The notes under the pieces: generated by a model
The model's database searches: none
What the model was told of the DNA's origin: nothing
The model's input: only the letters and a program-made list of their open reading frames with translations
Origin: a virus
Direction: 5' to 3' (one strand)
Virus record (IMG/VR): IMGVR_UViG_3300045125_000073
Location: 24,812 to 88,811 of that record
Length of the DNA stretch: 64,000 nucleotides
In this document: positions 1 to 64,000 of the stretch, one piece after another
How the letters are laid out: the number at the start of each line of letters is the position of its first letter
Position numbering within the stretch: the first letter of the stretch is position 1
Translations under genes and position numbers: made by a program

Positions 1-309
1 TACATCTAGGTTTTTCTGCTGTTATATCTTTTATGTATTCATTTAATTCATACTTTTTAACCATTCCCATATCAATTCTGGTCCTGTTTTTCCGTTTATA
101 AGTGGTCTATCTTTCTTTGCTTTAGCTGTGTAGATTACTATATGATACTTTTTTGAAAGTTTTTTTATCGCGTCAATAGAACCCTCAATAGGACTTCCAT
201 ATATTGTCCCATCGTGATAACCTAACTCAAAACTATGGATAACTCCATCAAAATCTATAGCTATAGTTTTTGCTTCTTCTTCTTCAATTTTTTTCTTGTA
301 TTCATTCAT
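1..309 (-). CDS. HAD-superfamily phosphatase-like protein, cut by the window edge
   Basis: The protein begins near a DFDGVIH motif (HAD motif I, with the two aspartates that form and activate the phospho-Asp) and has a second motif ending IYTAKAK. The stop at position 43 is caused by a lost A in a poly-A run: the other frame continues through KKYELNEYIKDITAEKP to the window edge, matching the usual ITxxKP segment of small HAD enzymes. The ATG at 309 overlaps the stop of the upstream aldolase gene, so the two are probably co-translated. Substrate is unknown. In bacterial surface-sugar clusters such small HAD proteins act on sugar phosphates or capsule precursors; that role here is inference. 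Confidence 0.75.
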
Positions 310-1103
310 GGTTTATGGATTGATTTATTCTATCTTGAATCATTTGGATGCGTTTAATATCTTGAGACGCAAGAGTAGTATAATATTCGTGTTTACACTT
401 AAGCCATTCATATTCAAACATTTGGCCTTTTGAAAGGGCTCTTGGTAGATTTTTTAAAGCAACTGATGGATCGTATATTGCATAACGTGTTTCAAATTTA
501 TCAAGTAAACCTTCAGAGTGAAGTTTCTTTAAGAAAGAAAGAGAATCTGTAGAAACAGCTCCACCCAAACACAATTTTAATCCTTTTTCTTTAACTTTAA
601 CAAATACTTTACGCACTAATGAATATATCTCATCGCTATTGACATATGTTCTATCTTTCTCCATAGAAGAAACCAGATCTACTCGACCAACAGTAACTCC
701 ATATAAACTGTCAACTTCAACTATGTTCAGCATCTTTTCGATGTTGTTTACTGCGGTTATTGTTTCTACATTTATATTTAAGTGTATAGAACTTAAAGAA
801 TCATTTGGAATATGTGTTTTGGCTGATTGGATAAACTTTTAAGACCAAATTCAGACTCTACCATAGGAGCCACTAATCCCTTGACTCCTATGATCAAAGA
901 ATCTTTATAATATCTCTAATCGCCTCTGGACCACCTATTTTAAGTGTCAGTTTAGTTTTAGCTTGATTACAAATTTCTTTTAGGCGAACAGTTTCATTAA
1001 ATAATGCTCCCTCATCTTCAAAAGAAGTTTTAATACCAATAAGACCTTCATTTTCAATGAGATCAGTTAAAATTTTAACGCATTTAAATTCTCTGGTGTT
1101 CAT
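302..1103 (-). CDS. HpcH/HpaI aldolase / citrate lyase family protein
   Basis: About 267 residues in two frames joined near 895. The fold family is recognisable from the segments GLVAPMVES, NVETITAVNNI and GVTVGRVDLVSS, which correspond to the strand-end acidic and arginine residues that bind Mg and the pyruvate or oxaloacetate-like substrate in CitE/HpcH enzymes. The family makes or breaks C-C bonds of keto acids. It sits between a methyltransferase and a HAD phosphatase in a sugar cassette, so a role in making an unusual keto-sugar or acidic substituent is plausible. The exact substrate cannot be told from sequence. Confidence 0.75.
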
Positions 1104-1106
1104 GGT

Positions 1107-1771
1107 TTATTTTTTTGTTATTATTGCTGTAGCATATGCATTTTGAACATCGACATAGATTTCTATGCCAGATATATTATTTTCTAAGTACTCTTTTCAT
1201 CGAGGCAACAGGTGCTCGGATTCTATTTTACCTGTTTCTTTAAGTTTGTATATTAAATTATAAGTCTCATCGTTTCTAATACAACAAACTGGCTGATTTG
1301 GAATCGACATATCTTCTAAAATATAATAACCACCAGATTTAACATATTTAAAAAGCTGGCCCAAAGATATGATTTGATGGTGATGTTCATGTGAACCGTC
1401 TTCTAATATAAAATCAAATTGTGTATTACCAAATGTTTTATACATATTTTGTAAATCTATTCTATTACCTTGGTCGCCTTGAAAGAATTTTATCCTTTCA
1501 TTGTTTTTTATAACAGGATGAGTTGACATATCTTTGATATCAAACGTGTAAATATACGCTGCATCAAAGTAATCTTTCCACATATTTACAGACTGACCAC
1601 CATCAGAATATTCCATTTTTATTCCAATTTCTAACATTCGAATGGGTTCTTTCTCCATTTTGTTAAAAGTACATCATAAATTGGAGCATATCCGTGACGA
1701 GATGCGTTTGGAAATTCAGTTCCTTTATCCGTACCGTATAAATTTGCTAATTGATCTAATGTTTGTTTCAT
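1107..1771 (-). CDS. Class I SAM-dependent methyltransferase, TylF/MycE-like
   Basis: Joined from the ATG at 1771 through a lost A near 1660 into the frame containing MLEIGI, QSVNMWKDYF, FDFILEDGSHEHHH and GGYYILEDM. These are the SAM-binding LEIG motif, the acidic DGSH metal/acceptor motif and the following strand of macrolide- and sugar-O-methyltransferases (MycE, TylF, ElmM families). A TGA interrupts the C-terminus at about 1197, but the same frame continues to a stop at 1107 as EYLENNISGIEIY, so that stop is probably a sequence error. It likely O-methylates a sugar of the glycan built by neighbouring genes. Acceptor unknown. Confidence 0.8.
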
Positions 1772-1778
1772 TGTTATT

Positions 1779-2726
1779 TTACCATATAAAATTATTTTTA
1801 TAATACTCTACTACATCCCTTAAAGCCATCTTAAAGTTTATTTCGGGATTCCATCCTAATCTTTTAAGTTTATCATCATTCAAAGAATATCGCAAATCTT
1901 GTCCAACTCTAGAACAAGACATATCAACATAATCATTTACATCAAAAGTATCAGTATTTTTTATGATTGATATAATGTCTTTAACGGTTTGTATATTTGA
2001 TTGTTCAAAGTCACCAGAAATGTTGTATATCTCATTTTTAACACCACTCTCAATAATTTTTATTATTGCATTCGCGGTGTCTTGTGCGTGTAACCGTTCT
2101 AATTGAGTTCCATTGTTGTGTAGGGGTATTTTTCTATTTAGATTAAAATACTTACATACTTTTGGAATTAATTTTTCTGTGTATTGACCAATTCCGTAGT
2201 TGTTTGTGGGTCTAACAATAACGTATGGAACTTTATGAGTTCGTGCCCATGCTAGTATTAACATGTCTGCTGCAGCTTTAGTTGCTGCATATGGGTTTGA
2301 TGGTTTTAATATATCGGCTTCAGTGTGAGCACCTTCAACAATGTCACCATAAACTTCGTCTGTACTAAAATGTAATAGAGTAGGTACTGCTGTATTTTTG
2401 TCTATAGTTTTTTATTAACTTTAAAATATTATGAACACCGTTTATATTGGAATAAATAAAATCATCACTATTAGCTATGGAATTACCTACATGAGTTTCA
2501 GCAGCCGTATTGATAATATAATCGCAATCATATAAAAATTTAAGGTCATTTATATCACAATGAACAAATGAAAATTTTCGTATTGATTAAATTCTTTTAA
2601 TAAATCGTCATTTGCTGCGTATGTTATTTTATCTACACCTTTTACATACCAGCCTTTTTTTAAACAAAGTCGTGTTATATAAGAGCCTATAAATCCTAAA
2701 CACCCTGTTACATATACTATTTTCAT
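1779..2726 (-). CDS. NAD-dependent dTDP-glucose 4,6-dehydratase-like protein (extended SDR)
   Basis: Starts MKIVYVTGCLGFIGS, with the GxxGxxG dinucleotide-binding turn, then NTAAETHVGNS, the YAATK catalytic YxxxK and the family signature RPTNNYGIGQY, and ends GQDLRYSLNDDKLKRLGWNP, typical of RmlB-type enzymes. At least two frame changes occur between 2260 and 2600. RmlB converts a nucleotide-activated glucose to its 4-keto-6-deoxy form, the entry point to deoxy and dideoxy sugars. This fits the RfbH-like enzyme encoded downstream in this cassette. It could instead be a CDP- or GDP-sugar dehydratase, since the nucleotide is not readable here. Confidence 0.85.
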
Positions 2727-2727
2727 T

Positions 2728-3459
2728 TTATCTGCTCCAAAAAGTTGGTTCTCCTATAATTCTGGGTGCACAGTATTTATTTCTCAGAAGTTTGTGTTTG
2801 TATTTTATTATCAAGTTGTAATATTGTTTTAGTGCACATTCGTAGATATATGCATGAAAATTATCAGTATAATTATACCAATAATCGTCTATTGCATTGT
2901 AAAAATTTGTTTTAGTTTCTAGCTGTTCTTCTGATCCAGCAGTCCATATATCAAAAATATACGGATATTTCCCGTCGTATGCTGTTTTGGGTATCAATAA
3001 ATTTGATGAATTTAATTCATTTATATCTAATTTAGAAAGATAATTTATATCTAATCTAGTAGAAAAATACTTATCATATTTTTCATATTGTCTGGCCATT
3101 TCAAAAGCCTTTAAACTACTTTCTAACATATTTTTTACACCCAAATGAGAATTTGGTATATGTTTATTGTATCTTGACTTTAAATAGTCTGTTCCCCTAT
3201 CTGTTTCCACTATTATGTGTTTTGGATTATATGATTTTTTAATCCCTTCAAAATCTATAGTTTTTGAAGACTTTTCTTCAAGGACCCCTTGTGTTTGATC
3301 TTCCCATCCATTCCAGTGTGAACCGCTTTTAGCATTAATTCTATCCCAGGTGTGTATAAAAATATCACCCGGAGCAACAGAATAAACATTATCAAAAAAA
3401 TTTTGATAACATTGTTCCCATGTTCTGGAATGGCCGTGAAAGATATAGGCTATTTTCAT
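2728..3459 (-). CDS. Putative glycosyltransferase-like protein, family uncertain
   Basis: A complete 243-residue frame. The start has GHSRTWEQCYQNFF and then DIFIHTWD, a combination I associate with uncharacterised bacterial surface-polysaccharide proteins resembling glycosyltransferases. A later STRLDINYL segment could hold an acidic nucleotide-sugar-binding pair. It has no signal peptide or membrane segment. It lies between two SDR-type sugar enzymes, with its stop two bases before the next ATG. Function is inferred from context and the weak motif only. Confidence 0.55.
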   Translation of the reverse strand: MKIAYIFHGHSRTWEQCYQNFFDNVYSVAPGDIFIHTWDRINAKSGSHWNGWEDQTQGVLEEKSSKTIDFEGIKKSYNPKHIIVETDRGTDYLKSRYNKHIPNSHLGVKNMLESSLKAFEMARQYEKYDKYFSTRLDINYLSKLDINELNSSNLLIPKTAYDGKYPYIFDIWTAGSEEQLETKTNFYNAIDDYWYNYTDNFHAYIYECALKQYYNLIIKYKHKLLRNKYCAPRIIGEPTFWSR

Positions 3460-4329
3460 TAAGTATTCTCATAATATCACTATTTTTATAAAAGTCAACT
3501 AATTTATGTATAATAGTTTCAACAGAAAATTTATTTGTATAACCATAAGACTTAACTTTTTTATATCCAAATAAGAATGTCTAACCTGGACTATATTGTG
3601 AAATTGTGTTGGTTGGATGTCTATTATCTTAGAACTAGAGCCCGAATAATCTATGGCCTTTTGTATGAGATCTCCAAACATGAACGGCTCACCACTGCCT
3701 ATATTAATGATCTCATTTACTGGAGCATGATCTATACAGTGTTTTATTGCAGTACATACATCATCAACGTAAATATAATCTCTTAAAACTTTACCACCAT
3801 AATAAAGTTCTACATCTTTATTTTCAGTTATTTGTTTTATAAGATATTGTAGAGCATTTTTCTTTTTAGAGATTTTTAGATCACCTTCTCCCAATACATT
3901 AGCTAGTCTAAAAATTCTATATTTTATATTGAATGTTTGGCAAAAAGATATCAGTAATTGCTCTGCACAATATTTGGTTATAGAATAAAATCCTGTAGGA
4001 TTGCATTTAGAATAGTCTTCTCTAAATGGAATTTCATTATTTTGGCCGTACACAAACCAAGAGCTAACAAAATTAAAAACTATATCTTCATTTTTAGGAA
4101 TGTTTTCTAAAACATTCATTAGCACTTTTAAATTGGTGTCTATGTCTATATGTAAATTTTGATGGATATTATAATTATCAACTGTACTTATTAAGTACAA
4201 AATATTATTAGTTTTTGGTTTATAATCTGTTTTATCTAACTTTATTATTTGGTCGGAGTATAAATTACAAAATTTAGATCCTATAAATCCAGAACCACCA
4301 AACACTGATATTTTATCAATATTGCTCAT
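3460..4329 (-). CDS. NAD-dependent epimerase/dehydratase (extended SDR)
   Basis: Begins MSNIDKISVFGGSGFIGSKF with a clear GxxGxxG motif. The catalytic YxxxK is seen as YSITKYCAEQLL, followed by YRIFRLANVLGEGD and RDYIYVDDVCTAI, a typical SDR substrate-side segment. The C-terminus changes frame near 3565 and continues as SYGYTNKFSVETIIHKLVDFY to about 3460, overlapping the next start. It should act on a nucleotide sugar (epimerase, dehydratase or reductase); the precise reaction cannot be assigned. Its ATG overlaps the end of the upstream exostosin-like gene by 14 bases. Confidence 0.85.
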
Positions 4330-5166
4330 ATTTTATCCCATGGTGCTTAAACCAGTTATTTACATCTAGTAAATGATACTTATAATCTTGTTTTAATTTA
4401 TTATATTCCAATTCTAATAGTTCGTAGCTTATGATGGACCAATCATCAATTAAAATCATAGGAAAATTTTTAGCATAATATGTATTCATCGCAGATGTTT
4501 CTACTACAGGAATCGCACCAAAATATAAAGATTCCCACACTCGATGTGTGTCTTTTCCGTTTCCTGGAGGACATATTATAAATTTATGAGTCTGTAAAGC
4601 TTTATAGTAATCACCAACATCATTATAAACCGTTTTAGTATTTAATCGGTCTGATATTATTTGTTTTATTTTTGTTCTCTTCTTCTGGATTTGTTTCTAT
4701 ATTAAAATTAGAATAAAACAAATCCATCTCTATTATCTGTTATAGTAAATTGTTTTAGATGTTCGGTTTCAGATGCTTCAGATCTCCAAGGAGGAACTAA
4801 ACCAATAGGCAACGGTGTCATTATCTCGTCTATTGTTTCTGCATTTTGTGCATACCATTTTTTTATATTTTTAGGTACTGGTGGTATATAACTAAATTTA
4901 TTGTATCCACCATGAGTAGAGACCGAATGATCATTGTCCCCTGATATTAAAATTATATCTGTTACATCAGAATTATTTAAATAATTAAAAAGGTTAGGAA
5001 GATATGTACTCCAGCAGTATATGGTACAACCATTAAAAATGTCTTTTCTTTTATTTGATTTTATATACGGAACACCATCATTACGAACAAAAACAACATC
5101 ACATCTGTCAGCATAATTTCTAGCGTTTAGTGTTGTTTGTGGTATTGTTTTTACATGAGTAAACAT
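4316..5166 (-). CDS. Exostosin-like glycosyltransferase
   Basis: Two frames joined between 4540 and 4708 give about 280 residues. The C-terminal half holds FIICPPGNGKDTHRVWES followed by LYFGAIPVV, the signature of exostosin/GT47-type domains where the nucleotide sugar binds. The N-terminal half has an RNDGVPYI and ILISGDND segment. It is probably a retaining or inverting glycosyltransferase acting in the cytoplasm on a lipid- or protein-linked glycan. It overlaps both neighbouring genes, consistent with one operon. Donor and acceptor unknown. Confidence 0.75.
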
Positions 5167-5837
5167 TTATACAGATTCTAACAGTTTTAATTTATCTTGA
5201 AATTGTTGATAAAAACCATCATGATCGCACATATTTTTTGATCTCCTCTACCATGAAATCCAAAACAATTATTTAAGTCAAAATCACATTCTGGTATTCT
5301 AGATTCTAATGAAAATCTCATAGCAACTTCAACAGGAGCAAATTTACAACCGTGCTGTTCTAGGGCATTTTTATAACGAAGACATATTGTTCCGTCTTCA
5401 TGCCCCTGTGAATCCATATAACGACAAAGATTAATTAATTTTTTACTTCTTAAACTGAACCCACCATTACCTACACGATTAATTTGACCATAATTTTTCC
5501 ATGGCGCACCGATATAATCGTATTCTAAAAATCCATCATCCCATAAATGAGGATTTATAACAAATCCATCATCGTGAATAGTAAGACAATACTCTGTGTC
5601 AACGTACTTATACAGTTCGTGTAACATAAATTGACTATAGGTATCGTGTGTTAGTTTTGGTATTTCTTGATAAATTATATCATCCGGCACATTAACTGGT
5701 TTGATGTGTGATAATAGCATATTTTTTGCAAAATCTATATGCTTAGTACTATATTTTATAGCTTTTAATCCTATATCAGGATTTACACCATCAATACAAA
5801 TTAAAGTTATATTTTTTAATTGTATCTTATTGCTCAT
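5165..5837 (-). CDS. DUF5672 family protein, glycosyltransferase-like
   Basis: The series VTLICIDGVNP-like start, TIHDDGFVINPHLWDD, YDYIGAPWKNYG and VGNGGFSLRSKKL is the recognisable DUF5672 pattern, seen in proteins thought to be nucleotide-sugar transferases. A frame change near 5215 moves the C-terminus to QQFQDKLKLLESV and a stop at 5165, one base from the next start. Length about 220 residues fits the family. Role in glycan assembly is inferred from family and neighbours. Confidence 0.8.
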
Positions 5838-5852
5838 AGATATTTACCAAAA

Positions 5853-6542
5853 CTATTTTTTAAGAACATCTATTCTATTTTTATTTGGTACTCCAGTAAT
5901 ATGAACAAGAAATGATTCTGGTGTCCACGGTTCTGGAGGATCTGGTCTACCATCCCATATACCTCTATACAATTCTTTACTAGGTATAGAATTTAAAAAT
6001 CTGTGATCTAATATTTTAATTGTATCTCTACAGGGAGTTTGGAGCATACATTATATTAAATGTAGTTTGTTCTTCTCCCCAGTGATTGTTATCAATAACA
6101 TATTTTCCAACAGAAAAAATGTAGTTATTAGTTCTTTAGTTCTGTCAGTATTTTTTAAAATAAAATTTCCAGTACTAAATGAATGTTTTCCGGGCCAATC
6201 CCAAGATACAAATAAAGAGTAGCGTTCGTTTGTGATGTCTTCTATTTTATATTCTGGGTTTGTTATTAACGCATCTCCGTCAATCCACATTACTGTATCG
6301 TAATATGATAACATATCAAAACATCTTAATGCACGTAGAATTCCTAGATTTGTTGATTTAAATATGTTGTTTCTATCTTCTCCCAAAGATTTTAAACATA
6401 ATAAATCATACCCATGTTTTTTTGCGTATCTTTGTTGAGACGGATACGTTAAATCGTGTACTTCTTCATAAGTATTATCTAAATCAGAAGAAGTTTTTAA
6501 ACAATCTGTAGTACCAGTTATTAGTAGAATTTTATTTTTCAT
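5853..6542 (-). CDS. GT34-like galactosyl/mannosyl transferase (GMA12/MNN10 type)
   Basis: Two frames joined near 6080 give about 230 residues. The readable signature is MWIDGDALITNP (DxD-like metal site), LFVSWDWPG and FSTGNFILKNT, followed by an EEQTTFN segment, all typical of the GMA12/MNN10 fold. The C-terminus ends SFLVHITGVPNKNRIDVLKK, where the conserved His-Thr/Val-x-G near the end is also family-like. Likely adds a hexose to a growing glycan. It sits immediately downstream of the RfbH-like gene with four bases of overlap. Confidence 0.8.
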
Positions 6543-7858
6543 TTTTTATTTTTAAAAAAATCATCGGTTATTTGTTCGATATAATCTAGTTGCTCTCCAG
6601 TGATTACTGGACTAGTTCCTAAAAAGAAAGTATCTGTTGTTACTTTTCTAGCATTAGGATACTTTGTAATGACTTCTTGTGGGTTCATCATTCCAGAATA
6701 CGCTGGTTGTAACATGATGTTGCCAGCAAAGTATGGTCTTGTTTGAATCTTATTGCTTTCAAAATGATCCACAATATCTTTTCGTTTAAAAGGAGCTCCG
6801 TCTTTAATAGTTATTGCAAAAGCAAACCAAGCTGGTTCTGCGCCTTCTGTTGCCTTTGGAAGTATTAGATAGTTTTCATATTTAGAGAATATCTGTGTAA
6901 GGCGTGCATGATTGGCGTTACGCATCTCAATAATCTTTGGTAGCTTCTTTATTTGTGCAAGCCCCATAGCTGCTTGCGAATCTGTTGGCTTAAGATTATA
7001 ACCAATTTCATCGTACACATACTTGTGATCAAAGATCTCGTCAGGCAAAGCTGGAAGCCAGTTAGAAAAACGTGTCTTACACATACCATTCTTCAAAAGA
7101 TTAGCTTTTTGACCAACACAATAGCAGCCACGGCCCCATTCTCTAAAACTTCGCACTACCTTTTCTTGATGCGGAGTATTACATGCTATAAAACCACCTT
7201 CGCCCATGGTAATATGGTGAGCAGGATAAAATGAAAAACTAGCAAATTCTCCAAAACTTCCTAATGGTTTTCCTTTATAAGTAGAACCCAAAGCATCACA
7301 ACAATCTTCTAGAAGAATAAGGCCGTATTCATTAATGATTTCCATTAAACGATCCATGTTTGGAGGATTGCCTAATACGTGAGCGAAGGTAATAACTTTA
7401 CAACCTTCTTTAGCTCGCTGTTCTACTTGATCTAGATTAAGATTTAGTGTATCTAGATCTATATCAACAAATACCGGCTCAAATCCCACCTGAAAAATAG
7501 GATTAATAGTTGTTGGAAATCCTGCGATAGGAGTAATTACCTTTGTGCCTTTAGGAAAATTAGTAAGGCGTTTAGATGTAAGAGCTGACATCATTAGCAG
7601 ATTTGAGCTACTACCACTATTAGTCAGAATACCAAAATTTTTATCAACTAAACGAGGAAAGATCTGTTCAAAACGGATGCCGTTTTCTCCAAGAACTAAC
7701 CACCCCTCTAGTATAGTTTTAATAGATTCGGTATACTCTTCGGTATCAAAATACGGTCCAGCGTATTGAACCCAATCTTTACCAGCCACCCATTTTTTTG
7801 CTGCGTGTTTTTCGTTTATAAATTGTTCTACTTGTTTTAAAATATTTTCCATACTCAT
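6539..7858 (-). CDS. rfbH: RfbH/AscC-type CDP-4-keto-6-deoxyglucose-3-dehydrase (E1)
   Basis: A complete 439-residue frame of the DegT/DnrJ/EryC1 fold. The usual PLP-binding lysine is replaced by histidine in SFYPAHHITMGEGG, the known mark of E1 dehydrases, which use PMP. Four cysteines for a [2Fe-2S] cluster can be placed: the second Cys of EDCCD, then 57 residues to CYC, then 12 residues to GMCKTRF. The first two spacings match E1 of Yersinia as I know it; the last loop is longer than the seven residues I recall there. With its flavin reductase partner E1 removes the C3 hydroxyl to make 3,6-dideoxyhexose precursors. No such reductase is visible in this window. Confidence 0.93.
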   Translation of the reverse strand: MSMENILKQVEQFINEKHAAKKWVAGKDWVQYAGPYFDTEEYTESIKTILEGWLVLGENGIRFEQIFPRLVDKNFGILTNSGSSSNLLMMSALTSKRLTNFPKGTKVITPIAGFPTTINPIFQVGFEPVFVDIDLDTLNLNLDQVEQRAKEGCKVITFAHVLGNPPNMDRLMEIINEYGLILLEDCCDALGSTYKGKPLGSFGEFASFSFYPAHHITMGEGGFIACNTPHQEKVVRSFREWGRGCYCVGQKANLLKNGMCKTRFSNWLPALPDEIFDHKYVYDEIGYNLKPTDSQAAMGLAQIKKLPKIIEMRNANHARLTQIFSKYENYLILPKATEGAEPAWFAFAITIKDGAPFKRKDIVDHFESNKIQTRPYFAGNIMLQPAYSGMMNPQEVITKYPNARKVTTDTFFLGTSPVITGEQLDYIEQITDDFFKNKK

Positions 7859-7859
7859 A

Positions 7860-8693
7860 TTAATGAATTCCCATTCCCCAATCGTTTAGATTGGGAATAT
7901 TATATTCTTTAATCATTTGTTTAATATACTGATACTTATAATTATCACTGATATTTTGCCGACTGTAAATTAAAGGATCTACTTTTAAAGGAAAAGAAAT
8001 TTCTGCGTATTCCCAATTAAAATTATTTACAGACGCATCATAAGCAGAAGCTGAAACAGTTTCTGCATTAAATTTTATTCGATTTACATAGTCTGTAATT
8101 TTCCAATAATATTGTTTTATAGCTACTGCTTTTTTATCTAACCATTGAAGATGTGCTATAAAAAGATTTGGTGCTTGAATTACCGCTTGATTTTTTGGAA
8201 CTGGTAGATGTTCAGAGTGCATCTGGGCAGATTTAAAAGATATCTTATTTTCATAAGAACCAATTCTATCTTTTAGATTATGTCTCCATGGACCGTCTAT
8301 TCTTATTTTATTTTTATCTGTGTATTGGATCCATTGTGCATGGATTAATGTATCTTTGTTTTGCTCTAGAATTGACTCTAATTGATCTTTGTTTAAGTTT
8401 CCATCTAGATATTCATCCGCATCTAAACAGATAATATGACCAGAATGTTTAAAAGCTTCATCAAATAATCTTTGTCGTATATTTGATTCTACAGATAATT
8501 CGTTTTGATTTTTATTTGTTCTAAGAACATTTAAAATATTATATTTTTCTTTATTCTCTAATAAAAATTCATAGGTTCCATCTGTGGAGTCATCATCCAT
8601 AAAAATAAAACCATCAGCATATGTTTGCCAATGTGGAATCATTTCTTTTAAAAGAAATAATTCATTTTTAATTAAAGTAATTTGAATGATCAT
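7860..8693 (-). CDS. Family 2-like glycosyltransferase
   Basis: An intact 277-residue frame starting MIIQITLIKNELFLLKEMI, a typical GT2 beginning, with GFIFMDDDSTDGTYEFL (nucleotide-binding aspartates) and IICLDADEYL, the metal-binding DxD. HLQWLDKKAVAIKQ follows, common in GT92-like members. It probably transfers a hexose in the cytoplasm from a nucleotide sugar. No membrane segment is seen, so it is likely soluble. It overlaps nothing but is two bases from rfbH upstream coding space. Confidence 0.85.
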   Translation of the reverse strand: MIIQITLIKNELFLLKEMIPHWQTYADGFIFMDDDSTDGTYEFLLENKEKYNILNVLRTNKNQNELSVESNIRQRLFDEAFKHSGHIICLDADEYLDGNLNKDQLESILEQNKDTLIHAQWIQYTDKNKIRIDGPWRHNLKDRIGSYENKISFKSAQMHSEHLPVPKNQAVIQAPNLFIAHLQWLDKKAVAIKQYYWKITDYVNRIKFNAETVSASAYDASVNNFNWEYAEISFPLKVDPLIYSRQNISDNYKYQYIKQMIKEYNIPNLNDWGMGIH

Positions 8694-8697
8694 AATA

Positions 8698-9530
8698 TTA
8701 ACAGCTCAGTATTCTATTTAGGAGAGGTTCGCAATATTTTTTAGCTGTTTCAAAATTAAAATTAATTTTTTCTATATTAGAATAATAATAGTCTTCAGTA
8801 TAATTTGTTATAAGAATGTTCTCTGGATTTATCCAGTAACTGGTATCAAAATATTCTGATACGTTCGGACAACCCCAATATATGGGAATTGTTTTTGTTA
8901 TTAAACAATCTATTAATTTTTCTGTAAAATAATTAGGTTCGTTTGAACTTTCGATAACTACAGAATACATCGAATTAAAAGATGTATTTTGTTATCATTT
9001 GGAAGTGTTGGTGTGTTTGGTATAGGAAATCGTGTGGACGAATAAAAGTTTAATTTTGTTTTAATTTTGTTTTTATTATTCCAAATAGTATGGCGGATGT
9101 TGTATCCTGGTTTCCCTGTCAGGGATCCGCACACCATACTAATACTATTTTCTTTTACAAGCTTACCTAAATCTTCAGTAAATGTTCCAATAGAGTCTGG
9201 GTGATGTGATGATTTATTTAACCATGTGGTTCCGTATGGCTGTTTTACCGCATGAGAACACTTCTCTAAAATTTTAGGATTAGAAGTTATAATTTTAGTG
9301 TAATAGTGCTGATTAGTAATAACATGATCTGCTTGCTCTACCCAAGCAGATGTTGTTGGTTCATTAATATTAACGAATATTTTATGTTTTGCATCAGAAT
9401 AAAATTGTACCGGTCCCCCTGGTCTAGAATTTTTACCAAATCTGGTAAAATGAATTTCATATGATTCTGGCAGATCAGGTAAAGACTCTGGTGATATAAG
9501 ATAATCAGCGTTAAGAACAAGCGGTTTCAT
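8698..9530 (-). CDS. GT10-like fucosyltransferase family protein (first copy)
   Basis: Two overlapping frames joined near 8965 make about 275 residues. The donor-binding signature YSVVIESSNEPNYFTEKLID followed by CLITKTIPIYWGCPNVSEYF is that of alpha-1,3/1,4-fucosyltransferases (GT10), including the invariant FTEK. The N-terminal half carries FVNINEPTTSAW and YGTTWLNKSSHHP. GT10 enzymes use GDP-fucose or related deoxysugars, which suits a cassette that makes deoxysugars. The start at 9530 overlaps the stop of the next GT10-like gene. Confidence 0.85.
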
Positions 9531-10390
9531 TTTATAATTTTATCAAATAAATATTCGTCTGCTAGTTTTAGATCCTTAACAGCATTAAAATTATTTGTGA
9601 TTGCTGTTAATTTTGAATCGTATACTTGTTTTGATAAACTTTGTAATATCTCAGACTCTTTATTTTGTTCTAAAAATATTATACCATCTGGATCAAAAAA
9701 GTCAAAAATCTTTTTTGTTCCACAATAAACTGGAACTGTGCCTGTTGCAAAACAGTCTGTTATTTTTTCTGTCCAGTACGAATCGTAAATACCATTTTCA
9801 ATAACTATACTAAACATGTACTCTTTGATACCATTTAATTTAGTATTCCATGGATTTCTTGGATCTGTTACTGTTCTCTGAGTACCGTGTGCTCCACCAA
9901 ATACATCTAGATCAGCATCCAAAGCAAGTCTAGCAATCTGATGTCTGTATACATGTCCTTCTGTTGCTAATTTAGGAGAACAAAACATAGAACATAATTT
10001 TGTTTTTTCGTATATTGCCCAGTCTTGTTTTGGAACCCACGGGTAATTACTACCACTTGGGCAAAATATAAAATTAGAATTTAATTCTAATAACGATTGG
10101 TCGCAAGTAAAAATTTTATTATAATAATTATTAAATAGTATTTTATGATTGTGGATTAAAAAATTATAAACATCTGGTACTATGAATCGAGACTCACAAA
10201 CCCACCCGTATCTTTTTTCTTTAGGAATAGAAAGATCTGGTTGATACATCATACCACGATCTATGTGTACATCCCAATCTCCCTTTTCTGAAGACCAAGT
10301 AAAATTTGTTGGGGTTATATTTGAACAGGACGAATAGTTTGTGTCAAAAGGAGCACCTATTGCTCTTACTTTGTGCCCGGGCTTTGCCAT
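9527..10390 (-). CDS. GT10-like fucosyltransferase family protein (second copy)
   Basis: An intact 287-residue frame. YMFSIVIENGIYDSYWTEKI, then TDCFATGTVPVYCGTKKI and FDFFDPDGI give the GT10 donor site, with WTEK in place of the FTEK of its neighbour. Upstream features are QDWAIYEKTKLCSMFCSPK and HQIARLALDADLDVFGG. It is paralogous in fold to the gene downstream but clearly diverged. Two such enzymes side by side suggest two successive deoxysugar additions or two acceptors. Its start overlaps the end of the upstream transferase gene. Confidence 0.85.
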   Translation of the reverse strand: MAKPGHKVRAIGAPFDTNYSSCSNITPTNFTWSSEKGDWDVHIDRGMMYQPDLSIPKEKRYGWVCESRFIVPDVYNFLIHNHKILFNNYYNKIFTCDQSLLELNSNFIFCPSGSNYPWVPKQDWAIYEKTKLCSMFCSPKLATEGHVYRHQIARLALDADLDVFGGAHGTQRTVTDPRNPWNTKLNGIKEYMFSIVIENGIYDSYWTEKITDCFATGTVPVYCGTKKIFDFFDPDGIIFLEQNKESEILQSLSKQVYDSKLTAITNNFNAVKDLKLADEYLFDKIIK

Positions 10391-11001
10391 TCTATTAAAT
10401 CCTCACTCATTCCTAGATTCTTTAATGCTTGTTTCTTTGAATCAACATCAGCCAGCCCCATCACAATATAACTGTTTTCGTTGCCATCTCCGGGCCATAC
10501 ACAATATTCTGGGCCTAAAATTTCATAACAAAACCATCTTTTTGATAAAAACTATGAAGAATTCCAACAAGAGCTTCATGATCAAACCACTGTCCACTTG
10601 CTGCCATTTTTCTAGCTAAAAATGTCCAATGCTGTAAAAATTCTAATGATTTTGAATTAAATGCAAAATATATGGGAGAAGCTTTTGCTGCATGTAATTT
10701 ATTCATAGAGCATGCTACCGCTAAATCAGTATTGCCCTCAAACAAATCAAAAACATGTAGTTGTTTTCTTACGTCTGAATCTATATCTAGCCAAACAACA
10801 GGCTTCTGTTTTTCTATTAATAATTTGTAAATAAATTGTGGTTTGCTTAAACAGTTTTGTTGATACGAACCCAATGATGTTTTTCTCGTATATCGTATGG
10901 TACACGAAGAGCATCTAACTGTTGCTTTAAACGTTTTGCGTGATCGCTATAGTACGTTTTTCCGTCTATATCACTATAAAAAGAAATCACTTCAGTTTTC
11001 A
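10374..11001 (-). CDS. Nucleotide-diphospho-sugar transferase-like protein
   Basis: Three frames join into about 205 residues: MKTEVISFYSDIDGKTYYSD, then KPQFIYKLLIEKQKPVVWLD with IDSDV (a WLDxDxD metal site), SMNKLHAAKASPIYFAFN, WFDHEALVGILHSF, and a C-terminus reaching a stop at 10374. The WLDID motif and the later WFDHEAL are typical of nucleotide-diphospho-sugar transferases acting on proteins or glycans. It is the first gene of the sugar cassette, directly downstream of regA, so cassette transcription may continue from the replication operon. Confidence 0.65.
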
Positions 11002-11004
11002 TGG

Positions 11005-11409
11005 TTAAGAGTTTCCTATATGATATTTAGGCACAAGTTGCCAGTCTTTCTTTTCTTTATGCGGAATAATTTTTAGTTGAGCTAAAGAAATAATAGGAGA
11101 AGTGTATTCTTCTGAATCTACAGCCTCTACTAGCCCCCATTCCACGAGAAGTTTTACAATCATGTTACGATCGACCCAGATCTGTATCATCTATATCTGT
11201 TTCAAGACCATCCAGATCTAACATTTCTTTAAAGTGCATAATAGCGTATCGTCCACGCTTGTGGAGGATGTGGCAACTTTGATACAGCTTTTTTCTTTCT
11301 TAGACGATACACCCATTCGGGTAAGAGTCTCTTTAACCTTGAGGAAATCGTCTTTAGTTTTTAGCCGAACTTCCACTCCAAGGCCATCAAAAATATCTTC
11401 GGGTTCCAT
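11005..11409 (-). CDS. regA: RegA translational repressor
   Basis: The joined protein of about 134 residues includes DDFLKVKETLTRMGV, SCHILHKRGRYAIMHFKEML and KKDWQLVPKYHIGN, which follow T4 RegA (for example DFLKVKETLTRMG and LVPKYTIGN) closely. A frame change lies near 11275 and a second near 11185. RegA binds the initiation region of many early phage mRNAs and blocks translation. Its place directly after gp62 is the normal T4 order. A few extra N-terminal residues (MEPEDIFDGLG) precede the T4-like start. Confidence 0.93.
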
Positions 11410-11447
11410 AATAATCCGCTTTCATTTAAAATTTCAGTAACACGGAA

Positions 11448-11843
11448 TTATTTAGGAATTTTAGTATTTGTGCCACCCTGATCCAATAGGTCAGAAATTA
11501 CTTTCCAATCTTGTTCGGAAATCAAATCCATAACCTGTTTGGCCTTGGTATGAGAATAACCGTATAGTGTCTTTAATGCGTCTATACGATCATTAGACTC
11601 GTCCTTGATCCATTTACTGAACCGTTTACGAGCTCGGGCAGACACCCGAAGAAAGTCGTACTGAAGCTTTTTACCCAGACCTGGTAGACGATTCATTTCG
11701 TTTGCCAGAAAGATGGTATCAGAAAAGTACGAAAGACCGCGATTAGCTAGAAACGGATTGTACTCCCGTTCACACCCGGGATCTTCGTCCATAAGTGGAA
11801 TTTTTGTTTGATTTATGGAATTTAAAAAGTCAAACGGATTCAT
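11448..11843 (-). CDS. 62: Clamp loader small subunit gp62
   Basis: An intact 131-residue frame: MNPFDFLNSINQTKIPLMDE, SYFSDTIFLANEMN, KKLQYDFL and RKRFSKWIKDES. This is the short form of gp62 found in T4-like cyanophages and shares the PFLxNRxLSYF and RKRFAKW-type features I associate with that group; the match with T4 gp62 itself is weak. gp62 pairs with gp44 to load the gp45 clamp. Its ATG overlaps the stop of the upstream methyltransferase gene in a TAATG. Confidence 0.85.
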   Translation of the reverse strand: MNPFDFLNSINQTKIPLMDEDPGCEREYNPFLANRGLSYFSDTIFLANEMNRLPGLGKKLQYDFLRVSARARKRFSKWIKDESNDRIDALKTLYGYSHTKAKQVMDLISEQDWKVISDLLDQGGTNTKIPK

Positions 11844-12405
11844 TATAATTTCCTAGCAGCCCAAGACATTTCAAATCCGCCCATAATCAGTTCATTTGGT
11901 TTATTAGCAAAAAATTCATCCACTGCCTTTATTACTCCCGGCCAACCATGAGAGTAATCGTGGCCGCAGAAATATCCACCACTTTTTACTTTAGGATACC
12001 ACAACTCTAAATCTTCTTTAACGGCTTCATATTCATGAGCAGCATCAATAAAAATTCCATCTATACTATTGTCTGCAAACAATTGAGACGCTTCTTTAGA
12101 AGTCATTTGTAAAGCTTTGAATTTGTCTCCAACTGGAGCTAAATTTTTTTAAATTCTTCAAACAAAGTATCATTGATAACTGCTGTCTCGTTTTTATGCT
12201 CGTCACTACCTTTCCAAGTATCAACCGCATAAATATTAAAATTTTTATTGTTATTAATTGTTTCTACAATAAAATACGATAAACTTTTTCCCTTCCATAC
12301 CCCAACCTCAACAAATACTCCATTTTCGGGTAGTACTTCTACTAATTTAGTATACAATTGGGGAAAAGTAAACCACCCTTCTAAATTTTCATAAAAATGT
12401 TTCAT
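11843..12405 (-). CDS. Class I SAM methyltransferase inserted between gp62 and gp44
   Basis: Two frames joined near 12125 give about 187 residues: LPENGVFVEVGVWKGKSLSY (SAM-binding loop VEVGVWKGKS), IYAVDTWKGSDEH, DGIFIDAAHEYEAVKEDLEL and GGYFCGHDYSHGWPGVIKAV. These fit the Methyltransf_24 family, often acting on sugars or small acceptors. Its place inside the clamp-loader operon is unusual; T4 has no gene there. It overlaps gp62 by one codon. Substrate unknown: it may belong functionally with the sugar cassette. Confidence 0.82.
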
Positions 12406-12431
12406 AATGTATTATTCCTTAAATTTATAAA

Positions 12432-13393
12432 TTATTCTTTAAACTCGCAGTTCATCATCAGTTCCACCATAAACGCACACAGATTAATCTCTTGATCGGC
12501 CACAAACGCAGCTCTTGTATTGGTACTCGCCAATAACCACAACCGCCTGAGGAATGCTCTTGGGGTCTAGATGCTCGTATAAGCCATCGTAGACCTTCCT
12601 AAACACGTCCTGAGGGCTGTTGTCTAGATTGTTGGCTACCCATTTACGAATCTCTGTAAAGTTCTTGGTCTTGAGGAACCCCATCAGCTCCTTGATATTG
12701 AGTTCTCCAGCCGTACTAAGAATTCCGATATCAATAACTCCAGCAGCAGAGTACCGTTGGAGTTCATTCAGAGTACGACGAAAATCTGGAAAATATTTGA
12801 CCACGACCTTGGACAGTACCTTGAGATCATACTTCAATACCTTCTTCGTCCAGAATACCTTGGCAACGAGTTAGGAACTGTTTTGCCAGTTCGGGGCGTT
12901 CCTTGGCCGGGAAGTTAAAATCAATAACTGTGCAACGAGAATGAATAGGCTCAATGATACGGTTCTTGTAGTTACAGGTCAAGATAAACCGACACGTCTT
13001 GGCAAACTCTTCAATAGCTCCTCGAAGGGCAGGCTGAATGCTCTGGGCGTTGGAGTAATCAAACTCGTCCAGAATAACAATCTTTTGCTTGGCTCCTTCT
13101 GACAAAGACACCGTACTGGCAAACTGCCTGATCTTGGTTCGTAGAGTATCAATATTACCGTCTTCAGAACAGTTGATCAGGATGTAGTCTGCACCTAGTT
13201 GAGTACACAGAGCCTTGAGCCACGGTAGTCTTGCCCATACCGGGCTTACCTGCTAGGAGCAGATTAGGACATTCCCCAGATTCTACGATAGCATTAAACG
13301 TATCCTTGAGATCTTGGGAAGAACGCAGTGATCAATGAGTGCAGGACGGTACTTCTCTACAAGAAGACCGATAGAATCGTTTGCGGTTAGCAT
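12432..13393 (-). CDS. 44: Clamp loader large subunit gp44 (AAA+ ATPase)
   Basis: Joined from several frames: start MLTANDSIGLLVEKYRP, Walker A LLLAGKPGMGKTTVA near 13265, NCSEDGNIDTLRTKI, Walker B VILDEFDYSNAQSIQPALRG, an SRC arginine-finger motif in IEPIHSRCTVIDF, and a C-terminal collar ending MVELMMNCEFKE. This is the phage RFC-like ATPase that, with gp62, opens and loads the gp45 ring at primer ends. Frame changes lie near 13335, 13215, 13110-12830 and 12500. Stop at 12432 is chosen because it restores a family-like end. Confidence 0.93.
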
Positions 13394-13394
13394 A

Positions 13395-14082
13395 TTATCC
13401 CTTGTAGGTGCTGCTGGCATCCATAGCCACCCAATACGTCAGCGGACGACTGGCGTGTGTAAACTGACCAATTACGCTCTTGGAAAGAGCAACACGGTAA
13501 TCACCGTCTAGCATCTTCATGTTTTCCATCTTGAAGTTAAACGAAAACTCTGCTTCGTTCTTGTTTTCACCAACCTCAATAGAAAACACGTTACAAGTTG
13601 GATCCTTGAGATCACGAACCACGGCCATAACACTTTTCATTATCGGATACAAAACACAAATCCGGATTGCCCAGAACTGCTGCTGCTCGTTGAAGTTCCT
13701 TGAAGTCATCCGCAGTAAGATCAAACTCCACTGCTGATTCGATCTTCTTAATGCTCTTGGTTGGATACGAAAGAAGCTTGGGATCAGAGTAGTAGTACTT
13801 CACTGTGGAACCACGAGTGCCAGTGATTGTCATGTATTTGTCTTCAAACGTAAACTCCGGTTCTTGAAATAGAGAAATTACACCAAGAAGCTTGTTAAGA
13901 TCCCAGATACCAAATTCGGTGTCAAAAGATTCTTCAACTTCCACCTCTGCCATAATATTCTTGGTAGGAGACATTGTTGTAATCTTCGACCCGGCCTTTA
14001 CGTACAGATTAGAATTAATACCACTGAAATTCTTGAGAATGTTCAGGGTGTCCTTAGAGATTGTTGTTGCCGCTTTAGTCAT
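13395..14082 (-). CDS. 45: Sliding clamp gp45
   Basis: Begins MTKAATTISKDTLNILKNFS and continues with IMAEVEVEESFDTEFGIWDL, FEDKYMTITGTRGSTVKYYY, and after a frame change near 13625 VMAVVRDLKDPTCNVFSIEV, ending LTYWVAMDASSTYKG. About 228 residues, the T4 gp45 length. It forms the trimeric ring that tethers the polymerase and, in T4, also activates late transcription with gp33 and gp55. It ends two bases before gp44 starts. Confidence 0.93.
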
Positions 14083-14097
14083 AATATAAATTTCCTT

Positions 14098-14283
14098 TTA
14101 TTTATCAAATCGTTCAAAGTTTTCAAAATCTTCATTATCTGGAATGTGTCCATGGCGCAGATCATTCAACCATCCGTTTTGGTTTGGCTTGCGTCCACGC
14201 TTTTTCTTTCTTCGTGCAGCAGCTTCTTTTTGTTCGCGCCTCCAACGTTCGTATTCCGATTCAGGTTCTGGTGTATACATCAA
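14098..14283 (-). CDS. Small basic protein with an AT-hook-like motif
   Basis: A complete 61-residue frame between gp45 and RNase H. The middle is very basic, AARRKKKRGRKPNQNGW, including RGRKP, which resembles an AT-hook core, and the end is acidic (DNEDFENFERFDK). Such a protein could bind AT-rich DNA or RNA polymerase. T4 has small genes (including rpbA) near this place, but I do not recognise homology. Its ATG overlaps the RNase H stop. Confidence 0.6.
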   Translation of the reverse strand: MMYTPEPESEYERWRREQKEAAARRKKKRGRKPNQNGWLNDLRHGHIPDNEDFENFERFDK

Positions 14284-15130
14284 AACTCCTCTAAATGTGG
14301 CATAAGAGTCTTCAGTTTATGGTCAATAAAATACTGAAGCAGCTTATCTCTGCCTTTTCCTTTCTGAGATTCATAAGTTTCTAAAATGCGATCTTGTAGA
14401 TCTTGGGGTACATTACTCATATCGATCAGAGTGCTATTCCTAATATATTTAGGATCTGTATAAAATGAAGACGACTCAGAATCTTTCTTTAATTGCTCGA
14501 TTCGTTTTTGTGTCATTCGTGCCTGACGTTTACCGTCTATAACAAACGTATCATCATCACTCAACATGTTGGGAATACCATCGCTTGAGTCGCCACCGAT
14601 AACGTGTTCAAAAAGAAATCCTCGTGGATCAGCACACGTAAGATATTTATCTGTTGTAGGGCCGTATTGACTAACATTTGGAAAAATTTGTAGCTGTTGA
14701 AAGTCTTTATCGTTTGAAACAATTAAGGATCTTTTCTGTTTGTGAATACGTCTTGCAAAGTAGTATAGATGACATCATCCGCTTCTGCTCCTTGCAGTCT
14801 AATACTGGGATACGGAAAGACTGTCTTTAATTTCTTCACGAAGAGTGTCTAGCACATCAAAAACTGCCTTCCACTCTTCTGCTTTTTTGCCGCTTGTTGC
14901 TTCTTGCGATTTTGCTTTGTAATACGGAAAAAATTCACGTCGCCAATAGTTATTGCCATCATTACAGAGAATCATTTCTCCGTATTGAGCGAAACTTTGG
15001 TGCGGTATTTACGGTAAGTATTCAGGACGGTGTGGCGGATGTAATCTTCGTTTAGAGGCTCGCCATCTTTAGATGCCTGAAAAATATTTGCCAGAATAAT
15101 CTGGTTATTGTCGATAAGTACACATGTTTT
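14280..15130 (-). CDS. rnh: T4-type RNase H (5'-3' exonuclease, FEN-1 family)
   Basis: Recognised by LIDNNQIILANIFQASKDG (first acidic strand), GNNYWRREFFPYYKAKSQ, SNDKDFQQLQIFPNVSQYGP, VIGGDSSDGIPNMLSD (helix-hairpin-helix and metal site) and the long C-terminus ending TLMPHLEEF. T4 Rnh removes RNA primers from lagging-strand fragments. At least four frame changes occur between 14580 and 15010. The exact start is uncertain because the region upstream of 15120 is itself frame-shifted; I place it near 15130. Confidence 0.85.
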
Positions 15131-15155
15131 AAATATACCACATAAAATACAGAAG

Positions 15156-15480
15156 TCAAAAGATTTGTACCCATTGTTCAGAATCTGTGTCTTTAATGTA
15201 TTTGTACAATTCTTCCAGTATCGGGATTATACCACTCATCTCCCTGAACTACACGAGATGGATGGGGTTATGAAATTAAAAAATGTAACAGTTGTTCCAT
15301 TTCTTTCATTAGAAAGTGGTTCCCAACCTGATCCTTTATGTTCTGGAGATTTACAAAGATCTGGATTTCTGGTTGCAATATATGCTTCTCCGTTTTTATA
15401 TACAATATCACCTTCTGTGTATTGGAATACAGTTTCCGGATGTATCTGTTACTCTAAAAATTACAGGAACATTAGCCATT
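15156..15480 (-). CDS. Small protein resembling phage virion/fibre add-on domains
   Basis: Joined from MANVPVIFRVTDTSGN, then ETVFQYTEGDIVYKNGEAYI with ATRNPDL, ERNGTTVTFFNF, and THPSRVVQGDEWYNPDTGRI with a final YIKDTDSEQWVQIF. The first half resembles carbohydrate-binding type 5/12 modules (YxxGDIVxYNGxxY), the second half the GDEWYxPxTGxxYxY motif widespread at ends of phage tail proteins. So a structural, glycan-facing protein sits inside the replication block. The ATG overlaps the stop of the next gene (ATGGCTAATG). Confidence 0.6.
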
Positions 15481-16212
15481 AAGAATTTCCTTAAATTCCT
15501 CTAAGGTAGTTATCATTTGCTTAATTTTGCGTTTACCAAGGAATGAAAACCCTTCTTTAAGGTCTACGTCTTGGCCTTTATATGCTGTCTTCAGTTCTTT
15601 AATATGAGGATCTAATACTTTAGCAAGACGCTTATAGTGTACTGGTTTGATACCCTCACCACGAAGCCATTCTGTGTGATCCACATTTTTTAGACCATCA
15701 CGTATTGCCAAATCGTAAAAATGATCAATACGGCCTTCAATTACGGCCATGTATTCTATGCTTTTCTTTAGAATACGCTCTTGAACATTTACCTTTTCCT
15801 TATTAGGATCTTCAACCTTAGCTGGACGAACTAGACCTTGATGGATAATCTGATCTACATTCTTCTTGATCATATCCAACGTTTCAGGACGAAGTTTGCC
15901 TCCCAAATTCATGATTCGGCAACGACTGCCAATGTACATAAACTCCATAGCATTGATATCGCATGCTGCAGCCGCCTTGATATCTTTCTTTGAATAATTG
16001 TTTTTCATCATCCAATCGATGACCCAAGGCTTGCACATATTATTGTCGCAAGAATAACTGTACCAGTTAATAGCCCGTAGGATCTTGGTATCATATTCTT
16101 CTGGTGTTAACTTGTCTGCATCCTTCCATACAGGCTCGCTACCCATAATTAACGAGTCTACAGAATCTCCCCTACCGATACGGCGTGACACCTTTTTCTT
16201 TTTCTTTTTCAT
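15472..16212 (-). CDS. Conserved T4-like phage protein of unknown function next to gp46
   Basis: An intact 246-residue frame, one of the longest unbroken ones here. It starts with a lysine run (MKKKKKKVSRR), then INWYSYSCDNNMCKPWVIDW, AAAACDINAMEFMYIGSRCR and IEYMAVIEGRIDHFYDLAIR. Predominantly helical character. I believe similar proteins occur beside gp46 in marine T4-like phages, but I do not know a function. It overlaps both neighbours by a few bases, so it is translated with the gp46/47 recombination operon. Confidence 0.7.
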   Translation of the reverse strand: MKKKKKKVSRRIGRGDSVDSLIMGSEPVWKDADKLTPEEYDTKILRAINWYSYSCDNNMCKPWVIDWMMKNNYSKKDIKAAAACDINAMEFMYIGSRCRIMNLGGKLRPETLDMIKKNVDQIIHQGLVRPAKVEDPNKEKVNVQERILKKSIEYMAVIEGRIDHFYDLAIRDGLKNVDHTEWLRGEGIKPVHYKRLAKVLDPHIKELKTAYKGQDVDLKEGFSFLGKRKIKQMITTLEEFKEILNG

Positions 16213-17939
16213 ACAATTCTACTGAAGTTCTTTTTCTTGTCAAATTGAACAACGTGATTGAATCTATCTAGTAGTTGGTCCGTCTTATGGCTGATCACAT
16301 AAACGTTTGCACGAGCACCAAAACTAGACAGCAGTTTCATCAGCTCATCCACTCCACCACTGTCCAAACTGGAATCAAATACTTCATCCAGAATAAGCAG
16401 ATTAGTATTGACACTGTTCTTCAACTTTGCGATCTCTCGCCATGTCAGAAGCAGTGCCAGATCGATCCTCATCTTCTCGCCTTCGCTAAACGATTCGTAA
16501 CAGAACTCGTCACGATGGCGGCTCTTGATAACTTCATTAAACTCCTCGTCTAGATGAAAATTTGCGTAGAAGTCCATGTTGTTCAGATACTTGTTCACGT
16601 ACTTGTTGATTAGTGGAATATAATATTTCACAATCTTAGCTTTGATTCCACTGTCCTTGAACAGGAATACCAGTTTATCATAAGAACGAAGCGTGTCAAG
16701 TGCTTTTTGTTTTTTTCTAAAAGTTTTCCTTGTTTAGACAGCAGATCAGAAAGACGATCTTGTGCTTCTTGAATTTTAGCTTGAGTATCTGCAGTTTCTA
16801 CAACAGTCAGCATCTCTTGATCCAAACGTTCATTAAGTTTGATCAGAGACTCCATGGTTTGTTCTTTTAGCAGAAGCTTTGATAATTAAGTCATTAAGTT
16901 TATTCTGAACAGACGTGACTCTTGTTCAGATTATTTTTAGACATATTGATGGCTTCTTTTATACGGTCCAACGAGCGACGGTGTTCTTGGGCCTTCTCAG
17001 ACTTTTCTGAGATTACTGTCTCTTTGTGTTCTTTGCTGATGGTCTGCTTACAAGTTGGGCAACTGTGGTTTTTCTCGAAAAACTGGATGTCTGTCTTGTA
17101 CGCTTTCAATGGTGTTCTCAAGTTTAAACAACACAATCTGCTGCTTCTTGAGTTCCGCATTAATCTGATCTCCTGGTTCAATTTCCGTCTCTAGTTCTTT
17201 CATGGACTTTTGAAGAGTTTTAATTTCTTTAGACAACCCCTTAATTGTCTCGGTGTTTTCTTCCAGAGTCTTTTTACGATCCGCCACACGATCTGAGGTA
17301 TTGCGCTGGTACGACTCTAACTACCTCTTTGGTTGCATGATACTTTCTCATTTACCAATAATAGCTCAGACTCTACAGCTTGCAGGTTGCCTTTGGCAGT
17401 GCCTATTTTGGTTTTCAGAACGCCATTCATCTCTGAGAAAATACCAATGTCTAGAATATTCTCAATAACAAGACGGCGATCTGCAGGTGTTAACTGCATA
17501 AATGGAATAAACGAAGACGAACCTAACACAACCACCTGAGAGAATGTCTTGTGGTTCATGCCCACAATTTGTTCTTCTAGAATCTTCTGGTAGTCTTTAC
17601 TCTTAGCGTCTTCGTTTACTAGTTCATCGTCTTTATAGATTTTAAATACTTTGGGTGATAGACCACGAACGACTTTATATTCTGTTTTTCCAATACTAAA
17701 TTCTAGTTCAACAACACAGTTTTTCTTGTTGATGCTGTTTACCAGTTGAGGAATGTTCATGTTACGGAACGGTTTTCCGAACAGCGCAAAGCTAGATAGA
17801 GTCTAGAAACGCAAACGATTTACCGTTGCCATTAGAACCGCACACAAGAGTTGTGTTGTTTTTATTCAAGTTAATTTCAGTAAATGTATTACCGAAAGAA
17901 CCAAAGTTTTTAAAACGAACCAGTCTTGAATGTTATCAC
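16209..17939 (-). CDS. 46: Recombination endonuclease subunit gp46 (SbcC/Rad50-like ATPase)
   Basis: N-terminal ATPase half: FKNFGSFGNTFTEINLN and a Walker A region CGSNGNGKS near 17840, QVVVLGSSSFIPFMQLTPAD. Middle: coiled coil with a CPTC zinc hook (HSCPTCKQTISKEHK). C-terminal half: CYESFSEGEKMRIDLALLLT (signature) and LLILDEVFDSSLD (Walker B). The order matches T4 gp46. At least six frame changes. The likely start is GTG at 17939, overlapping the gp47 stop as GTGA. With gp47 it resects DNA ends for recombination-dependent replication and degrades host DNA. Confidence 0.94.
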
Positions 17940-18980
17940 TCTAAACTCTCCATATAAATTTCACGAACAATATTCTTTAACTCTTCTTTATTGTCCGATT
18001 CCATACCATCGATCTCTCGGTTAATTGAGGTTGAGAGTATCATCAGTAATATCCAATTCTGGTTCGTCTCCAGCCCTTTTCACTAAGATCTTCAATAATA
18101 CTAACACTGGCTGGTTCCACAGCATACAACGAATCCAGGAACTGGTCAAATTTTATTTCACTCTTTTTTTCGTAAACTATTACCTTTACGTAAGTTCCTT
18201 TATATTTGAGCCGGATCAAAATCCTGAATTAGTGTACCGTTTCTCCATTCAATATTGTGAAATATTTTCATTTGTATTTTGTATAAACTGTAGTTCTCGG
18301 GTTTCTGTGTCTAAAATATGAAACCCTTTGGTTTCATTTGTGTCTACAATGGTCATCTGATATTGGGTGCCTGTGTAATGCACATTTCCTTTGGAACTCT
18401 TTCTTGTGAAAATGGCCGGACAGCACCAGATCAAATTTCTCTAGGAACTTGTCGTCCATGCCCTCACCAAACTTTACACCAGGCATTACTTCGTATCCAG
18501 TTAATTCCAAATGGCCTGCAAGAATGGTTGCTTTAGATATCAGCAATCTTTTGCATAAATGGTTTTTGATTTTCTTCGTTGATCCACGGTACTAGTCAAA
18601 ATAGACGCACCATTAAAACACACTTCTGTGACATCTTCGTATAGATGAAATGATGGATGGCATCCACCAAGAACTTCTTTGGGAGAATTCAGGCGATTGG
18701 TATTCTTGTAAAACACATCGTGATTACCAAGAATGCAGTGAAGCTCCACGCCATTCTTATCAAACCATTCAATAAACCGCTTCTTGGTGTGGTGAAGTGT
18801 ATTAAAGTTAATAAACTTACGCCTGTCAAACAGATCACCCAGATGAAGAACTTTGGTAATTCCATGCTCTTTGAGATACGGAAAAAACTGGTCTTCAAAG
18901 AACTTTAAGAAATGATTTAAAAACAGTGGAGAATCTCCACGTGCCCCAAAATGGGTGTCACTAATTACTGCAATTTTCAT
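17936..18980 (-). CDS. 47: Recombination endonuclease subunit gp47 (SbcD/Mre11-like)
   Basis: MKIAVISDTHFGARGDSPLF starts the calcineurin-like nuclease, with GDLFDRRKF, ILGNHDVFYKN, AGHLELTGYEVMPGVKF and VLSGHFHKK giving the five metal-binding motifs of Mre11/SbcD. The end is DGMESDNKEELKNIVREIYM with a TGA at 17936. Frame changes near 18590, 18400 and 18100-18030. The reading frame runs without a stop from the upstream gp55 gene through this ATG; see the separate finding. Confidence 0.93.
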
Positions 18981-19573
18981 GATTTCTTGACGACGCTTTT
19001 TGCGTTTCTTTGGTTCATACTTTTCAATATCACGTTCAGAAATGCTAAAATGTTCGGTTAATGCTTCTCGTTCATTTGATTTATCAAAATAATTTTCTTT
19101 AAACCACTTGTGTAGTGTACCATCATCCATGTTTTCTGTCAACTTAAATTTTATATATGCTTGTTTTTTTCGCGTTCTATTCGTCGTAAGAAATGCGTAA
19201 TATATTATTTGAGTAAAATATGAAAATGGATTTTTTGATTTTCTTGGATTAAAGTTATGAGCGTACATCAAGCAGTTTTCTATTCCGTCACCAATCATTT
19301 CATCCTTGTACGGATAATTCATAAAATTAGATTTAGAACATAATCGTTCTGCTATTTTTAAAAACAACTTCCAATATATTCTAGAAACAGGAGGTCGTTC
19401 ATCACCACTATCTTCTGCTTCGCGTATTTCTTTTTTCCATTTAATCATTTCTGTCTAAAAACTTGTTTGTTGTCAACGTAATGATCGTTATTTAATTCTT
19501 TTTCTACTATTTTTTCTATTTTTTCTTCTGTTATTTTTTTCTTAACTTTTTTAGTTTTTCCACTTGACATCAT
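18981..19573 (-). CDS. 55: Late transcription sigma factor gp55
   Basis: About 195 residues. The start MMSSGKTKKVKKKITEEKIE is lysine-rich, then after a frame change near 19450 come MNYPYKDEMIGDGIENCLMY, HNFNPRKSKNPFSYFTQIIY and TRKKQAYIKFKL, which match the sigma region 2-like core of T4 gp55 (EMIADGIEA, NFDETKYKNPHAYITQ). It recruits host RNA polymerase to TATAAATA promoters. In this sequence its frame has no stop before gp47; a frame one base off ends in an ATGA overlap, so a lost base is the simplest explanation. Confidence 0.9.
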
Positions 19574-19620
19574 GTAAAATTCCTGTTATAATATATTGTC
19601 TGAGTAAAAAAAGAATTAGA

Positions 19621-19845
19621 TTAACGGTAATCGTCTGAAGAAGGATCGGCATTCCAATCCGTCCAGTCGTTACCTAGATTCTTTTTACCTTTCTTATTAC
19701 CCGTAAACTTATTGGGATGCATTCCTTCACCATTTTCATTGGTGATTTCATTTATCATTTCACCAAATTCTTTTCGACTCAGCAATCCTGAGCGAAGAAG
19801 TTCTACGATTACTTCTGGTGAAAATACCAAGTTCATAAACACCAT
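19621..19845 (-). CDS. Small protein of unknown function
   Basis: A complete 74-residue frame: VFSPEVIVELLRSGLLSRKE at the start, a middle rich in Lys, Gly and Asn (HPNKFTGNKKGKKNLG) and an acidic, tryptophan-containing end DWTDWNADPSSDDYR. A stop lies just upstream of the ATG, so the start at 19845 is likely. I do not recognise it. It lies between gp55 and another unknown gene in the late/recombination operon. Confidence 0.6.
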   Translation of the reverse strand: MVFMNLVFSPEVIVELLRSGLLSRKEFGEMINEITNENGEGMHPNKFTGNKKGKKNLGNDWTDWNADPSSDDYR

Positions 19846-19883
19846 TTTATCATCTTTTCGAGGTTTTGCAAGATTCTTTTAAG

Positions 19884-20294
19884 TTAGAATCTGTCTTCGG
19901 GCATATTCATCATTTCTTCTAACATTTTCTCTAAATTTTGTTGAATGCATAGCGAATCATGTTCCGTAAAGAGGTGGAAGGGCTTCTTGTTGTATTTGGA
20001 GTATACAGGTCTGAGCTTTGGCAATTAAATTTATCTTCTTTTTTAATTTCATTTTCGTATAAAAATGCTACATCTTTTGATGGTTCTAACAAGGTAGTAA
20101 CAGAATCTTTAGAAATAATTGTCTGTCTATCAGAAGAAAGAATTAACCAGTTTTTAAGCATAAACAGCTCTTTCATATTACCAAACAAATCATGAGAAAC
20201 CATTGATTTTAAACACCATAGGACGATGTAATTTATAACTACCGTCTTCTGGTTCGTGGTAACACCAGCTAATCAGTTCTTCACCCGATTTCAT
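19884..20294 (-). CDS. Protein of unknown function downstream of uvsW
   Basis: Joined from the ATG at 20294: MKSGEELISWCYHEPEDGSY, FKINGFSHDLFGNMKELFML, LILSSDRQTIISKDSVTTLL, VAFLYENEIKKEDKF, and a C-terminal QQNLEKMLEEMMNMPEDRF with a stop at 19884. About 136 residues, soluble, acidic C-terminal helix. Frame changes near 20215 and 19965. No family recognised. Its start lies six bases after the uvsW stop. Confidence 0.6.
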
Positions 20295-20299
20295 TTTGA

Positions 20300-21825
20300 T
20301 TATTTTGTATATGTTTTGTCATTGGACTCCTTTGGTAACTGAATAGACACAATCTTGTAAGGAAAGCCTTCATTAGTATATATTTTAAACGTGCATCTAA
20401 ATGATGCATACCGTGGTTTACATGTAGCTTTTATAACATAAGATCATCTGCAATATCAAACAATTTCATGTGTTGTTTTGTTTCACTTTTACGTAAACCT
20501 CTGACCTATTGATTGTAAAACTCGAACTACAGATTTAGATGGAGACGCAAAAACAATGTTGTGAATGTTCTTAATATTTATGCCTGTGCTACATGTACCG
20601 TACGAAGCTAATAAGAACCGAATCAGATCCTTTATCAACAGCTTTTCGTATTTGTTCACGCGACTCTACTTCCGTTTCTCCGTGAATGAAATACACAGGT
20701 TTGTCTAGTTCTGATCTGTAACAGTTCATGAAGTGGTTTACCTTGCAGTTCTACAAAGTTGAACAGAACTAGTGTATTACCTGGTAATTTTTTACATAGA
20801 TTTTTTAATAAATTCGTTTACGTCGATGGATTACTTACAACCCAACGAATCTCGTCCACATACATCATTTTTTTGGTTGTTTGAATGTCTTCAGGACTGT
20901 ACTGAAGTTGCAAGCAGTCAATACTAATTTGCGACAACAGATCCTGATCTATAAGTTTTTTGGTTGTTGTGGTGTGATACGTTGGACCAAACAGCCCCTC
21001 AATTACCAGTTTATGTGTTTGGGTACCGTCTAGTGTACCGGTTGTACCTATTCTGTATTTGGTTTTTTTAGCCTTACTCATGATTGAGGTTAGTGACTTG
21101 GCTTTAAACAAGTGGCACTCGTCACCAAACACTCCAATAAAATCGTCAAAATACTCGTACGGCTGATTGTAGATGCTTTGCCACGTGGAAATAATTATTC
21201 TTTTAGTGGAGGTTTTGTCTTTTCCGGACATCACAGTATGAATATTTCGATCCGCCTTCCACGTGTCTTGTTTGGAATAATCTCGAAAATCTGCCAACAT
21301 CTGGAGCCACCAGGCTGGTTGTTGGAACAATTATTAGTAGTTTTCCGGTTGGGTTTTGGTCTAGCATCCAGCGACACAGCAGGTAGATCATCATAGACTT
21401 ACCGGAGCCCGTAGGAGACACTAGAAGGGCCCTAGAACGCTCTAGGGCGTGTTGTACGGCCTCTATCTGGTAGTCGTAGGGTTGGACATGCGTTTGCCTC
21501 CTGCAGATAGGGGTAAACCGTCGTATAAACTCCTTGACCTTTTCTGGATTTAGGATATCGTATGGGGCAGGAATATGCTCCCAAGTGTACCCACTGATCT
21601 TTAGCAAATTTAACTACGTGGTCTATAAGACCTGCATATATAGTCTGGGTGTACAGATTAAACAAGCGAATTTTACCGTCCCAGAGACCGTTTTTTAAAT
21701 GCAGGGGTGTATTGAAAATTAGGAACAGTAAACGTAAAGTATCCGTTCAGCTCTTTGGCTAAAGAACGATCACAATCTATTTTTAAATTAACCGCATCCG
21801 GTTGTGTGATCGTAATGTCAGCCAT
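20300..21825 (-). CDS. uvsW: UvsW-type RNA/DNA helicase
   Basis: Joined from many frames: start MADITITQPDAVNLKIDCDR, GLWDGKIRLFN, Walker A LLVSPTGSGKSMMIYLL, GVFGDECHLFKAKSLTS (motif II as DECH), RIGTTGTLDGTQTHKL (motif III), VYFIHGETEVESREQIRKA, TGINIKNIHNIVFASPSKS and motif VI VRVLQSIGRGLRKSETKQH. The end HHLDARLKIYTNEGFPY matches the UvsW C-terminal domain. UvsW unwinds R-loops and branched DNA and helps switch from origin to recombination-dependent replication. Its ATG overlaps the UvsY stop as TAATG. Confidence 0.93.
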
Positions 21826-22272
21826 TACACTCCTTGGGTAAATTTAAGCCAATCTATGATTGAACGAATTTGCCATTGGCGATTGTTTACTATTTTAACA
21901 ACATCTTCCAGATAATTAACCTTTTCTTGTTGAAAATTTACTTTTTCAGATGCTTTGATATAATCGTTAATCAGATTCAATCAGTCTGGTCTGCTTCAGT
22001 TTTTAAGAACGTTTAGTTCAAACGGTTCCCAACCGAACTGGTGATCAGCTCTTCTTTGCTCATGCGGCCTGTATAGTATAACCATTTATTTCGACGAAGT
22101 ACAGACAGCTCACTTTCCATTCGTTTAAGCTTTAAGTTTTTCGTCCATATACATAACCAGATATTTGTTATGAATTTGTGGAGTTCTGGACGATTCGGCG
22201 TCTAGAGCTGTTTGATCTATTTCTAGATCTTTTTTAATCATATTTTTTAATTCATCCAAGATTCATACTCAT
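21825..22272 (-). CDS. uvsY: UvsY recombination mediator
   Basis: About 145 residues from joined frames: DELKNMIKKDLEIDQTALDA, TPQIHNKYLVMYMDEKLKLK, RRNKWLYYTGRMSKEEL, YIKASEKVNFQQEKVNYLED and IVNNRQWQIRSIIDWLKF. The length, the KWxYYTG motif and the QIRSIIDW end match the UvsY form of marine T4-like phages. UvsY loads UvsX on ssDNA covered by gp32. It directly precedes uvsW, the T4 order. The start could be 22272 or 22266. Confidence 0.85.
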
Positions 22273-22286
22273 ATTATACACTAAAT

Positions 22287-22785
22287 TTAAGGAGTTTCAA
22301 GTCTTTCTATAGTATATCCTGTATGTGCAAACTTAACAGTAGCAAGAGCTTCTGTTGATGTTGGTGTATTTACTGAAAACTTTATTCCACTTACTGTTTG
22401 TGGAAATACATGTTTAAATTGTACTTTAATTTTTGGTTTGTACGAACTGTTTGTTATTAATAATGTAGCACCTGATGTTTTTTGAGAATACGGCAGAGTG
22501 GTATGGTCTGATATGTAATTACCAGTAGTTTGTATCCATTCGTGTAATTCTAACCAATTCTTGTAAATCTTCGTCTACACGAAACGTTAATTCCAATTCT
22601 TCAAATCTAAACGCACCTGTTGGAATTTTTACAGGATGACCCAGATTCGTGGGTTGGTCTGCTACACCAAATGCTATTCCTGGAAGGTTTGCTGTTTGAC
22701 AAAAGTAAACCATGTTTGGTACTTTATCCAATATAAATTGAAAATAATTTACCAGCAAAACATTATGGGTTTCTGGTGTTGCCAT
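22287..22785 (-). CDS. Virion protein with a tail-tube-like pattern
   Basis: About 165 residues. MATPETHNVLLVNYFQFILD, VPNMVYFCQTANLPGIAFG, FRFEELELTFRVDEDLQNWL and ELHEWI resemble a group of T4-like marine phage structural proteins with tube-like folds (FxFxVxKxPNxxYFCQSxNxPG, VDEDLxNYLEIxxWI). After a frame change near 22570 it ends VKFAHTGYTIERLETP. The position after gp23 is where cyanophages keep gene 3, but I cannot show it is gp3. It follows the gp23 terminator. Confidence 0.65.
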
Positions 22786-22806
22786 AATAATATTTAGGTA
22801 AACGAA

Positions 22807-22833
22807 AAGGGCTCCCTTTTAGGGGGAGCCCTT
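22807..22833 (-). terminator. Rho-independent terminator after gp23
   Basis: A 10-bp perfect stem, AAGGGCTCCC at 22807-22816 against GGGAGCCCTT at 22824-22833, with a 7-base loop. Read on the minus strand it is followed by a T-rich run (TTTTCGTTT). It lies 27 bases after the gp23 stop, so it should end the abundant capsid message, as in T4 where gene 23 has its own terminator. Confidence 0.85.
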
Positions 22834-22859
22834 AACGTTAGGTTTAGTTACGGTTTAGA

Positions 22860-24347
22860 TCAGAGACCGAAACCGGTGTTGCCGTGGAGGTTGTTAACGG
22901 CGAAGATGCGGTAGTATTGATTGCCGCCGACAGTGTCTGATGTCAGTGCTTTCTAGAGAAGGGGTTAGCTACCATGCCGTAACGAGTCTTGAAGCCGATC
23001 TTGGGTTGGAAAGTGTTTTGATCGACTGCACGTACCATTTGTAGCGGTACGTATGGGCAGTAGAACACGCCAGCGTCGTATGGGCTTGCATCCACGATAG
23101 CCTACCAGGGCAGAAGTTTGCACCTAGAGTGGCGTATGGATCGATATAAACCTTGAACTTACCGTTGAGGATACCAGCAAAGGTGTTGCCGGTGTCATCG
23201 ACCTCTAGTTGAGGTTGTAGGGCAGGGGTGAGGTTTAGGAAGCCACCCATGGCGAGAGCTGAAGCAACGTCGCTTGAGCAAACAACGAAGTTACCCTTAC
23301 CACGGCGAGTTTCCTTGGCGATTACGTTGGCTTCACGTTCAATTTGGAACATGAGACCACGGAAACGTTCGGCACTCCAACGACCGTCTGAGTCGGTGTT
23401 GAGATCGTATACACCGGAAGTAGTCAAGATCGGTCTTGTTGTGCAACCGGCTCTTGAGCATTGCGGTATAGAGTGTAGATTAGCTCGCGGTTAATTTCGC
23501 TTAGAATTTCGGTGCTAAGGATGTTAGCAAGTTCGCTCTCAGCGTCGAGACCGTGAACAGCCTTGAGGTCTTGAGCTAGTTCAGTGGTGTACTCAGCCTT
23601 TAGAGCACGAGTACTGAGCTTCCACTGCAAGACGCTCAATGCTGAATGCCATTTCGTTGAAGGCCTTGGTGGATCGAACCTAAGTTTTCAGCATCGCTAG
23701 TAAGCATACCACGGAAGTGTGTTCATGTTAAATGCAGCTAGTCGCGGATACCAAAGTTTGGACCTTGGACTTACATCCGCCGCTGGTTACCACCTGTAGC
23801 ACCGATGGGGTTGATACCACCAGTAGCAGAGAATGCAGCACCACCAGAAGTATTACCAGAACCACCGAACTTGAGCGTATAGCTTCTTGGAAAGAGCTTC
23901 ACGGCCTTGCCCGCCAGCAGAACCAGCTACATCGCCGCGTGTGCCTTGACCGGTGTAGCGACTACGCATGGCGAAAGATGAGGCCGGTTGGTGCACTCAT
24001 TGGTTGTACGCCAGCAAGATCGTAGGCCATTAGGTTTGGCATGCTACGACGAACTAGGCTGATTAGGATAGGATCGTAACCTGCGATGCTTGCTGAGCAG
24101 CTGCACCAACGGTTCCGCTACCACCGGTATTGCTGCGGCATTGCCACGCCCATGGCAGTTGTTTGGACCTGTCTCAGCAAGATATTGCTCACGGAGAGCT
24201 TTCTCTTGATTCTCTAGTAGCATAGCAGTGCACTTCTTCTTGTAACTGTCGTGAATTTCTGGAAGTGCCTCGTGATTTAGTAGAGGATTCCATTTTTCTA
24301 CGAGAGTATCGTAGGGGGTTGTGTTTGCAAAAGTCCATATTTGACAT
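22860..24347 (-). CDS. 23: Major capsid protein gp23
   Basis: Joined from several frames of about 490 residues: MSNMDFANTTPYDTLVEKWN, ENQEKALREQYLAETGPNN, ISLVRRSMPNLMAYDLAGVQ followed by PMSAPTGLIFAMRSRY, LQWKLSTRALKAEYTTELAQ, DLKAVHGLDAESELANILST, REANVIAKETRRGKGNFVVC, and an end at 22860 (NTGFGL). These are the HK97-fold capsid motifs of T4-like gp23. A strong GGAG lies before the ATG, a CATAAATA late promoter upstream and a terminator downstream, fitting the most abundant late product. It is cleaved by gp21 at its N-terminus in T4. Confidence 0.95.
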
Positions 24348-24373
24348 TTTAAGTTTCTCCTTGATTTGTAATT

Positions 24374-24381
24374 TATTTATG
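24374..24381 (-). promoter_or_regulatory. Late promoter box (CATAAATA) for gp23
   Basis: CATAAATA on the minus strand, in the short gap between the gp22 stop and the gp23 ATG, 27 bases before the start. T4 late promoters recognised by gp55 have TATAAATA at about -10. This is one mismatch away and correctly placed. Confidence 0.7.
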
Positions 24382-24383
24382 GT

Positions 24384-25320
24384 TTAGTAAGTTTTGGTTT
24401 GACGAGACAGAGCGTTCATGTATACAGACATAGGACCTTCAGATACGTCTCTGAAACGTTCTTTTGTTCTGTAAGTACTTCTGGTTCTTTAGCAGCTACA
24501 GGAGCAGCTTTAAGATAGTTTTCTTTAAGAATAGTGAGTTTGTTTTGGAAATCTTCTGCACTGTTGAATTCCACACTCTCGGCTAGTGATGCTAGTCTCT
24601 CAGCGTCAACGTGTGACATATCAGCAACAGTCTCTAAGAAAATTGCGCGGGCTTTGACCTGCAGTGATTTCGTTTAGTTTAGCTCAACATTATTCTTGAT
24701 TTGCTCGTTGAGGGCTTCTTCAAGTTGGACTGTTCTCATTCAAACAGATCTTCAAGAACGTCGTGCTTCTTCTCGGGAACTTCGATGTAGTGGGTTTCAA
24801 AAAGATTCTTGAGTCCACCGATAAAGCTCTCAGCGATTTCGGTGCGAATACCAGCTTTCAACAGCAAGCTTGTTTTCTTTTAACCACTCTTCTACAACGT
24901 AGTTGAGATACTCGTCTAGACGGGTAGCAAGTTCGTTTACAGTTTTGCTGACTTCTTGTTCTAGATGATTGCAGCACTTTCACGAAGAACGTCTTCACGA
25001 ATAGCAGCGGTTCTTTCGTTTAATGGCAGCTTCAAAAACTACTGAAGCTTTAGTTCATAAACTCTTCTGAACAGATTTTCGCCACCGAAGAGATTTTGAA
25101 GGTGCTCATTACGCTGGTTTCAGATTTTCTTCTGTTACAGGAGCGGCAGCAGTTGCGGGTGCTGCGCCACCTGAGCTTGAGGCTAGCTTGATTCTTAGCA
25201 GCAGCTCCTTCAACAGCACTGGTGTCTAGTGTGCCTAAGAAACGAACCACGGCCAGATGCGTCCATGTCACCTTTTCCGGTGGCATCCATTACTACGGGT
25301 TTGTTTTGTGCTTTTTTCAT
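24384..25320 (-). CDS. 22: Prohead core scaffolding protein gp22
   Basis: Joined frames give about 310 residues: MKKAQNKPVVMDATGKGDMD, VRFLGTLDTSAVEGAAAKNQ, APATAAAPVTEENLK, NLFGGENLSEEF, KASVVFEAAINERTAAIRED (typical scaffold helix), MSHVDAERLASLAESVEFNS and an end SVYMNALSRQTKTY that matches the conserved C-terminal tail of T4-like gp22. It forms the inner core around which gp23 assembles and is degraded by gp21. Frame changes are frequent between 24620 and 25060. Confidence 0.88.
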
Positions 25321-25341
25321 ATATTTTTCCTAATACTAGTT

Positions 25342-25349
25342 TATTTATA
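25342..25349 (-). promoter_or_regulatory. Late promoter box (TATAAATA) for gp22
   Basis: Exact T4 late consensus TATAAATA on the minus strand, 22 bases upstream of the gp22 ATG at 25320, in the gap after the previous gene. Function as a gp55 site is inferred from the exact consensus and position. Confidence 0.75.
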
Positions 25350-25389
25350 TTTTAATAAATTTTAACAATTTGATACGTTTTATCTACGG

Positions 25390-26013
25390 CTTCCAGCTCT
25401 AGGATCTAAGAACGCTTTTTAAAATAGTTCTTCACCCTCATCGGCTAAAGCTTTAGTGTACGATTTTAATAACGGAACGAGCTCAACTCCTGCTACTGCG
25501 CTAACAGATTTTGGAATTTTAGGAGCCATGCTTGCGGCCAGTCCTGCTCCTCCACCCAGCACAGTTTCTAATTCCAGGAAGAGCTGCAATACCAGCCGCA
25601 ACTCCACCTGCTGCTCCTAATAGATTACGATAGTGTCTGACGATATTGTTGTTCTGATTTTCCGTCCCAACCAAGAGCACCTACACGACCACTAGCCACC
25701 TGAAGCTACTTGTTGATGGAGGAATTACAGCAAGACTATCGCCCAATTAGGGCTTTCTTCTTTTTGCTTTCCTCCGCCAGCTCCACCATTGCTCCTCCTG
25801 GTATTTTACCACTTTTGGGACGTAACGATTGTTGGAGTTTTGTTGGTGTTACTCCATCTGGAGTTGGGCTATACGGTCCTTGACGGTGTTGGAGTAGGTT
25901 TTTGGTTGATGGGACCACCGGGTGCCCAATGGCAATTTGGGAAACGGGTTGCTGGGGTCGAAAGCATCGCTTAAGTAGTGCTTTTAATCTCGCTTGGTCT
26001 AAACTGCATTTTA
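25390..26013 (-). CDS. Head-gene-cluster protein of unknown function, Pro/Gly-rich then helical
   Basis: From MQFRPSEIKSTT at 26013 the joined frames give LSDAFDPSNPF, PKLPLGTPGGPINQKPTPTP, TPTKLQQSLRPKSGKIPGGA, and a C-terminal LGAAGGVAAGIAALPGLETV with LGGGAGLAASMAPKIPKS and KSYTKALADEGEELF. About 205 residues. The Gly/Ala-rich helix could be an assembly or membrane-interacting segment. It lies between gp21 and gp22, where T4 has no gene, so it may be an extra core or internal head protein. I do not recognise the family. The stop is approximate. Confidence 0.5.
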
Positions 26014-26575
26014 ATTGTACTCTTCACCAATAGTCCGCGCTCCTTTATTCATTTTATTTACAAACTCTCCGTGATTGCTACGTGTAGCTGCTTCGTATTT
26101 TTGTTGTGACTGTCGGTAACGCTCTGGCTGAGGTCGTGTGTCATCGCTGGTTGTGCTTCTGGTTGAGCACAGGCTTGAGCTTGCAGGTTGTGTGTCATAT
26201 GGCTGTGTATTTGAGGTGGCGGCTTGGATTTAGTCGTGTGGCGTTACTGGTGGAACATCCTCTGGTTTGTTCCGTCTGGCGTGGGAACTTGTATTCACCT
26301 TCTGCACGAGTCAGCAGAACCACCAAGTTGACCATGGCAAAGGAGACGGTCTGTTAGTATTAAATGTGGCTTGTGTTGACTTTTGTGTCCGGTTCTGGTG
26401 CTGTTGTGAGTTTGCTGTTGCAGGTGCTAGAAGTTTTTGTTGAGGCTTTATAGTGCCCACCAAACAATTTAAGCTGAATCTGTTTTGTTGTGATTAGCTA
26501 ACACCACCAAACACCAAAGGATTCTGGTTGTTTGTAACTACGGCTTCAGCTAAATGTCTAAAATCCAACTTTCAT
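26014..26575 (-). CDS. Gln/Pro/Thr-rich protein downstream of gp21
   Basis: The ATG at 26575 overlaps the gp21 stop (AATGA). Joined frames read MKVG, DFRHLAEAVVTNNQNPLVFG, a long low-complexity middle (KPQQKLLAPATANSQQHQNR and similar) and an end PERYRQSQQKYEAATRSNHG followed by MNKGARTIGEEYN. Many frame changes make the middle unreliable. About 185 residues. Probably a head or core protein by place; no family recognised. Confidence 0.45.
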
Positions 26576-27224
26576 TTTAATTTCTTCAAGAAATCTTCAA
26601 ACAATTGATTCCTTTGGATTCTAACTGTCTGGCAGACGCTACGAGACAGTTCACGATGGTACGCATCAATTTCTTTTTCTACTAAAATGCCGTTATTCCA
26701 AATCCATTCTTTACCTTCCATAATACCGTTAACAAACGCATTAGGAGCAGAAGGATCTGCAACAATATCTACAGCAGAAAGCATAAAATCTGGTTGAACT
26801 TCATTATAACCGTTCTTATTGTTTTAGTGAACCCATACCACGAGTAGACACGCCTAAACGAGCACCTTCACTAATAAGATTTTTTACAATCTCGCCCATA
26901 GGGAGTACTCATTACTTTAGCTTTTCCGTACACATCACTACCATTACAGTTTAATTCTTTAATAATAATAGCAACACGATCCAAATTAACTGTAGGACCC
27001 GATGGATGATTCAGTTCACCAAAAGCACGACTGTTGTTTGACGTACTCTTTAGTGTAACGAGCAACTTCATTGAAAAGTAATGTGTTTAGGATACATTCT
27101 TTTGTTTCTGATTGAGGGTGTCCGCTTGCATGAACGTCCCCTCAATAAAATAATTTTTACTACCATCGCACGAAGCTTCGGTTAAAAATTCTACCTGCTC
27201 AACTGTTTCGGTTATTAACTTCAT
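26572..27224 (-). CDS. 21: Prohead core protease gp21
   Basis: Joined frames give about 215 residues: MKLITETVEQVEFLTEASCD, KNGRIYPKHITFNEVARY, SRAFGELNHPSGPTVNLDRV (catalytic His in GELNHP), GKAKVMSTPYGEIVKNLISE, GVSTRGMGSL (catalytic Ser region) and AVDIVADPSAPNAFVNGIME (Asp). This is the U9 serine protease fold of T4 gp21, which matures the prohead by cutting gp22, gp23 and core proteins. The start overlaps the upstream gene in TAATG. Confidence 0.92.
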
Positions 27225-27593
27225 TAGTCTTTCTCGTCTTCTTCAGATTCTTCGAATCTAGTTTCCTCATCTTCTTGGTCTTCGGACTCACTTTCTTCTT
27301 CTTCCTCAGATTGCTTCCTCGTCCTCGGTTTCTTCCATCATCTTCACTGCCTCCATTTAGAAGCCCATTCGAGTTGATGCTTTTTCCCAATCCAGAAACT
27401 TCACCGTCTTTATTCTTATCTGCCTTTTCAGCATCCCATTTTTCAAAAAGGGTAGGAGCGTATTCATCAAATTTAGTTTCCAGAGCCGAAGCTAAACGTC
27501 GATTTAATTCATCATTAATTGCAGTTTTAGCTTGAGCTAAATTTTCATTACTATTAAACCGATTAATGATGTAATGTTTTTATTGTCTTCCAT
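27224..27593 (-). CDS. Prohead core-like protein with a strongly acidic tail
   Basis: From the ATG at 27593 (good AAGGA upstream) the frames join to NSNENLAQAKTAINDELNRR, LASALETKFDEYAPTLFEKW and DAEKADKNKDGEVSGLGKSI, ending in a tail of almost only Glu, Asp and Ser (SEEEEESESEDQEDEETRFE and more). T4 gp67, a minor prohead core protein, is also very acidic and lies between gp20 and gp21, so a gp67/68-like role is likely by place and composition, not by clear homology. Confidence 0.6.
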
Positions 27594-27602
27594 GGTTATT
27601 CC

Positions 27603-28004
27603 TTATTTTTTATATTGAGCTTTGGCAAGCTTTAAAGATCTATTAAATGCCTCTTGTGATTCAAATAAGAGTTTTTAATCTTTCTTTGTTATCATTATTT
27701 AGATTTTCATATAATTTAGATACCATTTTAGCTTCTTCTTCTGTAAGAATCCCCATATTTCCGTCTTTGCTTATAGGTACTTTCTGGTATAAATGTATCT
27801 TTTACTTGTGATGGCGCTACTGGTTGTTTTTCTGGAGTATTAATGTGTTGTTCTAATATTTCAAGTATTTTTTTACTTTCTTCTTTATAAATTTTTCTAT
27901 TAAACCAGCAAGCCCGATATCGTAGCTCTTCTTGAAGAATTGCTTTAAACTTATCCGGCGTGGCCTCTTAATATCATTTCTACCAGTCTTTTTGTTATAC
28001 TCAT
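27603..28004 (-). CDS. Small head-cluster protein, unknown (between portal and core protein)
   Basis: About 135 residues from joined frames: MSITKRLVEMILRGHA, KFKAILQEELRYRACWFNRK, YKEESKKILEILEQHINTPE, SKDGNMGILTEEEAKMVSKL and FESQEAFNRSLKLAKAQYKK. Helical, charged. The ATG overlaps the portal stop as ATGA. Probably a prohead core or portal-associated protein, by analogy with T4 genes 67 and 68 at this place. Confidence 0.6.
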
Positions 28005-29627
28005 TGCTGTGGTTCTTCTTCAGTTGGTGTTTCTTCCTCTGGTTCTTCCACCAAGAAAGCATCTGCTGATACTGTTGCATTTCTTGATTCTCGATTTGTT
28101 TCATGAGTTCTCTGTTTATCTGAGCATCAATTTCCAGTATTTCTTCTTCGGTTTGCTTTAATAAATTCTTTACTGAATGTACTCGTTAGAGATGAGAATC
28201 TGCCTATAAACGGAGTTAACTGCCGCTATTATATCTATTCTTTCACGTAGATATATCGTTATTTTTTAGCTCCAGTAAAATACGAGTCGTTATTAAACCG
28301 GAAAGTAATATCTTGAGATATACGATTCCAGTCTTCTTCGGTCATTATTCCTTTTAAGATTAACTTGGGTTCTTAGTGATATCTAAGAACATTCCACAAA
28401 AGCGGATGGCGTAGACCTGATCTATAAATTTATTGAACCGAACTTCGTCGCGTGTGATTTCTGCAGAATCGCCCCATGTTAAATCCGCTTTCGCCCATCA
28501 TACGCGATAAGAGGAATACTTAATGCACGGAAGAGTTTTTGTTGTAGATACAATACGTCTTCCATCTGGCCAAGATTTTGGCCTGCCGTCTAGAGTACTA
28601 ATTCTCAGTTCCACGCCCACCTTCACGACGAGGCATCCAAAAATCTTCAAGCATGCTCATATGGTTTCGTTCATCTCTAATTTGACCGGTAGCAGTGATC
28701 GTAAATGATCTTGTTACGATAACTGATTCATAATCTCTCGCAGATACTGTTCGGCTTTTTGTTTGGGAAGATTGGCCTACGTCTACGTAAAATATACGAC
28801 GTTCAGGAGCACGAGATATGCGATAAATTAGCAACAGCGTCTTCAATCTGACGCAAGCAGGTTTAAGTGGCCTTACTACCTTTTGCAGATATCCCACTAC
28901 ATCGTTTGGTAGCAGAATCTACTATACCTGGAATGATCGCAAGCAACAGTATCTGGTGCTATCTTTCCAACCAGTACCTGATGTTGGGAAACTGCATCCT
29001 TATCGGTATCGGTGTAAACATAATACTCTTGGATACTCTTTTCCAGGAGCAACAGGTCCTACTCCACCGTAATACGATCTGTCCTTTTCACCACCTTTGC
29101 GAATCTTTTTTAATCTTTACGGGATCAAATCGGTACCAATTCTGTGATGCCTTTTCGTAGATCGTTTCTTGTCTGTCTCTTCATAGTAAAATAGTTTCAG
29201 AATCAATAATACCATCGTCGAAATATGTCTGTAGCTTTTATTAGAGAAAAATCTAACAGTTTAAGTATATGATTAAACTCCAGAGTATACTTTGGTCTTG
29301 ATTGTTTCTGAAAGATTTACATGGTCTAAATTTAATTTTACTGGCTTTCTGTCTTGGTCTAACACAACATTGCTTCATTCACAATATCTTCAATTGCAGC
29401 ATCTACTTCAGGATACAAGCGCCATTGTGAACGGTAGGGGCTGTTGAATCATCCATTCGGTTTTCGTCGCGGATTGCTCCGGAGAAATCCACGTATGTAC
29501 CAAGACTCCACCGGTTTCTAACACACGCAAGAACCGTCATACGAGTCTGGAGTAATAAACATCCTTATTCTCTACAGCTCGTGTTGTTTCTTTTACCGAT
29601 AGAAAAACCAAACAGTTCTAATTCCAT
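28001..29627 (-). CDS. 20: Portal vertex protein gp20
   Basis: Start MELELFGFSIGK. Recognisable T4 gp20 segments follow: PVKLNLDHVNLSETIK, IAPDTVA, VGYLQKVVRPLKP, YRISRAPERRIFYVDVGQ, PKQKAEQYLRE, IRDERNHMSMLEDFWMPRRE, LILKGIMTEEDWNRISQDIT and FRFNNDSYFTGAKN; the end is acidic (EEPEEETPTEEEPQQ). At least ten frame changes. The portal forms the dodecameric entry ring, starts head assembly and docks the terminase and neck. Confidence 0.93.
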
Positions 29628-29644
29628 ATATTTACACCTTAAAT

Positions 29645-30322
29645 AGTATGCCTATTTCAAAATGAGGAAACACTTATAAAGCATAATAGCATATCACGGT
29701 AACACCAAAAGTTGCTATAAATGATATTGTCTTGCGCCCTTGTCACAGTTTCTATTGTTGGCCCAACTACTATAGGCGGCCAGCAGTTGTGAGAAGATAC
29801 AAAATCTACGAATGATAGTAGCAGCACCATTAGTATCTGGTTGCTCTACAGTCCATGCAGATCTCACCATTACCACGTTAGTCTGTTTGAAAAATGTGCA
29901 GATGGATCATTTGGATTTGTTGTACAGTATTATTTACGTGCGAATTTATACGTTCACTCCAGTTGGTGAAATGCTTTATATAAATTTATTCCACCTAGAA
30001 GAATTGTGGATTTTCATCTAAAACTGTTGTTATATTCCACGGACTGCTGAAGATTCTGTCTCCGGGATACGCACGGTTCTTCCTCTGCTGGTTTATGGGT
30101 ATTCCACCAACCTGGCAGATCCCGGAACTGAAGCACTTCGCACGTAGTATGTACCACCACCATGCTAGCAAGATCCGTGTTTGCTAGAGATCCGCTATTC
30201 TATATTACTCTACCTAGTTTTCCACACACCACACACATTTCGGTAATTTTTAAATCGGTTTAGTCTGGTTCCGCCGCCAAATTGCGTTATAAAAATCTGT
30301 TGTTAGAGTGGTCGTTAGCCAT
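29645..30322 (-). CDS. 19: Tail tube protein (gp19-like)
   Basis: From MANDHSN at 30322 the frames join to TQFGGGTRLNRFK, YVRSASVPGSA, AYPGDRIFSSPWNITTVLDE, LYKAFHQLERINSHVNNT and WTVEQPDTNGAATTI. The pattern GGGTRxNRFxV, VRSASxPxS, GDRxxxxWxITxLDD, YKAFHxWxxRI is that of tail tube proteins of T4-like marine phages. The C-terminus is too frame-shifted to place exactly; 29645 is approximate. It lies between sheath and portal, the T4 order. Confidence 0.75.
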
Positions 30323-30333
30323 GCAAATCCTTT

Positions 30334-31532
30334 TTAGCTAGTAAATATTTGTGATTCTGTTGTGTTTATGATTGTTATTTGTATTTGTTTCAGCAGCAAA
30401 TACTGGTTGAACATAAACGTCTGCAACAAGTTTGTTTTCTTGAACCACAGAAGCTGGATTGTTTATTTCATTACATACAATTTTAAATCGGTCCAACGCC
30501 ATTCTGAAATGTTAGATTTTCTAAAATTGTTGTTGCATTATTCACAAATCTTTGTCTAGTGTTTGCATTGTTTATTTCGCTATAAAAGACTTTGAGCGAC
30601 TTTTAACAGTTCTTTCTTAAGATATGAAACCATAAGCATTACGTTAATTTTATCAAGATAGTTTAGAGAACCGGTATATGCTGTTTGATTTCCAAAGAAA
30701 AAGGTTCCTTCTCCAGGAAAGTTTTAACAGGGTTAACTCTTCCATTTAATAAATTAACAGAGTCTGATTCAGAGAAATTTTGTTGTAGTGACAGTATTCC
30801 TTTGATTGCTCCTCTATTTTTTCCAGCCAGGAGGTGCCCATATTCTCGCATCTCTGTGCAGATCTTACTAATACATCCCGCCACATCCGGACTAAGATTA
30901 GCCTCTCGTATAGTGACAATGTTGTTTATTCCTGCTGTAAATTCTTTCCTTCCGGCTACGTAAATAACATGTTCACTTCCTGTTGTATATACCGAAATCC
31001 GACACGTGATTATCGTATGCTTGAGTTAATGGGGTTGTTGTATTTTATTGTTATTACCAATAATAGCAACACAGTCTTGTCTAGTAGTAGCAATATTTAC
31101 AGCTGCTCCAGAGAACACGTATTACCGGCATCAAAAATAGCCTGAATATCGACTAAATCTTTATTGTGTAATGGAGTACTAGACGCGCAGAATCCTCCAC
31201 CGTTTATAAAATAATGATCACCAGTAGAGCCGGTTCCACCAATATAACACTTGCCTCCGTATAGTAAATAATTGTGTACTGCCCACCACTCACCAGCCCA
31301 AGATCCTGTAGGACCGTTCAGTATAGCCTTTTTGGTTTAGTCTAGGCTAGCCATTCATTATAACTTGCTGACGTTTATAAGACCTATTTCTGTTTCTGAA
31401 TCTACCATTTGTACCAGTAGTTCCTAGAATTGGAATTAATCCATTATAAGAAATAACTCCAGCAACCAAAGGAGATTGAGGATCTGAGACAGAACCAGAC
31501 GTAAACAGTGATGCTGATGTGTTGACTGCCAT
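30334..31532 (-). CDS. 18: Contractile tail sheath protein (gp18-like), short form
   Basis: Start MAVNTSASLFTSGSVSDPQS with AGGAG before the ATG. Later parts include DLVDIQAIFDAGNTCSLEQL, TTRQDCVAIIGNNNKIQQP, NIVTIREANLSPDVAGCISK, KNRGAIKGILSLQQNFSE, PVKTFPGEGTFFFGNQTA, NVMLMVSYLKKELLKVAQS and NPASVVQENKLVADVYVQP. These are the late sheath-domain motifs (date-palm handshake region of the family). About 400 residues, well below the 659 of T4 gp18, so the outer domains seem reduced. Frame changes are many, so length is approximate. Confidence 0.75.
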
Positions 31533-31562
31533 TATTTCTCCTAAAAATCAAATTTTCTACAA

Positions 31563-31570
31563 TATTTATA
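31563..31570 (-). promoter_or_regulatory. Late promoter box (TATAAATA) for the sheath gene
   Basis: Exact TATAAATA on the minus strand, about 31 bases before the sheath ATG at 31532 and overlapping the gp17 stop at 31566. Consistent with separate strong expression of sheath and tube relative to terminase. Confidence 0.7.
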
Positions 31571-33287
31571 TTTTTAAAAGATTAGGCTCTGAATCCAGTT
31601 GTCGTCGCTCTGTTGGTTTAGTTATTTGTGGATCATATTCTTCTACATCATCAATTCCGAATATAAATCCAAAACTAAACCAGTCATCTTCTTCTATTTT
31701 TTTAATTTCTCCCTCAAATAGTTCTTTTCTGTATGTCTATATTTGTGATTTCTTTAAAATATGATTGTTTAGTTAACCATGAAAACAGAACTAAACACAT
31801 GACAAATCGTCATGTATGGCCGTCATCTGCAGCAAAGAATTCCATTTATGCAACAAAAGATAAGCAATTCTTTAATAACATCTTCGTCTTGTATTAGCAG
31901 TTTATCTTGTTCTATAAGACTTTTTAATATAGAACATCCTAGTTTTTTAACAACAGCAGTTGTTCTAACACCCAAAAGAGTTTCATCCTCGGCCAAATCC
32001 ACCATTTAAAACCATACCAGATCTTCCTTTATTCATACTGGTTAGTAGATTATCGTATTCTAAATCGTAATGTAAAATATCTGCAACTTGTCCACCAATA
32101 TCATTAACTTCTACTAACATGTACGCATTGTTATATTTTTTACCCAAAGCAGATAATATTGTAGGAAGTAACATAGGAGAAATAATATTATTTCTATATT
32201 TTGCTACAATTCGATACGGTGCTTCAGTTATATCAAATACTACAGCTGCACTATAATCTTTACCTTGACCTCTAGAAGTATCTACAGTCATAGCATATAC
32301 TCGATTTTGGTTTATGGCTCTTCGTATATCGATAAGCCCTTCTTTTGTTATGCATGAAGGGTGTTTAGGCGACTAAGAACGTGCAAGTTTGATGTAGAAA
32401 TCAATGTATTAGACGAACCAATAAAATCACAATCGTATTCACTTCTAAACTTTTGTTCGCCACCAGAACCACCACCCAATTGTTTAATTGTTCGTTCTTT
32501 CCATTTGTGATCACGAAGCGGACCACCAGGATATAATGGAACTTGGTTCCAATGCACTTCTATTGGAACATATTCGTTTCTTCCGTCTTCTCCCCGTTTT
32601 CTGATTGGCTCCTTGCCATAAACTGTAAAACATGTTTAAACCGTTTGGAGTCGATACAATAATAACTTTAGTTGTTTGACCAGAAGTAATAGTAGGATAT
32701 ACAGAGCTAAAAAACTCGTCTGCAACATTAGGCGGAACGTGTGCAAACTCATCTAAAAAGATAACGTTGTATGAACCACCACGGACAGCGGAAGCAGATG
32801 TAGCAGATGCCATGACTCTAGATCCGTTTTCTAAAGCTGATAGAAGTTTTGTTCCATTCTACCACACCATGTTGTAACCATTTTGGTAAGATACTCATAC
32901 GCTTCTTTTAAGCGTTTCATAATTTCTATGGCGGTTTTTAATTTATTTGCTAGATATTGCAATATTAACGTTTTGATTAAATATTAAATAATGAACCATC
33001 CACGCAACAGCTAGTTGTGCTTTTGCCTGTTTGTCGTGGTAGTTTTGCAATAACATATCGATTATTTTGAATAGTATTTACAATATTTTCTTGATAATCG
33101 TATAAGCTCAAATGGCTCTAAGACCTTTATCAAGTGTTACAATTTTAATATATCTTTTAATAAAATAGACAGGATCATTCGAGCACTTAATGTACTCTTC
33201 AACTTGTTCTTTTGTAAATTCTATCTGAGTACCAATCTCTTTAAGATTGGGATTGCCAAGATAACCTGTTTTCTTTTTATATCCCAT
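31566..33287 (-). CDS. 17: Terminase large subunit gp17
   Basis: Start MGYKKKTGYLGNPNLKEIGT, then EYIKCSNDPVYFIKRYIKIV, Walker A AKLPRQTGKSTT near 33045, VIFLDEFAHVPPNVADEF (Walker B with catalytic Glu), KVIIVSTPNGLNMFY (coupling motif), and nuclease motifs MTVDTSRGQGKDYSAAVVFD, MLVEVNDIGG and a late DDFVMCLVLFSWL acidic patch. About 570 residues with at least ten frame changes. It is the packaging motor and headful nuclease docked on gp20. Confidence 0.94.
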
Positions 33288-33320
33288 TGTCTAAAAATTT
33301 CTGGCTGTCTAATGCCTTTA

Positions 33321-33720
33321 TTACTGACTACGATCTTTGTTTATAAGGTCTTGCAATTCACTGGTAGATCCAACATATATGGAATTGTTTGTTGTATGAT
33401 TTACTTTTATGTCTTCTTTTTTGCTTGTTTTGTTTTTTGATATAGATCAATAAGATCTTTATTCATTTCTGATACGGTTTTTAATAACTGCCCAAGAACT
33501 TCATAAGCTCGTGGTGAATCACCAGCTTTTGCTACTTTAATATTTCATCTATAGCAACAGAACCATTATCAATTAGTCCTTTGATATTATCTCGAACATA
33601 ATTAAAATCACCATCTAGACTAATACCGTGTTACGTTATTTTGTTTTTTATAATCTCTGTTGGTTCAGATGATTTAAAAGGTATTCCTAAATTTTGTGAA
33701 ATAATATCAGAAGATTCCAT
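33321..33720 (-). CDS. 16: Terminase small subunit gp16
   Basis: From MESSDIISQNLGIPFKSSEP the frames join to DGDFNYVRDNIKGLIDNGSV, AKAGDSPRAYEVLGQLLKTV and SEMNKDLIDLYQKTKQAKKE, ending STSELQDLINKDRSQ. The DYNYxRxNLxGLIExG and PRAYEVxxQLIKT pattern marks the gp16 of T4-like marine phages. About 132 residues, slightly shorter than T4 gp16 (164). It regulates gp17 and recognises DNA for packaging. Stop at 33321, 34 bases before gp17. Confidence 0.87.
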
Positions 33721-33724
33721 ATAA

Positions 33725-34426
33725 TTATTTATCCGGTTAATACCAAATACAGTCAAAGTAATTCCAGCAGAATCTATGGATCCAAAAATATTCATATCTA
33801 CATTTTCAATCTGATAACTAGTATCTATTTTTCCAAATATGTAAGATTTAGCTAGAAATTGATATGTACTAACAATAAATCTTCTAGTAGTAAAATCGCC
33901 TTCATATTCTTGAGTTAATTGCTGTTAACTAATACTAATAGGAACATCTACTTTTTGTTGTAATATCATTCATTTTGCATTGATACTACAAATTCGGGAG
34001 AAAAATATGGTAATATTTGTTCCATTATTTGTAAATTTTCTTCTAAATTTCTAGTATAAACGTTTACAGTAAAATAAAAAGTTATAAGGAACTTCTGAAT
34101 ATGAATAACGATGTAGTATTAGATTCCGATATCGTGCCTTTTTCTTAAGTTTTTTATTTAATTTTCTAGTAGGATCGTATACCAAACCAGACAAGCTCAA
34201 AAGACATTCTCGGCAGACTTATTTGAATACGAGTTTTATCACTGATAGAACTAGGTTCGAGTTAATCGTTTTAATAAATTTTTCTTTAGTAGAATAAGTT
34301 AAAGGAACAGTTATTAGATCTTATTATTATTATTTTCATATTGTTCTATATTGTACGCCATTAAATAAGACTACCAAAACCAATAACTAATTTTCGTATA
34401 GAATCGTTTTTATAATGAGTAAACAT
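33725..34426 (-). CDS. 15: Tail terminator / sheath stabiliser gp15
   Basis: MFTHYKNDSIRKLVIGFGSL then VPLTYSTKEKFIK, RIQISLPRMSFELSGLVYDP, TRKLNKKLKKK, ILPYFSPEFVVSM and RRFIVSTYQFLAKSYIFG. These follow T4 gp15 (start MFGYFYNSSFRRY, VPITYASKEHF, VEQILPYFQPHF). About 233 residues, close to T4. Several frame changes. gp15 caps the tail and joins it to the neck. Its ATG shares bases with the gp14 stop. Confidence 0.88.
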
Positions 34427-35375
34427 TAGTAATTTCCTTCAGAAAATGGGTCAGTTTCGGTGAAATCAAATATATCTAATTTTATATTTTCTACTTCTAA
34501 TTCGTCATTATCACCTAGTGGTGCTTCCATCTTCACTATTTTAAGAACCAGTTGACTGCTAGTACCAAGATAATTAATGACATTACATTCTATACCGCTG
34601 TCTACGCCCTTTATGGTATCATTATTGGTACCTAAAACGAATAACTCCATCTATATTGATTAAACTAACACTTGTTGACCGTATGTTATTAATATTGCGA
34701 CAAATGCAGTAGCCTGTTGCATTTTCTTCTAATGCAGCTCCTCCGGTTTTGTTTATAACTTGATACACCTTTTCTCCGGGATAAAACAGATGTGCAGTTA
34801 ACCCCTCCAAGATCGTATGATACAGAATAAATGCTAGGATATTCTTTATTTTCTGTGTTGGTTGCGTCTATATCAGTAGTTCCTGTATGTAACAGTTTCT
34901 TCGATTATAAGTGAACAATTCGCAGGTTAATTTATAACAAATACAATTTTCCGTGTTGATAAAATGGATTTTCGTGTTCTACGAAAGTTTATTTCAAACA
35001 TAGATTTAGATAAAGGGAAAATAAACTAAATCGCCTTCTCTAGGTCTTGTTATTGTCGGAAATCTAGTTTGAATTTCTTGTATAAATCGTTTCTTTAGAT
35101 AGAGTTAAAAATACATTATCTTTAATTTCTATACCAAATTTACTAGCTATATCTCCCTGACCCTGAAATCCAGTAACAGAATCAATATACATTTCTATAG
35201 GGATTGCATTTTTATAATTAACTTGTTTTCCTTCACCAAATATTTTATCTATTTCAACAATATTTCTGGGAATATAATACATTTCTCTGCCCATTGTTTT
35301 TATAATTTCAATGGTCAGATCTTCTGTTAGATCTTGTTCTCCAGAATAATCTTTAAAATAAGGATTTGTTGCCAT
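34426..35375 (-). CDS. 14: Neck protein gp14
   Basis: MATNPYFKDYSGEQDLTEDL, IKTMGREMYYIPRNIVEIDK, IFGEGKQVNYKNAI, FQGQGDIASKFGIEIKDNVF and RPREGDLVYFPLSKSMFEIN align with T4 gp14 (YVPREY, LIFGEDL, FSNFGMQVQDEVTLS, EGDLIYFP). A middle part carries LFYPGEKVYQVINKTGGAAL. It ends FDFTETDPFSEGNY, comparable to the T4 end NPFDNDFMD. About 310 residues. With gp13 it seals the filled head and connects the tail. Confidence 0.92.
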
Positions 35376-35376
35376 A

Positions 35377-36185
35377 TTAACCTGTCATGAAATTAACTGG
35401 CAGTTCGTATTCGCGTTGCATTTGTTGTTCTATTATTGCTATTTCATTGATTTGCTTCTGCATATATTTGACCACCTCGCATAATAACACCACCAGGTAA
35501 AGCAACACCATCAAACTTAGCCATATTTGCTCCCCATTGACGTTTAATTAGATGCGGTTAAGATATCGTTTTAAATAACGATCATTAAAAATTTCTGTGT
35601 ATTTTTCTGGATTTAGATGCAGCATATGCCCATATACAAATCCAATCTCCTGCTTTTGTTTCCTCACCCCAATTCATGTCTAGATATAAACGATTGGTTA
35701 CTTTACTGAATACTACAGCTTTTTCTGGTTGAAATAGGTCTTGTATTAATTGAATGTATCGTTTTAGTGGCATCGTATGCATGCAAGACCCATAGAATGT
35801 ACACCACTAAGATTTCTATTAATACCAAAGTAATCGGTTAATGCTAATTGATATCGAATATCAAACATGTTGATGTTGGTAAACGGACCAAACTGCATTA
35901 CTTTAACAACAGAAACTATTTCTTTACCTGTTGGTCCATCTACTTCATTTGGAGAAAGTATATCTTCAGTATTAATATATCCGATTTGTGATATCTTCTG
36001 CTGTTAATTGATATTTAAAGAATACCTTTTCAACACCATCAAAATGGCGTTCAGTAAAATATTGAAGAGCATCGTCTAAACGATCTTCTGCCTGTTGCCA
36101 ATCTACGTTTATTTCGATAACCGGAGAACCCAGTTGTCGTAAACGCGTATTCTATGATTGCTTGTCTTGAATTTGGTGTTGCCAT
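35377..36185 (-). CDS. 13: Neck protein gp13
   Basis: MATPNSRQAIIEYALRQLGS, NVDWQQAEDRLDDALQYFTE, YINTEDILSPNEVDGPTGKE, DYFGINRNLSGVHSMGLA, RYIQLIQDLFQPEKAVVFSK and LIKRQWGANMAKFDGVALPG are the typical gp13 sequence blocks of T4-like phages; it ends REYELPVNFMTG. About 265 residues. Frame changes near 36140, 35980, 35770, 35620 and 35460. It forms the neck ring below the portal. Transcription probably starts at the CATAAATA box just upstream. Confidence 0.92.
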
Positions 36186-36202
36186 AATACTTCTCTTAAC
36201 AG

Positions 36203-36210
36203 TATTTATG
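36203..36210 (-). promoter_or_regulatory. Late promoter box (CATAAATA) for gp13
   Basis: CATAAATA on the minus strand, 18 bases before the gp13 ATG and just after the stop of the upstream gene at 36217. One mismatch from the T4 late consensus; would start a neck-terminase message. Confidence 0.6.
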
Positions 36211-36216
36211 GCATTT

Positions 36217-36790
36217 TTAATTTAAGGATGGTGGAGGTTGCTGTTCTTCTTGTCCGGAACTACTCTGCTGGGAGGGATCATCTGGTAGTGTACAGGAACA
36301 TTCATTACATCATTGTAATCGGGATATTTTCAATATAATATCGTCTGGTTATTGGTTCATTTGCTTCGTCTGGTTTACTGGGTTTGATAATTAATAAATC
36401 CAGGCATATTTAGCGGACAGTTTAATCTAGGATAATCTAATTTACTGTACTCTTCTCCTTGAGCCATTAACCACGTTCTGGGCTTGTCTCCACAACCACA
36501 ACCACCACAAAAATGTTTTCCTGGTGTTGTAGCTTTCTTTTAGATGTTCACATGGAGGAAGCTCACCACCTAGTATGCTGATTACCAAAACAACTCAAGA
36601 ACACGTAGCTGTTTTGTTGCTTTGTTTACTTTAGTATTAGTAAATGCCACGAGACGCTAAAGCCGTAGCAAAGCTTTGAACCATTCCCATCTTTTGTAGA
36701 AAGAATGCTTTGTGTTTCTTGAGCTAGGAGTTTCTGGTTCTAAACTCCGGAGCGTTGTTTTGGTTGATTTTTATTGCATCCACATCCCAT
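36217..36790 (-). CDS. Cysteine-rich small protein with a CGGCGCGD motif
   Basis: GGAG precedes the ATG at 36790. Joined frames: MGCGCNKNQPKQRSGVEPET, ALATALASRGFTNTKVNKAT, LRVLSCFG, GGELPPCEHLKESTTPGKHF then CGGCGCGDKPRTWLMAQGEE, YSKLDYPRLNCPLNMPGFIN and a Gln/Ser/Pro-rich end. Ten or so cysteines in about 190 residues, arranged in close pairs, suggest a metal (zinc or iron-sulphur) site. The YSKLDYPRLNCPLNMPGF part is also shaped for a folded domain. I do not know the family's function. It lies between the giant adhesin gene and gp13. Confidence 0.65.
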
Positions 36791-36852
36791 AATATATACT
36801 CCTATATTATATAGTAATAATACACAATATTTTTAATAATTTATTAGACGTA

Positions 36853-37510
36853 TTAATTTTCCAAATATATTCGCCTAAACAATCGCACGCCCAACCTTTT
36901 CGTGTTTTTCTTCCAATAATATTTTTACCGTAATCTGCTGACATTGTTATTTTGTTGTAGTGTACATAAAAGACACGTCTCCCATGTGAATATTTGTTTG
37001 TCCGTTTGATGTAAATGTGGTAGATGACATATATTCAGTGTCTAAACAATGGTTTGAATTTATCCGTAGAATAATTATATGATATATTTTTAAAGTAAAA
37101 TGCCAAGTTCGTCTTGACTCGGTATATACCAATCTATTAAATCCTCTAGTCATCAGTAATAATCTCTAACGAGCATCCATCAAGAACATTTTTGTTTACG
37201 ATCCTCTAGTTCGAATATGTGTTGTAGTACCCATCATACACAGAAGATCCCACAAGTGTTAACGTGTTCATCTGGTTGCATTACACGATGAACTCTCCGT
37301 AGTCTTCATTGCTGGCTAACCAATACCCACGCTTTTTCTTTTAGTTCCTGGCTCCATCAGCCTCGCGCCTCATAATCGGATGATACTTTGTGGCCAATGC
37401 ACTGCCGTATACGGTAGAGAACCTACAGGTTATAGTAGGAGGTACCAGGCTTGAATATGCCAACAAATATTCCACCCTGATACTGATCTCCTACATTTGG
37501 TAGTTTGTCA
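36853..37510 (-). other. C-terminal DUF1566/Lcl-like domain of the giant adhesin
   Basis: Joined frames read ISQNPIDKLPNVGDQYQGGI, FVGIFKPG, AWVLVASNEDYGEFIV, VGSSVYDGYYNTYSN, YIPSQDELAFYFKNI, YMSSTTFTSNGQTNIHMGDV and a final VRLFRRIYLEN. The block order (GDxYQGGIVVGIFxPG, VASxxDYG, DGYYNT, WYIPSQDELAFY, SSTxFTS, VRxxRRI) is that of DUF1566/Lcl domains found at the ends of phage fibre and bacterial surface proteins, which have a C-type-lectin-like fold. Confidence 0.75.
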
Positions 37511-40500
37511 ATAGGATTTTGTGATATAGTTAATTTTGATTTGATTACGTTTTACGGTGTTGCCTTCTACTTACTTCAGAGTAATATATTCCTTGAGCAT
37601 GGAGACAACACCAATACACGACAAAATACCAGAAATTCCTGGAGGAGCCCAGACATCCACCGTTACATTCGTTTCTTACGGTGTTTATAGAACAATCAAC
37701 CGTATCTGGCATTGTTCAGCACTTTGTTGTACAGCAATTACCGTAAATATTTTTAATATCGTAACAATTACTGATTATCATTAGGATTGCAGTTATTAGA
37801 AATATCTTCTACAGTAATCTTTACACCATTACAAGCAATATTACCGCCTGCATTTGAACAAACTTCTCCAGGATAAAAAGAGTACGGAAGACCTTCTACT
37901 TCTCCTTTATTGGAGTTCTGCGCATTCTTGTTGGGTATCGGTGGTTTGCAGGTTTGATAATAATAATTATCTGCCTTTTCCCAGTAACAACAAGCCCCAG
38001 ACTACAGGAGCAAGAAATGGATTTGCAGCACAAGGAGCATCAGTAGGACAGTTTACTGATGTGGTTTCTCCAGGTAAAAAATACCCGGTTCTATTCGAAC
38101 AATCTGCTCTTGTGATATCTGCGATGTTTGGTCCACAACAATAACCTGTCGTAGTTTGCCCTACGACACCACCTAAAGCCAACGGAGAATATTCTTGTAT
38201 TCTGGATCTAAATTGTATGGACATTAACAATCCTCCAACGAATTACAGAACAACAAGTTGTTAGTGCAGTCTATATTAGCACAAACACCGTCTATATTTT
38301 TACTTTTTATGAGAACATTATCTAATGAGAATTCGTCTGAAGTATCAGGAAGTCCCGCAATAAATTGTTGTGAAAGGTTTTGCTCTAACAGTAAATATTC
38401 TTGTAATAGAACGCGCATCTGACTGTCTCCATTTACTATAACATTGCCCTGATCGTTTAATATATGTTTACAACAACTCTCATCTTAAATACAATTTTAA
38501 CTATATTTTCTCCGTTTACACGAGGAGCCCATTCTGATGCTACAGTCGGTGTAAACACCAAAATTTTGCTGGTACCGTGAAAGTTGTATTGATGATTTTT
38601 AGAATGCAATATTTGTTGTTGTTCAGGGTTAACTTTCAGTATTATTAGCATCTCCAGCAGCATTTAAATCCTTTAACTAACCACCCTTCTAAGATAACTG
38701 ATTGTATCTGTGGATAAAGTCCTTTTTCTATATTTTTGTTTAATACTATGTTTGGGTAAATAGTTACGGTGGAAGCTGTTCCGTCTGTATGAATTATTCC
38801 TTGCTAACATTAGGATTGCTAACAATTGCAGGCATTGCTGTTACAGAAGATACACCACTCGAAAAAGATACACTGTTTACAATATTTGGATCGTGAGTAT
38901 AGATGAGCATTTATCATAGGAACTTCTTATACTTCCTACACCGCCAAGAATACCACCTAATTGAGAAAGATTATTACCGGTAAAGATAAACACAAGACTC
39001 TACCGTATAATATTGATCATTAATATTTCCACGATTCATGAAGATCAAACTGGAAAGGAACTTGAAGAAAATCCTTTGTAATAGTGAACCCCTTCACCCG
39101 GATTCACGAATTTTATAAACCCGTCTTCACTATCCAAAACTCTCTGCCCAAGTGTCGTTAGGAATAACAGTGAAGTTGTCTCCAGGACCTATTTGATTTA
39201 GTGTATACAGGTTTCATCCCATCCGGTCATTGTTCTATTAAGACCTAAATCTAAATGGGCATTTTCAAACGGTAAGCTTATGGGAGTTATTAAATCAGAG
39301 ATCTGGGATTGTATCTGGAATGAATGTAGGTATTACGTGGTGTTGTTGGGAGTGCCAAAGAGAATATTATAGTGCAGATTTTGTACTGGATACCTGATCG
39401 GAACAACCAGAATCTAAAACAAACGGACTTCCACCATCACATCCGGCAATCCACGGAAAAGTATCTCTAACAGAAACTTCAGGTTGTTCTGCACAAGTGT
39501 TTATTGGTCTTATAAACAAATTAAGTGGTAGATTAATTGTGCCAGAACCAATGCCCCAATATTTTCAAAGACGTATCTAACAGATCGCTGTAATTATTTT
39601 TTCCTAAATTGTTAGTACCACACTGATAACAATTTTTATACGAATATTGATCGTACGATTTAAGACATGAATTTTTTCCACCAGAACATATAGTAGAATT
39701 TGAATTACATTCTATAGAATTTGTATAATATTTATCCAACAGATCTGCCACAACCAGTCCGGAAGGTAGTCCTTTAGTGCCTGCGAATGGCACATACTCT
39801 GGTATTTTTGGAAATAAAGTTAAGTTTCCTGTTTTATTGCCGTTCTACTATAACGCATCGTGTCCCAATCACCAAAAAATTCTGGATCGAACACAACACC
39901 TGGCGAGTTTTTATTAATTTCTGAACACGAATTGGTGTATCGTGTATCTACCGTATAAACAACACCACCTGTATTAGGATCTGTTAGTCCTGTGCTTTTA
40001 AATACGTTACCGTCCGTATCACCAGAATACTCAGAATTATTAATAAATTTTAATTTTGGATTACTGGGATCGGTGCGATCTAAATTAGCTTGGGGATATT
40101 TCGCCTATAAGATATAAAGAACCAGACCCACAAGGTATTCCTGATAACAATTCTTTCGTGTCTAATTTTGATATTGTTGTAAAAAGTCCTGGTAACTGGT
40201 TTTCTGGTCTGTTTATACTAACAGAAACTACCGTATTTCCAAAATCTGAATCACCATTTAGTAGTTTTGTTGAACAAAATTTATCTTAAATCTATATTTC
40301 CAGATATTCTATTAGCCACCAATCTAACAACTCCCCAGTTGTACACAGAAACACAACCGTCTACTCCTGTCATTCCTACAGGAACGGATTTAGTTGTGAT
40401 GAAATTATTTTTTTGTACTCTAATTCGGTTTTTGAAAGTATTGGTTTTTTTACTTAATATTAAATAATATTTTACGGTTTCGTTAGTATTTGGTGTGTAT

Positions 40501-43500
40501 TTAAATATAGCATTACCGTTAACATTATTAAACATGGCTGATTCCAGTACACGGAACTATATCTGATGTAGGATTAAGTCTTACTGCTTGATTTTGTCTT
40601 GCAGGATTAAACGCCAATCTTGGGTTTGGTCCACCGTCATTATTTTGTAGAGCTAACAATCGTTGTCCCAGAGAATCTAACAGTGTTTTAATGTTTGGTG
40701 GAGTAATGCCGTATTTGGTTAATTTACTGTACGATTCCGGAGAAAATTCTATGGTATTGTAATACGGATTAAAACTTCTTCCTGCAGGACAATTTGTGGA
40801 AACTGGTGCTATTTTTGTTTCACCTTTAAAGCTACCAACATTATTTGTAGAAAGATTTTGTAGCTGATAGTATTACACGTAGGATCGGTAAAGAACTGTA
40901 GAAAATTGTTCTGCAAGCCCAAACAACCGTTGCCACACAACCACTAGAATCTGGAGTATTGACTTCTGTTTGTTGGTATGGGTCTGGGGTTAAACTCTGA
41001 ACGGGGCTGTTCCAAATTCGTCTACACCACTTTGTATATCTGTACAAGATTTATTGCTGACACTTCTTCTAATAAGTCAGATTTGCAAGTTTCGGTTTGT
41101 TGCTACCATTTACATTATAAGTACAATCCCAAACGTTGTCGTATATTAGAATACACAGCAGAATCTAAACTTATACCCCAACCACAGTCTTGTACTTGGG
41201 CTACACAAACGTTTGCAAATAACTTGTTGTTCTTTTAGAACTGATGGAGTACAATCATTCACAATTGGAGTTGTATTTTTCGGCAATCTGTGCAGTACCT
41301 CTGCATGGTTGCACGTAATTTGCACTTTATATTTGCTGGATTAGCGTTCTACCGTGCACGAATCTACATCCTCTTCTGGTTTCTGCGGACGACCGTTAAA
41401 ATACATCAACAAATTTAGCGAAGAACAGTAGCACCACTTGCAGTTCTTTACAGTCATCTGGTAGATAAACTGGTCCTAGATCTGTCACATGCACCATTGT
41501 TAACCGCTAGGATCTAGCCCATGGATCGAATACGTAACAGTCACAGGAACCACTAGCTTGATTGGCTGTACATTCGGTCGTGTTATCCGGTTTGTCCCAG
41601 TTTCTGTACAGTTATGGTTGGAGAACCTGGAGGTAAGTTGTGGAACTGTTACCGTATTCGAAGGTAGAACTAATTTTAACTGGTGCTAGCGAAGTTGGTA
41701 GTAAAGCGATAAGATTAAAATCAGCTTCGTATCTAAATGATCTGGAGTTCCTGGTTTGGGCGCTCTTTTGTAAAGCTACCTTCATTCAATACATTTCTAG
41801 TCTGTATGGACCGTCGATTGGTGTTTAAGAAAGTATTCGTAATTGTCTGTGACATGGGGTAGTGCAGTCTCTGCTCAATAAAGTCCACTGACCAGAGCAA
41901 TTAGAAAATGTGGTTTGTGAGCACATTCCAGCCACTACAGCATTTGCCTAATAGCACCTTCAACAACCGCAATACACGGATTTGTAACTATTTTTCTCAG
42001 ATCCTAGGATAAAATACTCCATTGTTTTGCTTAAACGCACGACAGTTAGCGCAGTTTGTTGCTACGGAAGTACAGCCTTCGACAGCAATACACCCCAAAC
42101 AAGATGTGATCGCATTGCTTCACAATTACTAACACAATTTGCGGGAGGAATAATCGGTGATTCTGCACCAGGAGACTTCTGGACAAACAAATCTCTAAGC
42201 CCTGTTCCATTCTGGAACAAAACGTTTCAACACACGGTTTTAAAGTAGGAGCTCCACCTGAGCAAATTTACAAGTCTTGTAACGGTAGTGGATTTGACAT
42301 AATTTCTTAGACCAGATGGTATTGCATCGTGGCAAACAACAATAACACAAGCTGGTCTCCGTTTCCCGTCGTTACGAATATTAGTGCAACCTATATCACC
42401 ACAAGTTTGATCCTAAGTAGTCTAGTCCAATGACCAGTATTCGTACCACGGATATACAGACTTTTGTCTGCACTGAATATCTGCTTTCTAATTTTACTAC
42501 ACCACCAACGGATTCACAAAAAAAGTTAGTGCAGGACTATTAAATTGTACTTTACCACAATCAGCAGCAGCTTAGATACAATTGCACAACAATGCCCATT
42601 AAAACAGCCGTGTTGATTGGTTGTTGCATTGATATTGTTTTCCGTCTACGTCCTGTGGCTGTAATGATTTGAACTTGAGGCCAAACATTATCTGTCAGTC
42701 CTGGTAAGTATCGTGTTGTGGATAGAATTTATAGTCTGTAATCCACTCTGGTTAGTCTTACAATTTGGTCCTAACACAATTTTGTTGGTTTGTTATTAAT
42801 TGAGCACAATCAGATCGTGTTAGTTGGTTTGTTGCGGAGGTCCACCTGGGCCACCATAGACCTCCCAACGAGTTAAAACACAGACAGTCATCTGGATTTC
42901 CACATATTCCTATCTCGTTATGGACCACAAATGATCTGAAATTTGATTACAGTGTTTATTCCTGAAGTAAAATGGCCTCCTAATGCTGCACAGCCGGATC
43001 GTTTTGGTGTTTGTGGCACAGACCGGATCCCAGACAGCATGCACCGTCTTCATTCACTTGACAGAGAGTAGATGTACAGGGGCCGTCTTTAGGAATTCCA
43101 CCCAAAAGAAGTACAAGCAGACTCTTCTACATCTATTATAACAAAAACCGTCCACACAACAAGATCTAAACACACCACACGAGTCACTACAAATCTTTTG
43201 AGGAGTAAATACTCCTCCTAAATAACTTGACGCAGATTTCTGGTGAAACGTATTCAGTAGCATAAGCTGGTATCCACTGTTATGACAGCACGATCCCACA
43301 GAATCACTGTAAAACGGACCACCATATCCCATACCACGCGCAACTATGGCACCATTAAATGTTAAACCGCCGTTTGCTGGTCCACAGATGAAGAATATTA
43401 GTTCCAGATAAAAACCCATAGTTGGTCAAGCCCTGTGGAGGTTGATGTTGAATCACTAAAATACACATTATGCGGGCAGAGTTCCATAACATCAGATCCT

Positions 43501-44342
43501 TCAACAAAGAAGTGTGTACGATCGAACTGTGCGTTAGAATCCGAAGAAACGAGTAAAGTTTGAAATACCTATGGGAGTGCTGTAGTATTATATGTAGAAT
43601 ATTTGTCTAAATTTACAGTTACAATTCCATCAGAACTAAAACTAGTAATTACGTTGTCTGTTGCTATTGTGGGATTTATTCTGTATAAGGGAGGCAACGG
43701 TGTACAACATTATCCGTAAAATCTGAATAAACTTTAATGGAGCCAGTTGCTCCGTCGTGCTGCTGTTAACCCTATAGACAGGACATTTTTACTGCCTGTA
43801 ATTCCTATTCTGGTAGCTGTGGCAGACGATGTGCTGGTGGTGTACAACAAAAAATTGGTTGCTGTGTTTCCGTAGTTTACTGAATTTGCTGTTTCACTTA
43901 CAGATTAGATAAATTTATTTCGTTTATCAGAAGACTCTAATGAAGCAGCAAATAGATCCAGCACCAGTAATTCCCCTAAATTCTAAAGTAGTTACCACTA
44001 ACAACACGTTTAAATAAACTAAAGACATTGTTTACGTTTAATGAATTGAAAAATGGACGACACACCTGTAAGACCACTGACATTAGAGTAGTTATCCGGT
44101 TGGCTCCAGTGATACCCTGTAGCAAATAAAGTATTACCATCACTTAAACTAAAAGTTATTATATTTGTTTATGGTTCTGGTGATTTACAATGTAATATAG
44201 GCTCCAGTTGATACCTGTGCCTTCCTGTATTACCCGTTCCCTGGGGGCCTGTAGGGCCTCTGGGGCCTGTGAGGTCCTTGAGGTCCTGTTAAACCAGTCA
44301 GTTTGTACTGATTATTGTACTGTTTCCAATAATAGAAGGCAT
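36853..44342 (-). CDS. Giant cysteine-rich adhesin/fibre protein (probably one gene of about 2,490 codons)
   Basis: Starts MPSIIGNSTIISTN, then a collagen-like stretch (LTGLTGPQGP and further GPx triplets near 44230-44300). Continues through GPANGGLTFNGAIVARGMGY, many cysteine-rich modules (for example GSCCHNSGYQL, FRSCCVDGFCYN, GACCLGSGLC, GYCCGPNIADITRADC), folded stretches such as VVYTVDTRYTNSCSE and YNTIEFSPESYSKLTKYGIT, and a C-terminal DUF1566/Lcl-like domain. Frames change every 50-150 bases, so I cannot exclude that this is two or three genes; no clear internal start with a ribosome site was found. Likely a tail fibre or long adhesin for host binding. Confidence 0.5.
37650..38230 (-). 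repeat. Three tandem cysteine modules in the giant adhesin
   Basis: Right to left: TTTGYCCGPNIADITRADCS with YFLPGETTSVNCPTDAPC; GACCYWEKADNYYYQTCKPP with SFYPGEVCSNAGGNIACNG; and GNCCTTKC followed by VDCSINTVRNECNGGC. Each has an adjacent Cys pair after Gly, a following Cys and, in two, a PGE turn. Protein-level repeat, not DNA-level. Confidence 0.7.
42960..43330 (-). repeat. Cysteine modules near the N-terminal part of the giant adhesin
   Basis: Right to left: VGSCCHNSGYQL with a Cys and a GGVFTPQKICSDSCG tail; FRSCCVDGFCYN with EESACTSFGGIPKDGPC; and NEDGACCLGSGLCHKHQND. They follow G/S-x-C-C, a short loop, C, then C-x3-GG. These match the modules of the neighbouring adhesins. Confidence 0.7.
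44225..44300 (-). repeat. Collagen-like GPx stretch of the giant adhesin
   Basis: Minus-strand codons for GPQGP, GPRGP, GPxG and similar (ggccct, ggacct units) over about 75 bases, directly after the first 20 residues. Collagen-like triplets form trimeric stalks in many phage fibres. Confidence 0.7.
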
Positions 44343-44351
44343 ATTTTAATT

Positions 44352-44359
44352 TATTTATA
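44352..44359 (-). promoter_or_regulatory. Late promoter box (TATAAATA) for the giant adhesin
   Basis: Exact TATAAATA on the minus strand, 10 bases before the ATG at 44342, in the short gap after the previous gene. Close to the start, but the leader could be very short or the true start slightly later. Confidence 0.55.
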
Positions 44360-44364
44360 TAAAT

Positions 44365-45525
44365 TTACCCGATCAAAGACAGGCACCGGGCCCTGACTAC
44401 AAATTCGATCTCATGGAAAGTACCACCAAATTTTACACATAATGCTCTAGTAGAATCCACACATCTGCCTGGAAGGCAACAAGCACCCCAATCATCACAG
44501 TCTGCAGATCTTCTTGAGAACACGGAATAGACAAAAATGTTGCCTTGGATGTAATCTACACAATAATCTTCTGTGGTATAATCTAAACAACGTTTCTTTC
44601 CAGTTCCATCACAATAACAACAAGATCCCATTTTTCTTTGGTGTATTTAACTGGTGGTTCTGCTAAACTGTCAGATCTAAACACTCTAGAAGTATATTCT
44701 CCAAAAGTAGTTCCTATTGTGGTTGTGGCTCCAGAATAAGTAGTATTATAATAAAACCTGTTGGTCCATTCTGTAACACTAGACTGTTGATTTATATTAT
44801 TAAAAATATAAGAAGAAGTATTAGAAAGTTGTTTTAAATATTCCCTTACTGATGCGGGTGGTGTCAGATTAATGTTAGTAATGCCTGTGATGTTTTTTAT
44901 TTGTATAAACTGATTTATTGTACCACTTAAAAGATGCCCCGTTGTTATACCTACTGTTGTTTCCGTGTATCTTAAAGACAGGATTACCCGCAGTATCCAT
45001 CAAACCAAAAGCAGTATTTCCGTAAGCTCCTAATATAGAACCTGTAGCTCCAAGGCTTTTATTACTAGTTGTTATTCCATGAAATACCAGATCATCACCA
45101 CTATAGTATAAACTCAATCCTCCTTTTCCAGAAAGACTTGTAAAAAATAAAGTAAATCCACTTTGTCTACTAGGCTCCTCCTGATACAGTTATACCAGAA
45201 AATAATGTATTTATACTAGTTGTTGATAAAGGTCTTAAAGAAATATTAGATCTTATTCGTGATTCTTCTGTTGTTGCTGTATTACCTGATACGCCAGTAA
45301 CACCAAATACCAAACCAGTATTCAAATATAAACTTAATCCGTCAGGATAATTTACTCAACAAGAATAATACCAGCACCAGTACTTCCCGTGTTTCCGGTG
45401 TTTCCTAATGTGGTTATAGAAGGACCGGTTTCTCCGGTAGGTCCAGTTGGTCCTCTAAACGAATATTGACCTTGAAGAGGTATACTACTTGCAAAAAATT
45501 TGTTTGAAGAACCTATATTTCTCAT
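44365..45525 (-). CDS. Collagen-like adhesin with C-terminal cysteine modules
   Basis: Start MRNIGSSNKFFASSIPLQGQ, then YSFRGPTGPTGETGPSITTL and GNTGNTGSTGAG, a short collagen-like stalk. The middle has LLYYSGDDLVFHGITTSNKS, GSILGAYGNTAFGLMDTAGN and PVFKIHGNNSRYNNGASFKW. The end is two cysteine modules: WGSCCYCDGTGKKRCLDYTT with EDYCVDYIQGNIF, and DDWGACCLPGRCVDSTRALC with VKFGGTF. About 385 residues. It shares the N-terminal pattern and module type with both neighbours, so these genes arose by duplication. Probably a trimeric fibre or fibril on the virion. Confidence 0.7.
44390..44635 (-). repeat. Two tandem cysteine modules (clearest copies in the window)
   Basis: This stretch is almost free of frame errors, so the consensus is best read here: G-[SA]-C-C, 2-9 residues, C-[LV]-D-[YS]-T, 4-5 residues, C-V, then G-x-[TI]-F, with extra Cys pairs between copies. 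Confidence 0.8.
45420..45475 (-). repeat. Collagen-like stretch of the middle adhesin
   Basis: Codes for GPTGPTGETGPS followed by GNTGNTGSTGAG, Gly at every third residue. Confidence 0.75.
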
Positions 45526-45533
45526 TTTAATAC

Positions 45534-45950
45534 ACTCTATTTACATCCGGAATATTCCAAAGCTTTAACTCTGAGGGAATTTTATTATCACAACGTATCA
45601 TTCGTATAGGTCTAACTTTATATTTTGTTGCTCTATCTGCTTTATAAACTTTGATAGTTTGATGCGTCTGCGTTAACATCAATATTCATTGCAATAGCCA
45701 CAGTTCCTGGATTGGGGATTGTTGGACTTTGATATATTCCTTCTTGCTTCTGTATAATTAAAGATCCTGTAGAAGTCCAATAAGTTCCATTCAATGGTTG
45801 TCCTTCCAGTAACAACACTTTATTTAAATTGTAACCGGATATATTTATTGTATTTTGAGCAATAAAATGCCATCTCATCGTGGCTTGGTAGATACCAATC
45901 AGATAAACTATTGTTATTTGCTGTAATTCCTTGTGTAGTAGACGTTATTC
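45534..45950 (-). other. DUF1566/Lcl-like domain of the large adhesin
   Basis: DWYLPSHDEMAFIAQ, then NGTYWTSTGS, TVAIAMNI and YKVRPIRMIRCD. The WYLPS-x-DE-[ML] and V-R-P-[IV]-R motifs are diagnostic of this domain. Largely readable in one frame. Confidence 0.8.
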
Positions 45951-48474
45951 CGTCTGATAATTAGCCGGATACATGAAAATGCATTTTCGGTTTGAAGTCT
46001 ATACTAGCAAATTACCTGCCGTACCGTAACCGCTACCAATATATTGTGTGCTTATTGCTTGCATTTATTGCGTATACTGCTCGTATTGTATTATATAAAC
46101 CCCAAGACCGATACCAAACTCCATGTGAGATTGTATGGAGATTTTGCAAATTGTTTTGCCGTTCCTGAATGACCATACAAGTTCAGTTTTACTACATGAA
46201 CTAAACGTGTTGTATAATACTTAGAATCATTGGCTTGTGTTGCACCAGTAAATCCTAACGACCAATAACCTTCAGAATATTTGATATGTGTTTGATCATA
46301 ATTATAATCAAATAAACGTAAATCATTCATAAGTAGCCTATTTCATCTAAAATGGGGCCCCAAGAAGAACCTGTAGATGCCCCAAGCAAAAGTATTTTGT
46401 GTGTATACGTTTGAGTATCTGTATTTTTTATACTATTTGTAGCATCTATAGCAATATCATACGGATAGACTATTAGTATATAAGAATGATTTAATGTCAT
46501 CACACGTTTCATCTACACCGTAAGCATAAAAATCAAAAGTTAGAGGTATACGATTCTGGTGACTATAAGTTATTCCAGATCAGATAAAGTAAATCCATCC
46601 ACAGTAAAAAGACTCATTTAGCTCCTAATATTTTACTTTTTCCTGGAATATAACGAACCAACAACAATACCACCACGCATATCTTAGCTCCAGGATATAC
46701 AGGTACTACCATCTATAAATCCAGAACATGTGTTTGTTAGTTGCACGACATAATGTTCACATAATTTAGATTTTCCTAAATAGTATCCATTATTAGTGAA
46801 ACAATCAGAATATGACTGTTCTGAGGCACACTCCATTCTGACAGCACGGCCCAGTACCAGAAGAACATATTGCAGAACCAAAGGCATCCATAACAAGAAA
46901 CAGATCTACCTTGGAAAATTCCTCCTATATTATCACATTCTGTTCTGGAAATGTATTCACATCCTCCTCTTCCGTTACAACATGCTCCGATATCATTAAA
47001 CAACGACTCGCAATCTACTGACTGAGATGATGTATAGTTACCAGCAAATTTTACATTTTGATCTGTTAGAGACAAACACTCAGTGCAAGTTAAGTTGATC
47101 CGATAAAATATTAGTTGTTTTAATACCATTAGAAATAGTTTGTCTACAACAAACACCGGGTTTATTACAAATAAAATCGTAAGTTGCACCACATGTCGTT
47201 CCCGCACCATGGAAAAATCCTGAACAAGAATTTTCTGTTATAGTTTCACATGTTCCATCGTCTTTACAACAAGCACCAACAGGTTCTGATGATACCACCA
47301 GCTAATTGAGAAATAGGAGGACTAGTAAATATGTCAACATCTACATCCGTATTTCTATTATTTGTGGCTTTTTCTGTGCAATTATTAGACCAAAGATATT
47401 GTTCTGTGCATTTTGTTGGACCCGCATAATCCACTTAGTGTAGCATACCAAACACCGTTAACACCAAAAAAGTAATTCTAAGTTCGCAAGGAACTCCATC
47501 AACAGAAAAACAAGGATAGACGTTTCGAGTCCATTTGATATTAGAACTAAATCGATCAAACAGTCCTACAGGAGGATTTACTGCATTTTTTATTATCAGA
47601 TCAAACGAATAAGCTCTGTTATCTATTGGTGGAGATTTTACTGTTATTTTACTTTTGTTGTTTGAAAAATCTAAAACATACACTTTAGATTTTGAACCAA
47701 ACATTAATTCATTATGTTCTTCAACAAAGGGTCTATAGCACAAGTAATACCACAAGCCGCACAAGAAGCATCTCCTGTTACTTGTTGACAATATAAACCT
47801 GCAAAGTTGCACCGGTATATCCACCACCACGAACTCGTTCAAAAACATTTGCATTATTAAATACCACACCTGTTATGGAGACATCTGAGTCATTGTTTGC
47901 AGTAACACCAGATGTATTGGAAATTCTTTCTATAACTTTATTACCAGTAAATTTTAAAAAGTTTACTGTGTTTATATTTGTTGATACTGTCAATCCCGAT
48001 GACAGTATTAAATTTAAATTTTTATAAAAAGTTGTAGACGATCCAAACAATGGTTAGAACAGGATAAGGCTCATTTATATCTTCTTGTAAAAATTTAGAA
48101 TTGCTATTATTTAATAAGCTATAGGTCTTATTTAAGTCTAGTTTGATATGAAACTTCATAAAAATGGGTTCAATTCCATAACTTACCCGTATATAAGAGA
48201 TATACCAGTTCCCAGATTTAAAAATCTGCAAAATATTGAGTAGGTCCAGTGGTTCCGTATATCTTTGTGCTGGTACCGTAAGTTGCTCCGTTTGAAAAAT
48301 ACGTAATAAGCGAACGATCTACTAAAGAAATACCAATAATGCTAGGACCAGTATTTCCTGTGTTTCCAGATCCTGTAGGACCTGTAGGCCTTTGGGGCCT
48401 GTGGGCCCGGTTGGACCTGTTACAGAAAAAGCACCAGATAATTTGGTTACTGAACTAGATCCTATAATTCTCAT
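45534..48474 (-). CDS. Collagen-like adhesin with cysteine modules and a C-terminal DUF1566/Lcl-like domain
   Basis: About 980 residues from many frames. Start MRIIGSSSVTKLSGAFSVTG, then GPTGPTGPKGPTGPTGSGNT. Then GATYGTSTKIYGTTGPTQYF, KPLFGSSTTFYKNLNLILS, NFLKFTGNKVIERISNTSGV, a CEL-like part, four cysteine modules (46690-47290), a middle SWGPILDEIGYL and YSEGYWSLGFTGATQANDSK, and a C-terminal DUF1566-like domain: LSDWYLPSHDEMAFIAQNTI, YWTSTGSLIIQKQEGIY, AIAMNIDVNADA, TKYKVRPIRMIRCD. It ends NIPDVNRVY at 45534. Likely a host-binding fibre; the Lcl domain would be the tip. Confidence 0.7.
46690..47290 (-). repeat. Four tandem cysteine modules in the large adhesin
   Basis: Right to left: VGACCKDDGTCETITENSCS with GFFHGAGTTCG; PGVCCRQ with a CLSLTDQ tail and SQSVDCESL; DIGACCNGRGGCEYISRTEC with DNIGGIFQGRSVSC; and GPCCQNGVCASEQSYSDCFT with NNGYYLGKSKLCE. 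Consensus: G-x-C-C, 3-5 residues, C-x3-[ST], C, then GG-x-[FY]-x-G and C. Confidence 0.8.
48355..48425 (-). repeat. Collagen-like stretch of the large adhesin
   Basis: Encodes GPTGPTGPKGPTGPTGSGNT and GNTGPS; interrupted by one frame change near 48395. Confidence 0.75.
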
Positions 48475-48479
48475 ATGAT

Positions 48480-49613
48480 TTACGGTATACCTGCACCGTC
48501 TATTCTAGTTTTTAGATTTGTATACAAAAGTTTCAAGATTACTGATAGATCCTAATTGTACATTTCCACTTATTGCCGCATTTCCTGATAATGTTAAGCC
48601 ATTTAATGTTATTGTTTCTGGTATTTTACTGAAACAATTTCATACGCTTTAATATACGGCACTAAATTTGTTCCTGCTTGTCTCGGTACTGAAGCTGCAG
48701 TAACTGCAGGAACCGTAAACGATTCAATTGTTGTTGAAAGCGGAGTAACTTTTGTTGTGCTGGAACCACTAACAGAAACAAAAGTCACTGGTAAGACTTA
48801 TTTGTGGGCTCCTCCTCGTTCTAGTTAAAAGTACAGAATTTGTTATAAGGTTTGGTGGTTCAGCAAAGAAATAAATTTTTATCTGTCCTGCTATTGTCTG
48901 ACTTGCTTGATTACAACTAGAAACTGGAGCTTCTGAGATTGCAACTCGTTCCTGATAACCAAAAGCTGTTCCGTAAATAGTGTATAATTCAGGATATTCT
49001 GAAACCTTTAAACTAGTATTAGAATCTATACGTAGCCAGTTGATTTCGGGAGTGATTGACGGCAGTGCGTACATGATAGAACCGACAGGAAGAACCGCAC
49101 TGTCTTCTTGAATAACTGCTTGATTTCCGGTTTTATAACCAACGTAATTAAGCACAATACCGTTGTAAACTTCCACTGGGAGCTACTTGTAAAAACCGGT
49201 TTGACTATTTTTTCGGTTCCATCAGAAACGTCAATTGTTCCTGTTAGTCCACCCGCAACTGTAGGACTTAAAAACAAAACGTCTACACCACCGCCTCCAC
49301 CGCCACTAGTTGTTATCAGTGTTAACCGCGATGTAGGATAACGCATGGATCCGTAAGTGCACTACGGTATATTCTCCACCCGAATAACTTTCGACTACAC
49401 CTACAACTTCTGCGTTTTACATCGGTGTCTGCTTTAGACAAAGTATAACCAGAAGTTCCAGGATCGTAACGAATAACATCACCTAAAGTTAACCCTGAAG
49501 GTATTATGTATCCTTCTCCTGATTTTAGTTTTACAATAAGACGTGAGGTTTCTTGGGATAAAACTACCTTTGAGGGCAAACAGTCTATTGTTTTGTGGTG
49601 TTGATGTAGGCAT
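48480..49613 (-). CDS. Fibre protein with a tail-collar-like domain
   Basis: About 370 residues. Joined frames: MPTSTPQNNRL, VVLSQETSRLIVKLKSGEGY, IIPSGLTLGDVIRYDPGTSG, SMRYPTSRLTLITTSGGGGG, GLTGTIDVSDGTEKIVKPVF, and PVGSIMYALPSITPEINWLR with KVSEYPELYTIYGTAFGYQE, a clear match to the phage tail-collar (PF07484-like) motif PxGxIxxxxxxxxPxGWLxxxG. The end is NLETFVYKN and RIDGAGIP at 48480. It overlaps the preceding fibre gene. Likely a short fibre or fibre adaptor. Confidence 0.65.
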
Positions 49614-52232
49614 GTGTTAGTAATGTATTTTTGGTTGTTGAATATGGGAAAGCGAACGTTGTTGCGTAAGCACTACTAGTAATATCTGCATCTAGTATAT
49701 AATTAAACAAAATGGTGTCAAAATATGTAACTGCTCCGGTTCCTGGTGCTGCTCCCCTGTTGCGGGTCTAAAATTAATTCTTAGTTCTTCTTTTCCAATA
49801 TTTGATACAGTAAATGCTATACCAGAATCGCTAGGATTTCTAAACTTATCTATATTAGCCGCAGCAAAATCAGTGCTTTGCCAAGGTAGTCCTTGTTTAA
49901 TAGTATTAGGAGTAGTAATACTATTACTGTTGCTAGCACCTCCTGGTGCGTTAGTTATATACAACAGAAGAACGAGAAGCCTTGCACAGGACTAAAATAA
50001 GCCAAAATCATTTGGAAATAGTGCCATTTTTGTTAAATATCTAAACGGACAGGACATACTAGAAACAGAAAATAGAACAGGACATCTTAAATAATTATCG
50101 CCTGCAAGATCAGTACTGCCTAGTGCTCTGTTAGCAGTATTCAAAACGCTATTGTAAATGTACGTAGTACCACTGCAAAAGTTTGTTTGATATAGTTCTC
50201 TACATCTTTCCAACTCTTTATCGTAAGGTATATTAACTGGAGTTATTGCGTAATTTCCTAGATGCAGTTGACTTTGTGCTAAACTTATAGTTGCACTGCT
50301 AGTCGGGAATTCAAAACCGACTCCAAACCAGCCTAATTCATTATCGGCTAATGTAAATCCTGCAGCAGCCACAGTAAACGATTTTGAGTATTGTTTCCAT
50401 GCAGTAGTTAATGTTATACCACCACCAGATGAAGTAAGATTTGTTCTAGTTTCTATAGCAGCTGTTAAACCAGTAAAATCAGAATAATTTGGTTTATATT
50501 GATTATAAATTAAATCTAGTGTAGAACCACTAACAGAAGATTTACCCCAGAACGAAAATGTTACTGTTTGTCCTTGAGCTAATCTTGCGTTCGGTTGTAT
50601 GTTTTCTAAGTCTGGGTCGTTTAGCCAAAGACGGTACCGGTGAAAGTGAATAGTTAAACACACAATCCAAGTAATATAAAGGAGATCCCGGTACTGATGT
50701 TTGGTCTGACGAAAAAGAGCGTCGATAAATAGAACTACCGCCTGTTAATCCTCTCCGAGTAGCAGCACCATCAATATACGTTAAGTAATCTAGATTTCGT
50801 ATAGCAAACCACCTGTCTGCAACCGGATCTATCAATCGATACGTATAGAATGTGTTGGGTCCATTAGCATCAGTTGTAATAATATTAAACGGTTGCATCA
50901 AGTAATCGTCTGTATAAGTTGTGGTGTACGACCCAGATAAAGTTCCACCAATAAACGTGGGTCGTTGCCATACAGTAAACGCACCGTTTGGTATCAGATT
51001 TTGATACTCCACAGTAGAAGTTGTACCACTGGGAGTGAAGACCTCCACCACCTTGAGTTCCGGAAGCAGCACCTCTACTAATAACCAGTTTAACGGTGTT
51101 GTCTACATCATTAACTCGGATGAAATCTAAAACTTTGGTTGTTTCGGTTGCTGGAACAAAAGCTAAATCGGTATTAAAAGCTAATGCAGTAGTTTTTGAG
51201 GTGTTTAGATATTGATTTGGGTCTAACTGGTTTATCTGAGTTGTTATTGTTCCGCCTGGTAGTGTTATTTCAGTATATACACACCACTACTTTCGCTTAT
51301 AATTCTACTAACAAGCCCTAAAAAATTCTTTACCGGTTACATAAGATGTAGCCGATCCTTTTATAAGAGTCCGTTTGCTCCAGATAGAACAGTGCCTATA
51401 GAAATTGCTAGAGTTGTTTACTTTTCCAGCATTTTTTGTGAATAATCTAAAGGTGTCCAGTGCAGCAGAACCTGTGCTGGAATCATCAAAATAAAGAAAC
51501 ACGTCTCCAACCATAGGAGGCCCGAGAAAAGTACCACCGTTAGTGTCGTATTCTATAATAAGTTTATTGTCTAGTTCTGCTGTGATTCCGTAACTAAGAC
51601 CTTCTAGCAGCACACCACGATACGTAAGAATAGAACCAGAATCACCGGTTACACCTAGAAGAACAGGTTTAGACACATGGCCGTAAGTTTGTGGTTCGTT
51701 TGTGGTTATACCACCAGGAACAACAGAATCTAAAAAGTACGCTTGTCCTCCAACCAGTGTAGTTCCTATTGCGTTTTCCAATAGTATTTGCGAAAAGACT
51801 GTTGTCTAACAGACCAGCAAGAGCAACAACGTGAGCAGAAGCTGTATCGTTTACAACCACCCTAAACTTCGCATTAACAGCAGAATCTGCTTTTGCTAAA
51901 GTTAAACCGTTAGGATCCATACGAACAAATTTACCCGCAGTTATACCCGAAACTTTAGGAGAAACATTAATTGTATGTTGTGGAATAAGTTGTAGGATTG
52001 GTGGCAAAACTTACAGATCCATTGAATCGTACACTACCATTAAATGTTACCCGGTTGCCACAGTGGGAGCGTGAGACACTGTGAACACGTTACCAGATGA
52101 ACTAAGACTTACACCATCACCTTGTAATAAATTGTATACAGTAATACCATTAAGCGTAGTAATAATAGTGTTGGTTGTATCAAACCATTTTTTAAACTTA
52201 TCAGAATAAACTAGATTATTTATTGAGGGCAT
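49585..52232 (-). CDS. Large fibre protein with a carbohydrate-binding-like C-terminal half
   Basis: Start MPSINNLVYSDKFKKWFDTT, then SLSSSGNVFTVSHAPTVATG, ITAGKFVRMDPNGLTLAKAD, VVALAGLLDNSLFANTIG and FLGPPMVGDVFLYFDDSSTG. The second half has QNLIPNGAFTVWQRPTF, LAQGQTVTFSFWGKSSVSGS, WKQYSKSFTVAAAGFTLADN, GWFGVGFEFP and PYDKELERCRELYQTNF, the familiar order of phage fibre jelly-roll/CBM-like domains ending in ELERCxxYYQ. About 880 residues. It probably binds host surface sugars. Frame changes near 51990, 51770, 51300, 51060, 50690 and 49980. Confidence 0.75.
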
Positions 52233-52245
52233 TTTTAAACCTTTA

Positions 52246-52972
52246 TTAGCTGACTTGTTGTATAATATAGCCATTTTTATAAGCAACCGATGCCACTGTT
52301 CCGTTTGCTGTAACTGTAAGCATAGGATAAATTGGATTACTTTGTAATTCTTTGGAAATTCTTGGAATATTATAAATTATTCTAGCAGCACCAACACGGT
52401 CCGTTGATAACATTAATGTTGGAAGAATCTTGAAGAGTTCTGTCTTCGCCAGCAGCTTCAAAACTATTTTTAGTGCAATTAATTGTCGATATAAAACTGT
52501 CCATTCCATAATTTCCGGCTTTATCGGTAGAAGTGGGTTCTAAATCTGATATTATTAGATCAGCTTGTGGTTTATGCACCCAAAAACCAAATCCACCATT
52601 AAAATTTGGACTCTTTAAAAGATACCATCCAGGATTACATGTTACAGTTATTTTGGAAGCACTAACAGTTGCAACAACCAAAATCAGGACTTAATGGTGT
52701 ACACCCTTCCCATGGAGTAGCAGTCATAGCATTTCCTGCTTGTTCTGAGTATTGTTTTATTCCCCAATTAGCAAACATAGTTTGAGTTAACGTTTGCTGC
52801 ATATAAAAAATTTCTTGCATTTCATTTAATTCTGCAGCCTGTAAAGGAAATCCGGAGCTTGAAAGCAACAAGAAAATAATTTTTAGTTGCGTCTAATTGT
52901 GACTCCACTCTGCTACTAAACGGAGCCCGGAGACAGTGGAAAATTAGTTTTAAATGGTAGTGGTATGCTCAT
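52246..52972 (-). CDS. Baseplate-region virion protein, unknown
   Basis: Joined frames give about 240 residues: MSIPLPFKTNFPLSPGS, FPLQAAELNEMQEIFYMQQT, QTMFANWGIKQYSEQAGNAM, GWYLLKSPNFNGGFGFWVHK, ADLIISDLEPTSTDKAGNYG and VTANGTVASVAYKNGYIIQQ. The QAAELNEMQEIFYMQQTLT helix resembles the DUF4815/ELNExQ segment of phage baseplate and fibre-attachment proteins. By place (between gp8 and fibres) it may play the role of T4 gp9 or gp10. Confidence 0.6.
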
Positions 52973-53418
52973 GATGTTATATCAGTTATATTTATACTAA
53001 TATCAAACTCGTATGTTCTGTTGGTTTGTGGTGTTTTTACAGATATGGGTGTAGATTTTATATTTTGAAACGATACGTATTGACCAGACTTTTTTTGTAT
53101 TTCAGGAGTGATAACTTTAATTACATCATAAGTTTGCGTTGAGGGCAAGGGAGAACCGGCTTCTGATACGGTTAATACTACCTTGTCCCCCACAATAACT
53201 CGCATCTTTGGTGTCACTGATATCAAATCTAAACCCTTGTCTGGAATTGGTTTTGCTGTATTGGTGTAAATTCTATTTGCCCCACCAATCGTACCTCCGA
53301 TTCCGGTTCCCACAGCCGTAGTGTACATTAAATAATTTAAATTTTTTCTTACAAAATAATCTGTTCCTTCGGATACAGATAAGCTTAAGAGTTGTTGGTT
53401 GTCAGGATTAAACGCCAT
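52969..53418 (-). CDS. Virion-associated protein of unknown function
   Basis: An intact 149-residue frame: MAFNPDNQQLLSLSVSEGTD, YFVRKNLNYLMYTTAVGTGI, DKGLDLISVTPKMRVIVGDK, VVLTVSEAGSPLPSTQTYDV and KTPQTNRTYEFDISINITDI. It has AGGAG before the ATG and overlaps the next gene by four bases. Beta-rich, no cysteine. By place a baseplate or fibre-connector protein; I do not recognise a family. Confidence 0.65.
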   Translation of the reverse strand: MAFNPDNQQLLSLSVSEGTDYFVRKNLNYLMYTTAVGTGIGGTIGGANRIYTNTAKPIPDKGLDLISVTPKMRVIVGDKVVLTVSEAGSPLPSTQTYDVIKVITPEIQKKSGQYVSFQNIKSTPISVKTPQTNRTYEFDISINITDITS

Positions 53419-53435
53419 ATAATCTCCTTTATTAT

Positions 53436-54846
53436 GCTATTACAAATGTTGGTCCAGTCGCTGCAAAATCCTATGGTCTGTAAATTTCTAAACGACGAAT
53501 CTCCTTCTGGGAATATCGCCGGAGCATCTGAGCCGTAAAATTTAGGATTAACTAATATTGCCAGTTTGGTTATAGAACCGGTTGTCACATTATCTGCTAT
53601 TTCGTCTGAACTGACGGTTGTTTTTACACGAACACGTTTTGCCGGAACAAATACCGTAGGATCATTATAAAATCCTTCAGGAAAATTAATTAAATTTATT
53701 TTATTACTTAAATTATATGATACAGGTTTTGATCCTTTCACCTCAAAATCAATAACATCAGTGTAGTTAGATCCTGGATTGACTACTTCTATTCCGGTTA
53801 CAAGTTTAATATCACCAGAAGTTGCAAGTACAGGTGGAAGACCTATATCTGTATACGTTATTTGTGTGGTTTTTATCTGTACATCAGCACCAGAACCAGT
53901 TTTATCTTTTATTGTAAACGTAGGATCTCCATAAAACGAATATTGACCTAAACTTAAACCACTGAGATCTATACGTGCAGACAGTATTCCTTTTCGTTTT
54001 CAAAATTATTTAAAAGATATAATGCGTATTCTCTACTAGAACCGGGAGAAAGTGTGTATTTTTCGCTTTCTAGTTGTTCTTTTAATGTTTTAATGGTTTT
54101 TGTTGCTGGACATAGGGGATTTTCTCCCGTATTAGATGACGTAATTCCTCCTGCAGTAAAACCACTTAAAAATAAAGCTTCTCTATCTAAAGCATCTGCC
54201 AATTTTTGACACTCGAAACAATCAGAAAAAATAGTTTCATTTGTTACGTCGCCAGCAGAATATACTTCTCCAGTCAATTCGTCAACACTATTTTCTTTAA
54301 AATATAAACAACAACAACCAAAGGCAGTTACTCCAGTACCACACAATGAACTGTATTTTTCAGTAAATGTTAAATAATTTTTAATGCCCGTTAAATTTGG
54401 TATAGGTAAATCTCGCTCAGATAAGAAATTTAACTGAGAGATATCAACCATGAATAGTGGAATCCAACTGTACCCGTCTCCATATATTTGTATTTCTGGT
54501 TGAATGTGTGATGGTATCTCTGTGGAGAGTCCGGCTTCTTCATCTATTCTATTGTTTGGTTTATTGTCTGTACATAAGTATACAATTCTGTTTTCTGGAT
54601 TGTACACATAGTAATTTTTAGTTACGTCAGGAGGCCCATGCAGTATATTGTTTTCCGTATTGCCAGATATTATTGTCTGCTACAAGACATTTTTCTAGAC
54701 TGTTAATTCGTTTTGCAATAAGAGGATCTGCTTCCAGTACTAAATATATCAGAATCGGTCTGACCAGGCAAACCACCCAATACTAAATGTAATTCTGGTA
54801 AAGCTAGCTCTTGTATAATATTGTTTGTTAGATTTTTAACGCTCAT
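53436..54846 (-). CDS. 8: Baseplate wedge protein gp8-like, with a cysteine insert
   Basis: Start MSVKNLTNNIIQELALPELH, GRSLIAKRINSLEK, YNPENRIVYLCTDNKPNNRI, then QPEIQIYGDGYSWIPLFMVD (the gp8 DGYxWxYLY block), NIIQ..., GTGVTAFGCCCLYFKENSVD and FSDCFECQKLADALDREALF, and a second half VTGIEVVNPGSNYTDVIDFE, FPEGFYNDPTVFVPAKRVRV, ending DFAATGPTFVIA. About 465 residues against 334 in T4 gp8. The extra length includes a cysteine-rich insert of a kind also seen in the adhesins. Confidence 0.65.
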
Positions 54847-54854
54847 GTTGATTT

Positions 54855-55980
54855 TAACTGCAAGTTATGCCTTTATTTAAATAAGTAAAGCCTACAGCAG
54901 GACTTAAATTAAAGAAATCACCTGTATTTATCTCTCCGAAAGACATTCCCTGTATATAATATTTTGCTATCTCTTCGTCCCAATACGGAAAAAGATAGCT
55001 AGGTTGGCCAGTTACACCACCGTACGCTCCAGAACAACCAAAACTGTATCCTACAGTTGCAGTGGATCCTATAGTGTATAGTGCATAATTTTGTATGGTA
55101 GGCGTCTCGTATTCTATAACCTGTACTTCATCTTGAACATCATTATTAAAGATATCAAATCTTAATTGAAAAAAGTCTTTAGTTCCTGCTGGATGTGCAA
55201 GCGGTTTAACAACATCTTTAAATAAACTTTCAGGGTATACTTTTTGGACTATTCACAACATACGAAAAATCTTGCCATAAATCATTATCGTACATCACAG
55301 AATAATTTAAAAAACTACCTGTTGTATTTTTAAAAATTCTGGAAATTCTTCTCCTATTGTATCTTGTTCTTCTAATGGATTTGTTCTCATCCATTCAAAA
55401 CGACCACTGTTTAATCGTAATATGTGCTGTTTAGGATAAGAAACAGAAATTAAATCAGGATCCACATCAAAAAACTGATTTATCAATAATTTAAATGAAT
55501 CTTTTGTTCCCTTTTTTGCGTATAAATTTGTTTTTACATTATCTACCAATTCTATTAATCTATTCGCACTTACAATTTTATCAATATATTGTTTAGGAAA
55601 CGAATTTAAATATGTATTTAAAGTGTGTGTTCGAGTGCTCCATACGGTATACTCTGTAAATCAAAAGATCTTCTAGCCTAAAAAAACTTAAAGAATTTGT
55701 ACGACCATCACATGTCAGCCAGTTGTAATACTGTTCTGTTAAGGATATTAAAACAGATTCTCCTTCGTTAGAAATGCGCAACCAGTACGGAAACAAATCA
55801 CGGATACTTAAAGGATAGGTACAGTTTAATGGAACGTTTTCTGTTGGTGCATAAAATGCAGATAATTGAGAAATTACTGGTGGTTCAAATTCATTAGACT
55901 GTTCTTCTGAATCTATACCATAAATTTCAGCATTTGTTAAATACTGTTTATTTTGTGGTTTTTAGTAAAAAATAAAAGCA
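54855..55980 (-). CDS. Baseplate wedge protein (gp7-like or tail protein I-like)
   Basis: Joined frames: NEFEPPVISQLSAFYAPTEN, DLFPYWLRISNEGESVLISL, TEQYYNWLTCDGRTNSLSFF, RLEDLIDLQSIPYGALEHTL, YLNSFPKQYIDKIVSANRLI, NLYAKKGTKDSFKLLINQFF and VSYPKQHILRLNSGRFEWMR, ending VGFTYLNKGIT. The KGTxxSFKLLxxxFFxxxxxxxYPxxxILRxSxG block is common to marine T4-like baseplate wedge proteins. About 370 residues. It lies between gp6 and gp8 where T4 has gp7, but is far shorter than T4 gp7 (1,032). Confidence 0.65.
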
Positions 55981-55983
55981 TAT

Positions 55984-57737
55984 GTTATACTATTTTACCT
56001 ACACTAGAAACGGAGGGTATATATTCGTCTTTCATTATTATATTATTACTGTTTTCTACTGTTCCTGCCACTCGTATGTTTGTAGATTCTGGTAGAACTC
56101 CTGAATTTATATAAACAATACCTTTAGCATAATCTACAGTTCCTAATTTAGGAATGGATGTAATTCTAAGTCCTGCGCTATTAATAGCAACCAATTCTCC
56201 TATTGTAGCAGAAGGAAACGGTAAAAAGTCACTTAAAGAAATTGTTGTTCCATTATAATTAAATATGCTAGAACTTATAATTCTTCCCATGGCACCCGTT
56301 GTAACTATTATTGCTGGTCGTTTTAATGTGTTTTTAAAGTACAAATATTTTTGACTGTCAGAACCAAACACATCTAATATTACATTTGCAGAAATAATAT
56401 CAAATGAAGTTATATCCGGATAAGTTTGAAACAATACGTCTCTTATACTGGTAGAATTCACATTATTATTAAATGCTAAATTTTGATTGTATATGTTGTT
56501 TATACTAGTTTGTATTGAAGACAGCTGATTAGAAACAATCCCTCTAACATTAAAATTTAATGTCACATTTACTATTTGTGATTTGATGTATTCTGGTATA
56601 ACAGTAACAATACTTTTGTCCTTTAAAAAATTTACATTTTTTGTTACAGTTGGGATTTGTTGAGGTTAAATTTGGTATCAGCATACGATATAAAACACTC
56701 TTCCATAAGAGGCAGGGTCTGCTTCATCTCCACCCCAAATATTAATTTTGTTCTTTCTATTAATTCCAGCAGGGCAATAGATTGGAAGATAATAATAAAC
56801 CGTAATAATCGTCTTTAGTTATTGCTCTATCATTAGCTGCCAATAATTTTGGAGCAAAAAACTTTACCAGATCTAAATCTGGGCCATCTGTTCCGTTATT
56901 AGATTGTGTGTTTGATAAAACTGATAAACTGGAATTAGAAAAAGAAGATACACCATTAGAAACGGTTCCAGACGGAACCAAATAAGATACTGTGACAACA
57001 TCGGTTGGTTCTATATTTTTTCCAAATGATGACTGATAATCATTTATAGTTCTTTTACCAAATATTAAATAAAATCCGTTTGAAAGACGGTCTATAAAAT
57101 AAACCTTTCCTTCGGGATCAGAGGACGGGTTGTATGTATTGTATCTGTGTCCAAACTTCTCCGTTTACTTTTACTGTTAAGTGTTGATATGTCAATATTT
57201 AGTGCTTGCTAAAAATGCTTTCTGGTTTACGGTCTCTACCGAAACTGGCAGATCTATTTACAACCGAAGTTGCTTCGTAATACAATGTTATATTTTGAGA
57301 AGTTCCAGTAGTTAATGTAATACTTTACGGTACAGTAATATTTGTATACTACATTGTTTGGGCTGATACCTGAGAAAATAATCTGTATATGCGTTAAACG
57401 TGAATGGACGAGGACACTCCAGTTTTAGTGGCTGCCGGTCAATTTCAGCTTTTAGAGCTTGTTTTACTAGGAACCAACATATCCTAATGGTTTTACTAAG
57501 TGAAACTATATTTCTTTCTAATTGTAGCGGTATCCAAATAATGCTTCATTTGCTACCATGTTCGCTGTAATACGAATAATATAGGGTGTTATAAGCAAAC
57601 ACGTCCAACAGAGAGTTTAAGGCAGTACCATTGAAATCGTAACCAGAAAATTCTGATTTAGTTTGCAGATACGTCTTTAAAGAATTTTTAATACTTTGAA
57701 AATCTAATGATGATATGTTTATTTGTGGTGTTGACAT
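55984..57737 (-). CDS. 6: Baseplate wedge protein gp6
   Basis: MSTPQINISSLDFQSIKNSL, KTYLQTKSEFSGYDFNGTAL and NSLLDVFAYNTLYYSYYSEH form the strong gp6/gpJ-family start (LDFxxIKxSLKxYL, FxGSxLxxLLDVLAYNT). Later parts include VTVSYLVPSGTVSNGVSSFS, KFFAPKLLAANDRAITKDDY and, in the long final frame, DVLFQTYPDITSFDIISANV with YFKNTLKRPAIIVTTGAMGR. About 585 residues, near the T4 660. gp6 forms the dimer that joins wedges round the hub. It overlaps gp25 by one codon. Confidence 0.88.
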
Positions 57738-58134
57738 TACTTATCGCTACCTATTTTTATGGTTAATGTCTCGTATATGTTCTGGATCTGAGACTAAAGA
57801 ATACGAAACTTTAATTTCCCAGGATGACATTTGCATCCATGTCCTTAATAATATCTATATTTTCTATAATTTGTTCTGGGTTCATTTAAACTGATAATGA
57901 CGCAGCCATATCTGGTTTTTAATAGTTGCTAGATCGCAACTCTAGACGGGCTGTTCGTACACTAAATTGTACGCGTTTCCACCAAAATTATAATCAAACG
58001 GCCTTTCTCCTTTTGTTGTTAGCAGTATATTTTTTATATGATTGGCTAATAGCGTTAAGATCGTATTTTAAATTAACATCGTTAGTTAACTCATTTTTTG
58101 TAAAATTCAAGTCTATATCTGTGTATTTTGCCAT
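57737..58134 (-). CDS. 25: Baseplate wedge protein gp25
   Basis: MAKYTDIDLNFTKNELTSDV, DLNAISQSIKNILLTTKGER and PFDYNFGGNAYNLVYEQ is the classic gp25/gpW start (DIxxxFxxNPxTGDVxxxxDxxAIxQSIKNLLLTxxGERxFxPxFG). It ends VSYSLVSDPEHIRDINLTIK. About 132 residues, equal to T4 gp25. Two frame changes. It sits under gp6 and starts sheath polymerisation. The TAATG overlap with gp6 supports coupling. Confidence 0.92.
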
Positions 58135-58139
58135 ATTAG

Positions 58140-59962
58140 TCCTACTCCGTCTCGCATTAAATACAGATACATGGTGTGTTTTTGTGGTGTAAATATCCTT
58201 TGTACTTTATAAACCATCCATCTTCCATCAAAATTGGGCGCATCTATAGTAATTATTTTACCAGGACTTACTCCAAAATCTCCGTTAACTAATATTTTAA
58301 CTGCGTTGAGCTTGCATTAATGCCATTTGGGCTCTTCTTCGTATAGGAGTTTCTTCGGGTGTATTCCAGAATGTTGCAGAAGTTTTAGAATACTCTTTTA
58401 TAATATTTAAAGTTTGAATTTACAAGTTCTGTATCTGGGCATAACGAAACTTGTGTCTCAACAGAACTGGTGTCTAATGTTGTGGGATACGCACTTCCTG
58501 TGTCACCACCTGTGGCACCAAATATTTTTCTTTTGTCGTAATCAAAAAATGATTTTCCGTTAGTGCCTTGGCCTTCCGGGCGGTGGCGGTGGTGGTGGCG
58601 GTGATGCTTCTGTTAAAAAGGTTTGTAATTGGGGTAATTCGCCTAATTGGGTATCTATAGTATTTCTTTGATTTGATCCTACGAGAGGATTAAAAGGACC
58701 TGGACACGTATGAAATGCTCTCCGACCATAAATGTTGTCAGTATAATTAGCATTACATTTAGCACACCCAGTCCAGCTATATCCAATAGTATCACATTCC
58801 TCTTGTGTTGCTTGTATGCATTTAGAGTTCACAATCAGGATCAATTAAGGTTGCAATCGCATAATAACAGCAAGCACCAGAAGTGGCGCATAAAAGGATT
58901 TGATCCCAACCGGCCTTGTGCATATCTGGTCACTACAACTTACTTTTTCACACAATGCACAGTGTGTCCAACGACCTTGGTAAAGAGTATTACATTCTCC
59001 AAGTGTTGTCTGAGTACACTTACCGCAACCAGGTTCCGCAGCACGCACCATAATCTTCTCCAGTTGTTTCATTTCTCCCTGCTGTGGACAAGTAGGGGGG
59101 AACGCGGACCTACCGCCACCGCCACCGCCACCACCGCCACCGGGCGGTGATGGTGGAATTACAACACCGCCGCCTCCACCACCGCCGCCACCGCCGCCAC
59201 CACCACCACCATCACTACAGGGATTAGGAGAACATACACGGCATTTTGTCCACTTTCCTCCCAGCAGAAGAACAACCAATTTCTGACAGTGTTTGGCAGC
59301 AGCTTCCATCTGTTAAACAACACGATCCCCAGTGGAATTCCAGCAAATTCATATCCAGCATCACAGGGGGAACAGTTGGAGGCACTGGAGGAGTCCTGGG
59401 AGGTCCTGGAGGAGGTAGTTGGTTGGAGGAGTAGTGGTTGGAGGAGTAGTGGTTGGAGGAGTAGTGGTTGGAGGAGTAGTGGTTGGAGGAGTAGTGGTTG
59501 GAGGAGTAGTGGTTGGAGGAGTAGTGGTTGGGGGTCCTTCACAGTGGTAATCCACCCTGCCGTACTTTTGAACCGGTTTTGTGTTTAAGCCTATGGAGTA
59601 TCAGAATCGTACTCTTTCTACACAGTTATAAACAGTTTGAATATCCGAATAGATCAATGCCAAACCAACTGGTATCCTAAATGTATGCACGAATTAAGAT
59701 CACATTCTTTTGCCGGAAGTCATATTTTTGAAAGGCTCCTGCCAGTTGCGCGTCTGTCGGTGGTGTATTGGGATATCTGGTTTTTAGTGGAGCTGGACTG
59801 AGACGGGCAATTACAATACGGATTGTCTGCAGGGCATCCAAGATTAGAAACAGGTCCGTAAGGACTCATGCACTCACTACCTTTACCAGGTTCGTAAGTG
59901 TTATGGTTTTTTTGGAAACCGGGTAAAAAAATTCATCAAGTGGTGTTAGGTAGATACGACAT
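58140..59962 (-). CDS. Baseplate-hub-like protein with Thr/Pro repeats, polyglycine and cysteine modules
   Basis: Start MSYLPNTTTDEFFYPVSKKT; GCPADNPYCNCPSQ; seven copies of TPPTT; PPGPPRTPPVPPTVPP; module GSCCLTDGSC with KWTKCRVCSPNPCSD; about 15 Gly; VVIPPSPP; about 10 Gly; module CTQTTLGECNTLYQGRWTHC; module CIQATQEECDTIGYSWTGCA; then GSNQRNTIDTQLGELPQLQT; more Pro; and a C-terminal VKILVNGDFGVSPGKIITID with NFDGRWxVYKVQRIFTPQKH, ending YLYLMRDG. The last part resembles hub or late-control-type proteins. Low-complexity and modules look inserted into a hub protein. Assignment to gp5 or gp27 is not possible from this. Confidence 0.55.
59108..59215 (-). repeat. Two polyglycine tracts (GGC/GGT/GGA runs)
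   Basis: Plus-strand (accgcc)n-like runs at 59111-59145 and 59161-59213 encode about 10 and 15 glycines on the minus strand, separated by VVIPPSPP. The mixed codons argue against simple polymerase stutter and for selection on glycine. Confidence 0.85.
59421..59525 (-). repeat. Seven perfect 15-bp tandem repeats encoding TPPTT
   Basis: GGTTGGAGGAGTAGT on the plus strand repeated seven times without a mismatch, plus a partial eighth unit. On the minus strand it reads ACTACTCCTCCAACC, encoding Thr-Thr-Pro-Pro-Thr. It keeps the frame, so copy number can vary without breaking the protein. No spacers, so not a CRISPR. Confidence 0.95.
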
Positions 59963-60041
59963 TTTGATTATTTATTTTATTTGTACTGCGTCCCACAAGT
60001 AGCATAAACCGTCATGATCATTTTCCACATCAAAAACGAAC

Positions 60042-62122
60042 ACTCATTGTGGTGTGTATGGTCTTGTTTCTGTTGCTAACGTTTTTCCAATAATTGCAGT
60101 TAATGCTTGTTTGGGTATTTTGAACATCTGCACTACTCTGCCACCGTGATAAAGCTCTGGAGCACCGAGTACTAGCATAGCGGTTCCATCATCTGCTCCA
60201 ATTCGGAGAACAGGTTTTTTAGTAGTTATTCTGTATTTTCCTACAGGCATTAAAGAAAACTGTTTTGGATATGAAACGTACTCTTTACGTGTTTCTGCAT
60301 CGTCTGGCATTATTCCGTGAATGTTAGAAATGCCGGGTCCTTTTATTGTTGTATTGGTGCTGAAAGAGAATTTCACTTCAAATTTAGAAGGAACTGCTGA
60401 ATTTAAAATTTCGTTTAAATTATATGCTCTACTATCCGGACCGATATCACTCAGATTTGCTACCTCTTGCTGCACCAGGCGGAATTGCAAAAACAAACGG
60501 GAATGTATTATCTTCAAACTCTATAATTTCTCGATTTTCTAATACACTCTGAACATCCGCTCTGAGCCAAAATTCTACTTCTACCCATTCGTATGCGTAT
60601 ATACCACCAGAATCTTTTTCTATAAAAGCAGAAGCACGTTACCAGAACTTAAAGTTTGGCCTTCGCTTCCGTATATTTTTTCTGCTTGTGTAAGAACTGC
60701 GAAGAATGTTTCCGGAACTTCTCGTATACAACACATCTTATTCTTAAACGCATCGTGTTTTGCACGTTCTCTCTTTTAGTTCTAAATATTCTTGTTTTGA
60801 TTTTAGTAATTCGGATCCCACTTGATTTATTGTAAATTTTGTACAACCACGAACCTGGTAATTCAGAAATCAAACTAGGCTCTCCAATAGTTACTTTCAT
60901 TTCCTTTCTGGTTGTTTTTATACCTAAACTAGTTTCTGTTAAATCGTTAGATGTATTTGTTAATATTATCGGCATAACTCCACCATGGTGTATTGGAATT
61001 ATACGGATGGGCAAAATAACCGTAGTTAGTATCAGACATTCGTAGTGTTCCAGTATTTTCTGGACTAAACGTTCCTATAGGATTACAGCTATTCCTAAAC
61101 CAGATATATTATTTCTGTACTGACCCACTACACGCCGTTTTATCAGTTCTGCATTAGTGTCTAAAGAATTTTGATAAACAGAAGACCAATCTGGTTTAAC
61201 CCTAATATATTCTCAAAGAATGCGCCAGAACTTATAAGTTTAGCGGGACTTACGTGTTTATAACTTCAAAGGACGCTATGGCATTGGTGTCTAATTCGTT
61301 TTGTTGATATTGCATAAGTGAATAGCAACAGCAGATTGTTGCGCCATTTGCTGACTGATTTAGAATTTCCATCCCGGTAAGATCTTGCCAAAATAAAAAA
61401 TCCACATGACCAAGGTGCATCTTCGTCTACACGCGTATTCACTCACGTAATTCATTATTTAGATGTATTGGTGGGATTGTTTCCTAATCTTATGAAAACG
61501 GATAAAGATGCATGGATCGTTGTTAAAGCCATATAAGAATTTGTATCGTTAAGTCTGCAGCAAGATATAATCTAGAACCAATACACCAGAATAATTTGCT
61601 AAAGGTATGAACAAAGCTTTCATAAGCCGGCATCTCCTGCAGGAGCTAAAGGAGAAGAATCCACTATTTGGTTCAATTCCAAATCCAGAAATAAGTCCTA
61701 TAAAATCGTTATACGGAGAATAATTAAAATTATCGTAAACAAATAATTTACTACTAAAACGAACAACAGCTTTGTGTGGTCTTGCTTGGGTTCCACCAAC
61801 TGAACCGCCACCTGTTGTAGTTAAACTTTGAGTAGCCAGGTCTGATACCCAATTGATGTCTAAAATATCAAAAAAACCAACTGAGAACCTCCTATACTAA
61901 TAGTAATTCCCTTCTCATAAGTTATACTATTGATTACCTGTGCACCAGCAGTAGGATCATAGAGCGTAATGGATCCTATTATGGATTCCGAAAACATGTC
62001 TTCATCCAAACGTTAAACCTTTCTAATGTTAAAGGATCACCAGTAAAGAGCATGTAATACACTACTACCGCTTGATATGGTTAACTCTGCAAAATTTGGA
62101 AACCTATTTGAAAATCGCTCAT
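60042..62122 (-). CDS. Large baseplate or tail-associated virion protein, unknown
   Basis: The ATG at 62122 gives MSDFQIGFPNFAELTISSGS. Later parts: IIGSITLYDPTAGAQVINSI, TYEKGITISI, LDTNAIASFEVINT, GTFSPENTGTLRMSDTNYGY followed by FAHPYNSNTPWWSY, KVTIGEPSLISELPGSWLYK, VPETFFAVLTQAEKIYGSEG, EWVEVEFWLRADVQSVLENR, FPFVFAIPPGAARGSKSDIG, KFEVKFSFSTNTTIKGPGIS and VGKYRITTKKPVLRIGADDG. About 690 residues if one gene; the frame is open through the internal ATG at 61039. No family recognised. By place it should be a hub or tail-tip protein. The beta-rich end could be a jelly-roll. Confidence 0.5.
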
Positions 62123-62140
62123 AGTTCACTTATTCGTATT

Positions 62141-63736
62141 TCATTTACATGTACCATGAGAGGCCAACAATTCCTGTATAGCTGATTCTAACTCAGTTAT
62201 TTGATTTATATTAGAACCGATTTATTTTATTTTTTATTTAATAACTCATTGTCCATCAATTCTTTTCTAACAGTCATAAATTCTTCGTTTCTGCAAACAT
62301 TAGAGTAGTTAGCAAGATAAATATTTTCCCAATTATTTGGATCCGAACAGTCCACAACAGTTCCTGCTTGTTGTATATATTTTGTGGAATCCAGATATTT
62401 TTGTATACTTAATAACTGGTTTTGTATAGTTTTAACTTGAGTGTACACGTTTTGTTCTGGATTGTACCTCCACACGGACACAATCTACCTTCAACACTAC
62501 CATAAAACCCTTCAGATTCTGCAAATTGATGTGGTTTTACAAAAACTCGTTTAAACATGTGATCCACGAATCTACCACTCCTGTGTATTTGTAATTTGTA
62601 CCAGAACCTTTCAAAATTACATGGTGTAACCCTGACACCAACCAGATTAAATTTTCCATCCAATGGATATGCATCACTAAAGTTTGTGCTTGACCGGGGC
62701 ATCCATTTTCTCCATATATTAAAAATTTACCTGTTACGTTAATAGTATTGGAATTGGTATTACACCAACAGTGTGAGCGCAGCACCAACAGAAACGTAAT
62801 TAATTTCATTACTACCTAGTGGTAATTGGCCGTGAGAATTGGATCCCCAAGCAGCAACCGTGCCTTGTTGTTTCAAAGCAACGCATGATCAAGTGCAAAC
62901 AGACCATGGTTATACCTGTTACTCCTGGTATGGATGTAAAAATACCATTTCCAGGATTAACACCGAAAGCCGTCAGTCCGTATGAACCAGTCCCATAAGA
63001 ATTATCTAAAATACCAACACAATATCCGGAACCACAATCAGCGTCGTATAATTGAGCACGGAGCAGTAATTCCATACGAAACAACAGAAAAATCAGATTT
63101 AATTCCAATACCACCACTCATTCCTCTGGTCCAACGAGTTTTAATTAGGCCGTGTTGTTCCTGTATAAACTGATTAAAATCTGTACACTCCCCAAAACAC
63201 TGTAAAGCTGCAAATTGATGCAACAAGTGCCGATTTCCACTTGGCTTCAATAAATGTGTACGCACCCGTTTTAGACCTATAAAGAATCCTGTCTGATTAA
63301 AAACATTTAGGATTAAACTTTTTGACCCCACGCGTAAATGTAACCAGAAGAGTCTAAACTAGCACGTAAAATAATCACCGGCTGCAACCTGAACCACGTT
63401 TTTTGATTGTTAAATTCGTCAGGAACAATAGATTGCACCGTAGTCGAGAGAACCGCAATCGTTGTAACTGGTTACTCCACCAACACCAAAACACTTGATG
63501 CTGTACGGTCCAGAACCGGTTTCGTATACTAATAGATCACCGGGTAAGTATATCGTCTAAGTTTACACCATCGTAGTGTGATAAAACCGAACCAGTAAAT
63601 CCTGTTGGAACCCGGATGGAGGAATATACACAGAATTGTTAGCAAACTGGTATTCCAACGAGTACTGATTTTCTATGTTTCTGATGTAACTTTCTTGTGT
63701 TTGCGCCCAGTCGGTAAGCAGGTTTCTATTACTCAT
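62141..63736 (-). CDS. RCC1-like beta-propeller repeat protein in the baseplate cluster
   Basis: Repeats of the RCC1/BLIP-II type can be read after joining frames: VVQVAAGDYFTL..., LDSSGYIYAWGQK; SIPGVTGITMV..., ALKQQGTVAAWGSNSHGQLP with NEINYVSVGAAHTVGV; and a KVxxWGEN-like unit (IYGENGCPGQAQ). Interleaved are FGVGGVTSYNDCGSLDYGAI and YDADCGSGYCVGILDNSYGT. The C-terminus is YNPEQNVYTQVKTIQNQLLS, then a tail ending ELESAIQELLASHGTCK. About 530 residues. Such propellers bind partner proteins or sugars. Its start overlaps the end of the gp53 N-terminal region; see finding. Confidence 0.7.
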
Positions 63737-63937
63737 TTGTTAAAAATAAAGACCAGTAAATCTGGGCTTTTATATAATCTGTTTGATGCTTGAATCTGGT
63801 CGTTCGCCCGGTAATAAAACCGATGTTGATAGTGCATCTGGTTTGTCGTAAATTACATTAACTTGACGAAAAATATCTGTTACTTGTAAAGTAAGACCAC
63901 CGAATCTATAATCAATTTTTGGAAAATATTCAAACAT
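63736..63937 (-). CDS. 53: Baseplate wedge protein gp53, N-terminal part
   Basis: MFEYFPKIDYRFGGLTLQVT, DIFRQVNVIYDKPDALSTSV, LLPGERPDSSIKQIIYKSPD, YWSLFLTN. The DIFR and the YxxPxLYWxLLxxN block match T4 gp53 (MTDIFRNY, IYGNPQLYWVLLMCN). After this point the frames break and continue as MSNRNLLTDWAQTQESYIRN, which looks like the normal gp53 continuation, into the RCC1-like repeats. So gp53 is either about 70 residues followed by a separate gene, or the start of a fused protein. The ATG overlaps the preceding stop in TAATG. Confidence 0.75.
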
Positions 63938-64000
63938 TATGATGAGGGATTCGTTGGATATTTTCTTCCAATACTTAGACCATTGCCCCCGGCAAACCGT
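63937..64000 (-). CDS. C-terminal end of an upstream tail gene (cut by the window edge)
   Basis: Only the last 20 codons are inside the window: RFAGGNGLSIGRKYPTNPSS and a stop at 63937 overlapping the gp53 start. Too short to identify; in related phages a hub or tail-tube-associated gene precedes gp53. Confidence 0.5.
   Translation of the reverse strand, partial: RFAGGNGLSIGRKYPTNPSS

Follow-up and report, generated by a model that had tools for sequence, protein, structure and literature searches.

A six-cysteine module repeated in fibre and baseplate proteins of a T4-type phage, and its possible resemblance to the extracellular domain of animal iRhoms

Animal extracellular proteins are typically built with repeated disulphide modules, and we know of none that is a common add-on across a T4-type tail; a literature search found nothing relevant on disulphide modules common to such tails. 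The locus studied here raises the question of whether one cysteine module recurs in frame in several tail proteins of a single phage. The window analysed is a stretch of 64,000 nucleotides, part of the 88.8-kb virus record IMGVR_UViG_3300045125_000073, in which frame breaks are abundant. About 16 copies of a module with the pattern GACC-x5-C-x3-T-x3-C-x2/3-GG-x-[FWY]-x-G-x4-C-x4-C were counted in four adjoining fibre genes and one baseplate protein (4, 2, 5 and 2 copies in fibre genes 1 to 4 and 3 in the baseplate protein), all on the minus strand, as are all features described below. The frames were read by eye against intact orthologues, and 2 of the 5 modules of fibre gene 3 are probable ones. 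The count agrees with the initial annotation, which had noted at least a dozen copies; the coordinates that it had assigned to three neighbouring adhesin genes fall in four adjoining fibre genes.

The motif GGNGCNTGYTGY (Gly-Ala-Cys-Cys) was present at seven places in the minus strand of the virus record, at none in the plus strand and at none in a backwards-read control. The longer pattern had a single exact match, at 47224-47277, and none in 100 shuffles. A profile built from the modules of other viruses only, without window sequences, matched the window at 46988-46890 (domain E 5.9e-9), 44487-44413 (5.1e-7) and 47277-47188 (9.5e-7), while the best match in the reversed-sequence control had an E of 0.028. 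Cut by frame breaks, the remaining copies scored weakly on their own, from E 0.012 upwards and some at just E 80-120. In relatives with intact frames, modules were found in the same fibre genes at all 8 loci that reach the fibre locus, although two of these, L196 and L198, seem to stem from a single virus. In the window as well as in the intact relatives, at least two copies per fibre gene were arranged in tandem. Unbroken orthologues of genes 1 to 4, from L181/L202 and L204, stand in for polishing of the assembly and answer the worry that the repeats are out-of-frame readings. The profile matches, the reversed control and the unbroken orthologues thus confirm a module family in frame in tail genes, including those of related phages.

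Fibre gene 1 (45542-48474; tblastn and intact orthologues) has a collagen-like start, four modules and an Lcl_C-like C-terminal domain. It is frame-broken, and tblastn of L181:15802-18663 gave 10 pieces in alternating frame. Its module 1 (47167-47277) has both a profile match and the exact pattern match. Module 2 (about 47010-47157), a divergent and frame-broken copy starting with GVCC, was placed by orthologue alignment (profile alone E 120). Module 3 (46884-46988) is the best-preserved copy, its last cysteine lying near a frame break. Module 4 (about 46756-46870), frame-broken and starting with GPCC, was placed by orthologue alignment and a partial profile match (E 0.012 at 46756-46833; reversed match in the same piece, E 0.028). 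Fibre gene 2 (44416-45537; tblastn of L181:18630-19769) is collagen-like with two C-terminal modules, a GSCC variant at 44510-44628 (lower end approximate; placed by the same orthologue; profile alone E 84) and a second at 44413-44487 (profile match). Fibre gene 3 (approximately 38300 to 44342; tblastn of L202:12139-16776 and L204:10374-14411) has a collagen-like start, several divergent modules and a long C-terminal part. Three frame-broken modules (GSCC, CCVDGFC and GACCLGSGLC) lie at 42960-43299, with profile E values of 0.025 and 1.1 for parts, and tblastn of L202:12139-16776 covers 43578-43123. A probable further divergent module at 41830-41940 resembles a unit in L202:12139-16776 and has a weak profile match (E 7.9; reversed match in the same piece, E 2.1). 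Fibre gene 4 (36859-38240; tblastn of L202:10836-12182, E 1.5e-43) contains two or three modules followed by a DWY[IL]PSQDEL domain. Its module 1 (GYCC; 38030-38146) was placed by tblastn with a relative and a weak profile match (E 2.2), and its module 2 (GACCYWEK, with long loops; 37820-38001) by frame reading and tblastn with a relative. In three stretches from relatives, no module of fibre genes 3 and 4 reached a profile domain E below 2, and the modules there were read from the cysteine pattern.

In the intact relatives, the order was collagen-like start, modules and Lcl_C-like domain. Lcl_C (Lcl_C / DUF1566, Pfam) was matched at E <= 0.01 in 14 of 18 module-bearing records, though in none of the 18 above the family cut-off, and had no match in the window's own, frame-broken record. 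RCC1 follows the modules in L196:17151-19592, a gene 2 homologue of one relative; nothing follows them in gene 2 of L181. A structure model of modules plus tip was poor (mean pLDDT 57.5), and the position of the modules relative to the tip therefore rests on sequence order. Some module-bearing fibre proteins matched tail-fibre PHROGs near the collagen-like start, and those of L181 had no such match. The C-terminal domain family is similar to that of the DUF1566 tail proteins of Bacteroides phages, which, according to PMC8143477, have a C-type lectin fold and are targets of a diversity-generating retroelement. Different from those phages, however, no reverse transcriptase was found in the 20 fragmentary records here (control positive in 3 of 14 genomes), and the reading of the fibre proteins as retroelement targets was rejected.

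The remaining carrier, previously called hub-like, is a separate baseplate protein (58140-59937; tblastn), orthologous to L179:5476-6582. The orthologue matches its ends alone (59937-59798 and 58398-58140), and the long inserted middle contains PPTTT repeats, three modules and glycine linkers. The modules, each with an internal frame break and an approximate end, lie at 59200-59328 (GSCC; frame reading, profile E 0.4), 58925-59049 (GACC; frame reading) and 58740-58878 (GACC; profile E 0.1 for part). Besides the window, GxCC was found in 1 of 12 full-length orthologues examined; the module is optional in this protein. In addition, L048:1279-3663, an open frame containing gp6, has two modules behind its gp6 part. 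The proteins were initially described as unrelated, which is true of the baseplate protein and the L048 gp6 frame as separate carriers. It is not true of all fibre genes, which are partly akin: a collagen-like start is common to genes 1 to 3, genes 1 and 2 cross-match there by tblastn, and one motif recurs in the tip of gene 1 and that of gene 4. The insert with cysteines at 54205-54343, in the wedge protein that is gp8-like by phrog_438, once regarded as a looser member of the family, was rejected as a module copy. It is a different feature with its own pattern, roughly C-x8-CCC-x29-C-x2-C, kept in 21 of 23 gp8 relatives; the two without it are L200 (cut) and L201 (the most distant, 32% identical).

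Similar to T4-type tails, L181 encodes gp6-like and gp8-like proteins that match T4-type families (phrog_219, E 8.8e-75, and phrog_438, E 7.2e-9, respectively). Its gp6 maps to 57746-56003 of the window by tblastn, and pieces of the window matched the wedge families phrog_438 and phrog_261. Of the 58 viral records with modules, 50 were searched for a T4-type gp6, and 30 of these encode one as well. Judged by its gp25-, gp6- and gp8-like wedge genes, the name gp25 being putative, the phage is of the T4 type, which supports the proposal of one cysteine module common to several tail proteins of such a phage.

One profile found both bacterial and viral copies, at least 653 in at least 120 loci and 198 in 58 loci, respectively, the latter being IMG/VR contig stretches. 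Among the matches listed, 100 of the 120 bacterial stretches are titled as Planctomycetota or as one of its lineages, consistent with the earlier remark that related repeats occur in planctomycetes. In an even draw of genomes from the phylum of L071, matches were found in just 8 of 149 genomes, that of L071 included. The planctomycete repeats, mainly of Phycisphaerae, have the same consensus and cysteine spacing, often with a 41-residue tandem period; different from the phage copies, bacterial arrays can be longer, with up to 20 copies per open frame. Judged by the order of the six cysteines and the GG-x-aromatic-x-G between C4 and C5, the window copies belong to this GACC module family. No Pfam or NCBIfam family covers the module in the proteins scanned, and no paper naming a GACC-type repeat was found in the portions of the literature accessible. 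Different from the viruses described here, 50,697 phage records gave no tblastn match (E limits 0.001 to 1) to four viral and one bacterial module-bearing queries or to a window piece, an absence that is uncertain as BLAST masks low-complexity sequence.

Across 875 aligned module matches, columns C1 to C6 were cysteine in 860, 857, 866, 858, 847 and 686 rows, respectively, and the cysteine positions are thus conserved between copies. The residues between them differed strongly from copy to copy. Because cysteine losses are correlated, we favour three disulphides, C1-C4, C2-C6 and C3-C5, as the probable pairing, which is fairly well supported if unproved. Among 834 units, all 8 with C1 but without C2 also lacked C6 at the usual distance (seven of type 101110 and one of type 100100, in proteins of L124, L112, L162 and L059). 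In a separate count with a tolerance of one column (739 units), both units without C1 lacked C4 and both units without C3 lacked C5. The C2-C6 loss was therefore seen in four proteins, and the C1-C4 and C3-C5 losses in one each (L149 and L059, respectively). Counter to this scheme, 37 units had C2 yet no C6 at the usual distance. Moreover, 25 units scored without C1 and C2, of which 9 start at the edge of an open frame, 15 have a longer C2-C3 loop that places the CC immediately before the aligned segment, and one, of L026, is unexplained by the scheme.

The structure of tandem copies, whose prediction had been suggested, was modelled with confidence for two modules (mean pLDDT 87.9; 83 of 87 residues >= 70). 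With six cysteines in some 37-41 residues, the module is predicted to form two strands, a short helix and a further short strand, a fold that is fairly well supported and unproved. Searches of the PDB with two sequence profiles returned iRhoms alone at E <= 10 (4 of 4 each; E 0.069-0.17 and 0.062-0.18), as did Foldseek with the two-module model (2 of 2; E 0.97 and 1.9), each match being marginal alone and below usual significance. VIA-align superposed 41-43 residues at 1.9-2.3 Å (Z 4.2-4.6) for three of four iRhom chains; the fourth, 9xy4_A, aligned worse and elsewhere (Z 2.2, rmsd 3.1). The module may also resemble hevein (chitin-binding type 1), a fold that was not among the two Foldseek matches. 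In the reverse search, module proteins filled the first 12 places for the iRhom2 segment and the first 8 for that of iRhom1. Cysteine-fixed shuffles reached the observed score in 0, 2 and 5 of 1000 cases for three iRhom segments; therefore, non-cysteine residues match too.

The likeness lies in the cysteine spacing of the CC repeat in the iRhom homology domain of human iRhom1 and iRhom2 (PDB 8snl, 9o58, 9q7y, 9xy4). All six cysteines of the second iRhom repeat, CC-x6-C-x7-C-x13-C-x4-C, align with those of the module, the C2-C3 loop of iRhom being longer by one residue, and the first repeat matches just partially. The phage carriers examined were rejected as iRhoms themselves, since they are collagen-like fibre and baseplate proteins, whereas the iRhom homology domain is part of a rhomboid pseudoprotease, in which it lies between TM1 and TM2. 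The iRhom extracellular domain has been published as structurally unprecedented. It is conceivable, with chances slightly below even, that this animal domain holds diverged prokaryotic six-cysteine modules and that the module moved between viruses, bacteria and animal ancestors.

As for function, we consider it rather probable that the modules are internally disulphide-bonded beads, which serve as spacers between the collagen-like stem and the fibre tip and can be inserted in baseplate linkers. The carrier proteins would be present in the virion, and we infer a spacer or hardening role with oxidation of the cysteines after lysis. The internal disulphides would form upon contact with an oxidising environment, making each module a ready-made bead resisting protease and shear. 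Two to five beads would stand in a row between the presumably trimeric collagen-like stem and any C-terminal tip domain, Lcl_C-like in genes 1 and 4 and RCC1-like in one relative's homologue of gene 2, and the same beads could be inserted into tolerant linkers of baseplate proteins. Counter to this reading, the cytoplasm in which T4-type tails are put together is reducing; an Erv1-type oxidase had no match in 18 records, but neither did the search control. Of the roles first suggested, a disulphide-hardened stalk or linker fits best.

Less probably, by a good margin from an even chance, the modules are adhesive parts that bind proteins or glycans of the host surface, possibly by associating with modules of their own kind on that surface. 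The tandem modules, up to 20 per open frame, of bacterial proteins mostly titled Planctomycetota and the strong variation of inter-cysteine residues among copies agree with such binding, as does the contact of the repeat-bearing iRhom2 extracellular domain with ADAM17 (reported in PMC11248996). However, several fibre genes have tip-like domains after the modules (Lcl_C-like, RCC1; none in L181 gene 2), and copies also occur in a baseplate protein, which need not touch the host.

That the cysteines bind zinc or iron, forming knots stable in the reducing cytoplasm in which T4-type tails assemble, is unlikely. CC...C...C sets can bind zinc, and the assembly of T4-type virions in the cytoplasm would favour such knots, which the initial annotation had also proposed; the pair-specific losses of C2/C6, C1/C4 and C3/C5, however, suit disulphides better than a common metal site, and the most similar solved structure belongs to a domain that PMC11248996 describes as stapled by 8 disulphide bonds. 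Neutral repeats from other genomes, tolerated in linkers without a selected tail function, would explain the erratic presence in the baseplate protein (1 of 12 orthologues) and are very improbable given that most module cysteines are (nearly) invariant among 14 sequences of fibre gene 1 and homologous genes, 13 being 31-65% identical to the first.

A module for which the proteins scanned gave no Pfam or NCBIfam family is present in 58 viral and at least 120 bacterial contig stretches. If the iRhom link is true, the module would be the first relative of the domain that controls ADAM17 shedding, reported to be without a similar structure, and would give a concrete, checkable prediction on the disulphides of the iRhom domain.

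The window is part of a virus record of 88,811 bases, and frame changes were numerous in its minus-strand genes, chiefly beyond ~20 kb. For instance, fibre gene 1 was recovered by tblastn as 10 pieces whose frames alternated. The interval 20000–64000 was dense in frame breaks and positions 1–20000 retained several open frames of 200–439 amino acid residues; read or assembly quality seems to be uneven along the virus record. The Gly-Ala-Cys-Cys codon pattern was found 7 times on the minus strand, and 0 times on the plus strand and in a backwards control. Moreover, three module copies of the window matched a profile built from other viruses with E-values of 5.9e-9 to 9.5e-7, against 0.028 at best for the reversed sequence. 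Intact relatives were used in place of assembly polishing, and unbroken orthologues of the fibre genes in these relatives encode the modules. The strand counts, shuffles, the comparison of the profile with its reversed control and these intact orthologues rule out that the modules are chance or out-of-frame readings, the latter a possibility that the initial annotation had raised. Scans for Rfam families and tRNA genes gave no matches in the window.

The gp8-like piece at positions 53972–54679 had 23 relatives (L179–L201), 22 of which were 52–77% identical to it and one 32%. A row of fibre genes was found downstream of gp8 in those relatives whose DNA extends far enough. In the relative L181 and the adjoining stretch L202, fibre gene 1 encodes 954 amino acid residues with four modules, gene 2 encodes 380 residues with two modules, gene 3 encodes 1546 residues with several divergent modules and gene 4 encodes 449 residues with two or three modules; the modules of genes 3 and 4 were assigned from the cysteine pattern, the profile giving none at domain E < 2. 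All four fibre genes of the relatives were traced back onto the window by tblastn. As had been anticipated in the initial annotation, modules occur in tail proteins of related phages, being found in 8 of the 8 relatives that reach the fibre locus (L181, L182, L188, L189, L192, L195, L196, and L198, of which L196 and L198 are apparently one virus). The same annotation had counted a cysteine insert of the gp8-like wedge protein among the module carriers. This insert, at positions 54205–54343, has a cysteine pattern of its own, roughly C-x8-CCC-x29-C-x2-C, is present in 21 of the 23 relatives and was dropped as a module copy. The insert is possibly a metal site or a disulphide site that is peculiar to this group of phages.

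The baseplate protein contains three modules in the window and one in L179. Of its 12 full-length orthologues (14 open frames with the motif FWNTPP.TPL, 2 of them partial), the 11 besides that of L179 were without GxCC, a count that very divergent modules would escape because GxCC alone was scored. In the DNA stretch L048, an open frame of 795 amino acid residues (1279–3663) has a gp6 match at 1312–3114 (E = 1.5e-158), after which two modules follow at 3313–3576. An 800-residue open frame of L055 resembles that of L048, the gp6 match being established for the L048 frame alone. Given the erratic occurrence of the baseplate modules and the combination of gp6 with modules in one frame of L048, the module behaves as an add-on unit. 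The baseplate protein also possesses, at positions 59420–59540, a 15-base tandem repeat encoding about seven PPTTT units, with long glycine runs further on. The length of such tandem repeats and glycine runs can easily change. A match of phrog_3284 (E = 0.0045) to the baseplate piece, within its glycine-rich region, was taken as chance or low complexity. For the hub piece at positions 60047–60520, 12 pattern matches were found as candidate relatives and 0 were confirmed.

The module consensus was GACCLDDGSCEELTEADCAAAGGTYQGDGTSCAPNPC (profile from 294 sequences), to which 875 matches were aligned. The strict pattern was found in 301 of 798 distinct module copies, with a C2–C3 spacing of five residues in 240 of these 301 and a C3–C4 spacing of seven in 288. 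A two-module model (77 sequences) had a pLDDT of 87.9, in which DSSP assigned a strand, a strand, a short helix and more short strand pieces.

Cysteine pairing was analyzed with a profile whose cysteine columns were neutralised, which gave 834 units. Eight units kept C1 and had lost C2 (L124, L112, L162, and L059), and all 8 were without C6 at its usual distance, C6 being judged within a narrow range short of the next module. Among 739 units, a set without exact duplicates and without 62 units that were truncated by the end of an open frame or had no aligned start, and with a tolerance of one column, the two C1-less units, both of L149, were also without C4, and the two C3-less units, both of L059, were also without C5, one of them retaining C1 and C4 alone. 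Two more C1-less units among the 834 were set aside, as that of L110 starts at an open-frame end and that of L061 has a lone cysteine that may be C1 or C2 and misses C6. These paired losses support disulphides that would join C1–C4, C2–C6 and C3–C5, of which C1–C4 and C3–C5 are each based on one protein. Contrary to this scheme, 37 units had C2 but no C6 in the usual range. Another 25 units were scored without C1 and C2: 9 start at an open-frame edge, 15 have CC directly upstream of the aligned part, and one (L026) has no CC. Twelve units were scored as C4-less, and C4 was displaced by two residues in those inspected (L110, L108, and L142). Bacterial modules of L173 (4763–7999) and L175 (2104–6933) have an extra cysteine just before C4 (ETCC, QECC), often without C6; it is possible that this cysteine is an alternative partner of C2. 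Two viral proteins, at L017:1638–6860 (1741 residues) and L015:1338–5198 (1287 residues), are crowded with cysteine modules whose loop lengths are more varied than the consensus.

When the two-module profile A2 and the one-module profile A3 were run against 177,635 PDB sequences, each matched four sequences at E ≤ 10, all of them iRhom1 or iRhom2 (best E-values, 0.069 and 0.062). A Foldseek search with the two-module model also gave two chains at E ≤ 10, iRhom2 (E = 0.97) and iRhom1 (E = 1.9), and VIA-align superposed 41–43 residues of three iRhom chains at 1.9–2.3 Å (Z, 4.2–4.6), a fourth chain being poorer. Cysteine-fixed shuffles of three iRhom segments reached the real score in 0, 2, and 5 of 1000 cases. 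In reverse searches of 17,823 open frames, a set that included 224 with modules, iRhom2 repeat 2 had 70 matches at E ≤ 10, of which 57 were module-bearing (best E, 9.9e-6; reversed frames, 0.2), and the iRhom1 segment had 37, of which 24 were module-bearing (best E, 0.002), E-values that flatter the iRhom match because the set is enriched for modules. By alignment, the cysteines of repeat 2 in chain B of PDB 8snl are 571, 572, 579, 587, 601, and 606, and the module pairing read from the sequences predicts that disulphides would be found there at 571–587, 572–606, and 579–601. Passages of PMC11248996 describe the iRhom homology domain as stapled by 8 disulphide bonds, with a structure that appears unprecedented, and eight bonds are likewise mentioned in parts of PMC12184519 and PMC13277793. 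Judged by title, no publication was found linking this domain to bacteria or phages, a review on proteolysis in cancer being the single match.

In the proteins scanned, which were pieces of the window, viral proteins and three proteins from bacteria, the modules were not covered by any family of Pfam or NCBIfam. RCC1_2 was the sole family above the cut-off, located outside the modules. The Pfam families Furin-like_2, LEAP-2, GP52, and Apex (E = 0.0091–0.15, under the cut-off) and the NCBIfam families TafF, EspF, and SclB (E = 0.029–0.78, far under it) were taken as chance or low-complexity matches. Disulphide-rich repeat modules are known as a kind; as judged from literature listings, no description was found of such a module as a shared add-on of T4-type tails, or of its likeness to the iRhom domain.

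In IMG/VR, the pattern scan gave 58 stretches with modules, and 30 of the first 50 records from these stretches encode a T4-type gp6. At least 120 module stretches were found in genomes of bacteria and archaea, several of them from one and the same genome. Among the 120 matches listed, 100 were titled Planctomycetota or its lineages, mostly Phycisphaerae, in agreement with the related planctomycete repeats mentioned in the initial annotation. The other 20 among the matches listed were from unnamed bacteria (10), Eisenbacteria (3), Zixibacteria (2) and, with one each by title, Micrococcales, Myxococcales, Deltaproteobacteria, GN15, and Leptolyngbya. In an even draw from the phylum of the stretch L071, 8 of 149 genomes had a module match, the genome of L071 counted and one match being weak (E = 8.8e-4, with an internal stop). 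Six tblastn queries had no match in 50,697 phage records at E limits of 0.001–1. The best cultured-phage match of the L181 gp6 was 29.7% identical among the 30 matches listed, whose hosts were diverse, including Pelagibacter, Synechococcus, and Sinorhizobium.

The fibre gene 1 homologues (14 sequences, the others 31–65% identical to that of L043) share a conserved C-terminal domain after the modules, marked by PS[HY]DE and RP[IV][RK] motifs. In L181 this domain resembled Pfam Lcl_C at an E-value of 0.01, under the cut-off; Lcl_C was found at E ≤ 0.01 in 14 of 18 module-bearing records and over the cut-off in 0 of 18. RCC1-like repeats follow the modules in the gene 2 homologue of L196 and L198 (read in L203), and at L196:17151–19592 these form a tip that is unusual among phage fibres. 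The module-plus-tip model was poor (pLDDT, 57.5); its PDB structure search gave a best E-value of 2.2, the top three matches being C-type lectin-like domains. The viral structure library gave no match below E = 3.7. A diversity-generating retroelement acting on the tips was unsupported, with no reverse transcriptase in 20 records.

The modules probably work as disulphide-locked spacers. That the beads themselves bind the host is unlikely, that they hold metal is more doubtful still, and that they are neutral passengers is very improbable. If they are locked spacers, the proteins would be produced in the cytoplasm with the modules already compact beads, and the cysteines would oxidise after lysis, three bonds locking each bead. 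No Erv1-type oxidase was found in 18 records, where a control search likewise gave no signal. Arranged in series from stem to tip, the beads would then form a stiff, protease-resistant extension, and the gain or loss of beads could change the length of the fibre.
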